Shown piece after piece: positions 1-64,000 of a stretch of DNA of 64,000 nucleotides. The position numbers and the translations under genes are program-made. Position 1 is the first letter of the stretch. Each line of letters starts with the position of its first letter. The notes beneath the pieces were generated by a model that made no database searches, had not been told where the DNA came from, and worked only from the letters and a program-made list of their open reading frames with translations. The DNA is from Arcuatula senhousia. Taxonomy: Eukaryota; Mollusca; Bivalvia; Mytilida; Mytilidae. Location of the stretch: the NCBI GenBank assembly GCA_963971305.1, contig OZ020313.1:20967260-21031259 (forward strand), in the 5' to 3' direction.

Positions 1-429
1 GCATCAGTTGTAAAAAAATTATGTCGACTCATATTCGCTAGCTAAGAGTTGCGACCCATTTTCTCCTTTCACCCTTAGCGGATCAGGCTTAATTTTGGGG
101 TGATTTTTGCATTTATATTTATTTACCTTCAGTTGCTTATTTTTTATAACAATTTGACCAATGTCAAAGACAAATGAGTAGGATTTTTAATTCAAAGCTG
201 TTTTTCCACATATTCATGTTTATTTTTTAGCTATATTTGTATACTTGCCACGCTTTTCAGTCAACTTTAATTGATCAAGTTCGATTTTCTGACATATATT
301 CCTACGAGATTTGTCAATTTCTATCCAATAAATCTAGAAATGCAGTGCTCGCAGGCCGGATATCGAAAGAAAAATTAAACAATTCACTTGTTGTAGTGAA
401 CGCGACCAAACCTACAATATAAACGACAA

Positions 430-1800
430 TTTAAAAATCCACAATGAAAAACAGCCAGCAGCCTTCAATGTGACCAGTGGTCTCTGTTCGCTGTTTTTCA
501 ATTGGCCCAGGATTGAAAATAAACTACAAATTATTCAAGGCCAATCCTAAAGCGCAATGAAACCCTTTTCTTTACAAAAAAAATTAACATAAATTCGACG
601 AAATACAAACATAAGCTTTAATAAAAGATTCCTGGATTAGGACAGGCACATTTGAAATGTGGCGGGATTAAACTAGTTTCTTTTTGCGCCAACCTCCCCC
701 TATTGATAATCAATAACAAAGCAAAACCTAACACACAGTAAAAATCAAATCGATAGAAGTTCAATTCAACAAAAGAGAATTAACCTGAGACAAAAGGCCA
801 ACAAGAAATAAACGGGACGTAGAGATACACTCTTGAGAACACTCGAAGTTACTGACAGCTAGCTAAGAAGCATTTATCGACTGATGTAAAGAAATCAAGT
901 ATGTCGATTTTAAATCCGACACAACACGTTAAACAATTAATGATTTGGTGATGTATCATTACACAAAACCGACACACTTGATCGCTGTAATGCTCAAAAA
1001 TGACATAAGTATAAGTAAGTATCAAATTATCAATATTTTTACCCCCCAAAAAAACTAGATTCAAAGATTTTACTAAAATTTTCATTTCATAATCTTTATT
1101 CAATAAAGTTTTAAGCCAGTTTTTAATTTCCAAAGAATTGTTTTTGAATTGATTTGCTTTATAAACAACATTTCCGTAGAAATCGGGAAGGGATATTCCC
1201 TTTACAATCAAATTTCGACGTGTACAGGTAAATTTTCAATAAGGTATAGATTTTTATTATCAAACTTAGTAAACGACTTCACTAATTTGTGGTAACGATA
1301 TCCTTGTTTTAGTATTTTTTTTTTGTAATACACCTTTTTTTATAATCAAAATCAGACACAGCACTGCAGATCCGAACATATCTTACCAACTGTGAAACAT
1401 ATACTCCGTAAGATGAAGCAAGTGGTACATCTCCCTCTAGAAAAGGAAAATTAACAATAGGAAAAGAAAAGTCATCCCGTTTGATCATATATTTTAGTGT
1501 GTAATTTTCCATTGATAATACTTAAATCTAGATCTAAAAATGGGCATCTATCACCGGTAAGGTTCGATTTATTCAAAGTAAATTCCTTGGGATATATGTT
1601 CGTATAAATACAAGATGAGCTTTTTAAAAAAGCTAGTGTCAGGCCTTGGCGATTTAATGTCAGTTTCATATCTAATAGTAGTGGGATGCAAACGCTATGC
1701 GGGGTAAAAACCTGGTTATTTGTTGTAAAGTACTTGAGAATTAAAATGAAAACATCTAGAATGTATATCTTGTCTTTCAACCCTTTGTTAACCACTTATA
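430..1800 (-). mobile_element. Decayed Penelope-like retroelement copy (3' half)
   Basis: Minus-strand pieces in shifted frames repeat the protein seen intact at 29738-30652: IYPKEFTLNKSN and [18 protein letters not shown] (1472-1795), then [20 protein letters not shown] (1309-1512), then IVKGISLPDFYGNVVYKANQF (849-1211). The YLDD block is missing and at least two frameshifts are present. The 3'UTR-like part with the GGGGGAAGGTT and AAAACAGCC sequences continues to about 430. Confidence 0.75.
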
Positions 1801-2045
1801 AATAAACCGTCAAGTGCTTCTTGTAACACGTTCCCTTTAAACCCGTTTATTTTTTGTAAAGTACTTGAGCATTGAAATGAAAACATCTAAAATGTATCTC
1901 TGTTTTTTCGGCTCTTTGTTACCCAATAATAAATAATCCATAAAGTTTACTTGTAAAACGTTCCCTTTAAACCCGTTTATTTGTTGTAAAGTACTTGAAC
2001 ATTTAAATGAAAACTTTTAAAAATGTATCTCTTTTTTCGGCCCTG
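1720..2045. repeat. Tandem repeat, about 130 bp x 2.5
   Basis: The unit begins TTGTAAAGTACTTGAG and ends TTCCCTTTAAACCCGTTTATT; copies begin near 1727, 1852 and 1982, diverging by scattered substitutions. It abuts the decayed Penelope-like copy. Confidence 0.75.
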
Positions 2046-2079
2046 AATGACAACTCCAACTTTTACAATTTTTAATAAT

Positions 2080-3178
2080 AAAACTAGAAAAACTGTGAGC
2101 CGCAGCTCACAAATAAATACCCCCCACCCCCCCAAAAAATTTAATCAGATAAAATTTAGAATAGGAGATGCACATCTACATTATGTCACAAAGATTGTGT
2201 GTAGGTTTCATGAAAATCCATCAAGGGGTTCAGGAGGAGTTGCTAATAAGAGATGGGCACCCTTATGTAGTCGAATGGCTGAGTCCATGTATTGTTATGG
2301 GAAACCCCTAAATCATTCTGATCAAACTTTCTAATAGTAGGTGCACATCTATATTATGTTACAAAGATTGTACCATCAAGGGGTTTAGGATGAGTTGTGG
2401 ATAAGAGATGAGTACCCCCATGTAGTCGAATGGCTAAGTCCATGTTTAGCTATGGGAAACCCCAAAAATCATTCTGATCAAATTCTGAAATAGTAGATGC
2501 ACATCTACATTTTGTCACAACAATTGTGTGTAAGTTTCATGAAAATCCATCGAGGGGTTTAGGAGGAGTTGCGGATAAGAGATGGGTACCCCCATGTAGT
2601 CGAATGGCTAAGTCCATGTTTTGCTATGGGAAACCCCAAAAATCATTCTGATCAAATTGTAAAATAGTAGGTGCACATCTACATTATGTCACAAAGATTG
2701 TGTGTAAGTTTCATGAAAATCCATCAAGGGGTTTAGGTGGAGTTGCGGATAAGAGATGGGTACCCCCATGTAGTCAATGGTTAAGTCCATGTTTTGGTAT
2801 AGGAAACCCCAAAAATCATTCTGATCAAATTTTAAAATAGTAGGTGCACATCTACATTATGTCACAAAGATTGTGTGTAAGTTTCATGAAAATCCATCGA
2901 GGGGTTTAGGAGGAGTTGCGGATAAGAGATGGGTAACCCCATGTAGTCGAATGGCTAAGTCCATGTTTTGCTATGGGAAACCCCAAAAATCATTCTGATC
3001 AAATTTAGAATAGTAGGTGCACATCTACATTATGTCACAAAGATTGTGTGTAAGTTTCATGAAAATCCACCAAGGGGTTTAGGAGGAGTTGCGGATAAGA
3101 GATGGGTACCCTGAAGTGTAACGGACGGACACCCCTATCACTATATACCCCCCACTTTTGAAGTGGGGGGTATAATAA
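2080..3178 (+). mobile_element. Pearl-like non-autonomous element with 174-bp internal tandem repeat
   Basis: It starts with a small hairpin, GTGAGCCGCAGCTCAC, then six copies of a 174-bp unit (GGTGCACATCTACATTATGT ... GGGGTTTAGGAGGAGTTGCGG ... TGGGAAACCCC), with copies near 2170, 2342, 2498, 2673, 2846 and 3020, then ACGGACGGAC, then a perfect 14-bp-arm hairpin TATACCCCCCACTT/AAGTGGGGGGTATA at 3144-3174. This order (5' hairpin, tandem core, ACGG microsatellite, 3' hairpin) is that of bivalve pearl and related Helentron-type elements. No ORF. Confidence 0.7.
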
Positions 3179-3434
3179 ACAAGAGGCTCCTCTAACACTT
3201 CAGGACTATCGTCCGCCTCAGGACTTGAGACCTTACTCTGGTGGTTTAAAGCCCCCCCCTCCCTTTTTTTCTTTGTCTCTTGTTGGTTCATTTGATTTTA
3301 TTCTTATTTATCTATTTATTTATTTATTTTCTTTCTACGTTTTACATTTTTTTTCGATAGTTTACAGCAGAATCTTCTACCACTCGACTCGTCGAGACCT
3401 GAAGTTAGCCTTTCTAGGGTAGTTCACCCTCTAT

Positions 3435-3617
3435 TTACTTTCCCGTACACCGGGTGGTCCTAGTTGTTTTCTGTATGGTTTTACGCGTTCCACGCGAGAA
3501 GTATTTACACGCTTTTTGTCTAAAGTGACGCTCCCACTTCTCTGCATCGGGAACATACAGTTTCCACTCTCTTTTGGTGTGATCGTAAACCTCCTTATAA
3601 ACAACCACAATTAAGTC
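3435..3617 (-). pseudogene. Short coding-like relic beside the protease fragment, function unknown
   Basis: A 60-codon open frame without a start reads VVVYKEVYDHTKREWKLYV then PDAEKWERHFRQKACKYFSRG and a basic tail, ending TAA. Composition (many Trp, Tyr, Lys, Arg) is unlike the AT-rich chance frames of the region. Same strand as the protease fragment, with about 390 bp of unassigned sequence between them. It may be another relic of the same element; I do not recognise the family. Confidence 0.35.
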
Positions 3618-4004
3618 TTACTACTACATTTTGGCAGCGAATGCACGATAAGTGTTTCAAATAACTCACCTTTACATGTGTTTGAACGATGTAGGATATC
3701 GGCTGAAGTTCGACTGTTCAAAAGCCGGTCATTGTCCCAAGTGTTGTGTAAGTTTACAGATACATTTTTGTGTATCAACGATTAAATTTCACATTCCCGG
3801 TTTACTATAGTATAGCACTTTATTCTGGTAAAAGTGGAATCACTCAAAACGATGTTCAAAGTCCATATTTTTGGATTGTTTATATGTCACGTTAGCAAAA
3901 CTGAAGGCGTCCATCTTGTCTTGTTTACAAAAATACCGACCTAAGCCTCGTTTTGAAATTTGACTCCGCCCATTTGAATATTTGTTAAGAAAGGTGTATC
4001 GAAC
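3618..4004. other. Unassigned stretch
   Basis: AT-rich single-copy-looking sequence between the two relic frames. I see no gene, RNA or repeat here. Confidence 0.4.
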
Positions 4005-4376
4005 CTATTTATTCATTATTTTCTTGACTGTTTTTAAAACTTTTGCATCATTGGCAGCTAAATCCCTATAGGAAAATGTTCTTATCACATCCTCCATGGA
4101 AACATTCTTATACCTTTGTCGGAGAAAATACACACAATACCAGCCACACGTGTCGGTGTCGTAAGGTTTAATACGTTCAGTAAGAGTATAGTAGCTCAGT
4201 CCGTTTTTCTCTAGAATATTGCCGAAATGACGATAGTAAAAATCCGGTGTGCGTCCCATGGGATCAAAAAACTCTGGAAGTCCGTCGGACGGGAAGTGAA
4301 GGACTACCCACTGAGCTGGACCCGTGTTCACGATGAAACTGCATGGTCTTAATTCTTGGAATCGAAAGAGGTAAAT
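4005..4376 (-). pseudogene. Adenain-like (Ulp/C48-like fold) cysteine protease fragment, probably from an old virus-like or Polinton-like element
   Basis: The minus-strand frame contains LRPCSFIVNTGPAQWVVLHF, FFDPMGRTPDFYYRHF and DTCGWYCVYFLRQRY before a stop at 4005. The layout (Trp-Val-x-x block, Phe-Asp-Pro-x-Gly block, then Cys-Gly-x-Tyr-Cys) matches adenovirus-type and Polinton-type maturation proteases, whose triad is His-Asp/Glu-Cys. Where the family normally has His before Trp, this copy has Gln, so the catalytic His appears lost. There is no good start codon; the frame is open back to about 4376. It is a relic or fragment; the host or viral origin cannot be settled here. Confidence 0.6.
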
Positions 4377-4384
4377 CTTTAGGA

Positions 4385-4706
4385 CGGTATGTAGCGACTA
4401 GTAAAAGTCGTTATAACGAGAAATAAAAGTCGTAACAATGAGAAGTGAAAGTCGTAATAACGACTATTTTCTCGTTATTACGACTTGTTTCTCGTTATTA
4501 AGACTTTCACTTCTCGTTATCACGACTTTGGCTTCTCGTTATTACGACTTTTACTTCTCGTTATTACGACTTTCACTCCTCGTTATTACGACTTTCTTTT
4601 CTCGTTATTACGAGTTTCATTTCTCGTTATTACGACTTGTTTCTCGTTATTACAACTTTCAGTTCTCGTTATTACGACTATTTTCTCGTTATTACGAGGA
4701 ATAAAA
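4385..4706. repeat. TTCTCGTTATTACGACTTT foldback minisatellite
   Basis: About 13 copies of a 21-25-bp unit containing CTCGTTATTACGACTT. The first three units (4403-4460) are in the opposite orientation (GTCGTAATAACGAG), so the array can fold back on itself. The two open frames across it are simply the repeat read in two phases. Confidence 0.9.
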
Positions 4707-4870
4707 AAAAAATCTTACAACGAAATTGATCTCAATAGGCTTTCGTACAAAACATATACATGCTTAATAAATAGTAACTTTAATCTTAAAAATATTAACT
4801 GTAATTCTAAGTACATATGACCCAGGAACACGTTCTATATCCAATGGAGTAAATTCATCTTATTAGGCTT

Positions 4871-5178
4871 TCAACTTTGAACTTGATTCATTGGAAATCT
4901 AGAAGTATCGCCAAGAGTAGCATCCCAAATTTTTTTACTGTCATTCCCTTTTTTCGAAGATATTGCAAAGTTAGTTCTTTGGTGTACAGGAACTCCAAAC
5001 ATGGCTGCTCCAAGGTCTGAACTGAGTTCTGCAAGAATTTTAGGATCTTTGTAGTGTGTAACTGCTTGGGCCATGGCAACTGCTCTCTCAGGAGGGTTAG
5101 AACTTTTAAAAATACCGGATCCTACAAACACACCATCAACACCAAGTTGCATTAGGAGGGAAACATCAGCGGGAGTCG
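4871..5178 (-). CDS. PDX1: PDX1 exon 6 (last): phosphate-binding loop, C terminus and stop
   Basis: After the acceptor TTTTTTTCGTTCCAG the exon reads [21 protein letters not shown] then [18 protein letters not shown] and [32 protein letters not shown] is the C-terminal phosphate-binding segment of the barrel. The last 40 or so residues are unlike bacterial or plant tails and end VQS before TGA. The C-terminal tail in this family covers the active site, so divergence there may matter for activity, but I cannot judge that from sequence alone. Confidence 0.96.
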
Positions 5179-8100
5179 CTGGAACGAAAAAAAGAAACAT
5201 TAGAACATAGTAGGGACATCAAAGCCAGGAAAAGTCATTTCGTTTGTACAAAGTCTTCCTTCAGTGTCTATTTTGAGATGTAAATCTGAAACTTTCAATC
5301 AGAGATGAGCACATGCAGATGTTGGTTTGACATAGTGGTCCTTTGCCGGATTTGACCGACACTAAATCGATCGATGGCAACGCGACGGATGTTGTACAGC
5401 GAGCAGGATCTGCTTATACCCTTCTGATGCACCTTAGTTGACTTCTTTTATTGGTTTTTAGCTCACCTGACCCGAAGGGTCATGTGAGCTATTGTCATCA
5501 CTTAGCGCCCGTCGTCCGTCCATCCGTCGTCCGTAATCTTTTTAAAACGTTAACTCCTCTGACACCATAATTCCCATTGCAACGGAACTTGGTATGGTTG
5601 TTCATTAGCATTCGGTGCTTAGAATTAATGTGGGGTATTTTTGATTTGTCGTAAAACATGGCCGCCATGGCTAAAAATAGAACATACATTTGTGTGTAGG
5701 GGTAAAATGCAGTTTTCCGCAAATAACTCAAAAACGTCTACAGATATCAAAATTGGCAAAAGTGATCAGCCCCTCAAGATCTACCTACCCTGAAATTTTG
5801 AAGAAAATCCAACCCATTTTTGCAAATTTTGCACCTGTTTAGCTCAATATCTTGAAAACTATACATGATATTTGAGAAATTTAAATTGCAGATTGTAAAG
5901 CACATCAGGATCTAATTAATATGTATATGATCAACGTTGTAGGACCTTTCCTTTTAGGAGAAATTGCCCATAGAACGTCAAAATTTAGCATTTTCACAGC
6001 ATTTTCTCATTGCATTGAAAACGTTAACTCCTCTGACACTTGAAATCCAATTGGAACCAAACTTGGTACTGTTATTTATTAGAAGTAGGTGTATAGATCT
6101 GATGTGGGGATTCTCGATTGGTCGTAAAACATTGCCGCTGTGGCTAAAAATAGAACATAGAAGAAAATTGCATTTTTTTGCAAATCACTCAAAAACGGTG
6201 ACAGATATTATAAATTTTGATTGAGAACAAAAGTGATCAGCATTTCAAGATCTACCAGCTTTGAAATTTTGAAGAAGATCCAACAACCCATGTAGGGGTT
6301 ATTGCCCTTTTTGTGATTTTTCAAAAATCGATATGAGATATTTAATAAATGTACATGATCTACAAAATATGAAATAAGGTCAAGATTGTAATACTGTTCA
6401 TTTTAGGGGTTATTCCTCTTAAAAGGTTTTAATTGCTAAAATATTACTCTGTACAATCATTACTTCATTAAGTTAAACATATTGTCAGATGACCCCCTTA
6501 TTAAAATTATGACCCTTTCAATGTCAGATAGATTTTGCCTAATTACCTATACTTCAGGCACATAAGTCAGGTGAGCGATTCAGGCTCTTGGGAGCCTCTT
6601 GTTTTTATTATCGCTTATATTGTTGGTTGTATCGCGTACACTTATTCCACACCTCGGTATCTTCTATCTGATTTCGACTCGGGTTCACGTTGATGATCGT
6701 GATTTTGGTTGTAATATGTGTTTTTTATGTCCTGTGTCAATTTTTGTGTGTGATGATTTTAAATTAAACCTGTTCTATCTTGGCCTTTTCGGATTTACGA
6801 CATTCAAATGTCCGAAGGTAATCCTTCCTCCCAAGGACATATGAGAAGAAGAAGTAATAAAATAGTGGCTTTTTAGTGAAAGGACATCAGATAAGACTTA
6901 GGAATACAGCAAAGGACAAGGTACAGTAAGGGCCATATGTGCCCCCCCCCCTTATTTAAGGAAAAACAAATCCTTTGTAAATGATTTACATATCATTAGG
7001 GTTTCAAATTAGATGATTAAACATTTTGACCATGGTAAACATTTTCCATCATCTACTGTAATTTTAATTTTATAGAGGCCTAAAGAAGTGCAAAAGTAAC
7101 AAAATCGTCGAAAAATGTCATTTTTCATGCTTAATGATCCGCAACAATGTAGACCATGGATTTCTCGACTGATTTATAATCATTTTATATATAGTGCAAA
7201 TTAAAGTTGATAAACAAGAACTGTGGTCTTAGTAGTCGCTGGCATCTAAAAATTGAAAATATTAAACAAATATTGTCCTTTTTCCACGAATTTGAAAGAA
7301 ATCATACATATTCACCATGTTTTGACAAGCAATATCAAATAAAAAGCATAAAAAGTTCTTTTAAATTCAGTTGTTTTACATATATCTTCTTCATACATTT
7401 GACTTGATAAATAACAAAATGACTTTTCCCTAGATCAGTTTTCTATTCTTTAGTCTAAGAGGGGGCCAAATACGGGCCTTACCGTACCTTGTCCTTTACT
7501 ATCCTTTTCGTCAAAAATTTATTGTAAAAAGTAAGCCTGATGAATGAAACAACAATTCAGCTAGCTATGGCGAAACTATTTATTTCGTTGAAAAGACGAT
7601 TGCCTGCAGAAATCACATCTACTGAACTGTGCAAATATGTTGTCTATAATAAAGTTCAGCCTTTTGATTATTTTCTCTTATGTAGATTTGTTCCTTGTAG
7701 TGAAGAAAAAGATTAGCTTTCCAAAAAAGATAGTATCAGGCCTAAAAAGCATCTAAATTAAATTAAATTAAAAAAAAACAAAACATTTTTTTAGTTAAAT
7801 TTAAAAAAAAAACGCTAAAAATTATTTATCTCAACATCTTCCATGTTACATGACATGTTTATAAGATATTCTATATTCGAAACAAGAGTTAACATCAAAG
7901 TATGTCTCGACTGTCGGCACCATCAGAAACAATAATTCTTTCTAACTTCTTCCATATTTTGCAATTATAAGGATTTTCAGTTTCTCAGATCAAAAGGTGT
8001 TTATATAACTTAAACATTGCTAATATATGCAATAAAAATAATCAAAGTCACTCAACCAAATAAAATCAAGGTCAAGGCCAAAAGATGGGAATGCAACTGT

Positions 8101-11100
8101 GCTAAGCTACTACTGGGGCTTATGCATACCAAGTTTCATTAACCTAAGACTTATAGTTCTTGAAACATGGAGGTGCTCGAAAAACCTTATCCTTGCTATT
8201 ATGTATTGAAAATTGTCAAAGTCACTCATCCGGAAAATAATGGCCATGGTCAAAAGATGTGGATGTGACAGTGTTAAGCTACTACCGGGGCATACAAATA
8301 CCAAGTTTTATCAACCCAAGACCTATAGTTCTTGAGATATGGAGGTGCTCATAAAACCTTACCAAAAAAGTTAACGCCACCGCCGCCGGTTAAGTAACAC
8401 CTGTGTCCCGCTCTGCTTCGCAGACAATAAGCTAATGCCTAGTCATTTACTAATTCAACGCCTAATTTTTTTAGGCATTGGGCTTATTTCCTGAAATCAT
8501 AATGTCCAAATTCTATCTATATCATAGGCAATAGCAAAATAAAGAAAGATCTGAAAGATAAATGAGAAATTACATTTTTATGAATGTTTCTGGGTTTTTT
8601 ATTATTATCTAGAAAACTTTAACACAATAGAACATCAAATCGGTCTCTAACCAAATATTGCCCAAAGTAACTTAAACATTGAGTTTCGAGTTAAGTTAAT
8701 ATTTTTGAACTCTTCAAGATCATTATCTTTATTATACACTGGTTTTAAGGGCTCATGACCAAAGATGATGTGAGCTATTGTAATCATTTTTCGTTTGTCG
8801 TCTGTCTGTTCAAATTAAAACCAAAATATGTCCAAAAGACATATAATGATCCATCTCGCAACATTTGGGACGGACGGGCAAAATGAACAGAACACTTTTT
8901 GCCCGCTTCTTTCGTAGGTGGAGCATAAAAAATCTGCATCTCATTAACCAGTTAATCAAGTGTCATAAACTTCGTTTAAGTGTTGGTAAAGGTGTATTGT
9001 AACAAAAAATTGTTTGGATTTTTTAATTCAACAATAACATAACCACTGCTGCTAAATATTAATAATATCTTAAGGCTAAAACCAAGCTTGAAAGATTTTA
9101 ACTAAAACATATATATAATGGATCAAAATAATACCGAATAATACGGTCGTTGTATTTCACTCCCTGCAGTCGCAACATTACACTGCAAGAAAGATCGATT
9201 AAAAAAAATCGATCTTTTTAAGTCTATGTCTAAAGCAGGACTGTTTGAGTCCGGTTCTTTTTGAATCAATTCAAATAAAGATCGATCTTTCCCGTTTACA
9301 CTGACAAAAAGATCGATCTTTTTTGCATCGATTCAAATAAGATCAATCTTTCCGTCTAGTGTAAACAGGGCCTTAGATACATATATTTGTACCTAGAAAT
9401 TTCAGAATCGTGGAGATTCTAGTTGTAGAAGGTTCTTCTTCAATGCATATGTCTACAGGTAAAACATTGCAAGAGGTTGATCATCAATTGCACGTGCAAT
9501 TACGTTGATAAATCTGATGAAAATTAGAGAAACAGATATTTGTTCCTAACGGCTTTTGCATTCTTTTTTGAAGAAACAACAGGCCCAGCTTTTGTATTGA
9601 AGTTAATGTAATTTTGAAATACAATACAAGGATGAAATATTATCATTCTTTTTGTCGACAGAAAGGTCTAAGGGGAATATGACAGGTTTATGATTATCGA
9701 TCTGTCTTTTGATGTTAATAGGAATAACCTAGTACAATTCATATCAACAACACTTTTATTTACCTAATCCACCAGCAGCAAAATTAACTACCGGTAATCG
9801 ACCAAGATCGGCTGTCTTTTGAAGGAGATCAATGGGAACACGCAATTCTTTTGCATAAGCAAACATTTCTGTGGAGTCCATTGCTTTTGCAATGTTGATT
9901 TGCTTTCTGATCGTTCTTGCGTGACGAACAGCCTCTGATACATCCCCCGTTCCAGCCTCCCCTTTCGTTCTGATCATGGCAGCCCCTTCTGAGATTCTGC
10001 GCAATGCTTCCCCAAGATCACGTGCTCCACATACAAAGGGAACTTTAAAGTCATGTTTATTCACGTGGTTTTCTTCGTCTGCCGGTGTTAAAACTGAAAT
10101 AAAGAAATATTATAATGTATCTTACTGAATGAAGCAAAAATGTTTCAGACTCTTAGAGTAAACAAGAATGTGTCTAAAATTAGGACATAATGCCCCATCC
10201 CGCAACATTTATTTTACCCCACAATCACCAAACGATGAAGTGGATTCCAAGAGTATACTTTTATGATGATTACATGATTTATAAAGTTTCAAGACACCAT
10301 ACTTCCCTCATGGTAAAGTAACTTCAACCATTAAATAAACCTAAGTATAACATCATCTTTTTATGATCAATCAGTCATGAAGTTGAAGAGACCATTTTTT
10401 ATGATATTTTTTTTCGTTCATATCCTGATGTATATGTGTAGAAAGTTTCATAAAGGTTCATGAAGTTCCATTATGATAACTAACTTCCTTCATGATAAAC
10501 TAACGGACGAACAGACGCGAACACTATATGCCCCTACTTTCGTAGAGGTAGTCTCATTGACTGATGACGTAGGCGGAAGTTCATGTTACTCATTCTCATT
10601 ATTTTAATATCCATGCTAGGGAACGGACGTGTCGAGTGCGACACGTCATACTGTAAGTTTTCCATTTTATTTGCCTTGGTGGCTATGCATTTATATTTTA
10701 TAGGCCTAGGTGGCCATGCACTGATAATTTATAGGCCTAGGTGGCCGTGCACTGATAATTTTAAGGCCTAGGTGGCCATGCACTGATAATTTATAAGCCT
10801 AGGTGGCCATGCACATTAAGGCCTAGGTGGCCATGATATAGACCTAGGTGGTCATGCACATATAGGCCTAGGTGGCCATGAACATATAGACCTAGGTGGT
10901 CAAGCACATATTGGCCTAGGTGGCTATGAAAAGATATTTCATGAAATAAATATTGAGTCACATGTGTGCAGGTTTTTTGCGTAGAGAAAAGCTTAGAACA
11001 TGTATAACTTTAAAGACAATATATGCCAACAAATTTTAAGCAAGCATATGAATAATAGATAAATGCTTATTTGTGAACATAATGTCATTGTGTATTTTCT

Positions 11101-14100
11101 ATTTCAAGGACATATAACCTTGTTGTATTGAATGAAGTTCACGTGTCGAGGACTGTTTTGATTTGGTTGAGTAAATTTAAATATACACCGAACATGTGCT
11201 TGATTATTAGTTAAAATTTACAAGTATTTATTTTGATTTCAGAGATGAAAGTGTTATAAAAGAAGAGGATTACTTTCTGTGGAAATACTTGAATTCAATT
11301 ATATGATTGAGGTTAGTTAGTGTGTTTTATCCAACGAAATATTTATAATATTCAAATTATCTGATCTTTGCATTGTTTTTGAAAGATATCCGTAGTGTAA
11401 ATGCATAATAAGCTTGTTCTGTTGGCCAATACATGTAGCAGTTTAGTCTTGTAAGTGCCGTCACGTAATTTCTTTTCGAAAACTGTTTCGTTAGTTGCTT
11501 AACATTATTATCCGAATTCATTAAGAAAAGAAGAAATAGTTATACATGTACAACGGACATATTTAATTATATAACATGTTTAATATATGAAATATCTTAA
11601 TAGGCTAAGCTTGTTAACAGAATATAGTATTGTTACTTTCAGAGTAACATAAGGTACGGAATGGCAGTGATCCCGTTACGCTGGAAAAGCATTAACCCAG
11701 AGATGGAAGACAGAAATGAAAGCCAAATTAGACAATGTGAATGATATAGCAATCTAATATAACAATAGACTTAAGGGATCGTTATTTCATGTTAAACGAA
11801 TGTTCAAGGCAAATAAAATGAAATAATTAAAATGTGTACTTTGTTGACATGTTAAATGTTTTATACAAATTGCCCTAATTCTTGTTTGGTATTGCTTTCT
11901 TTGTGAATTTCCTTTCGTTAGCAATTCAAGGGACACTGATGCCCTAGTGGGTTCGCTCACGTGAGTTGCATACGAGGGGATTTTCTCCTTTAGGTGTTAC
12001 AAAATTGGTATATACTAGTATTTGAATTAAACTGGTCTTTAGTAAATATGATTTTTATTCCATTTATTTTGCTTTAATGTTATATTGTTACACACCGATA
12101 TGATTTTCATCTAACTATATAATAATAGGGAATCTCAGGAACTTGTTTACACTTGAAGGAGAGATCCCTTCGTTTTGCAAACTCACGTGCAGATCGGAAA
12201 AGAAACTTGAAATAGTGGATGTTATACCTTCGCATGTGTCAGACTTAGATTTGTGTTGGTGCTTAATATGAGATTGTTGTATAATGATCGCAAAAGCCAT
12301 TACAATCAGTTTGTAATGCAGGTTTTATTAAATAAACCCTTGTCCTTGTCATATCGTGTTTATATGAGGTGTTTTATTTTATTTTTTGAGTTTTGGGAAA
12401 AGAGCTAAAGGTGGTTTATTGTCGTTTCGTTATGAAATTTGCATCTTGTAAGCTGTCGAGTTTTACTTCCCATAACTTAACATGAACTGAAAGCATAGAG
12501 ATAGCAGACACTGAGGATATGGGTATAGTCTCATTGACTGATGACGTAGGCGGAAGTTCATGTTACTCATTCTCATTATTTTAATATCCATGCTCACGGA
12601 TAGACAGTAGATGTGATGATTGTCATACACGTCAGTTACAGCGTCACTTAGCTTAGATATGAGGTGGTTTCCTTACCCACCCTTCCCTCCCTTTAAAACC
12701 AATAGATGGGTGTTTTAGACAGAGATACACCAAATGTGGACAATTTGTTAATATATTAGCAATATATACATATTTTGCCTTGAAGAAATTTTTTATTGAC
12801 GGAAAAGTAAAATTTATGACATCGAATAAGAATTGGTGTAAATTGTCCACATTTTGGTGTACGTATCTTTATGTTTTCAGTTCTACACTTCGAGTTTTAC
12901 TTCCCATAACTTAACATGAACTGAAAGCATAGAGATAGCAGACACTGAGGATATGGGTAGGACATAAAAACGTGGCTCATTTGATTTCAGTGAAGGTCAG
13001 TGAATTAGATCAGCAGTCATGTTGAGCTGAACGGTAAGGAATACATAAAATTCACATAATCAGTATTTGCATAAGTGACTTTTAATCTGGTGTTTACATT
13101 TTATAATGTGAAATTTTTTTAAACTCTAACATTACGCATCATTGACATCTGATTTGTTATTGTAAACATGTTGGATGTTTCGATTAAATTATTGACCATG
13201 CATATATTTGTTGTAATCTTATTTCAATGGACCCGTGCGGGTGCCGGTGGCAAATAGACACGCAGCAGCGCTAAGCTTGTCGGTAAAAGTCCACTAAAAA
13301 GGGTTCAGAAACCTGACATCGGGTCAGGCGGCTTCGCCCATAAAAGAGACTGGGATGTGTGCCTCAGGTGGTTGAATGGGGCAGCCTTGTCATAATGAAT
13401 GCCGGGTTCGTCAGGCTAAAATGCGGAAAACCTGACTGCAAACTATAGTAGTGCACCGTGTCGGGGAAAATGTCACGTTCCTCGCACGTAAAAGACCCCT
13501 CCTGCAGGTCACGGTAGAGTAGGACTCGTAGGATCCCCATGCAGAAGACTAAATTGCTCGTCCCTACCCATCACCCCTTTTTTCAGTGGCAGTCAAAACT
13601 CTCCTTCCAGATTAGCCTTGTGTCTTCTTCATAATTTCATGTTTATTGTATCATCCCCTTTCATGCTCATCTCCCGGATATAGCCGAAATCGTGCAAATT
13701 GAGGGGGGTGGGCAATAACTTATTTACTAACTAACTAAATAATTTTAAGTTATTTCAATGGCTTGATTTTATTGGGAGCCATACATACTAAAGTTACGAA
13801 TATGTGTTTAATGGCTTGACCCTTGACTCCTTTCTATATGTCCATGATGTCTAGGCAATGAAAACATTCGGTAGTGCATGGTCTCCATACTCCTTTTTTC
13901 GCAATTGACAGGCTATGTAATAACTGATTCGATTGTCACTAAATATATATATTTCGTTGCTATAGCATATATATGCTTTCTGCAAATAAAGCTATTCATT
14001 CATTTAGTCAATAACCAAGACTTATACCTTCAGATTCATCAACCATATCTACTCCTAGAGCCTCCAGTATTTGTGCCTCTGCAAAGTGTCCTATTCTACA

Positions 14101-17100
14101 TTTAGCCATGACTGGAATCGTTACTGCTTCCATTATAGCGTTGATTTTCTGTTCATTAAAAATTAGTGAATAGAATTTAGTTGTACATCTATATTCTCTA
14201 ATAACTCGAAAACTGCAAGCTACTCACAAATAAATACGCCCACCACACTCCCCCTAAGATAAATCAGATCATGGAGATCAGATCAAACTAACACCCATGT
14301 TATATGACAAAGATTTTTAAAAGTTTTATGAAAATCCACTGTGTCGTTTAAAAGGGGTTGTGGATAAGAGATGGGTACCATTTGTCGCTTAATGGCAAAG
14401 TCCAAGTTCTGCAATGGTGACGTTAGCCCTACAAAATTCTAAAATAGGATACATGCACATCTACATTATGTCACAAAATTGTTTGAACGATGGAAGCACG
14501 AATGTGAAAATTTCAATTTCGTATTAAGTAAGTCCCGAACTTGCTAAAACTAAAAACCTCGCCCGAAGAGAGTGCGCTTGCAATCGAAAGTTTGCCGATT
14601 GCAAAAGAAGCACATACAAATATCTGCGAACCAAATAAGAATCTGGAACAAAGGTGTAAAATTGGATTAACAAGAAGCTCCCAGGAGCCTGAATCGCTCA
14701 CCTGGTCTACCCTATAAAGAACTTTGTAGAGCTAAATAAGCTGAAAATTTAAGCAAGCAACAGCTTTTCTCTTTCATCAATAGTTTTCATTCTGTAGGCC
14801 AAAAATGTGCAAAATATTATTCTAAGGTCCGTCTGAACACCTTGACTCTATTAAAACTTTTGTTAAGAGCTTAATGAATTGAACGTTTAAGCAAGCAACC
14901 AATTTTCTTTATCTGCTATAGTTTTCATTTTATAAGCCAAAAACATGACAACATGTTAATTTAGAGGCTGTAATCCCTATAAGGGGTCATCTGACAACTT
15001 CAACCCTATGAATGCTTTTGTAGAGCTAAATGAGCTGAAAATTTAGGCAAGCAACAGCTTTACTCTTTCTGCAATAATTTTCATTCTAGAAGCCAAAAAC
15101 ACTATTTTTCGCCTTTAAGGGGCTGTAACCCCTATAAGGGGTCATCTGACAACTTTGACCCTATGAAGACTTTTGTAGAGCTAAATGAGCTGAACATTTA
15201 AGCAAGCAACAGCTTTTCTCTATCTGCAATGGTTTTCATTCTATAGGCCAAAAACATTATTTTTCGCCTTTAAGGGGCTGTAACCCCTATTAGCGATCAT
15301 CTGACAACTTCGATCCTATGAAGACTTTTGTAGAGCTGAACTGAACATTTAAGCAAGCAACAGCTTTTCTCTATCTGCAATAGTTTTCATTCTATAAGCC
15401 AAAAACATGACAAAACGCTATTTTTCACCTATAAGGGGCTGTAACACTATAAGGGATCATCTGACATCTTCGACTAAATGGAGACTTTAGGATGTGGACG
15501 GGGGTTTTAACGTCATGACGTCGCAAGGGGGTGGGGACCTCAAACATGGAAAGCTTTGAGTGACATGTCAAATTTTGAATATATCATATATATACATCAA
15601 TAGAAAGCCAAATTTATCAGCTTTCTAAAGATACAGACAGTTGTGACAAATTAGCAATCATTAAAAATAAACAATCCATTGAGTAATGTCCTTTTTATGA
15701 CAATTATATGGGGAAAAAAGCACAACCATTGCATATTTGAGGGACTGAAAAATATAGAATGGACAAAAAAACATTTTATTTTTTTAGTCTAACTTGTAGA
15801 GATAAAGGTCTTCTCTTTTTTAAGTCCACTTTCAGGGTACGATCGCCGTTTTTTAAAAACAGCATTTTACTTCGTGTAAAAAACTTAAATTTACCTCTCT
15901 TTGTAAACAGGAAATTCAGTGATTATCCCCCTTTGTACACATTCACTTATTTTATTTTTTTAAATAAAAATCAAACAAAAACTTACTTTATCTTCAAAAA
16001 TAAATTCCAAATTTTATAATTGATGCAAAAAAAATTCACATTTTAATCATTACTACCATAAATAGCAAGGGGGGGCCCCCTGTACCTATTTTTAGCCATA
16101 TGTAGACCGTTGGATTTTATACGAAACTATGGACCACATCCTTAAAGCGCGTTTTAAAATTCACATTTGGTTTTTTCTTATTCCCTGTACAATAACGAAC
16201 AAAATGGTACCAAACTTTTATTCGTCCGTCTACTAAAAGCGAAGATATAGCAATTACCATATACTGTGTCGAACCAAGTTTTTAACCCATTTCATGCATT
16301 CGGATACTCTGAAGACAGAAGAACCAAAAACTGGATTTTCATATCTTTACTTCTTATCAATAATGGTCTTAATAGATTTCAGTTGATTGCATTGAAATAA
16401 AAGTCATATTTTAAGGCCATAGACACTACCTTTTCCAATAAAATTCAGCCATACAACAGTGACATGACCTGCATATGAGAAAGGCTTTCCATCAATAACA
16501 AGGAATTAGAGTCCCTTTTCCTTGAACATACAAATTTAATGCAGATTATGCTTTTAAACATTTCATATCAAATATGCGACACTTTGTAAGAAAATTTGTA
16601 CCGAACAAACCAATGCTCTCAGCTTCCATATGTTGCAAGAGGTTCAAAAAAGAGAGTGGATAGACTGAAAACCATGGAACGTCACAAAATCACATAACGA
16701 CGTCATATTTGACGCAATGACTTTACAATATCATCCTGGTTGCTACGGTGTTCTTTTGAATATGACAAATAATACAGACTAGTTTCCCATTACAAAAACA
16801 GAATATCATCCTAAATAAATATTTTTATGAAAAAAATGAAATCTGTTACGAAGCATGCTTGTAGTCTCTTTACTTTCAGTATATGTGCATTAAGGATGTG
16901 GACGGGGGTTTTAACGTCATGACGTCGCAAGGGGGTGGGGACCTCAAACATGGAAAGCTTTGAGTGACATGTCAAATTTTGAATATATCATATATATACA
17001 TCAATAGAAAGCCAAATTTATCAGCTTTCTAAAGATACAGACAGTTGTGACAAATTAGCAATCATTAAAAATAAACAATCCATTGAGTAATGTCCTTTTT

Positions 17101-20100
17101 ATGACAATTATATGGGGAAAAAAGCACAACCATTGCATATTTGAGGGACTGAAAAATATAGAATGGACAAAAAAACATTTTATTTTTTTAGTCTAACTTG
17201 TAGAGATAAAGGTCTTCTCTTTTTTAAGTCCACTTTCAGGGTACGATCGCCGTTTTTTAAAAACAGCATTTTACTTCGTGTAAAAAACTTAAATTTACCT
17301 CTCTTTGTAAACAGGAAATTCAGTGATTATCCCCCTTTGTACACATTCACTTATTTTATTTTTTTAAATAAAAATCAAACAAAAACTTACTTTATCTTCA
17401 AAAATAAATTCCAAATTTTATAATTGATGCAAAAAAAATTCACATTTTAATCATTACTACCATAAATAGCAAGGGGGGGCCCCCTGTACCTATTTTTAGC
17501 CATATGTAGACCGTTGGATTTTATACGAAACTATGGACCACATCCTTAAGTAGAACTTTTGATGCTGAAGCAGAAAAATGGCATCAGATTTCATCTATCT
17601 CTTATACTTTTTGATTTACAAGCCAAAAACAGTAGTCTGACCCCCCCTGGTCTATTTTTAGTAACGGTGGCCATGTTTTTTGACGGATCAAAAATCGAAA
17701 CACAAGTTTGGTGCAGGACACCCTAAGGATCATTCATACCAAGTTTCATTAAATTTTGTTCAGTAGTTTCAAAGGAGAAGATTTTTTTTTAAATTGTTAA
17801 CGGACGATAGACGACAACATATTCAGACGACGACGACGACGACAGACGACGACGACGACGACAGACGACAACAACGGACGCCAAGTGATGGTAATAGTTA
17901 CATGGACCTCGGTCCAGGTGAGCTAAAAATTAGATCCGAAGGAATAAACAAGAGGCTCCCAGGAGCCTGAATCGCTCACCTGTTCTCTTATGCTAAAGCC
18001 TATTACCTAGTGTTCAACATGGTCTAAATGTACTTGGTAAGTAAGATTTAAGAAACTAGTAAGGATAGAAAAACACTCCTAAGATCAAGAATACAAAGTA
18101 ACAAAGCTTTCCATTTGAAAAAAAAAATAAAATTGATTGAATTAAAAACAGTTAAAGGGGAATAACTCTTAAACAATTTTGCGATGCTTACTTTTCCTCT
18201 AGCTCTTACAGTTGTAAGATAAAGTTCAAAAACTACAAAAATTGTGAATTTTCAAAATTACCGTAATGGGAAATAACTCCTGTAAGTTGTCCCACAACTT
18301 CCACTCAATGGAGAGTTTTGTAGAGCTATCGATGCTGAGAAAGGAAGGTTGCATTGGATTTTCTTTATCTCCTATACTGTTCATGCTATAAGCCAAAAAC
18401 TAAAGCTTCACCCACTGTTCTATTTTTAGCAACGGCAGCCATGTTGGTTGGTCGGCGTGCACAAATTTCACAAACTTGTTAAAGGACATCCTAAAGGTCA
18501 AGTGTACAAAGTTTGAAAGCAATCCCTTTAATGATTTCAGAGAAGAAGATTTTTGAAAATCAGTTAAAATTTATAGAAAACACAGTTAAAAGGGAATAAC
18601 TCTTAAACGGTTGATCTGACAATTTTAACCATGAATCATTTTTGTAGCTCTCAATAAGCTGAACAATTTTGCAATGCTAAGTTTTCCTCTAGCACTTACG
18701 GTTTTCAAGAAAAAGTTCAAAAGCTGTGAAAATGGTCAATTTTGACGAATAAAGGGAAACAACTCCTATAAGAAGTCGTCCCACAATTTTGACTCAATGA
18801 AGAGTTTTGTATAGCTTTTGATGCTGAAGAAGGTAGGTTGCTTCGGATTTTCTCTATCTCATACTTTTTAAGCTATAAGCTAAAAACTAGGGTCTGACCC
18901 CCCCCTGTTCTATTTTTAGCAATGGCGCCATGTTGGTTGGTCGACGTGCACAAATTTCACAAACTTGGTAGAGGACATCCTGAAGTTCAAGTGTACAAAG
19001 TTTGAAAGCAATCTCTTCAGTGATTTCAGAGAAGAAGATCTTTGAAGAAAAATTAACGGACGACAGACGACAGACGACGGACGCTTGATGATGACAATAG
19101 ATCACATGACACTTCGGGTCAGGTGAGCTAATAAAGGTATTTACGACGGTGCTATGGTGGATGTAAGACTTCGTGTTCAGCATACGATGGATATAAGATG
19201 CATTTTGAAAACGGGTTGACGAAGGTCCATTGTAACATGTAAAAATCGCACATAAAAAACAGAGTTCCAAACAGGTCCAAGTAATTGGCCTATAAATCTT
19301 TCTCCTGCAATCACAGATTTCTATAAGAGCGAAAAAATGCATCAAAGTTCAAAACGAATAGTTAAAAAAAACCCCACAAATTAGCTCAATCCTTCAACCT
19401 AACATTCTATGTGTTTCGATTTAGGGACTATCTTTCATGAATTTAGATTAAGACATAACAGATTCTTGGAAGTATGCTTCAAATTTAAACCTCTTAATCA
19501 AAGCTAAGGAGGAATTCTTATCAAGCTTTCTGATATAATATTAACTAAATCTTTCCGTGTGCTAATTTTTTCCTACAATGGCCACTTACTGCTCCAGTGT
19601 AGTGATTTCAAAGTTCAACTTTTTTCTCAAAGATTTTAAATTTTAAAAAGAGAATATCTTTATAACATGGTCACCTCAAAATAAAACTAGTGTGGCTGCC
19701 CAACACAAAAATATCTCACAAACGTACGCATATTGTCATTCTACCTAAAATTTGACATCATATCCTATTTCACCATCATATAAAACCCCTATACACCATG
19801 TTTTGCTGAGATTGAAACATTTTGACTAATTGCTCATTTTGGACCTCAAATATCACATTTTCGTAAATAACTCAAAAACCTTAAATATCGCTTCAATTTT
19901 ATCCTACAGAATTTCATATCCCTACGCACCTAGGTTACCGAGATATTTGCAATGTCCTATATCATTACCCTATTCCTATTTCCATGGAAACGGCATCCAT
20001 TTTAAAATTCAGATTTTTGCATTAACAATTTTGAGTGCCACTCCATCACTATACAAAATTTCATTACGATCCATAGAGTAGTTTTTAAGAAACCGTCCAA

Positions 20101-23100
20101 ACAAGTTCATGACCGGAAGATTTTTTTTAAAACCCTAGAATAAAAATAATATATCTCCCAAACATAGTGTTTGGGAGATATAATAAAACACTGGTATTAA
20201 ACATACAATCATAGGAACTATACTTTTTGAAATCATTCATCAAAGATATTCTATTTTAGGCCGCTCTTCAACGTGGAGCAAAACTAAAGGATTCCGTTGA
20301 CGTACACACTTCAAGATGTTAATCTTAAGGTAAACTGACAAGAGCTTTAAAATTGCCGTTTTGAAAAAAAACAACTGTAACAGATATTTAGCTGCTTATA
20401 GTTTGGGCTTGTATTCTTCCGTCTGCTTCACGTTTACAGAGAACATGAACTCCGAAATGACAATATATATTGGTTTTTTTTTTCTAATGTCTTCCTTCAA
20501 CCAACAGAATGATTTAACCTTAAAAGTTTACGAAACATTTTTGTCGCAACAAGAAAAATTTCTTTGGGATAAGTTGAGTTCACATACTACTTGACTGAAA
20601 TTTTGGTGTCCGATTACAACCTAGCTGTGTTTTTGTGTTGTTGTTGTTGTGTCATTGTCTCTACTGTTTCCTGAATTTGTCTATGTGTTTATTATCTTGA
20701 ACGGGAGACTTGGTTCTGGTCAGAATTATATTCTTCACACAGAGTGTAAAATAATTTGCACAATGTGTGAAACATTATTTTATTTTTATTTTTGACGCGT
20801 CATGACAAAGTATTTTAATTTGGTGTTAGCATTTTTTTTAATGAAGCAGAAATCCTTTTGTTGTCCGAATAAATTTTCATTAAAAATCTAATTCAAACTA
20901 CTTTTTAGAAACAAATACCAACCCTTAGGGACCGACCATTTAACTTGAAGGAGTGTCTTGATTTAAAAAAAAAATATTTTGACAATGAATTTTGATGAAA
21001 AAAAAATATTTTGGCAGCAGAGATTTCGAAAAAAAATATTCTGAAGAAGAATTTCTGCCATATAAAATAATGCTAATAATGAAAAATAATATTGCGTCGC
21101 GATGCCTTCAAAAAATAAAAATTCTGTTGCGACGCATTCACAAAGTAAACATCTTCATTCATTCATTCATTGTTTTGACGTGGGGTGTCGGATTTAGAAC
21201 TGATGTATTTGATTCTTTTACATCAATCGATAAATGTTTCTTAGCTAGTTGTCAGTAACTTCGAGTGTTCTCAAGAGAGTTCCTCCTAGTCTTGTTGTTT
21301 TCGTACAGTATTTTGTCTTAGGTTCTCTCTTGTTGAATTGAACTTTTGTCGATTGAGTTTTACAGTGTGTTTTATATGTAGCTTTGTGCAAGCTTATCAA
21401 TAGGGGGAAGGTTGGATCCAAAAAACTAGTTTAACCCCGCCACATTTTATATGTGTCTGTCCTAAGCCAGGAAACTTTGCCAAAGCCTTTGTTTGTCCTT
21501 GTCATTCTATGTTAACTGTTTTATGTCAAGAATTGAGTCTTTCGTTGATGATTTAGGGATTGGTTTTGATACTTTTGTATTGTATTATAAGTCTTGGGCC
21601 AATGCAAGACGGTAAGCAGTGACCTATGGTCATGTTGAAGACTGCTTGCTGTTTTCCGTTGTGATTTTTTGAATTGCTGTTTGTTTATGTTTGTTGTGTC
21701 GCGTACACTTATTCCACATCTCAATAACGTATATTTCCTGGCTTAAAACAAAAAATCAAGCCCCCCTCCCTTCAAGTTTAATGGTCCTTCCCTTACTTAC
21801 AAATCAACTAGTCGGCCCTTAATTTGCATTTATCCCGAATAGCTAAAATATCTCAAATTTAAAAAAAAATGCATGAATACAATAATAAAATTAAAGTTAA
21901 TGCGTTTAATTTAAACTACACAGAAACGATGACCAAAAGACTTATTAGATCAGTTCCCAAATCTTCAATCTTTCGTACATACATATACATCTAATTTGGT
22001 TTTGAAAAAAAATAGTTAGAATATTACCACCGATGTTGCTACGATGTTTAAAGAGGGCAACACGAATAGCGCGATTTTGATACGATAACTCCCGTTTTAA
22101 AAAACATCCATTTTCGTGTATACAAAATCGGGATAGTAAAATCCATTTAGTGATTTAAGAGAAATCTAAACAGATAAGAGATGAATTAACGAAGTATAAC
22201 AGATGAACAGAGGGACATTTTCAGAAAAGATAGCCACTCATTGTCGTCTAATGTCTATGTCTGTACTTTGCTATCCAAAAAGTCGATATTAAGATGAACT
22301 TTTAAAATAGGAGGTGCACATGTAAATTGTGTTTAAGTTCCATGAAATCCATTGAGTGCTTTTGAAGGAGTTGCTGATATTAGATGCATGGTACTTTGAA
22401 ATGTAACAGAATGTATAATTTTTATTGGAATCCTCAACGTCAATTTGATAGAATGTTGCAGATGCATATCTTTATTGTGTCACAAGATTGTGTGAAAAGT
22501 TTGAAAATTATTGAGTGTTTAAGGCGGAACTGCGGAAAAGAGATGAGTACCCGAAATGTAACCGTAACGGAAGGACAGACATATACCCCTATCACTATAT
22601 ACCAACATGTTTTCAACAGGGCGTAAATTGATTAATTTAGCAAAGTTTCTGCATAGACAATAATTATTTGTCTACTTGATTCTAAATATGTTGGTTTTTT
22701 TAAGTTCAAGAGGTTTATGATTTGAGCGGCACTTTGCATTGTTGGAGAAATATAGTAATAGCTATAGTTTTCTTTATAATTTTTGTCAATTACAGTAACA
22801 TTTTTGAAAAGCGTCATAATACAAATGACAACAAAGTTCCAGACAATAAATTTTGCTACGCCTGACGCGCGTTTCGTCTATTCAAGACTCATCAGAGGCG
22901 CTCTACCAAAAATATTGAAAATGACAAACACTGTATGAATATGAAGAGCATAGAACGGTATAACCAAAAATACCAAACTGGGGAACCAAATTATTACTAA
23001 GATATTCAACCTATGTCTGGGGTAGGAAGAACCTTAGGGTTTAGACAATTTTGAAATTTCGACGGATAATTTAAAGCTTTGATGTATTCTCCAACTCAAA

Positions 23101-25239
23101 AGTGTTGGTGCCGGAGCGGGCTAACCTCGGGGAATTTAAACTCCACCAGCAGTGCTAACCTTCACGTGTGTTCGAAATACAAATGACAACAAAGTTCCAG
23201 ACAATAAATGTTGCTACGTCTGACGCGCGTTTCGTCTATTCAAGACTCATCAGAGGCGCTCTACCAAAAATATTGCAAAGCGCTACTTTATAGTACCTTT
23301 GGGTCTGTCATTCGAGCAACTCCGCCTTCTCGTCTAATATCTGCAGGTACTCTTTCAAGTGCCATGACGGCACATGCTCCAGCCTCTTCAGCAATTCTAG
23401 CTTCTTCCGGTGTAGTAACATCCATAATAATTCCACCCTTTGCCATCTGAGCCAAACCAGCTTTCACTTTAAATGTACCTTAAGAAACATTGACATTATT
23501 TTAAGACCTTGAAGACAAAGATAAATAATTTCTGTTCTTATACTTTCTGATTTGCCAAAGATTTGGAATAGCGTTTCAGAATGTGAAACGCAAATAATGG
23601 TTAAAATTATTCAGACAATCTGTTCTGAATCCCATCGCTTTAACAACCAGAGTGGTACCGATGGGGAATCAAAAGTCCGAAAGGGCAAATAGAAACCAGT
23701 AAACGCAAACGGGAACAGAACGACGAAACATAACACATATATACCAATCATACATAACAATAATACATAACAATAATATATAACAATAATACATAACAAG
23801 AGTTAACACTAAAGTATGTCTCGCCTGCCGGTGTAAAAAAAAATGCAAAAGGCTGATTATCAATTGCACGTGCAATTACGCTGAGAACAAAATTTTCTCT
23901 AGAGGTGAGAAATATTTTTCCGCAACTGGTTGAGAGGTTGATAAATCAGATGAAAACTAGAGAAAGTTATGGTTGAGAGGTTGATAAATCAGTTGAAAAT
24001 TAGAGAAATTACTTGTAGACATTAGAGAAAAACCTTCTACAACTAAATTCTCGATGATTATGTAATTTCTAACATCTCGGGGAAATAAATTTGATATTTT
24101 AATCGCTCGGCAAGCCTCGTCATTAAATTCCCTTGATGTTATAAATTCCATAATCAACTCGATCGCGTTGTAGAATTTATATATCTATACTAATGGAAAA
24201 AAGAAACTGTGCATCACTTTGGAAAATCACAAATTCAAAATTTTATTTTGTATTTTATACATTTTATCACAAAAGTATTGCAAAATCATTTTTCTCAAGA
24301 TCTGGACAAAAAATTTCATTTTTAGACCCCTAAAAGATGTTTTGTTTGCAGTTTGAAATCAGGTAGTGTCAATTTGAAATTCACAAAATCACACTTTGGA
24401 AACAATGCACAGTTTTGAAATTAAGTTTTCTTAGCCGATTTCACCAAAAAAGTTTCTCCTTTTAGTGGTGGAAAGTTAACAGTTTAAATTTTGAGTGAAA
24501 AACTTGATTTTTCATTTTTGGGTTAAAACAGTGGTTTTTTGAATCTCAGAAACTGGAATTAAAAAAATTTCGGATTTTTACCCCAAAATGATCTGCATGA
24601 TCCACTCGACATTCAGTGAAAATTTCATTTCGAAAACTGTATTTTTTACGATTTTCTGATTAAAAGAAATATGGGTACAATTGATTTCCAATAGACATGC
24701 ACAGTTTCTTTTTTCCATGAGTATATCAACCTATTCATGATTATGTAAAAAAAGAGCCTTTAATGCTATAATATACTATTGAACATCTTCTACAAAAGCC
24801 ATTACACAAATATTCTTGCTTCGAGTGTCCCAACAACGTGGACCGGGGCCATAGAAATGCACCAGCGTCCGTCCGTTTGTGCGTCCGTTACAGTTTATGC
24901 ATTTCAGCAACTGTTATTTGCAGGATTTCGATATTTGGTACATGTATTTAGCTTTCGGTTGGAGTCTCATATGGTCGGATGCGTTTTCAGGACTGTCGCT
25001 TATCTGTTTCCTGTTTAACAAACCGACGTAGAATGTTTTGCGTTTGGGAAAGACAAAACATTCTGTTCTTGTATTTTATTTATTCCTGAAAACTTCGTTT
25101 ACAGTGCCTGTTTTGAATTTTTATTTCATTTTGACTCAAATAAATGTTTTTGTTTTTTTTCTAATATGTCACATTATGAAACAAAAAGCCAAACAAGACT
25201 AGATAATAAAACAGAATCTAGACAATTTAAAGTTTAAAC

Positions 25240-25285
<46 letters not shown>

Positions 25286-28200
25286 AACTATTCTTACAAA
25301 TAGATCTCAAAGTGCATTATAGAAGTGTTATATTGACATATATAAAGAAAAAAATTATAACATGAAGGGGGAAAGATAAGTATGGGTTTGCGAAAAGGGG
25401 AAAATCTAGTCTATAATCATTTTTACTACCCAAATTTTAGGGGGGAAATTCAGTATATTCTGATATTTCTGGGGGGGGGGAATTAAAGTTTTTCATTACA
25501 AATGATACTTTTAGAAGCTTACTTATTAAGTATTTTATGACAAGGGTCGACCCGAGAGAAGGATACGTCTTAATTGTTGAATAAAATGATTTTTTTTTCG
25601 TTTACTGTGGTGAAGTCCCCCAAAGTATGACATCCAATAAACAAATCTTCGAAAACTACAACACCGAGCTGCAGTACGAATCATCAATATACATTAAATA
25701 TAACTTCATTAGCTGACAATCCAAGACACGATTAATTTCCTAAATTAAGTCAATGGACAACTGGCAGATTAAAAGCTCATTGTGTCTGTCAAATACAGCC
25801 ATATATTTTAAGTATTTGCATAATTATACGTCCATATAACTTTTTATCTTGTACAAGGTACAAATGTACTTCGCGATAAGCACGGCCGTCCTATGTATGG
25901 CAAAGTAAAGGAAGCTGCTCGTTGAAGGAGAAGGCAAGGTTGTTGGAACAGTCTCCCTAATTAAGTAGAAATTTTGTTTAATATACACAATATCTAATCT
26001 AATAAAACAAAATGTTTTAAAAAATATGCCTTAACACAATCCAACAAAAAAAGGAGTGAAAACGCAATCGTTTCTTCAAATTCATTATAGGCGAATATTG
26101 TCTTATCGCTTTTCTCAGTAAAAAAAAAAAACAAGTAAAAAAATTGTTGTACGAATTAATGTTTGTTTTTACATAAAATGTCACAAATTTTGGCATCTAA
26201 AAAAGCATGCATCTCCTCTTACAGACTGCACAACATATTTGAAAAAAAGAAATAATTTTGATTGACTGAGAAAAACTTTGCCACGTAAACACCCCTAGTA
26301 AGGTGGATTCACGACGATCAGGAAAGTCCAGTGAAGGATTCACGTAAAGTTGTATTTGGTAAGACGATTCAGTTTTGTCGGGTTAAATAAAAAAGTAAAC
26401 AACTTTGTTTTGTTGCAAAATTAATGTCTTTCGAAAGGTAAATTGTCAATTTAATCCCATCTCTTTATTTGTACCACAGAAAAAAACTAAAAAGTCGTAA
26501 AAGCATATACAAATCTGTTTTAAAATAAAGTTACAATTTACGAAAAACGTCAAGGTTGAGTTATGTTCATGACGAAAAATATAACATCAGATAGTTGTGT
26601 TTTTGTTTGCATAAAGTGTCTATATTTTTCATCAAAGCAAGACTATTATACGTACTTGAGACAAGTTGAAAATTTGTATTGAAAAAAATGACTATACCTT
26701 AAAAAAATAGATGTAAAAATTGGCGGATAATGTTTTGGTAATAAGAGGAGATTGTTTTGGTGATGCACGGAGTTCGGTTTAGTATCGGTTTAAAAAAAAA
26801 CATTTATATTTATATGTATTAATATCTGTGGGCAAATGCTGTATAACTACAGATAATCAATGTAAAGTTAAATATCCACATTAAGAAACTAAAATATTGT
26901 TAAATGACTCATTAGTGACAAAATATATTTAATATGACAAAAATGAATAAGACAAGACCAATCAAAGATTTGTGTTAAATATAAGATGCTTATTATTAGT
27001 GAAAATAATACAATCGATATACATCAATCAAGGCTTGGCATATTTGGTTGAATTTCTAGACATGCTCGAAAGCGAAAAAGATCATTAAGAGTTTATTATC
27101 CCTATACCAACGGTTATAGAAAAATTTTGAAAATTCTACAATTTCATCTTAAAATTTATTGTCTTACAAGCGAATGCAAAATGATTTTGATACATTTCTC
27201 ATCTCCTAGTTGAGTTTTCTCTTACTCATATCCATCTGAAATAAAAAATACAGCAAACTTCCAGAGAATAAATTTTGCTACGCCTGACGAGAAATGAGAT
27301 ACTTTCTGGAAACCTTAAGGTTTTGTAAGTTCTTTAAAAATATTTCATGAGCGCTTTTGTAGTTTATGGACGGTCCTAAATGTCCCTGTCGATTAGTCGA
27401 AGGGACAAAAAGAATCTCTCTTTGTTTTGAGGATAAACTTTTGTGTTTCAAGTAAACCCAATCTTGTGCAAACACTTCTATTAAATTTTAAAACAAAACC
27501 AAAGCTACTTTTCTGGGGCATATGCATACCAAGTTTCATCAACATAACTCCAACACTGACGCATTAAACGCCGACGCCGTCGTCGCCGCCGCTGGCAAAG
27601 TAACACTTATTGCCCGCCCTGCCACGCAAGCCAAACCCCTCCCCCGAAAAAGTGCACCTTAGATATTAAGCATGGGTCTCAAATTACGGAAGCACCAACC
27701 CATTTATCTATAAATAAATCCCCCATCCCGTTTTTTTTATTCGTTAGTTATGTAGTAAGTTTTGCCTTTACTCCCAAGCAGCACGATTTCGAATATATTC
27801 GGGAGATGTACATAAAAAGGGTAATACAATGAACATTAAATGATGATGAAGTGGAGGAAATGGTTAGTTAGTAAGTTATTGCTTTACTCCCAAGCAGCAC
27901 GATTTCGGCTATATCCGGGAGATGAACATGAAAGTGATGATACAATGAACATGAAATGATGATGAAGTGGAGAAAATGGGGACACAAGGCCAATCGGGTA
28001 GGAGAGTTTTTGACTGCCACTGGAAAAAGGAGTGATGGGTTGGAACGGGAAATTTAGCCTCCTGCATGGGGATCTTACGGGTCCTACTCTTACCGAGACC
28101 TGCAGCAGGGTTCTTTAACGTGCGAGGAACGTGACATTTTTCCCGACACGGTGCACCACTATGGTTTGCGGTCAGGTTTTCCGCATTATCGCCTGACGAC

Positions 28201-31200
28201 CCCGCATCTCTCGATGTCAGGGCTGCCCCATTCAACCACCTGGGGCACACATCCCAGTCGCTTTGTGGGCAAAGCGGCCTGACCCGATGTCAGGTTTCTG
28301 AGCGCTCTTTAGTGGACTTTTACCGACAAGCGTAGCGCTGAAGCAGGCCTATTCGCCACCCGGAACCCGCACGGGTTGTGGAGGAAATGGGGACATCGGG
28401 CCAATCAGTGAGGATAGTTTTTGACTGCCATTGGAAAAAGGTTTGATGGGTAGCCTGGACGGACAGTTAAGCCTCCTACATGTGGATCCTTCTGCAGCTG
28501 GGTTCTTTTTTCCAAACACGGTGCAGGTTTTCCGCATTATAGCCTGACGACTCCGGGATTCATTGTGACAGGTCTGCGCCATTCAACCACTTGGGGCACA
28601 CATACCAGTCGTTATTTGGGCAAAGCGGCCTGACACGACAAAAGGTTTCTGAGCGATTTAAAGTGGACGTTTACCGATAAGCTAAAGTGCTGCTGCGGGC
28701 TTATTTGCCATCAGTGACCCGCACGGAGGTTTTGCAATTCGAAAAAAGTAAATGCTGTAACGAAATGAAATGTGTCTGTTTACAGGAATATAAGGGCAAC
28801 CAATTCACAGTCATTGCTAATGCAGGTTCGTTTCAAAAATGAGACAGCATGTAGATGCATACCCTTCCAGATCTAGAGAAATCTGAGATGGGGTATTTAA
28901 TTCCAAATGATGCAAACATAGACGATATTTAGATGTGGAATAAGTGTACGCGACACAACAAACAATTCAAAAAATCACAACGGAAAACAGCAAGCAGTCT
29001 TCAACATGACCATAGGTCACTGCTTACCGTCTTGCATTGGCCAAAGACTTATAATCAATCAATCAATCAATCAACTTTTATTGCCATATAAATCTCTGGA
29101 TTTGTGACAAACACAAGTAAAACAATACAATTTCTATACAGCAAGTATATACACATTTTACATATGAAACAATACCAATGAACATAAGTTAAGTATAATA
29201 CAATACAAAAGTTTCAAAACCAATCCCTAAATCATCAACGAAAGACCCAATTCTTGACATAAAACAGTTAACACAGAATGACAAGGACAAACAGAGGCTT
29301 TGGCAATGTTTCCTAGCTAAGGACAGGCACATATAAAATGTGGAGGGGTTAAACTAGTTTTTTGGATCCAACCTTCCCCCTATTGATAGGCTTGCACAAA
29401 GCATACATATAAAACACACTGTAAAACTCAATCGACAAAAGTTCAATTCAACAAGAGAGAACCTAAGACAAAATACTGTACGAAAACAACAAGACGAGGA
29501 GGAACTCTCTTGAGAACACTCGAAGTTACTGACAACTAGCTAAGAAACATTTACGGTATCGATTGATGTAAAAAAATTAAATACATCAGTTCTAAATCCG
29601 ACACCCCACGTCAAAACAATGAATGATTTAGAGTTGTATCACCACACAGAACCGACATAATTGATCGCTGTGGTGCTTATAAATAATACAGTGGATACAA
29701 AGTGAAAATTTAACGTTTTAAAGTTACTATCAAGCTATCAATATTTCTGCCAAAACATACCAAATGCAAAGATTTTACTAAAACATTGAATTCGTATCCT
29801 TTTAAGCCAGTTTTTAATTTCCATAAGGTTGTTCTTGAATTTTTGTGCTTTATAAACTACATTGCTGTAAAAATCAGGATGAGATATTCCTTTAACAATC
29901 AGAAATCTACGTGTACAATCAAATTTTTCGATGAGATGTCCATATTTATGTGCAAATTTTGTAAAAGATTTGACTAATTTGTGGTAACGATAACCTTGTT
30001 TTAGCAATTTTTCTGTAATAAAACGGTTTTTATCATTAAAATCAGACACATCACTGCAAATGCGAGCATACCTGACTAATTGTGAAATGTATACCCCGTA
30101 AGCTGGAGCTAATGGTACGTCTCCTTCAAGAAACGGAAAATTAACTATTGGGAATGAAAAGTCATTCCGTTTATCATATACTTTAGTGTGTAATCTACCA
30201 TTGATAATGCTTAAGTCCAAATCTAGAAATGGACATCTACTGTCGGTCGAGTTTGCTTTATTTAGGGTTAATTCTTTAGGATATATATCATTTATTAAAT
30301 TTGAGAATGTGGGGTTGTTTAAAGCAAGTATGTCATCTAAGTACCTATATGTATAGTTAAAAGTTTCGATAAGGTGGTTTTTGTTTGGGTCTTTTTGTAG
30401 CTTGGCCATAAACTGTGATTCGTAACAATATAAAAAAAGATCAGCTATGAGTGGAGCACAATTGGTTCCCATTGGAATACCAATGACTTTGCGATAAATT
30501 TGTTTACTGAACCGGATGTAAATATTATCTAAAAGAAAGTTTAATGCAGTAATAACTTCTATGTTGGTCCAATTAACATAACCTTTGTGGGTTTCGTTAC
30601 TAAAAAAACGATTTACTATGTTATTAAGAAACGTTTTAGGAGCATTTTAAGATATCGTAGGGTCATATTGATTTAATTCCTTCTAATTAAGTATCTGCAA
30701 AAAAAGTGGGACATTCGAGTGTTAAAATTCAAAAAGGGCAACAACAAAACCAGTTAACATGAATGTGAACAGCACGAAGAAACACAAAACATAAAACAAA
30801 TACAAAATCAACAAAACAGTTATCAACGACGCAAACTCAAGTCGATCGAAAGTAAACTCGTGTGCTCCGGAATACAAATGACAACAAAGTTCCAGACAAG
30901 TAAGCAGTTCCTGTATGCATGCTTTTTAACACCCGTCGCGGCGCCAATTTCAAATTCAGCGTGTCAATTCCAGTAAAGGAAGATAAAACAAAACCTTATG
31001 ACAAATGAGCTCATGATGTCTTCCTAAAAAATTCTTTAGTCAAGACTGCAATTAAGGAGCAACATAACCCTGTGTTAGCACTTTTTGTGTCATATGTGTG
31101 ACGCGCTGCAAAGGAAATCGATGTAATATTTCCGCAAGCTCTGGAGTAATGAACCAACTGTGGAACTTAAAACTCCATTAGCTGGAGTAAACGGAATTTG

Positions 31201-34200
31201 CTACACAACTTGACAAGGAGTATAAAAGTTGACGATTTGATATAGTTTTTTTAAAAGTTTTCCTTTGGAGTTTATTTCGAGATTTAGATCTAAATATGAA
31301 GCAGACTTTTTAGAATCCGTTGTTTTCTTTATCTCAAGTTTCTGGCGATAAATGAGTATTGAGAATCGTTCAGTGAAAGGACATCATCAATATAACGGAT
31401 AGTGAAGTTAAAAGAGAGAGCTAGTCTACGATCCTTTTTTTGTCTAGAACATGTATAAGTGATTGTAAGAAGTCTGCTTCATATGAATGAAGAAATTAAT
31501 CTATTATAGCTTTATTAATGCAAATTTTACCCAAAAGGTTGTAAGCATATAACAAGTAGAAAATATTTAAAATTTGGAATGTAAGCATGCATGATATCCG
31601 AATTAACGAATTCTGTTAGTTCCTGGAAAACACGAAATGAGTTGCAGTTATTTTGGTCAAATATGCAACTTATAAATACGCAATCTTATGTTAATAACCA
31701 TAAAAATGTATGATATAACCCGACAAGACAGTATCCACAATTTACCAAAACAGAAGTCTATAACTGAACAAAACTGAATCCTCTAAAATGGTGATACAAT
31801 TTACTGGGATGATGTGTCATAATTTGAATTTCTTAAACAGTTCGCAGTACTCTTCTTGCATTTTTAAATTTAAAATGATTTAAAAAGAACGTGGGTACAC
31901 ATTGCATGCTTTATCATAAGTTTGAAAGTGTTGTTTACTTTTAATTTAGAGTTATAAAATGTATAACCTTTTTAATCATAACTTTTAAACCATTAATGAT
32001 TGATTAACCAAACTTTCACATTTTATTGAAATCAATACAAAATTGTAAATTGTAAAGAAATATAAATAATACATAGGTTTATGTTTATTCACAATGCTCA
32101 GGTGTGCATTGTATGTGTGTTTTGTAAACAATATATCGATTGAAAAAGGGACGAATTCAACCCACCAAATACAACATTACGTGAATCCTTCACTGGACTT
32201 TCCTGATCGTCGTGAATTCACCTTACTAGGGGTGGTAAAATCGGCTCGTGAAGAATAATGTATCGTAATTTTTAGTTCATGAATGATGTTCGTAATGGAT
32301 AAAAATTAGTTAATCTATGTCGTTCAATACCGGGTATATCAAAATACAATTACAGGTAGCATAAACCTCGTCTATATATTTTACTACACTAAAATGTAAA
32401 CCCTAAAATTTATAAACAATAGAAAATACTATAACTGTTTAAATCAGAATTATTGTCACTAGTTTGACCTAACAGTTGAGAAAAAGTGATGAGCAAAGAG
32501 CGTTATGAAACGCCCTTATTTGAATTTTGTTCAGCAGTGCCAAATGGCCTCGTTGAAGGCTGCTGGCGGTTGTCCATTGTGGTTTTTCTAAATTGCCGTT
32601 TAATTGTGGGCTGTGTCGCGTACACTTATTCCACATCTCTTTATTTTCTATTTTTTGCAGAGTTTGTCTCCTGTGCCGTGTGGATGCTGTAAAACGTATC
32701 CCCGTGCTTGAGGTGTATGCTCTTATATATTTTAATGATGGTAATTTTTGTACGCGAGATAGCTTTCAATATTTTCAACCACCTTGTACTTATATTACAT
32801 CTTCATTTTTTGCCCACTTGGGCCAATTGCACAACCGCGAGCAGTGCCAAATGGCCTCGTTGAAGGCTGCTGGCGGTTGTCCATTGTGGTTTTTCTAAAT
32901 TGCCGTTTAATTGTGGGCTGTGTCGCGTACACTTATTCCACATCTCTTTATTTTCTATTGTAGTCTCTACATCCTTTTCGGGATGAAAATTGTAAGTACC
33001 TTTGAAAATAATCGATAATATCGACCAATTTAACTAATCACTCAACAAAAATGATGTAATGGATCCAGTTTAGAATGTTTGTTACAGGGCTTGCTGACTT
33101 AAAACCAAATAAATGTACACTTCTACCGTAAGTAATTCCCCGGAAGGAAATCGAATGGATTGCTATATTTGAAAGTTATGTTACCTAAACTTAAAAAAAA
33201 GGCCTATTTAGCCCCTATCAGCAGTTCCTGTCATTACATAACGAAAATAAATGTTGCCGATAAAACGAACAAAAGTCGGTTGATTTACCTTAGCACGGAG
33301 ATAAGTGCGCACAAAGACCGTACATCAAGTTGGTTAAAGACGATTAGGAATCCACTTAAGTCAACATCTGGGACATGCATTTCCTATGTAAAATTGAAAA
33401 GAATTAGGCAGGAAATTTAAAAACAGCTTTTGCTTTAAAAATTACTTCAATTGATTCCTTTCAGTTAAATCTAGTGCAAGCTAGATTTTGTTTTGTTAAA
33501 AATGTATTTAAATAAGATAAAATTTAAAAAATCTTAGGCCAAGTTAAGGTACGTTTGACCATAGAAGTATTAAATTTAATACTTCCATGGCTTGACTTTT
33601 GTGAAATTTTGTGATTAAACATCAGTATTGTATTAATTTAAATGAAATTTTCAACAAAATATTACTAGCTTGCACTAGATAATAAAATTAAAAACTCGTT
33701 TTTAAAGCCGATTTATTATATATTATTTCTAATTTTTCTGTATAATTCTTTTTAAATTTACATCAGTCTCGATCACCCAGACGCTTATCAATAGGGACAG
33801 TCCCATTACCTATTTTGTGAGTACTTTCAGGCTTTATCATAACGTTCGACGAAAATCACTCAACCGTATGTTCAGAATTCTATACATATGGTTCAGTGAT
33901 TTCATGCAAATACAATAGCGAGAGATGTGAGTTGTTCGCTTATAACATAATATTTCTTATTTTACAATAAGAGATCCTAATTTACATTTTTGAACACAAG
34001 TTGGTTTTATTAACAATAAAAAACATAGCACATCAGTTTTGTTTGTTTCCTCCGCACACTTACACATTTGTTAAGATCTGTAATTTAGCTCCGCCCACTT
34101 GGTCAAAGGTCGAAGGTCAACAATCCGTAAGTAAACGTCAACGAGTATTGATACACGATATGTAGTGCACATTTATATCGCATTTATGTTGGGGTATAAA

Positions 34201-37200
34201 TATGTAACTGTTATTTTAGACAATCCGTATAACATTTAACATACAATACACGATTAATGTTCTGTAATAGATCCTCTGGTATCAATATTGACTGACCGAT
34301 TTACCCTGTCTAGACGGAAAAAAAACGCGAAAATCAGATAGCTATATGACTCAATAAGGCTCTGCCTAAAAATCGTTTTATCGTTAAATTGTACTCACGG
34401 GCGTCTACTTGGTTTTGGAAATTGTTTATGTTTTTATTCTTCTCGAAAATGTAACGTTTATTTTGTTCAAGAGTAAACAAGGGGTTGCACTTAGTCGTGC
34501 TAAGCATACCCCCACTCAGCCATTCAGAAAACAGGAAGTAGACGACCAACTGACCTGGAAAGGGGAGGCACAGTACAACTCATCATGCTAAAGCTGTATA
34601 CCAAAATTGAAATCAATCCCTTCTCTAGAAGCCAAAAAATCTGTTACGAAAAAATGTCTATTTTTGACCCATAAACAAACTAAGTCAGCTCGGAAAACAG
34701 GAAGTAGATGATGGACTGACCTGGAAAGGGGTGGCACGGTATATCTAATCATGCTGAAGCTGTGTACCAAATTTGAAACCAATCCATCCAGTAGAAGCCG
34801 AGAAATCTGTTACGAAAATTTCACTTTTCAAATTTTTTATCCTAAAAAGTCTAAGTCGGCTCGAAAAACAGGAAGCAGATGATGGACTGACCTGGAAAGG
34901 GGAGGCACGGTAAAACTCATCATGCTGAAGCTGCGTACCAAATTTGAAACCAATCCATCAAGTAGAAGCCGAGAAGTCTGTTACGAAAAATTTCACATTT
35001 CAATTTTTTTTCCCTAAAAAAGTCTAAGTCAGCTTGGAAAACGGGAAGTAGATGATGAACTGACCTGGAAAGGGTAGGCATAGTATAACTCATCATGCTG
35101 AAGCTGTGTACCAAATTTGAAACCAATCCATCCAGTAGAAGCTGAGAAATTGAACCGGACGGACAGACGGACGGACGGACGGACAGACAGACGGACGGAC
35201 AGACGGACGGACAAGGTGATTGCAATATAGCCCCCTCTCTTACGAGTGGGGGTATAATTACAAGCTTTAGATAAGGGTACAAAATGTATAAGGAAACAAG
35301 TTTCATTTTCTTTCAGACATAATGAAGCAATCTGATAAATAACAGGCACATATAAGCCTGTATACATTAATCACTCATTCTCCGGTAAAATGTACACTTT
35401 GATTTGTAAGAAACGAAAATTCTAAACTATTTGAATTCTGAACAATTTTTCGTTCCATGAATGTTCAGAGAGTCGGGAGCTTTCCCATAAAAATTTTAGC
35501 AACACTGCTACAATAAAAGCTAGAATATACGTTTCCAGACAATACATGAATGTTAGAGACGTCATGTCATCGTTAAAATTACTAATATTAATTTTCCACA
35601 TTTCAAAAAACCGTTTATAATATTTTGTTACATTGCTTGGAAAATATTTTGTATGTTTGGCGTTAATGCTTTAATTTACTGTTTTTAAATTAATAAAATT
35701 TCCAGGAAAATCGATCTATATTTGATCAATTTGTATTTTAATTACTATGAAATGATATAAAACAAGTGTGAAAATGCACGACGTCATCAAACGTTATTAT
35801 ACAATTATTGACTGTGGTATAGGTTGACATCTATTTTTATCAACCTGAAAAAAAATTATTTAAACTGAGCCGAAGGCGAGGTTAATATAATTTTTTGAGG
35901 GTTGATAAAATTGAGGTAAACCTATACCAAAGTCGATAAATGTTTTATTACATGAAAACTTGTATGCTGAAGACTGAAAGCACCATACCACTTACATACA
36001 GTGATACATGTTAATTTGTTAAAATCACCTGTAACATTGCTTCAAAAAAAGCTGAATTGTGAAAATTTAATTTCAACGAAAACAAATTTTATCACAGATT
36101 CTTCTGACATGATTATCACATTAATCACATATCAATTTTCAAGTTGAAATTGACGGTGATATTTGAACATCCATGAAACACTGGCATTGGTAAATTGTTT
36201 GGTGTACATCACAGATTCTTTGGAATGTTTTCTTTCTGAACTTTGTTCGGAGGAAATCATGCGATCTTTTTTAGTCACTTTCAGGGGTCTAGAATCTATT
36301 TTTAGGAAATAGTAGGGTAACATCACTTTCCATCGTGTTTATTTACTATTTTTAGACAATTTTAGGCTGTTCTGTCTCTACATCAAAACTTTTTAGGGTT
36401 GTTTAGGCCAATCAAATTAATGCAATTTTTTAGTCATGTAATAAACAAATTTAACGGTTTTTCTGATAATTTCCTAAAACTATTAGTAACAAATTATTTA
36501 TTTGTGTACCGTTTTTTATTCTATTAACATGCCTAATTTTTGTGCGTTAGTTTTGTCTTGTCTTTCTGGAATGAATGTTCGAAATCGCCAGGTCCAAAAA
36601 GTAAAAACGCACTTAAAAAAAACTAATAGACGATAAAGAGATGTGGAATAAGTGAACGAGACACAACCAACATAAAGAAACGGCAATTTAAGGTGGTACT
36701 TGCACACAACACCAAAACTTTCCTGTCAACAGATTTTCTTTAAAATTTGTGAATAGACACTTTAGAAATTCAATTAGAAAAAGACATGATACAACTCTTA
36801 ATCATTCATTGTTTTGACGTGGGGTGTCGGATTTAGAACTGATGTATTTGATTCTTTTACATCAATCGATAAATGTTTCTTAGCTAGTTGTCAGTAACTT
36901 CGAGTGTTCACAAGAGAGTTCCTCCTTGTCTTGTTGTTTTCGTACAGTATTTTGTCTTAGGTTCTCTCTTGTAGAATTGAACTTTTGTCGATTGAGTTTT
37001 ACAGTGTGTTTTATATGTAGCTTTGTGCAAGCTTATCAATAGGGGGAAGGTTGGATCCAAAAAACTAGTTTAACCCCGCCACATTTTATATGTGCCTGTC
37101 CTAAGCCAGGAAACTTTGCCAAAGCCTTTGTTTGTCCTTGTCATTCTATGTTAACTGTTTTATTTCAAGAATTGAGTCTTTCGTTGATGATTTAGGGATT

Positions 37201-40200
37201 GGTTTTGATACTTTTGTATTGTATTATAAGTCTTGGGCCAATGCAAGACGGTAAGCAGTGACCTATGGTCATGTTGAAGACTGCTTGCTGTTTTCCGTTG
37301 TGATTTTTTGAATTGCTGTTTGTTTATGTTTGTTGTGTCGCGTACACTTATTCCACATCTCAATATCGTATATGCTTCTGAGTTAGTTTTCGAGATAACT
37401 ATGGAACGCCAAATTAACATCAATTCAATTAATTGTACCTATCTTCAAATAATTGAAGATATCTTCAATCATTTGAAGATATCTTCAAATAAATTGAAGA
37501 TATCTTCAATTCAATTGTACCTATCTTCAAATAATTAAAGATATCTTCATATCAATTGAACCTATCTTCAAATGAATTATACCTAGGTGCAATTTAATTG
37601 CACCTAGGTATAATTCAATTGTACCTATCTTCAATTGAATTGAAGATATCTTTAATTCACTTGAAGATAGGTCTAATTCCAACATCTCCATAATTCATTT
37701 GGAGATATCTCCAATTCATTTGAAGATATCTTCAATTCATTTGAAGATATCTTCAATTCAATTACACCTATCTTCAATTGAATTATACCTATCTTCAATT
37801 CAATTATAGATATAAAGACAATTGAATTGAAGATAGGTTTAATTCAATTGAAGATAGGTTCAATTCGATTGAAGATAGGTTCAATTCAATTGAAGATAGG
37901 TTTAATTGAATTGAAGATAGGTACAATTGAATTGAAGATAGGTACAATTTAATTGAAGATATCTTTAATTGTGCTGAATTGTACCCAGGTTCAATTGAAT
38001 TGAAGATAGGTATAATTGAATTGAAGATATCTATAATCGAATTGAAGATAGGTATAATTCAATTGAAGATAGGTATGATTCAATTGAAGATATCTTCAAT
38101 TATTTGAAGATAGGTATGATTCAATTGAAGATATCTTCAATTATTTGAAGATAGGTACAATTAATTGAATATATGTTAATTTGGCGTTCCAAAGATAACT
38201 GATACTGAAGGTCGGCTTTTTTACATTGAAATGTTAAAGAAAGTGCACAATTTTAAAGGAAAATTCTGATTTTACAAAAATCTTATCAATAGAATTTTGT
38301 AAATTTTTGATATTTCATTTGGCTTTTATATTGCTTTAAAATGATAGGAAGAAAAGTGGGTGCTTCTGATTTAGTTTTTCAGATAAACACAAAAATATGT
38401 CAAAAAGTAGTCAAAATTTGCAAATTTAGTCATAAATTATCTCCCTTTGTCAAAATGCAGAAATATGCAGTTCTGTTAGGTTTAAAGAATACTTTATAAA
38501 ATAAAATAAACAAAATAAAGTAACAAATGTTCTAACGCTATTGATAACAAAACAAAGTTAAAAAAACATCACTATGATTTTCTTAAGAAAAATTTCAAAT
38601 TCTTGAAAACCTTTCAGTTTTTAATTAAATTTATTTTTGGAAATTATGTGATCACCCGCAAGATCCCCCTTAAACAAGAGTTAACACTAAAGTATGTCTC
38701 GCCTGCCGGCACCATCAGAAATAATAATTCTTACTTACTCCACTATATTTTGCAATTATAAGGATTTTCAGTCTCTCAGATCAAAAGGTGTGTATAGAAC
38801 TTACACATTGCTAATATATGCAATTAAAATAAAAAGAGTTACCAGAAAATCAAGGTCAAGGCCAAAAGATGGGGATGAAACTGTGTTAAGCTATTACTGG
38901 GGCTAATGCATACCAAGTTTCATCAACCTAATATTTATAGTTCTTGAGATATGGAGGTACTCACACAACCTTAACATTGCTTTATGTATTGAAAATTGTC
39001 AAAGTCACTCAACCAGAAAATCAAGGTCAAGTTCGATAGATGGGGAAGCAACTGTGCTAGGCTACTACTGGGGCATATGCATACCAAGTTTCATCAACCT
39101 TGGACTAATAATTCTTGAGATATGGAGGTGCTCGCAAAACCTTACCCTTGCTATTATATGTTTTAAAAATTGTCAAAGTCACTCAACCGGAAAATCAAGG
39201 TCAAGGTCAAGTTCGAAAGATGGGGATGCAACTGTGCTAAGCTACTACTAGGGTATATGCATACCAAGTTTCATCAACCTAGGACCTATAGTTCTTGAGA
39301 TATGGAGGTGCTCATAAAACCTTACCCAAAAAGTTAATGCCGCCGCCGTATGCCGTCGCCTCCGCAGCCACCACCGCCGGTAAAGTAACACCTACATGTC
39401 TGTCCCGCTCTGTTCGCAGGCGAGACAAAAAAAATCACAATGGAAAACAGCCAGCATTCTTCAACATGACGCGAGGTCGCTGATATATAGTTAACAGGGA
39501 AAAACAAAAGCTTTGACAAGGATTCCTGTCTTAGGCACATATAAAATGTGGCGGGGTTAAACAAGTTTTTTGGGCCCAACCTTCTCCTATTGTTTTAAAA
39601 TCTTTGTACAAAGCACAATTATAACACACTATATAAATCAAATCGATAAAAATTCAATTCAGCAAGAGAGAACCTGAGGCAAGAGTTTATAAGGCACGTA
39701 AATTAAAAAAAAATCCTCTTGACATGGTAATTTGGCTTAAATCTTATTAAAGAAATGAAACAAGTTTGAAGTTCTGGTAAAATCTTGAAATTTATTGGGG
39801 TTTTTTGGTAGATATATTGATAATTTGATAGTAACTCTAAAACGTTAATCTTTTACCTTTTGACCATTGTATTGTTTTTAAGCATTACAGCAATCAAATA
39901 TGTCGGTTTTGTTTAATGATATAATACTAAATCATTAGTTGTTTGAAGTGTTATGCTGGATTCAGAATCGATATGTTTTTTTTTAACATCAGTCGATAAA
40001 TGCTTCTAAGCTAGCTGTCAGTAACTGGGAGTGTTCTCAAGAGAGTTCCTTTATGTCTCGTTGTTCTCGTATAGTACTTTTGTCTAAGGTTCTCTCTTGG
40101 TGAATTGAACTTTATCGATTTGATATTAAAAGTGTGTTATTTTTGTGCTTTGTACAAGATAAACAATAGGGGGAAGGTTAGGCCCCAAAAAACTAAAACA

Positions 40201-43200
40201 AAAAACGTCTCGTTGAAGGCTGCTGGGGGTTGTCCATTGAGGTTTTCCTAAATTGACGCTTGATTGTGGGCTGAGTTGCGTACACTTATTCCACATCTTA
40301 TTTTTTTCTATTAAAGCAGCCGTTACGTAAAACATGCTTTTTCTGGAATCGGAATATCTGTTGCTTAGCATCCAATGAAATCATGTTCAAGCAATATGAT
40401 TTAGCATGAGGTGGAACCTGTCTATAATAATATATCTACGTTTAAAATCCGATGCAGCCATTTTTATTTTGTGAGAGCTCTCATAAATTGCATCGACGTA
40501 GCAAAATTGGAGGCAATGCCTATAATGGTGAATGGTTTTTAATCTTATCCTCTGGCTAAAGAAATAATTTTTCTCTTAAATATGTTATACCGGGTAACTA
40601 TTGTATTTTTTTTCATAATATTACAATAAAATGCTAGTCTATGGAAACGGTGCCAAACCGGTATGTTCCAGAAGACAAAGACGACATTTCAACGTTCTTG
40701 TACACTTTACGGGAAAATAAATGAGATACATAGGCTTTATATTTTAAACAAATCTTAACAGACAGTTTTACCTTACTCTTTAACCAAAATTATCTTTTAA
40801 AGAGTTTACTGAAAATCTTGCTTTGCAAAAGACAGAATGATACAAATATCTCATAATGTACATGTATTAAGTATTATTTTGGGGTGCAATCAACAATACC
40901 GATACCGATATTTTCACTTTTCTGAATGAATAAATTTCAAAAATGCAGAAATTTTATTTTCGACATGCTTTATTTCTCTACCTCTCCTGTCGACTTTTCA
41001 TTTTTTATAACTCCGTTGAGAAAGCTTTTAGTTTTTTTTTTTGCAATCATTATATCCGCTAATGATGACCAGTTTGTCAGACAGTTTTTGTTTTTGCCAA
41101 AACAAATTATTTTCTAAATAAAGGTAATAACAAAATTACTGAACTTGGAGAATCAATCTCAATTGTCCGTAAGACGAGACAAAACAAGGAAGACATACAG
41201 GAAAAATTGAAGATCGCAATGGTCCTGACTTGGTACAGGCATTTCCAAAGAATTGGTGGGTTAAACCAGGTTTTAAGGCGCGCCAAACCTCCCCTTCCCC
41301 TAAAATAAAGTAATGAGTTTGTACACAAATGACTTTTAGAAACATTTTTTTCCTCTTAAAAGTCAAAGAACCTACTCGATTGGCAGGCTTCTTGCGCATT
41401 GCTACAGGTAAATTAACAGACTTTTGCTCGTTTGACCGCCTTGTGGTCGTGTTCTTAAAAGAGAGGGATGCACAGTTTAACGTAGATTTATAATTTTAAA
41501 GTTCGTTGATTTCAACCATTCATAACATATGTCATGACAGCCGACCTTGAAGGATTTGTCGAGACCTGTTAAAACTTCAGTAAATGTTTAAATAAAATAT
41601 TTTTATCTTGCCAGTCTTTTTCTTTTTTTTCTTCTTTTTTTTTGTTACAAAATTGCCGTTTCATGGTTTTGACCAACATTTTATTGCAAAATAAAGAGGA
41701 ATCACAGTGTTGTACTTTTTGAGAGATAGAAATAATGAGATTTGGAATAAGTGTACGCCAACAAGCAGTAATATAAAAAAATAAAGAAAGAATGTGTCCA
41801 TGGGACACGGATGCCCCCGCTGGCCTAAAATAAAAAGTTGAAGTCCGGAAGGTCTGACAGTCGCTTAGGACGCATAGTTAATCATACTTAACCATCCTAC
41901 CAAGTTTCAAATCATTCCCATGTACGGTTTCTGAGAAAAGCTTGACGGAAATTTTCATGTCGATTTTGGTATCGGTCCAGCCGCAAACAGGAAGTAGATG
42001 TCTGACAGGTCTAAAATTCGCTTAGGACATATAGTTTGTCATACTGAACCATCCTACCAAGTTTCAAGTCATTCCCATGTACAGTTTCTGAGAAAAGCTT
42101 GACGGAAATTTTCATGTCGATTTTGGTATCGATCCAGCCCCAAACAGGAAGTAGATGTCCAACAGATCTAAAATTCGCTTAGGACATATAGTTGGTCATA
42201 CTGAACCATCCTACCAAGTTTCAAGTCATTCCCATTTAGGGTTTCTGAGAAAAGCTTGACGGAAATTCGTACGGACGTACGGACGGACGGACATGAGTAA
42301 AACTTAATGCCCCCGACATGTCGTCCCGGGGGCATAAAAACACAAAGAAAAACTGCAAGCAGTCTTCGACGAGGCCAGTAGCCGCTGCTCGCCGTTTTCC
42401 AATCGGCCAAAGGTCTAAATAAAATGTATATAATTCAAATCCAGTCTTGAAATAGCCTAAGATAGACTCCCTTCTTAAACAAAGAACAGAAAACATCACA
42501 AAGACAAGTACAAAACAACAGGCACACATAAAATGTGGTGGGGTTAAACAACCTGAGTCCTCCCCGTATCTATAATCCCAAATAATACAGAGAAATTAAC
42601 TTTAACTTGACTTTTAATATTCTATGTTCGTTTTTCCAGTTGTCACGCTTGCTACATTAGGAGCATTTATACGTCGTCGCATTCTTCACGAGCATAAACA
42701 GTATATATTCTAATTATAATTCTAATATTAAGTTCAGATTACAAGTCAAATGGTAGCAAAACTAGTTTTGGTAATAATGCTATAATTTTAAGGAAAAAAC
42801 ACTTTGTAATCCTAAAATGAAATGAGAACAGTATCACCTAAAGTTACTCGAAATCGGTGGAACTTTTTCATCCTGTCTTTTTTTGCATACGACAGGAAAA
42901 ATGTTATTCAATTTGTCAGACAGTTTTTTTTTAATTTTGTTCTATAAGCTTAGGTATTAAGTAATATAAACAAATTTCTAGTAAATTATGGAAACTGCTC
43001 CATCATTTGTCCTTTGCCTCCTCCATTCACCAGCAACTTTCTATACTTTGCCGCCTTTATCGATTTTAAAATTTTTCACGAGGCAAAAACTTGCAATGTC
43101 GAATGACGTCATTTTAGGCCAAGGGGTGTTTAAATAAAAAAAAATAAATACCATCTGTGTGTTTCTTAATTCGGTTAAACTAAATACCTGTTTGTCCATT

Positions 43201-44334
43201 AGTAATGGGTCCATCCTTCAATGTTAGGTTAGTAACATTATATATACCTGTAAAAATTCAAATTTGTAAACTGTACAAAAACTGTGAATTCAAAATAAAA
43301 ACGCTTGATTTTTTATAGAATCATCAATAACAATTTCTAAAAAGATGAACTTAATATGTCGCCTACAACGTGTTGCAAGGCGATATGTAGGAATCACTTT
43401 GACACCACTATCCATTGTCTTGCGAGCAAGGATCTTGGGACAGATTATTTATTTCCAACTTTTTCCAGGCCAGTATATTTATTTACAAATACTGACACCC
43501 CCCCCCCCCCCAAAAAAAAAAAAAATCAAACGGTCGTCCCCTAAGTACTTTTTTCAAGCATTGCTTTACCAAATGTCCTTAGACTGCAGTGTAAAGAAAT
43601 CTGTCACAGTTCTCCAGGAATCTTTATGTCAAAGTCTCTTGGTAGACACTTACATTTAGCTACCTCTTAAAATGCCTTATTTAGTCAAGCAAATTTATAC
43701 CCGCAGCTCATTTTCTTTCTGTTTACCAAATACATATATATAATATCATAAGACGCATGCAACATACGTCTTCCATGCATGCATAGTTATCCATTACTAT
43801 TAGTCCTTTGTCGTCTATTAACAATTTTAAAAATCTCTAAAATCACTAATTCAAACCAATTAGACCCAGACTCGGTGATAACTTATTGACATTATAAGAT
43901 CATTTAAATGGATCTCTCATGAAAAGCCACTGTTCCCAAAAGGAGACCATATATAATGTAAATACCCTTATTAAATTAAGCAACCGTTAAAGAGAAACTG
44001 AACATTATACATTTAATGACTAGATGATTTATCAACCCAAGAGATCAGATAATTACCGAGGCCATCGGCCGAGGGTTGATAAATCATGATATTAACTGAA
44101 ATCTAAAGTTGTCAATTGTTTCATTATATGACACATACAACAATTTTTTTTTCAAAAACTCGATTTTTTATAAAGTTCTCCATCTTCCGTTCTTGCTTTC
44201 ATATAACCCTGACAAATTGGAATCTAACTGACTGCAAGACATTTATTCGAAGTTTTCATCGTGTGATTATTCCCTTAAATATGATTTAAAAGTTCACACT
44301 GCAGAATCAGTTGCTAACCTTGTGGTTTTGGCAT
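4871..44334 (-). CDS. PDX1: PDX1/SNZ pyridoxal 5'-phosphate synthase, synthase (lyase) subunit; whole gene, six exons
   Basis: Joined exons 44334-44319, 43247-43188, 23478-23297, 14148-14028, 10093-9764 and 5178-4871 give 1017 bp, 338 residues plus stop. All junctions are GT-AG and keep frame. The family condenses ribose 5-phosphate or ribulose 5-phosphate with glyceraldehyde 3-phosphate and ammonia to make pyridoxal 5'-phosphate as a (beta/alpha)8 barrel, usually a dodecamer bound to PDX2. Visible hallmarks: IIMDV with Asp45, [10 protein letters not shown] with Lys102, RTKGEAGTG with Lys170, then GGLATPAD and [10 protein letters not shown] for phosphate binding. Spacing of Asp45, Lys102 and Lys170 (57 and 68 residues) equals that of the catalytic residues of Bacillus PdxS (Asp24, Lys81, Lys149), so the core has no indel. 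The protein is some 30-40 residues longer than typical because of a 20-25-residue leader and a divergent C-terminal tail. No signal peptide is evident, so it is probably cytosolic. A weak ATTAAA poly(A) signal lies about 87 bp past the stop (minus strand of 4779-4784). Exons 3-6 are near certain; exons 1-2 are inferred. Confidence 0.93.
5460..6603 (-). mobile_element. Hairpin-ended non-autonomous element, AACAAGAGGCTCC/GTGAGCT family, copy A
   Basis: Plus-strand left end AGCTCACCTGACCC-GAA-GGGTCATGTGAGCT is a near-perfect hairpin; the right end GGCTCTTGGGAGCCTCTTGTT is another. The interior holds two diverged copies of a unit including GTTAACTCCTCTGACAC and GGTCGTAAAACATGGCCGC. No coding capacity. 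It lies in PDX1 intron 5. Confidence 0.7.
6604..7880. other. Unassigned intronic stretch with a short Penelope-tail fragment
   Basis: 6618-6655 carries TGTATCGCGTACACTTATTCCACA, a fragment of the Penelope-type 3' tail seen elsewhere. The remainder (PDX1 intron 5) shows no gene; 6940-6957 is a C-rich run. Confidence 0.5.
7881..8425 (+). mobile_element. AACAAGAGTTAACA/GTCTCG family element, copy 1
   Basis: It begins AACAAGAGTTAACATCAAAG then TATGTCTCGACTG; the interior has two copies of an ACCAAGTTTCAT / AGTTCTTGAGATATGGAGGTGCTC unit, then GCCACCGCCGCCGG, then CCCGCTCTGCTTCGCAGAC. Homologous to 38673-39426. No protein. Confidence 0.7.
8426..9179. other. Intronic stretch with degenerate element ends
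   Basis: 8755-8815 resembles the GTGAGCT hairpin end (CATGACCAAAGATGATGTGAGC, then GTCGTCTGTCTG). 8868-8930 has GACGGACGGGC and a degenerate 3' hairpin CCCGCTTCTTTCGTAGGTGG. Nothing coding. Confidence 0.45.
9180..9376. mobile_element. MITE-like segment rich in AAAGATCGATCTTT palindromes
   Basis: AAGATCGATCTTT occurs several times in both orientations; one end is TTACACTGCAAGAAAGATCG and the other ends GTGTAAACAGGGCC. TTACACT/AGTGTAA gives a short inverted terminal match. No ORF. Confidence 0.55.
9764..10093 (-). CDS. PDX1: PDX1 exon 5: second catalytic lysine, residues 127-236
   Basis: This is the largest exon, 330 bp. It reads [60 protein letters not shown] and [13 protein letters not shown]. 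Lys170 in RTKGEAGTG corresponds to the second catalytic lysine that accepts the intermediate during closure of the pyridine ring. Acceptor TTATTTCAG; donor TTAG|GTAAAT leaves one base, which with CG of exon 6 gives Ala237 and restores GGLATPAD. There is no internal stop or frameshift. Confidence 0.97.
10480..10560. mobile_element. Degenerate 3' end of a pearl-like element
   Basis: ACGGACGAACAGACG followed by TATGCCCCTACTTTCGTAGAGG resembles the microsatellite plus hairpin end of complete copies. The rest of the element is not recognisable. Confidence 0.45.
10545..10615. repeat. Direct repeat A, copy 1
   Basis: About 69 bp beginning TAGTCTCATTGACTGATGAC and ending TAATATCCATGCT, identical to 12525-12593. 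Confidence 0.85.
10669..10926. repeat. Minisatellite with core GGCCTAGGTGGCCATGCAC
   Basis: Ten or so copies of a 20-31-bp unit with constant CCTAGGTGG(C/T)CA and variable spacer TGATAATTTATA. The core contains the palindrome GGCCTAGG. It lies in PDX1 intron 4. Confidence 0.9.
10927..12450. other. Unassigned intronic stretch
   Basis: No coding frame above chance. 11637-11705 has a splice-acceptor-like TTACTTTCAG followed by less AT-rich sequence, which could be an exon of a non-coding plus-strand transcript; the signal is weak. Confidence 0.35.
12451..12593. repeat. Direct repeats B (copy 1) and A (copy 2), adjacent
   Basis: 12451-12520 (GAGTTTTACTTCCCATAACT ... ATATGGGTA) is repeated identically at 12891-12960; 12525-12593 repeats 10545-10615. 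B runs straight into A here, whereas at the other loci each stands alone. Confidence 0.85.
12723..12867. mobile_element. Small MITE, about 145 bp
   Basis: Inverted termini AGATACACCAAATGTGGACA and TGTCCACATTTTGGTGT-ACGTATCT, with about 20 matching bases per side and AT-rich interior. It sits between the two B repeats. Confidence 0.75.
12891..12960. repeat. Direct repeat B, copy 2
   Basis: About 70 bp identical to 12451-12520, beginning GAGTTTTACTTCCCATAACT. Confidence 0.85.
13229..13740 (+). mobile_element. SINE-like dispersed repeat, about 510 bp
   Basis: GC-richer than its surroundings. It begins ACCCGTGCGGGTGCCGGTGG, contains CACCGTGTCGGGGAAAATGT, and ends GGCAATAACTTATTTACTAACTAACTAAAT, a simple-sequence tail as in SINEs. 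Three other full or partial copies lie at 27735-28735. I cannot identify a tRNA or 5S head with confidence. Confidence 0.65.
14028..14148 (-). CDS. PDX1: PDX1 exon 4: first catalytic lysine, residues 87-126
   Basis: The exon reads [21 protein letters not shown] then [19 protein letters not shown]. Lys102 in [10 protein letters not shown] aligns with the Bacillus PdxS lysine that forms the first covalent intermediate with the pentose phosphate. The Cys after it replaces the usual Ala. Acceptor GAACAG is followed by a phase-0 start; the donor GAAG|GTATAAG leaves one base that completes Val127 with exon 5. Codon phase and the unbroken alignment across both junctions make this exon secure. Confidence 0.96.
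14206..14492 (+). mobile_element. Degenerate pearl-like element fragment
   Basis: GCTACTCACAAATAAATACG, AAGATTTTTAAAAGTTTTATGAAAATCCAC and GTTGTGGATAAGAGATGGGTACC are diverged versions of the 2080-3178 element and its 174-bp unit. Confidence 0.65.
14669..17924 (+). mobile_element. Hairpin-ended element, GAGGCTCC/GTGAGCT family, copy B, split by a nested insertion
   Basis: Left end AACAAGAAGCTCCCAGGAGC; right end ACATGGACCTCGGTCCAGGTGAGCT. The interior has about four copies of a 170-bp unit with GGGGCTGTAACCCCTATAAG, then a GACGACGACAGACGACG microsatellite. It is cut between 15489 and 17546 by the composite insertion; removing that rejoins GGAGACTT..TAGAACTTTTGATG in register with copy C. Confidence 0.8.
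15490..17545. mobile_element. 2.06-kb composite insertion with identical 652-bp terminal direct repeats, TTA target duplication
   Basis: 15490-16141 and 16894-17545 look identical (constant offset of 1404). Each starts GGATGTGG and ends CCACATCC, so each repeat carries its own 8-bp inverted ends. TTA precedes 15490 and follows 17545. The 752-bp middle has no notable ORF. An 86-codon AT-rich frame occurs in both repeats but is low complexity. The 3-bp TTA duplication suggests a PIF/Harbinger-type DNA element rather than an LTR retroelement. Confidence 0.8.
17947..19129 (+). mobile_element. Hairpin-ended element, GAGGCTCC/GTGAGCT family, copy C (intact)
   Basis: Starts AACAAGAGGCTCCCAGGAGC, ends CACATGACACTTCGGGTCAGGTGAGCT with the hairpin pair. 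Two copies of an internal unit (AACTCTTAAACGGTTGATCTG; GGCGCCATGTTGGTTGG) and GACAGACGACAGACGACGG before the end. It follows copy B by only 22 bp. No coding. Confidence 0.8.
19130..20990. other. Intronic stretch with a terminal-hairpin relic
   Basis: 20150-20182 holds ATATCTCCCAAACA-TAG-TGTTTGGGAGATATA, the 3' hairpin type of a pearl-like element whose body upstream is too diverged to delimit. No gene seen in the remainder. Confidence 0.55.
20992..21726 (+). mobile_element. Penelope-like element 3' end (C-terminal codons plus 3'UTR)
   Basis: Frame ends [19 protein letters not shown] before the stop, then a 3'UTR with AATAGGGGGAAGGTTGGATC and GTCGCGTACACTTATTCCACATCTC. Nearly identical over 545 bp to 36806-37362. 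Confidence 0.8.
22300..22625 (+). mobile_element. Degenerate pearl-like element
   Basis: Two diverged 174-bp-type units (GGAGGTGCACATGTAAATTG; GTTTAAGGCGGAACTGCGG) and an end GTAACGGAAGGACAGAC then CCCCTATCACTATATACC, matching the end of 2080-3178. The final hairpin is broken. Confidence 0.65.
22825..22925 (-). mobile_element. Penelope-type pLTR fragment carrying a hammerhead ribozyme motif
   Basis: Shares about 100 bp with 23172-23277 (ACAAATGACAACAAAGTTCC ... ACCAAAAATATTG). See the ncRNA entry inside it. Confidence 0.75.
22858..22901 (-). ncRNA. Hammerhead ribozyme-like motif (Penelope type), copy 1
   Basis: Minus strand: GCGCCU, then CUGAUGA, stem II GUCU-UGAAU-AGAC, GAA, stem III of two pairs AC-GCGC-GU, C (cleavage site), then AGGCGU. 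Stem I pairs GCGCCU with AGGCGU. All invariant core bases are present, and the very short stem III is typical of Penelope-like element hammerheads. Confidence 0.75.
23172..23277 (-). mobile_element. Penelope-type pLTR fragment, second copy, next to PDX1 exon 3
   Basis: Same sequence as 22825-22925; its end lies about 20 bp from the PDX1 exon-3 donor. Confidence 0.75.
23216..23259 (-). ncRNA. Hammerhead ribozyme-like motif, copy 2
   Basis: Same core as copy 1, but stem I has one mismatch because the 3' strand is AGACGU. It would sit in the primary PDX1 transcript, in sense orientation, just past the exon-3 donor. Confidence 0.65.
23297..23478 (-). CDS. PDX1: PDX1 exon 3: conserved N-terminal barrel, residues 26-86
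   Basis: Frame reads from [15 protein letters not shown] through [39 protein letters not shown] to TDPK. These are the most conserved PdxS/PDX1 segments. Asp45 in IIMDV corresponds to the Asp that contacts the pentose substrate; RVPADIR with GGVARM is a family signature. Acceptor is TTTCTTAAG, donor AAG|GTACTA, exit phase 0. A Penelope-type repeat carrying a hammerhead-like motif ends only about 20 bp past the donor on the intron side, so this splice site has kept function beside a recent insertion. Confidence 0.95.
23797..24182. mobile_element. Truncated element fragments
   Basis: 23797-23836 is the first 40 bp of the AACAAGAGTTAACA family, broken off after TCTCGCCTGCCGG. 23848-23885 (TCAATTGCACGTGCAATTACG) matches 9484-9508. 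The rest has a repeated GAGAGGTTGATAAATCAG. Confidence 0.6.
24188..24724. mobile_element. MITE with 26-27-bp terminal inverted repeats, probably mariner-like
   Basis: Left terminus ATACTAATGGAAAAAAGAAA-CTGTGCAT, right terminus its complement with one difference (ATACTCATGG...). A flanking TA on each side fits a TA target duplication. The 530-bp interior is AT-rich without coding. Confidence 0.85.
24825..25020 (+). mobile_element. Degenerate pearl-like element end
   Basis: CGTCCGTCCGTTTGTGCGTCCG microsatellite followed by weakly conserved core. The short frame over it is not a gene. Confidence 0.4.
25241..25279. repeat. 39-base poly(A) tract
   Basis: Uninterrupted A run, either a retroposon tail or simple sequence; no retroposon body is evident on its left. 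Confidence 0.9.
25280..26289. other. Unassigned intronic stretch
   Basis: AT-rich sequence of PDX1 intron 2, with a G run at 25471-25480. No gene or repeat recognised. Confidence 0.4.
27735..28376 (-). mobile_element. SINE-like repeat, partial 3' copy followed by a full copy
   Basis: 27735-27861 is a 3' fragment (AGTTATTGC...CTCCCAAGCAGCACGATTTC) and 27862-28376 a full-length copy, both in reverse orientation to 13229-13740, ending in the ACCCGCACGGG head. Confidence 0.65.
28377..28730 (-). mobile_element. SINE-like repeat, third tandem copy, diverged and shortened
   Basis: Continues directly from the head of the previous copy (GTGGAGGAAATGGGGACATC) to GTGACCCGCACGG, with internal deletions. 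Confidence 0.65.
28934..29737 (-). mobile_element. Penelope-like element 3'UTR, with a LINE-tail insertion
   Basis: Reverse complement of the 20992-21726 and 36806-37362 tails, directly downstream of the RT frame at 29738. It is interrupted at 29058-29199 by sequence starting (AATC)n AACTTTTATTGCC, flanked by TATAAT, which looks like a short 3' fragment of another retroposon. Confidence 0.8.
29738..30652 (-). CDS. Penelope-like reverse transcriptase, C-terminal two thirds (5'-truncated)
   Basis: The open minus frame starts after a stop near 30655 and reads [34 protein letters not shown], then [21 protein letters not shown] (RT motif 4 region) and [15 protein letters not shown] (catalytic YLDD). 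It continues [38 protein letters not shown] and [18 protein letters not shown]. This is the PMGTNCAPL / YLDD family widespread in molluscs and cnidarians and assigned to Penelope-like elements. N-terminal motifs are missing and the tail after NWLK is frameshifted ([11 protein letters not shown]), so no endonuclease domain is seen. It lies in PDX1 intron 2 in the same orientation as PDX1. Probably inactive, though one of the better preserved copies here. Confidence 0.85.
30653..32165. other. Intronic stretch with Penelope 5' remnants
   Basis: 30870-30900 repeats ATACAAATGACAACAAAGTTCC of the hammerhead-bearing pLTR, then breaks off. 31060-31420 has traces of a related RT frame on the minus strand too decayed to delimit. 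Nothing else recognised. Confidence 0.4.
32486..32660 (+). mobile_element. Penelope-type 3' tail fragment
   Basis: GCAGTGCCAAATGGCCTCGTTGAAGGCTGC ... GTCGCGTACACTTATTCCACATCTC, the common tail of this family in a diverged subtype. The same 110 bp recurs at 32840-32955. Confidence 0.7.
32840..32960 (+). mobile_element. Penelope-type 3' tail fragment, repeated
   Basis: Near-identical to 32534-32660 (CAAATGGCCTCGTTGAAGGC to TATTCCACATCTC), suggesting a local duplication of the tail. Confidence 0.75.
32961..34475. other. Unassigned intronic stretch
   Basis: PDX1 intron 2. I see no gene, RNA or repeat above chance. Confidence 0.4.
34476..35260 (+). mobile_element. Pearl-like element with about 190-bp tandem repeat, AACAAGGGGTTGCA family, copy 1
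   Basis: Starts AACAAGGGGTTGCACTTAGT and CGTGCTAAGCATACCCCCACTC; four units with AAACAGGAAGTAGATGATGG and GAAACCAATCCATC; then (ACGG/ACAG)n; end GCCCCCTCTCTTACGAGTGGGGGTATAATT. Reverse copy at 52489-53253. Confidence 0.8.
35261..36640. other. Unassigned intronic stretch
   Basis: No gene. A foldback-like GAGGTTAATATAA / ATAGGTTGACATC pair occurs near 35815-35930, of low significance. Confidence 0.35.
36640..36695 (-). mobile_element. Short Penelope-type tail fragment
   Basis: AGAGATGTGGAATAAGTGAACGAGACACAACC is the reverse of the common tail. Confidence 0.6.
36806..37362 (+). mobile_element. Penelope-like element 3' end, near-identical twin of 20992-21726
   Basis: ATTGTTTTGACGTGGGGTGT to ATTCCACATCTCAATA with only a handful of differences from the other copy over 545 bp, implying recent spread. 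Confidence 0.85.
37402..38191. mobile_element. Snapback element built of AATTGAAGATAGGT minisatellite with 18-bp inverted termini
   Basis: Ends GGAACGCCAAATTAACAT and ATGTTAATTTGGCGTTCC are perfect inverted repeats. The 750-bp interior is about 40 units of AATTGAAGATA(GGT/TCTTC) type: mostly ACCTATCTTCAAT in the left half and mostly ATTGAAGATAGGT in the right half, so it can fold into one long hairpin. Flanks AGATAACTAT and AAAGATAACT share GATAACT. Confidence 0.85.
38673..39426 (+). mobile_element. AACAAGAGTTAACA/GTCTCG family element, copy 2 (complete)
   Basis: Starts AACAAGAGTTAACACTAAAG, then GTCTCGCCTGC, and ends GCAGGCGAGAC, an inverted pair of 11 bp. Three internal units of about 170 bp (CATACCAAGTTTCATCAACC; AAGTCACTCAACC). 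A GCCGCCGCC-type tract stands near the end where other families carry ACGG. Confidence 0.8.
39427..39725 (-). mobile_element. Penelope-like 3'UTR fragment, minus
   Basis: AATCACAATGGAAAACAGCC through GTGGCGGGGTTAAAC to GAGAGAACCTGAGGCAAGAG is the reversed tail; it faces the plus copy at 39775-40310. Confidence 0.75.
39775..40310 (+). mobile_element. Penelope-like 3' end, plus
   Basis: TTGATAATTTGATAGTAACT, TCTAAGCTAGCTGTCAGTAA, GGGGGAAGGTTAGGCCCC and GTACACTTATTCCACATC in order, diverged from 53815-54523. With 39427-39725 it forms a foldback of opposed tails. Confidence 0.75.
40311..41781. other. Unassigned intronic stretch with short Penelope-tail scraps
   Basis: 41240-41310 (GTGGGTTAAACCAGG, CTCCCCTTCCCCT) and 41735-41765 (GATTTGGAATAAGTGTACGC) are reversed tail scraps. 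No gene recognised. Confidence 0.45.
41782..42340 (+). mobile_element. Pearl-like element with about 165-bp tandem repeat
   Basis: 5' hairpin GTGTCCATGGGACAC then ATGCCCCCG; three units with AACCATCCTACCAAGTTTCA and AGAAAAGCTTGACGG; ACGGACGTACGGACGGACGG; 3' hairpin TGCCCCCGACATGTCGTCCCGGGGGCA. No coding. Confidence 0.8.
42341..42560 (-). mobile_element. Penelope-like 3'UTR fragment
   Basis: Reversed tail pieces: AACTGCAAGCAGTCTTCGACGAGG, CACATAAAATGTGGTGGGGTTAAAC. It directly abuts the previous element. Confidence 0.65.
42561..43187. other. Unassigned intronic stretch
   Basis: End of PDX1 intron 2 nearest exon 2. Nothing recognised. Confidence 0.4.
43188..43247 (-). CDS. PDX1: PDX1 coding exon 2 (N-terminal leader)
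   Basis: This 60-bp exon is bounded by TTTTTACAG on the acceptor side and CAG|GTATTT at the donor. Only one frame is open, reading [20 protein letters not shown], and its last base completes Gly26 with exon 3. The leader is not part of the catalytic barrel; plant PDX1 proteins also carry a variable leader containing NG just before the conserved K-V-x-G-L-A-Q-M. Support is the splice-site pair and phase match to both neighbours; there is little family conservation to lean on. It is separated from exon 3 by a 19.7-kb intron filled with repeats. Confidence 0.65.
44319..44334 (-). CDS. PDX1: PDX1 coding exon 1 (start codon, residues 1-5; inferred)
   Basis: Reading the minus strand, ATGCCAAAACCACAAG is followed by GTTAGC, a usable donor. 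It leaves one base of a codon, exactly the phase exon 2 needs (G|GT, Gly6), giving the leader MPKPQG. The start has A at -3. Caution: three upstream ATGs about 24-58 bases away are in another frame. If they lie in the transcript they open a short ORF of about 32 codons that overlaps this start and stops in exon 2. Either transcription begins after them, or they act as an uORF, or the true first exon is elsewhere. An exon of 16 coding bases cannot be proven by eye. Confidence 0.5.
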
Positions 44335-44394
44335 CTTTCTCTGTTAAGCTTCATCATAGAGAATCTCTTATTTGCTGTTGACACAGCCATTCTA

Positions 44395-44452
44395 CCAGTC
44401 TGATTAAAATACAGCCCCCTGAAAGTCAGGGGGCTGTATTTTAATCAGACTG
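44395..44452. mobile_element. Tiny perfect foldback element 61 bp upstream of the PDX1 start, 8-bp flanking duplication
   Basis: Arms of 27 bp (44396-44422 and 44426-44452) are perfectly complementary around a 3-base loop; the tip is CAGCCCCCTGA-AAG-TCAGGGGGCTG. CCATTCTA stands on both sides (44387-44394 and 44453-44460), the size expected of a hAT-like target duplication. It lies in the 5' region of PDX1 and would form a very stable RNA hairpin if transcribed in the leader. Confidence 0.85.
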
Positions 44453-44460
44453 CCATTCTA

Positions 44461-46900
44461 GGAAACATTACAGGAATTAAGTATTGCGCAACCGGAAGTC
44501 AAACTGTGACAGAATTCAAACTTTGCTGGACTATGATTGGATCATAATATCAAGACTGGATTTTCAATGTATGTTTTTAAGATTTTAAATGGATGTAGTT
44601 TAATAAAATAAGAATAAAATTTTCCACATGTCAGATGGATATTTTTTGTTGTTGACTTTTTAACAGGTCGAAGATTTTACCTTTTAAGGATAATGTTTTC
44701 GTCAAACTTTTAACCAATAGTGTTTGAGAGAGTAAAAATAAATACGATCGCCAACACGTGCTTTTTATGAAAAAATTCAATATAACATTACTCGCAAAAC
44801 AAATCTTTAAAATGAGCGGTGAAAAAATTGGTTGTTGTATTTGTTTTAATGTCATATTAAAAATAAACATATTAAAGAAACACTTTTTCACCCAAACAGC
44901 TTTGACAAGTAGGGAGATTTTATGGCCATGTTTACCTTTTTGATTGTCCATTGACCAATACACTAAATAAAATAGAAGTCAATAAGTGGAACATAACATT
45001 ACTTTATAAGGAGAATTTACCCATGTTAGACAAAATAACGTTTAAAACCAATTATATTTGGTATTTTAGAAATATGAGCGAGGAAGTGAAAGAATACATG
45101 TTTATGTTAGGAACTTTTCTATCAAACCGACGAAAAAGTTTTACCATTTTTCCCCATTTGAAAGGTCAATCTATTACAATTTTGATTGATTAAAAGGTCA
45201 AACGAAATCTAGAAAACCCGACCTGTTTAACAAGGATGAAATTTTCATAAACACCGGAGAAAATTGTATGTAATCATCCGCCAGCTGAACTCGGCATTCA
45301 ACAGCTCTCTCAAAAGGCGGTCAACATATGATTTGACACCACTTATTCAATGGAAAAAAACGTTACACCATATAGATCGATTTAATGTTATTTACACCAA
45401 ACACTCTTCAGGGAAAGGTTGAATGTTTGATTATAAAGGGGAAGCAATTCCCATCATGTTCCCTTTACAACACCAGACGACAACAATGGATGTGAGCGAA
45501 TTAATCATTGGCTCAAAACATGTAAATTCTAAAATATCGACCAATCAAGGCAATCAAAAATATAAGTAAGTACGGATTTTCCCTGGCACACGTTGAAGCT
45601 TACACAGTTGACACAATTTTGCAACAATCTGAAAAGTACCCTTTAAACCAATTCAAATCTAAGTAATTTACAGTCATATAATAAAAGCTGTTGTTGGCTT
45701 ATTAAATGACCGATGAAGCGAGTGAATTTCAATATCACGGTGACCGGTGATATTCCTTATAATGTTAAAAGCATGTTCTTGGTATAGGAGAAGTTTCAGA
45801 TAACAAATGGATACCCCTTTGTGACGTTTGTCATCAAACGGCGAATCGTGGAAACCCAAAAAAATCTTCTATAATTGTTAATTAGCAAGGGATTGCTCCA
45901 TCACGCCTAATGCTGTGCCATCGAGTGCGGTGCTTTACACTGCTTCAACAGGCACAGGTGCGGTCATCAAATTAGAAACCCACAATTTAATCAAACAATG
46001 AAATAATGTTATTACATGTGAAAAGCAGGAAACTTAAAGAAATGTTAAAATAACATACCGTTTAGATTTTGCGACATGTTTTTAGTTGTCTTTCCAAGTC
46101 AGGAATGACCAAGTCACAACCGGATGGTATTAATGTTTATTGTCTTGCGGTAACACGAGGTTTTTTTTTACTTGCTTAAATTGATATTATGAGACAAAAG
46201 TCTTCCTTTGTTGATTGTTTTTTCATAAATGTATTACAAACAAAGTTAGTATTTTTCAATTTTTTACATAAGTACAAATGCGTTAAATCTTATGGTATTA
46301 TTTTATTAAAACCCCTTTAGTGGACCCCATTATTTAGGACGGTCAATATGTTTTACTTTATGTAAGTTTTGTTTGTAAATATTTTACGTAAATGTTTTAT
46401 GTAAGTACAAAAATATAACAGGATATAGACAATTTTTAAGAACACCATACGGTAAGGAAAATAATTAACTATTTTTTCCTATTTTATATTATTTAGATTT
46501 GATAAAGTCATAAAATGAGCTGCTACAACAAATCATCAATTGTAACAATGAAACGGCATGCCCAATGAAACTAAGCCGAAAACTTTAAAATCAAATTCAA
46601 TTTTTTTTTTAATGAATGGCATCAGAGATTATATCAGAACAAACTTGATTTACTAAATGAAAATAATAAGACATCCTTATATAAAAACATAAAAAGAATT
46701 TTATCTTTTATATAAAGATTTTGAATCAAGAAGGGTCATCACAAAACCATAGAAAATATGGAAAGCCAACGGGATCAAAATTCTTAATTCGTAAATTGTC
46801 AATTTGTAACTTGTAACTGTGTAATTTCCACGGGGGGGTCACTTCCTATATAAAGGTATAAGACATAAGACATTATACATAATTTATTTTCCAATTATGG
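44461..46900. other. Unassigned intergenic stretch upstream of PDX1
   Basis: The promoter of PDX1 should lie at the low-coordinate end. I see no convincing TATA box, CpG-rich segment or gene. Frames at 44631-44963 and 44951-45193 are AT-rich chance frames. Confidence 0.4.
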
Positions 46901-47325
46901 TCCCTCAAAGGGCAGCATCATTACAATGATGAATAAAATAAAGTATAAGATTATAATAAATAGATTAGCTTAATGCAGATAATATATATATACTTGTTCA
47001 AAGCGTCTGGATACAAAAAGGACCAATATTTCATTATGCTACAATGATAAATTACATATATATAATTGTATGCTCTATTATAGGGCCCTTAATTGGAATA
47101 AAGCTATTTCTATAACATAACATAAAATATCTTTTATTTCCGATCAGGAGCCCACTAGGAGCAAGGAGAGTTGTACATGTAGAGAAAAAGAACATAATTG
47201 ATATATAGATTACACATAAAATACAATAGACAACATGGTGATACAATCAATATACAATGTACAAGATGTTAATGTTGATCAATGTCCATATATTGAATAC
47301 AATATGTCATTAATAAAATATTAAT

Positions 47326-47547
47326 TTAATAAAAAAATTCTTTATCCAGTATAAATCTGGCAGTGGCAGTTAGTACATCAGTGTCCTCATTACTAAGTAA
47401 AGATATCATTTTGGAATTGTTTGATAGACTAGAAAAATTGGGATACTTTTGGGCAATAAAATTAAATAAAATATATCTTTTTGTTTCAAATTTTGAACAA
47501 ACACATAAAAAGTGTGTTTCGTCTTCAACTTCCTCAGAAGATTCTCT
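47326..47547 (-). pseudogene. C-terminal fragment of a non-LTR retrotransposon (LINE) ORF2
   Basis: The minus frame reads VEDETHFLCVCSKFETKRYI then FNFIAQKYPNFSSLSN and ends KEFFY. The E-D-E-x-H-F-L-x-x-C-x-x-F/Y pattern with a following ISL/LLS block is the post-RT cysteine region of CR1/L2/Jockey-type ORF2 proteins. Upstream it is cut by a MITE at 47548. A 3'UTR-like part continues to about 46960; a 50-bp piece (TATGCTCTATTATAGGGCCC) of 47067-47120 recurs at 47987-48038. Confidence 0.65.
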
Positions 47548-47708
47548 CAGGCCTGGGCGCCACAAAACATGAAAAATTACTCAAGTCTGAGAATATTCTC
47601 AACTCATTGTGACGTCATAAAATTAGAAAGTTTTGATTGGAGTCGCCATGGAAATTAAGAATATTCTCAGATATAAGTATTTTTTAAACTTTGTGGCGCC
47701 CAGGCCTG
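47548..47708. mobile_element. MITE with perfect 19-bp terminal inverted repeats
   Basis: CAGGCCTGGGCGCCACAAA at 47548-47566 and its exact complement at 47690-47708; 161 bp in total, with an inner pair GAGAATATTCTCA / GAATATTCTCAG. Confidence 0.9.
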
Positions 47709-47815
47709 CAGATCTAGGTGTATTGGAGAAACGCCCTATTTCAATTTCCTATGTCTATGGGCTGATATTCGAAATCAACAGATGGCTTTTCTTTGATCAG
47801 GGTTGTTTATTTTCT

Positions 47816-48200
47816 ATACATACAGACGTGCCACTATACAGACGTGCCACTGGAATGGGTCTGATTTTTATGCCTTGAAATATATGATTGGGTATCAAAT
47901 TATAGCTAACATCATAAATATCAATGGGTCGTAATTTTTAAATAATTGAAAAGTCACATTTCTATCATTAAGCTTCCAAAAACTAATTGTATGCTCTATT
48001 ATAGGGCCCTTAATTGGAATAAAGCTATTTCTATATATACAGACGTGCCACTATACAGACGTGCCACTGGAATGGGTTTGATTTTTATGCCATTTGGGTA
48101 TCAAATTATAGCTAACATCATATATATCAATGGGTCGTAATTTTTAAATAATTGATACATGTATGTCACATTTCTATCATTAAGCTTTCAAAAACTTAAG
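47816..48200. repeat. Duplicated block, about 150 bp x 2
   Basis: TATACAGACGTGCCACTATA ... AATGGGTCGTAATTTTTAAA occurs at 47816-47960 and again at 48038-48155. Within each copy CAGACGTGCCACTATA/G is itself doubled. Confidence 0.85.
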
Positions 48201-49860
48201 TTGTTGCACATCATGCATCTAACCACAAGTATTTACTTTCGGATGGAGCTGTAACTGATGATGTTTAAATTGGATGCCCTGTCATCAAAGATGTCAGATT
48301 TTATCTAAGATTTTTAAAACTATTACATGGTGTTATAGTTCAATATCAACACATGCAATTAATTTAATATAAATATAGAGGGAGAATTCCCTAAATTCCT
48401 TTCACATTTTAAATGTTCATAACATATATGTATGGGTAAATGGGTATACATTTTCTGTTTTTTAACTATATGAATGGGGGTGTTTTTGAAGTGCTGGCGG
48501 CACCTCTGTACCAGAATTCAAACGAACTCTTTGCAGTCGGAAATCGACTCCAGATCTTAATCAAAAGAAGAAGTGACCCCCCAACCCCGTGGTAATTTCT
48601 ATAAGTTCTTAATTCGAAAATTGCCAATTTGTAACTAGCTTGTAACTGTGTAATTTCTAAATTCTTAATTTGTAAATTGTCAACTTGTTACTGTGTAGTT
48701 CCTACTCTTAGGGACTGGTCAATATTTATTGAAGTGATAGGACCGGTGCAAATTGTAGTAGGACACATACCTTTTCCTTTGAAAATCTTGATAGCGCCAA
48801 AACTTTTTTTCCATCAGGGCAACTTTTTTTGGCGAAAAAAAATTTGCGTTAGTGTTTACCAAAAATCAAAAGTAACTAGCAAATAGAATATTTCATAAAA
48901 TTTTGGAGGTGCAAAATTTAGATAATTGTTTTCACTTTGATATAGCAAAATATAGCCAAAAATAATTCTACCCAACAAAGTTTATTTGTATTAGGAGTAT
49001 AAAGAAATAAGCATTGATAGGACATTAACTTTTTTTTCATTACAACATATATAGGACATTTATTTTGTTGTTGTTGCTTTTTTCATATGTAGGACATAAA
49101 CTTTTTTCGCTTTTGAAATTTTAAATGCCCTAATAAATATTGACCGGTCCCTTATATCGTTAATTGTCAATTTGCCACTTGTAACTGTGTAATTGTCAGG
49201 CCTCGGGCCTGACATATACGGTTGTAACCATGCTTATAAATCTGGGTACCTCTCAAAAATCCACGAATTACTAGCTGACTTATGTTGCATTGAGAAAGAA
49301 AGTAAAATTTTAAGATCTTCCCCCGGGGGAGTTACTCCGGTGTTTTATGACGGGGATGTGCATTTTGTAGATTGAAATTGGTACCCAAATCTATGTCAGA
49401 AAATCGTCAAAAACATACCCAAATCTATGTGATTAGCAAAAAAAACCCATATCTATGTAACGAAATAAAAGTCCATCAAGGTTTTTTTCATTTATTAGAG
49501 CCTTACAAAATTAATTACAAGTCTCTTTCTTATTTAAAATGACATCTTAACTTCGTAAAGTATCCCAAAAACACAAAAGACCCAAGTCTATGGCACCTTT
49601 TCTGTTTTGACTCTCATGTCTATGTAAGACATCAACAAAAATGGGTACCAAATCTATGTGTACTGCTTAAAAAAAGATACCCAAATCTATGTAAAAAAAT
49701 GTGAAAAATGGACCCATAAAAATTGCACATCCCGTATATTGTATATAGGGAGTAACCCCCGGGAATCTTCCCTACCAAATTAATATTTTGTATGCTTCAA
49801 AACGGTAAAGTTTTTTTACCTTTAATATACTTTTAAATATTTTCAAAGCTATGGTTTATG
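48201..49860. other. Intergenic stretch, no gene
   Basis: 49390-49700 has short irregular repeats of ACCCAAATCTATGTA. A block TATGTTGCATTGAGAAAGAA at 49282-49325 recurs at 49933-49976. Otherwise nothing. Confidence 0.5.
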
Positions 49861-50273
49861 TCAGGCGACAATTTATATCGAGCTGTCGCCTTAAAACAAT
49901 GTAACGGTGTCGTTTTGCATGCTGACTGTTACTTATGTTGCATTGAGAAAGAAAGTAAAATTTTTAGATCTTCCCTACCACGAAAAGAGGGGGGGGGGTG
50001 TTCCGATCAGAAAATTATTTTCCATAAAGGTGTCTCGAGACTAATTTTTGTTTTCATTATTAACATAATTTTATATGACAGAAAAACTTATTCAAAATAT
50101 TTTTAATCTCTGTAACTAAAACACTTTTATCAAAATTCAGATTCATAATATATATTATTTTAGGAAAACACCAACTTTGATTTAATAACAATAGAATTGA
50201 AAAAAAACTAAATTTGCAAAACGACACCGTTATATTGTTTTAAGGCGACAGCTCGATATAAATTGTCGCCTGA
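49861..50273. mobile_element. MITE with 59-bp terminal inverted repeats
   Basis: TCAGGCGACAATTTATATCG ... CGTTTTGCA (49861-49919) recurs inverted at 50215-50273 with one mismatch. The interior has no ORF of interest. Confidence 0.9.
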
Positions 50274-51740
50274 AATAAACAATAAATAAGTTATAAGTAA
50301 AGAGTAATGTAAATATTTCACATAAGTCAAACGCAAGTGACCTAAAGTAAAGTCTAACAGGCCAAAAACAAGAAAACGTGATAAATTGGTTATAACTTTG
50401 TTTTCAATAATGTATTATAACTTCTTTTATGTTGGTTTAAAAAAAATACCATTGAAATGACTTAAAATCATAAAAAATATTGATTCTAAAAAAAGAAAAA
50501 GTGACCTTCACATTTAATGATTTTAAAAATAAAACCATATCGGTCAAACCATTACAATCCGCACATGGACATCAAAAATGGATTTTTTTTTGTAAAACGC
50601 TGTTTTTTTATAAAATCCTAGAGGTTTTAATATTTTTAATCGTTGACCATTGTATCTAGGTGAATCTTGTCGAGAAAATTTTACCTGTGATAAGTGCGAA
50701 GTCATAGGAAGACATTTGCAAATTGTAATAGGGAAATTTTGAACGTAATAATTAGCAATTTTGATTCTAAAAAATATCTTTTTTAGACATTGTTATGATG
50801 AAAATTCTTTTTCTAAGTCAATAATCCCTATGCATACTATAGATTTATAAAACAGTAACTTAAGTTTTCAACCCCATATTCAGTTCATTGAAAATAAATG
50901 AATGACTACTTTTCAATTGCTCACCAGAGGGTCCAGAAAAATGATTTTTACGCTATTTTCCACATATTCTATACAAGTATAACATTTGGAAATATGAAGC
51001 TAAGATGTAATACTTAATTTTTGTACCATAAAAAGTCGGTCTACGGGGGTATCCACTCAACTTTTAAATATGACGTCTTTTCAGAGTTGGCTGATGGACT
51101 AGTATAGGAGTATGGTCAGCATATAAAAGCAAGAACGTATACAGCTTAGAATAAGCAGCAATTTCTTCAGTGTGCTGAATTGTAATTATTTGACAAGCCA
51201 TCATCTTATGAATGAGAAACAAATGCATCAGGATATTTTAAGAATAATGAGAAAAGTAGGGGTGAAAGGTTTTCACTTTTGCATTTGCTTACATATTATG
51301 AAAAATTTTGAACATTTTATCGTCAATATTTGGAGCTAACAATTTATGCTACAGGGCTAATCTATCTACAGTCAAAAGCCTTGCGAAAATGGTCGAAATG
51401 TTTTATTACATCTTGCATAAAAATATAAAATAAGACTGAAATAGTTGCACATATTGTTGCATATACATTTTTTTTTCTGAACGCTGCTCGTTCTTCACGT
51501 ATGCCATTGTATTTCTCTTAGTAACAATTCTGTTTATTTAATATTGTTGTTAAAAATCCAAACCATCGCAATTTATATATGCCCTTGTAGTTGTCTTGAC
51601 TGTCGTGATACCGTTTTGTAGATTGAAATAATAATACCTGCAGACCAAAAATCGGAAATAATTTCTGTGTAAAAAATAAGTTAAATAACTTTACAAATTC
51701 ATCCCGGCGTTTTAAGAGTACGGGAGCCCATAAGTGCTAT
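50274..51740. other. Unassigned intergenic stretch
   Basis: No gene or repeat recognised between PDX1 and PDX2 here. Confidence 0.4.
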
Positions 51741-51744
51741 GTGG

Positions 51745-52110
51745 TGTGCCATAAGGGGTTTAGGAGTAGTTGCGGATAAGAGATGGGCACTCCCATGTAG
51801 TCGAATGTCTAAGTCTATTTTTTGCTATGGGAAACCTCAAAAATCATTCTGGTCAAATTTTAAAATTGAAGGTGCACTTCTTCATTATGTCACAAAGATT
51901 TTATGAAAGTTTCATGAAAATCGATCAAGGAGGAGTTGCGGATAAGAAATGGGTAATACATTGTAGTCAAATGGCTAAGTCCATGTTTTGCTATGGGAAA
52001 CATCAAAAATCATTCTGAACAAATTTTGAAAATTTCCATTATGCCACAAATATTGTGTGAAAGTTTCATGAAAATCAATTAAGGGGTTTATGAGGAGTTC
52101 CGGAACCAAT
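51745..52110 (+). mobile_element. Fragment of the 174-bp pearl-like repeat, two and a half units
   Basis: GGGGTTTAGGAGTAGTTGCGG, CTATGGGAAACCTCAAAAAT, GTGCACTTCTTCATTATGTC; it lacks the ACGG tract and 3' hairpin. Confidence 0.75.
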
Positions 52111-52488
52111 AGATTTCCAATGGGTTGATAGAGTCTATACCACCACAAACATGTCTTGCTACTTATGTACAATGCATGTCGTTAACATGTTTTGTATTGT
52201 ATATTCATGGAAAGGGTAATTAACTTTATGTCCAATCCATTCGCTATATTTGCAATGAAAAAACCTGCCTGTTCCATAAAATATAGCACCTGAGTCCAAA
52301 AATAGCTAAGTTATAATCAATATTCTAATTTGGGGACCAATTTCTGCTCTTATCTTATCTTGTCCTTTTTACTTGGAAGTCAAGAACTTCCAAAGTCTAG
52401 TAATCGATTTCGGAGAAATCCATCCGCGCTTTAGCCCGAGACGTATAACCTATTCTATTGTGCATTCGCTCTCCGGTAAAAGTGTATT

Positions 52489-53253
52489 TTTATACCCCCA
52501 CTCGTATGAGAGGGGGCTTTATTGCAATCACCTTGTCCGTCCGTCCGTCCGTCTGTCCGTCTGTCCGTCCAGTTCAATTTCTCTGCTTCTGCTGGATGGA
52601 TTGGATTTCAAATTTGGTACCCAGCCTCAGCATGATAAGTTATGCTATGCCTACCCTTTCCAGGTCAGTCCATAATCTACTTCCTGTTTTCCAAGCCAAC
52701 TTAGACTTTTTTAGGGAAAAAAAATTGAAATGTGAAATTTTTCGTAACAGATTTCTCGGCTTCTACTGGATGGATTGGTTTCAAATTCGGTACACAGCTT
52801 CAGCATGATTAGTTATACCGTGCCTCCCCTTTCCAGGTCAGTCCATCATCTACTTCCTGTTTTTCGAGCCGACTTAGACTTTTTAGGGTAAAAAATTTGA
52901 AAAGTGTAATTTTTCGTAACAGATTTCTCGGCTTCTACTAGATGGATTGGTTTCAAATTTAGTACACAGCTTCAGCATGATGAGTTATACCATGCATCCC
53001 CTTTCCAGGTCAGTCCATCATCTACTTCCTGTTTTCCGAGCTGACTTAGACTTTTTATGGGTCAAAAATAGACAATTTTTGGTAACAGATTTCTCAGCTT
53101 CTAGAGAAGGGATTGATTTCAAATTTGGTATACAGCTTTAACATGATGAGTTGTACCGTGCCTACCCTTTTCAGGTCAGTCGGTCATCTACTTCCTGTTT
53201 TCTGAATGGCCGAGTGGGGGTATGCTTAGCACGACTTAGTGCAACCCCTTGTT
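52489..53253 (-). mobile_element. Pearl-like element, AACAAGGGGTTGCA family, copy 2 (inverted relative to 34476-35260)
   Basis: Starts TATACCCCCACTCGTATGAGAGGG, then (TCCG/TCTG)n, then four units with GTCAGTCCATCATCTACTTC, and ends CTTAGTGCAACCCCTTGTT. About 18 kb from copy 1, on the other side of the PDX1 start. Confidence 0.8.
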
Positions 53254-53306
53254 ATTTTTTTTGGTCATCAAGCTATCTTATCTATGTTAGTATAACCCCT
53301 AATTAA

Positions 53307-55222
53307 GGTCTTTCCCACTACAGTGGAAAGACCTTATTGTATTTCTTCTGATTATTATTCTTTTTCTTTTCCGCGGTCACTATAACAAAAGTGTCGCGAC
53401 ATAACTTTACGATACTTGGTACCATTATTTGGTCATACCCTGACTCGCCTTGACTGGCCCTGCGAATCCGTTACTATTTTTAGTAACGGAGTTATCTGTC
53501 CGTAACCCCAAAACCTTGTTTGCAGATTAACTCAGAAAACCGTAACCGGTATCAAAATTTTTTTTTCAATCAACCTCCTGGTTACGCGTTTTTGACTCGA
53601 AAAGTGTCGCGACTCGTCAATTTTTTTTTCTTCAAACGGTTAGTCCTAGAGACTTGGGACCTTCACCAATCATCCTAAGTGACATATGTTACATCTAAAT
53701 ATGTCAAGGTCAAAGGTAAAATCTCAAGGTCAGAGGTCACGGTACACCTTGTTTGCAGTATAGCTAAAAAAACATAAATGTAATGGAAAAAATAGTAAAA
53801 TCTTTAAATTTGGTGTTTTTTGGTAAAAATATTGATAATTTGATAGTAACTCTCAAACATTAATCTTTTACTTTTTGACTATTGTATTGTTTCGAAGCAT
53901 TTCAGCGATCAAATATGTCGGTTTTGTATGATGATATAATACTAAATCATTTGTTGTTTGAAGTGTTATGTTGGATTTAGAATCGATATGTTTGATTTTT
54001 TTACATCAATCGATAAATGCTTCTTAGCTAGCTGTCAGTAACTGCGAGTGTTCTCAAGGGAGTTCCTTTACATTTCGTTGTTCTCGTATAGTACTCTTGT
54101 CTCAGGTTCTCTCTTGGTGAATTGAACTTTTATCGATTTGATTTTAAAAGTGTGTTATTTTTGTGCTTTGTACAAGATAAACAATAGGGGGAAGGTTAGG
54201 CCCCAAAAAACTAGTTTAACCCCGTCACATTTTATATGTGCCTGTCCTTAGCCAGGAATCCTTGTCAAAGTTTTTGTTTGTTCTTGTCTACTATCTGTTT
54301 TTTGTTTTTTTTCTGTCCAGAAATGGGTCTTTCTTTGATATTCTAGGGATTTGTTTGAATCTTATGTATTGTATTTTTATTCTTGGGTCAATGCAAGACG
54401 ACGAGCAGTGACCTCTGGTCATGTTGAAGACTGCTGGCTGTTTTCCATTGTGATTTTTTTAAATTGCCGTTTCTTTAATGTTGGTTGTGTCGCGTACACT
54501 TATTCCACATCTCTTTATCGTCTATTCAATTTAAGACCAAAGTCGAATGGTTACAGGCAGCCATTTTCAAAATGGCCGACACCGTAAACAGTTTTAAGAA
54601 ATAGCACCTAAACCGTACAAAATTGAAGCGGACAATACATGGGAAAAATGTTCGCCATGTCGAGATCTACAAAAAACGTTCAGGTGCGAAAGCGTAAAAC
54701 TTGTCGTTTTTGAGTTATCACCCTTGATTCATATTTTTAAAATGATTTTTTTGTTTATAACGTTTTAACCATAAAAGATGGTGAATGAAACATGGGTTCA
54801 TTTGAAAGAGAATTCAATTTGCCAAACATGTATTTTGCCAATAAATTGAAACCATAACAGATAGTATAGTAAACATATATACTTAAATGAATCAGTATAT
54901 AAAGAGCTACAATTTGAGTCCAGGGTCAAAGGTCATAGGTCAAGGTCATTCTCTAGCAACAAGGTAACATTAATGAAAAGTCCATAGCAACCATATATAT
55001 TCTAAACCAAGACTTCTTTCTGAGTTTAGGATGAAGATTTTTCAACCGGAAGTAACTATCTGTCCATAGCAACCGTCATAAAAGTCTTTTTCTGACTTCA
55101 AACTCACTGCTCTTTACTCTAAAACATTTTTCGCAACTAATTATATAATACTATTGTTAAAAACAGACTCAAATAGCCTAACCGAACGTAACTAACAAAA
55201 ACCGTGATGGGAAAGACCTCAC
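53307..55222. mobile_element. GGTCTTTCC hairpin-ended element, split by a Penelope tail
   Basis: Left end GGTCTTTCCCACTACAGTGGAAAGACC is a hairpin; the right end TGATGGGAAAGACC matches its inverted terminus. The interior has TCACTATAACAAAAGTGTCGC and AAGGTCAAAGG motifs. It is split at about 53815-54523 by a Penelope 3' end. Confidence 0.65.
53815..54523 (+). mobile_element. Penelope-like 3' end
   Basis: TTGATAATTTGATAGTAACT through CTTAGCTAGCTGTCAGTAAC, GGGGGAAGGTTAGGCCCC to GTCGCGTACACTTATTCCAC; same subtype as 39775-40310. Confidence 0.8.
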
Positions 55223-55651
55223 ATTTAAATGACTTTTTAATTATTATTTGATTTGTTTACTTATTTCGTTTTTAATGATGATATACTATTTGATTTATTT
55301 TTCATAACCTTTATGAAACTACAATTTGTGTATCACGTGACTTTAGTAACCTGTGCATATTTTAGCGGGAATATACAAATTTTAGAAATTAAAACCATTA
55401 AGGCTTTAGATAAAAGTTAACCAGAAAATACATGTAGTTATATCAATTTCATATCGTTGTAAGATAGCGTGATTCATACATAAATAAAGATATATTTAGA
55501 ATCAGTAATTGCCTTCTTCTGTCGAAAAAGTTATAAACCCAACACAAATCGCTTGCCTTCGTTCAAATGTGACTTCCAAGTACACGGTACCAACGGTACT
55601 TTGATTTCAATATCCCATTGAAGGATTATAGTTTTTGTTACTTTTAGGACG
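55223..55651. other. PDX2 upstream region and likely 5'UTR splice acceptor
   Basis: No element recognised. TTTTTGTTACTTTTAG at 55632-55647 looks like a 3' splice site ending 4 bp before the PDX2 ATG, implying a non-coding first exon somewhere upstream. Confidence 0.45.
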
Positions 55652-56005
55652 ATGCCACATGTAGATTCAGATGAAACAGATGTGATAACGATAGGAATCC
55701 TTGAAATACAAGGAGCCTTTAATGAACATCATGTAGCATTACAGAAAACTCGGACAAGGTTTGGGCTTAAAGGCCTTAACATTGTTTCAGTCAGACAAGC
55801 AGATCACATAACTGACAATATAGATGGACTTATTATACCTGGGGGTGAAAGTACAACAATGAGTCTGTTCTTAAAACGAAACAAAATGGACGAACCTCTC
55901 AGACGTTGGATTAATACAAAACACCATGTAACGTGGGGCACTTGTGCTGGAATGGTTCTTCTCTCTAAACAAACAGAAAACCAAATGATTGGTGGACAGT
56001 TCTCG
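55652..56005 (+). CDS. PDX2: PDX2/SNO pyridoxal 5'-phosphate synthase glutaminase subunit, first coding exon (partial)
   Basis: The frame encodes 118 residues of a class I glutamine amidotransferase that releases ammonia from glutamine and channels it to PDX1. Visible motifs: ITIGILEIQGAFNEH (residues 12-26), GLIIPGGESTTM (59-70) with the oxyanion-forming PGGEST, and WGTCAGMVLL (95-104) whose Cys98 is the nucleophile. The exon ends GGQFS|GTAATT; plant PDX2 has GGQ-x2-VGGLD here, so the next exon should resume with a GGLD-like segment. The His and Glu of the triad and the FG-R/S-Q segment are not in this exon. I searched 56006-64000 by eye and did not find them, so the gene very likely runs off the window. 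CTTTTAG|GACG just before the ATG suggests a 5'UTR intron ending at 55647. The gene is divergent to PDX1. Confidence 0.93.
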
Positions 56006-57257
56006 GTAATTTAATTATTCTCATTTTGATTGTGCGCTACAATTAAGCAAATATCTATCTCAAGGAGGCCTAACCGTTTATCGAGAAATATGGTCCGTTA
56101 AAAGGTGTTTCACGGTTTTTGTGGTCCGTTAAAGTCGCCGTGACAGTCCGTTAACCAGGTATAATCGAGAAAAAACACTGAAGGTCAGTAATTAATTTGT
56201 TCTATCATAATTAATACGCATTTTAGATTTATAAAAATTACATCTGTCAAAATGAAAATGAATGACTGTTCGATACGATTTGCATTTGTGTAAAAATAGT
56301 TCTATAAAACTTTATAAAATGAAAAGGCGTGTGGCTCCTTAGTATTTTAAAGGTCGAAAATGTAAACATGTTTATCTCATTTTTATCAATTTCTCTTTTT
56401 ATATAACAAGACATATGTTTTGGTTGATATCCATAGAAAGTACAAAAATGTATCAACATTCTGTTTAATTTTCAATGCTCCATGTTATATAATAATTTTG
56501 TAATAGGGGAAAAGTAATAAAATATGGTCCGTTAAGGGCTGATGACATATTATTTTGTCCGTTAAGTTGGTCCGTTAAGTGCCTGTGACAAAATATTATG
56601 TCCTTTAAATAGCATAAATAGATAGAAAATTAAAATAGTTTTGTTTGATATGACATATTATAATTTTACTATAGGACTGAACGCTAGTATACAGGGTACT
56701 AACTACTAAATCAAGCCCCCTCTTTAATCAACTAAAAAAACCTCTAGCCAGTTTACCTTGAGTAAAACCTCTTTACAAGTATATATCCTCAGAATCCTTA
56801 ACATATATCTAGTTTGTTTACAAGTTTTCATAACACATTTTAAGCCTTATAGAGAAAAGCTATCTCCTTGTAGAAGAGCGGCCTAAAAATAGAAACGATT
56901 CAAAGACAGCATTTTCAAAAAGTATAGGTCCTGGGATACCCCCTTTAAGCAAACTAAGGTCTTCTAAAAATTTAATAAATTTGGGTTGGACATGTTACAG
57001 AGATGTCCTATGTTCTAAAGATATGCAGATATTACAAAACTTTACATTTTTATTAAAAATATTGAACCTTGAAATCACTACTTTGGGAATTCTAAGCACT
57101 ATTTTCACATACGTTCCAAATCTGATTGGCCGATTTAGTAGTTTGTACCCTACAGAAGAAAAGACAAAATTCATGTGGATTTATCGAAACTAAAATACAT
57201 ATGTCCGTTGCTACTGTTGTGTATCATTAGTTAATATTTGTGTTGAAATTAATGCTT

Positions 57258-58462
57258 TATAGCGAGCATCGCAGATGCGAGCCCTACGGCATTGTGCATG
57301 TTTTGAGATGTGCCAGAAATATACTGACGATAAAACCGGAACAGGTTTACTTTTATGGAGTGAATAAAATAATAGGCACGGAGCAATAAAACACTCAACC
57401 CTCTGGGCTTATAAAAAATACATCATAATCTGTTATGCAAAAATATAAAAATAATTCAAAAACAGTGATAAAACCCTAATTCATCCACTTGTTTATTTTT
57501 AAACACAGATTTTTATTTAAACACCATTCGGTCTTTTCCGCTGAAAACGATTTTCCGGAAATTACCGAGCTAGCTTTTGGCAACATCGTCCCATTGACTA
57601 GTCATACCAAATGCATGATACTGACCAAGCTTTGTTAAATTCTAAGTAAGATAAAATGAGATAAAGAAATACATAAATTTACTGAATAAAACCTACTCAT
57701 AATAATAAATAAAAGGTTCTTACCTGAAAATGAAAGAAGAGTCCCATCCTGTGGCTGTGGGGTTTCAGTGCACTTTCACTCACTTTCCTTAATCCTGCAT
57801 GATATTTTTACTTTACCGTTTTTTTCCGCCAGGTTTCTTAATGTACTTTCTGTTACCAATGCTTCAAATAAAACACTGATACTCAGAAAATCTCACAAAA
57901 CCTGACAGAATCTGAATGTTGTTTTGGTCTGCTGAAGAAGCGCGAAATACTCTGACAAGGAAATGACGTCACGTAATCCATAAAATGGATAATTTCGTCC
58001 CCGCTTAATGTCGTCCCAGAATGTTGCAGGATTTATTATTTGCACAAATAATTGAATTTTTAATAAGGAGTTATTGATCGCAGATATTTTAACAAAAACT
58101 TGTTCAAGTGCATATAATTTGGGTTTGGTGGGGTCAGACTTTGCTACTATTTAATTCCCTTTTTAAAAGGTCCATCTTTACGTTAAACTTAGCCGGTCGA
58201 GCACATGGATTTATTTTTAAAAGGTATATAGATTTTCGATGAGGGTCGGTAGGACCTTTTGCGGGACAGCGAGAAAGCCCATTTATTTCAACGGGAATTC
58301 GGGAAAACCCTTAACGGGAACGGGATTTAGCCATTTTCATTTTTCGGGATGCGGGAATCACACATTTATTTTTGCGGGAATCCGGGATCTCTTGTTTTAT
58401 TTGCCGGGACTTCGGGATCATATCCCCTCCTACCCACCCCCCTCCCCCTTCGATGCTCGCTA
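57258..58462. repeat. Segment bounded by TAGCGAGCATCG / CGATGCTCGCTA, with CGGGAA-rich tract
   Basis: A 12-bp inverted pair stands at 57259 and 58449. 58250-58420 is unusually rich in GCGGGA/CGGGAA motifs and ends in a C-rich run. Possibly another nested non-autonomous element. Confidence 0.45.
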
Positions 58463-58758
58463 AAAAGGCAGGGCCTTAATCATATTAGCTCAGATGCTCT
58501 ATCTGTTTACCAAAATAATGAATAAAGACTTTGTATTAAGAGGTAAACGTTTTATTGATCAGTTATTTAAAGCATTTCAATATGTACATATCCCAATTAG
58601 CAAGGTTTACCCTTTATCTATTTTTTTCAATATCTCTCCTGTCGCTTTTTATAATTTTTTCATAAATAAATGTAACATTATATTATTCTATTTGTATCAT
58701 ATATGTAAGTATTTCCAAATAAAATACATTTAGATAAAATTAATAATTGTGTTCAGAT

Positions 58759-59832
<1,074 letters not shown>

Positions 59833-60549
59833 TCTTTTGCCACAAACTCGTGTAAATATTCTAGGCATTTAAATTATATTAAAAATAATACAATAATTCT
59901 GGGAAACCAATCATTACAATCTTCTGACAAAGATATCATTGATTTTGCCAATTTTAATGATTGTGATTCGCTATATTAAGGTTTATTTTCATCAGACCTG
60001 CATTTTCAAAATGTGAGACATGCATCATTAACGGACCTAAAAAGTGTCACGTGCCTCTTAACGGACCATGTTTCCCAAAGTAATACCAATTTTGGCATTT
60101 TTGTCCCAATATTAATATTTTAGTCCAGAAAATCCTTCTCTTATGTGTTTTATTGTGCAAGTAGTACAAGACTTACTACCAAAAAAATGTTACAATGACG
60201 AAAATAACGTATTTTAATGCATTTTTCGTCATTATAAGGACACATTACGCAGAGGGTAGGTCTCCGCCTTTTCGTTTTGCGAAGAAGTGTCAAATCAAAT
60301 CAAAATGGTTTTTGCGGGAAGTTTTTCGTGAATAAAAACCATTTGGACACATTTATCACAAGTTTCACTTATTTACTATATTTTAGCCTCAGAGCTAATT
60401 TCGTAAAAATAAATGATTTTTTTTCTTCATAAAACTACTTAACGGACTGCCTCATGCAACATATAACGGACAAAACCGTAATGTTAACCTATGGTAGAAA
60501 CACGTAACGGACAAAATGCCTCGATAAACGGTTACGCCTCCTTGTATCT

Positions 60550-61037
60550 ACATATATATGCCATCTAACAATTTCACGGCAAACTGAAAGCAAACATCGA
60601 ATTTAAATCAGGTTTTACTTTGATGTAAAAGTGGTCTCAAACTTGACTTTGTAAAGTGGTCTCAGTCTTGACTATTGTTTTAAGTGGCTTTTGTCTTGAG
60701 TTTTACAAATTTTACTCATGTCCTGTATATTTTAGCTTTTTTGCATTACACTGTAGGCTAGAGCATCTTTGATGAGGTTTGATTGATGAATCATGCGTCT
60801 GGCGCAGTTAAAACTCCCTGGTCCTAGGTTTTAATGTTGTTTTATCATTCTAAAATTATGTCTTGTCTGATATGTTATCCATAGTTATACCCTCCGCTTA
60901 AAACTGGGCGTTGATTTTTATATTGATAGGAGTGTCCGACCATCCATCCCTCTATCTACAATACATGTTCTTTGCATTCATTTCAATCGATAAACCGATT
61001 CTTCTCTGTGAAAATAAGACACAGGGGGTAACCTTTT
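60550..61037. other. PDX2 intron stretch, no gene
   Basis: 60885-60960 is a decayed pearl-like end (TTATACCCTCCGCTTAAAAC, CCGACCATCCATCCCTC). Nothing else. Confidence 0.4.
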
Positions 61038-62067
61038 AGCTCACCGAGCCAAAGGCCATGTGAGCTTATGCCATCACTATGCGTTCGTCGTCCGTTAACA
61101 ATTTCAAAAATCTTCTCCTCTGAAACCACTCAACCATGGCAAATAACTGAAACTTTGCAGGAATGATATATGACATATGACATGTTGGCAACAAATGATT
61201 CGATCAAAGACATGGCCGCTGTTACTAAAAATAGAACATAGGGTAAAATCACTTAAAATGGCTTATTACTCAGCAACTATTACAGATAGAAAATATCCGA
61301 AGGATCATCGGGTCTTTAGAATCAAAATCCCCACATCAGTTCTCTACAACTAATGCTGATAAACAAGTATACCAAGTTTGGTTCCAATTGGAATTAAAGT
61401 GTCAGAGAAGTTAACGTTTTCAATGTAATGAGGAAATGCTGTTAAAATGTTCAATTTTGACGTTCAAAGGGCAATAACTCCTAAAAGAAAAGCTACTACA
61501 ACGTTGACCCCATTGCATATTTTGTAGATCTTGATGTGCTTAGCAATATGCAATTTAAATTTCTCAAATATCTTGTACAGCTTTCAAGATATTGAGCTTA
61601 ACAGGTGCAACATTTGCAAAAAATCCACAAAAAGGGCAATTACTCCTACATGGGTTGTTGGATGTTCTTAAAATTTCAGGGTAGGTAGATCTTGAGGTGC
61701 TGATCATTGATCCCTTTGGGTCAGGTGAGCTAAAAAGGGTGACAGATTTTTTAATTTTGATTGAGAAAAAAGTGATCAACAACTCAATACATTATCAACC
61801 AGCCCTGAAATTTTGAAGAAGACCCAACAACCCATGAAAGTGTAATTGCCCTTTTATTTTAATTTTTTATGAGTTTTGCACTTACAAAAATGATTTAAGC
61901 TCAATATCTTAAAATCTATATGATATATTTAAGAATTATTATGAATTGCATATTGTTAAGCACATCACGATCTACAAAATATGAAATAAGATTAGATACG
62001 AAAGAATATGGAATATGTACCAGAAAGACACTATCCACATATTGAATGTAGAATGCAAAATTTCGCT

Positions 62068-62109
62068 GCGTGTGAAGCGCTTTTCTGGATTAACCTTCAT
62101 CAGACACGC
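62068..62109 (-). ncRNA. Hammerhead ribozyme-like motif, array unit 1
   Basis: Minus strand: GCGUGU, CUGAUGA, AGGUUAAUCCA, GAA, stem III AA-GCGC-UU, C (cleavage), ACACGC. Stem I is six perfect pairs. Stem II is weak: an A-A mismatch at its base then two G-C pairs. Confidence 0.65.
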
Positions 62110-62451
62110 TAGGAGTAAAAACTTTAGAAAACCGGTAGTATGTAAGATTTGATAAAACAAAAACAGAAGCCAAAAAATATTACAACAATGACTAAACAAA
62201 TAAATTTACCAATTTTTAAAGAAATAGCCAAACGTTGTCAAATTTTGAAAATATGTAAACTGTGTCTCTCAAACACATATTCTAGTACTCGAAAATATAT
62301 AAGAGCATACAACTGAAGCACGGGGAAGCTTTCTACGACTTCCACACGGCACTAAAGCCAAACTCTGAAATAATATTAAATACGAAAGAATATGGAATAT
62401 GTGCCAGAAAGACACGATCCTCATATTGAATGTACAATGCAAAATTTCGCT

Positions 62452-62493
62452 GCGTGTGAAGCGCTTTTCTGGATTAATTTTCATCAGACACGC
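62452..62493 (-). ncRNA. Hammerhead-like motif, array unit 2
   Basis: Same core, but stem II has lost its G-C pairs (AAAUUAAUCCA), so this copy is probably impaired. Confidence 0.5.
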
Positions 62494-62835
62494 TAGGAGT
62501 AAAAACTTTGGAAAACCGGTAGTATATAAGATTTGATAAAATAAAAACAGAAGCCAAAAAATATTACAACAATGACTAAACAAATAAATTTATCAATTTT
62601 TAAAGAAATAGCCAAACGTTGTCAAATTTTGGAAATATGTAAACTGTGTCTCTCCAACACATATTCCAGTACTCGAAAATATATAAGAGCATACAACTGA
62701 CACACGGGGAAGCTTTCTACGACCTCCACACAGCACTAAAGCAAAACTCTGAAATAATATTAAATACGAAAGAATATGGAATATGTACTAGAAAGACACG
62801 ATCCACATATTGAATGTAGAATGCAAAATTTCGCT

Positions 62836-62877
62836 GCGTGTGAAGCGCTTTTCTGGATTAACCTTCATCAGACACGC
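62836..62877 (-). ncRNA. Hammerhead-like motif, array unit 3
   Basis: Identical to unit 1 over the motif. Confidence 0.65.
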
Positions 62878-63219
62878 TAGGAGTAAAAACTTTAGAAAAC
62901 CGGTAGTATATAAGATTTGATAAAACAAAAACAGAAGCCAAAAAATATTACAACAATGACTAAACAAATAAATTTATCAATTTTTAAAGAAATAGCCAAA
63001 CGTTGTCAAATTTTGAAAATATGTAAACTGTGTCTTCCCAACACATATTCTAGTACTCGAAAATATATAAGAGCATACAACTGAAGCACGGGGAAGCTTT
63101 CTACGACCTCCACACGGCACTAAAGCCAAACTCTGAAATAATATTAAATACGAAAGAATATGGAATATGTGCCAGAAAGACACGATCCACATATTGAATG
63201 TACAATGCAAAATTTCGCT

Positions 63220-63261
63220 GCGTGTGAAGCGCTTTTCTGGATTAACCTTCATCAGACACGC
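63220..63261 (-). ncRNA. Hammerhead-like motif, array unit 4
   Basis: Identical to unit 1 over the motif; this unit is the one cut short at the high-coordinate end of the array. Confidence 0.65.
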
Positions 63262-63582
63262 TAGCAGTAAAAACTTTGGAAAACCGGTAGTATATAAGAT
63301 TTGATAAAAAAAAAACAGAAGCCAAAAAATATTACAACATGACTAAACAAATAAATTTATCAATTTTTAAAGAAATAGCCAAACGTTGTCAAATTTTGGA
63401 AACATGTAAACTGTGTCTCTCCAACACATATTCCAGTACTCGATTGTAATACTAATCATTTTGTCAAATGACCCCCTTATTAAACTTATGACCCTTTCAA
63501 TGTCAAATAGATTTTGCCTAATAACCTTTACTTCAGGCATATATGTCAGGTGAGCGATTCAGGCTCCTGGGAGCCTCTTGTT

Positions 63583-64000
63583 GTCCTGTAGAATGAAAAC
63601 TATTGCAGAGAAAGAAAAGCTGTTACCTGCTTAAATCGTTAGCTTCTTTTAAGCTCTATTAAAGTCTCTATCATATAAAATTGTCAGATGACCCGATATA
63701 GAAGAGACCTTTATGGCCCTAAGGACCAGGTGATCGATTCAGGTTCCTGACAGCCTCTTTTTAAGTGTTAGTCAACATCCTTCCAGGGAGCTTTGGTAAC
63801 AATTGTTTACATTTTAACATTAACGATAAGCTGTCGTGTGCGACCGCTTCATTTCTTAATTTTTTGCCTGTTAAAATAAGAATTAAAAAACCATCGAGGG
63901 TGATTAATCATTTAACTCATGACTTTTTCTGAAGGAGAACCAGTTTCTCTCATAGAAAAAAGGTATAAAATTTGGAATAACAGTGAAACTAACACTTTAC
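63583..64000. other. Window end: element fragment, no gene
   Basis: 63690-63760 repeats a diverged right end of the GAGGCTCC family (CCAGGTGATCGATTCAGGTTCC). The remainder shows nothing; the next PDX2 exons were not found. Confidence 0.45.

Follow-up and report, generated by a model that had tools for sequence, protein, structure and literature searches.

The question raised by this locus is whether a mussel, Arcuatula senhousia, carries both subunits of a pathway for making vitamin B6, and if so how it came by them. Animals, some sponges excepted, are described as unable to make vitamin B6 in passages of a 2021 review (PMC7954711), and the pathway is given as absent from most animals in those of a 2009 review (PMC6253932). 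The window, by which we mean the whole 64,000-nucleotide stretch that was analysed, holds a complete PDX1 gene on the minus strand and the beginning of a PDX2 gene on the plus strand. We consider it highly probable that the locus encodes both subunits of PLP synthase, that the mussel makes its own B6 and that the pair has been kept by common descent.

PDX1 has six coding exons, five of them clear and the first one probable, which together span positions 46,077 to 4,871 of the minus strand and are separated by introns of up to 19.7 kb. Four of these exons, at 23,478-23,297, 14,148-14,028, 10,093-9,764 and 5,178-4,871, have AG/GT borders and a frame that is continuous across their joins; they carry, respectively, the catalytic Asp (GGIIMDV), the first catalytic Lys (VMAKCRIGH), the second catalytic Lys, and the TGA stop with the mollusc tail KIWDATLG. 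Exon 2, at 43,247-43,188 and likewise with AG/GT borders, was located by tblastn with the N-termini of relatives, among them P0003 (E 4.6e-7 over 104 kb). The 19-base start exon at 46,077-46,059 (ATG TCG CAA AAT CTA AAC G, followed by the donor GTATGT) ranked first among 25 mechanical candidates, has a suitable length and frame, and encodes MSQNLN/G (slash, splice junction), a peptide of the same length as the starts of its relatives, MAQKGN/G in P0003 and MSQKRD in Mytilus californianus (P0001). When the 12.4 kb searched was simulated 500 times with a Markov model, 14 of the sequences reached an equal or better start-peptide score, a score that leaves donor quality out, and we regard this exon as the probable first exon of the gene. 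Spliced together, the exons give an open protein of 339 amino acids with no internal stop, which bears out the full-length, intron-split PDX1 proposed when the DNA was first read, the start exon being probable.

Membership of the PDX1 family is carried by exons 3, 4 and 5, which match the Pfam profile SOR_SNZ with E-values of 4.1e-28, 7.8e-20 and 1.4e-50; the three scores, from highest to lowest, are 172.5, 99 and 72 bits, against a curated cut-off of 27. The last exon lies outside this profile and its sole Pfam match, to ThiG, is below the cut-off of that family; it is 79% identical to residues 235-337 of Mytilus californianus PDX1. Solved structures found by sequence include yeast SNZ1 (E 1.4e-116), Arabidopsis PDX1.3 (E 6.9e-124) and, from Thermus, 2zbt (E 3.6e-124). 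Furthermore, the mussel protein retains all 129 columns that are invariant in an alignment of 33 relatives, including those of the active site, Asp46, Lys103 and Lys171, which we take to have the catalytic roles known for this Asp and the two Lys from the family literature. The sequence-only reading had called these residues Asp45, Lys102 and Lys170; the residues are indeed present, and it is the numbering that gives way to that of the gene model. The fold of the family is a beta-alpha barrel. An AlphaFold prediction for the Mytilus californianus relative has an alternating strand-helix core with a best pTM of 0.74 among five models (means 59.8 to 78.9). When residues 41-290 are divided into 25 blocks of ten, 21 have pLDDT of at least 85, and the tails are poor at residues 1-29 (pLDDT below 50) and 291-337 (blocks of 47 to 65).

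The C-terminus of PDX1 has a role in assembly and catalysis, and if it acts in this way here the tail of the mollusc proteins merits attention. The motif IW[DN]ATL is found near the C-terminus in 13 of 18 named molluscs, the remainder having ICSATF or IWNSTL (two), an LW form (two) or, in Gigantopelta, none of these; C-terminal motifs of the mollusc type were found in none of the seven named non-molluscs. At the other end of the protein, 14 of the 18 molluscs have V[TS]NL, and four of the seven non-molluscs, each of the four a cnidarian, have V[TSK]NL.

The second subunit begins at 55,652-56,005 on the plus strand. This first coding exon of PDX2 contains, as the sequence-only reading had noticed, both PGGEST and GTCAG with the nucleophile Cys98, and it matches the Pfam profile SNO with E 1.2e-23 (84.4 bits, against a cut-off of 27). 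Intron 1 runs from 56,006 to 64,000 and past the end of the window, with the last exon beginning 10 bases beyond it, at contig positions 21,031,270-21,031,635 of the plus strand. The missing part of the gene is thus one exon, in which a stop or absent residues had been envisaged as grounds for abandoning the case; it is intact, has the catalytic His and Glu in FHPE, and has no stop before its terminal TGA. Both exons match SNO in a search of the genome. The spliced protein has 239 amino acids, no internal stop and the complete triad of Cys98, His209 and Glu211, and its solved relatives include Thermotoga 2iss_D (E 1.3e-32) and Plasmodium PDX2. It retains 42 of the 44 columns invariant among 29 relatives, with Val in place of Ile and Met in place of Lys at the other two; its conservation is thus lower than that of PDX1.

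Taken together, these features make it very probable that the two mussel genes encode a working PLP synthase. By analogy with the known family, PDX2, when bound to PDX1, would hydrolyse glutamine with its Cys-His-Glu triad and pass the ammonia to a 12-mer PDX1 ring, and PDX1 would join a pentose phosphate and a triose phosphate into PLP by means of two lysines. If this family chemistry holds in the mussel, the animal would make its own vitamin B6 by the DXP-independent route. The genes may instead be intact while the synthase matters little for B6 supply, through weak expression or through another role such as in oxidative stress, with B6 coming from food and salvage. In line with this, an exon of the salvage oxidase (PF10590) is present on another contig of the genome, so that B6 salvage probably exists, and passages of the 2009 review tie PDX1 to oxidative stress (PMC6253932). 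The salvage kinase PDXK (PF08543) gave no match in the mussel genome in a search that short exons could escape, against matches in 14 of 14 control genomes. We think a minor role improbable, given the retention of the catalytic residues and of every invariant PDX1 position, and the retention of both subunits by molluscs and cnidarians alike.

The two genes are divergent, with start codons 9.6 kb apart when measured from the probable PDX1 start at 46,077 (minus) to the PDX2 start at 55,652 (plus); should the start exon be wrong, the PDX1 end of this distance would lie in exon 2 at 43,247. The pair had earlier been called both divergent and co-oriented, and only the first of these descriptions holds. 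No gene was recognised between the start codons, at 46,078-55,651, where none of 15 open frames of at least 70 amino acids reached a Pfam cut-off, a screen that genes of short exons could escape. One frame in this stretch has a sub-cut-off Pfam match (E 0.014), which we take as chance. A bidirectional promoter is not supported at 9.6 kb but may exist, and either gene may have 5' untranslated exons. Whole-genome searches with SOR_SNZ, SNO and Mytilus PDX1, in which the best candidates were scored and distant copies could escape, returned no second copy of either gene.

The bacterial distribution of the family invites the suggestion that the genes were recently transferred from bacteria or are contamination of the assembly, and beyond that distribution we found nothing in its favour. 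The window lies on a contig of 57,810,592 bases in a genome of 1,036,387,356 bases and 1803 contigs, and the 57.8 Mb contig and its mytilid-like proteins also answer the earlier worry that the contig might not come from an animal. PDX1 is 89% identical to its counterparts in Mytilus californianus and M. trossulus, and PDX2 is 69-70% identical to those of M. californianus (PdxT-like, 69% over the whole protein) and M. edulis; in trees both mussel proteins are sister to Mytilus, nested among the molluscs. With introns of such length, a contig of chromosome size and a position inside the animal clades of both trees, we reject recent transfer or contamination as having a negligible chance of being correct. 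A scan of viral contigs for relatives of Mytilus californianus PDX1 gave six pattern matches, none of them confirmed.

The wider distribution of the genes points to an older history within animals. Among the 120 matches listed for each protein, named relatives of PDX1 occur in molluscs, cnidarians, annelids and one sponge, and those of PDX2 in molluscs, one brachiopod and cnidarians, with no annelid or sponge PDX2 among them. The PDX1 tree of 69 rows contains one animal clade of 33 rows (support 100/93), made up of the window protein, 21 other animals and 11 unnamed rows, and includes the sponge, annelids, cnidarians and molluscs; the annelids fall outside cnidarians plus molluscs, and the inner order departs from the relations of the species. 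The PDX2 tree has 54 rows, of which 32 (support 90/90, not starred) form the animal clade, namely the window protein, 27 other animals from molluscs, the brachiopod and cnidarians, and four unnamed rows. Because the animal copies form a clade, which for PDX1 reaches the sponge, descent within animals looks vertical. This bears on the choice between ancestral retention and early transfer that had been left standing when the locus was first described. For the deeper origin a further explanation has to be weighed, a single capture of a bacterial operon, no later than the base of the animals and not from the fungal or plant line, followed by vertical inheritance. The nearest bacteria that we found for both subunits are Chloroflexota, mainly Caldilineales: in a genome scan the prokaryote PDX1 that matched best, at 77%, came from a Caldilineaceae MAG, and the named bacteria among the PDX2 matches listed are Caldilineaceae, Caldilinea or 'Chloroflexi'. 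The PDX1 tree, moreover, does not join the animals to Arabidopsis PDX1. Against such a capture, the prokaryote scan worked from six short peptide patterns and favours look-alikes, and the deep forks are open, the non-animal eukaryotes of the PDX1 tree being only two, Arabidopsis and a long-branched yeast. Indeed, a tree in which animal, yeast and Arabidopsis PDX1 were constrained to a single clade is not rejected (p-AU 0.342). We regard an early capture as unlikely.

Linkage of the two genes in other animals adds to the case for common descent. Both appear to lie on one contig in 12 of the 15 species named for both among the matches listed (Mytilus californianus, Liolophura, Patella, Lottia, Littorina, Saccostrea, Mactra, Babylonia, Gigantopelta, Mya, Dreissena and the coral Desmophyllum), as counted by eye from the longest-contig sizes of protein clusters and from locus tags, which hold linkage and not orientation. 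The Saccostrea contig that bears both is only 83,982 bases long. In the other three, Potamilus, Acanthosepion and Nematostella, the contig sizes differ, which fragmented or different assemblies may explain. Adding two genera that are represented under differing species names, Haliotis with the same contig size and Octopus with different ones, brings the count to 13 of 17. The limpet Patella (SNE40_003453/003454) and Desmophyllum (OS493_004432/004433) have consecutive locus tags, those of Mactra (ACF0H5_015605/015607) differ by two, and one EukProt organism has gene14415 and gene14416 for the two genes. From the shared contigs and consecutive tags the linkage looks old, and they support an association of PDX1 with PDX2 that would be older than the mollusc-coral split. 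We infer that both genes were linked before that split and have been kept by common descent. In the sponge Suberites, the SNZ and SNO genes are reportedly arranged head to head.

Since databases already carry named copies from molluscs and cnidarians, the novelty of the mussel locus is modest. We found no paper on B6 synthesis in molluscs in the open-licence library searched, and the mussel pair would point to an ability that is real and has been under-appreciated, but is not new. With the pair intact and linked in a mussel, it can now be tested whether molluscs synthesise B6 de novo and how old the divergent pair is. Whole groups of animals may need no dietary B6, which bears on the nutritional needs of farmed bivalves, on how the supply of vitamins by symbionts is modelled and on how other animals came to lose both genes of a pathway together.

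Several known systems can be set beside the mussel pair. Among the closest is that of Mytilus californianus, in which PDX1 (SNZERR-like, P0001) and the PdxT-like protein (P0241) are both annotated and lie on the same contig of 120,330,192 bases. In bacteria the same two subunits are adjacent as pdxS and pdxT, and pdxT is on the strand of pdxS in all 30 loci in which it was found, out of 46 examined, some of them cut short. As the bacterial pair is co-directional, the divergent order of the mussel is not a simple copy of an operon, which also speaks against an early bacterial capture. Another animal pair, in the cyst nematodes Globodera and Heterodera, is described as lying side by side on one scaffold (PMC4054857), and the nematode B6 genes are there, and in passages of a second paper (PMC4901422), ascribed to transfer from bacteria. 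For sponges, the SNZ and SNO genes of Suberites domuncula were the subject of a 2001 study on gene structure and promoter activity, as its title has it (Seack et al. 2001, cited in PMC7954711), in agreement with the statement of the sequence-only reading that such genes had been reported from sponges. That reading had also likened the pair to the divergent SNZ/SNO neighbours of yeast and other fungi, and the likeness is sound: yeast SNO1 (YMR095C) and SNZ1 (YMR096W) are described as head to head (PMC3303733), and a 2010 gene-order study tabulates SNZ1/SNO1 among conserved divergent pairs, with 12 species from the groups 'Fp Fs M Pr' (PMC2871058, Table 1). In the legend to the table M stands for Mammals, a wording that we take to be a slip for Metazoa. 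In fungi, conservation is highest at 100-1000 nt between the genes according to the same source (PMC2871058), whereas the mussel genes are 9.6 kb apart. One possible history is that the pair has been linked head to head since the ancestor of fungi and animals, which would place it among the oldest functional gene pairs to survive in opisthokonts, was kept in sponges, corals and molluscs and lost in its entirety by many other animals, and was stretched by introns and repeats to a locus of some 60 kb in the mussel; we put this forward tentatively, as a possibility to which we give somewhat less than an even chance.

Salvage of vitamin B6 probably exists alongside de novo synthesis in this genome, because a gene resembling pyridoxine phosphate oxidase is represented by a single exon, matching PF10590 with an E-value of 9.7e-15, on contig C13 of the same assembly (9,515,411-9,515,572), a contig other than the one that carries PDX1 and PDX2. 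No member of PF08543, the family of the salvage kinase, turned up in the search of the animal's own genome, a search that short exons can escape.

Within the PDX2 intron lie a CTGT microsatellite of 161 copies with 99% matches (58,808-59,452) and a tandem array of a 384-base unit, present in 3.8 copies with 95% matches (61,975-63,443); near forms of a peptide encoded by this array also occur, among chance hits, in L005 and L006, two loci downstream of the window. A PDX1 intron contains an open frame of 302 amino acids on the minus strand (29,738-30,646), whose match to the reverse transcriptase family PF00078 is weak (E 0.0087, under the cut-off), and a fragment akin to it by eye is seen at 849-1,235, also on the minus strand. 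Immediately downstream of PDX1, a minus-strand open frame of 130 amino acids (4,005-4,397) had no match in a Pfam scan and, as judged by eye, resembles a mobile-element cysteine protease of the adenovirus type or Ulp1-like.

PDX1 itself bears the C-terminal tail motif IW[DN]ATL (4,910-4,930, minus strand), which we compared with named relatives among the matches listed. The motif or a near form is found in none of the seven named cnidarian, annelid and sponge PDX1 proteins, and is present near the C-terminus in 17 of the 18 named molluscs, the tail-bearing species ranging from a chiton to cephalopods.
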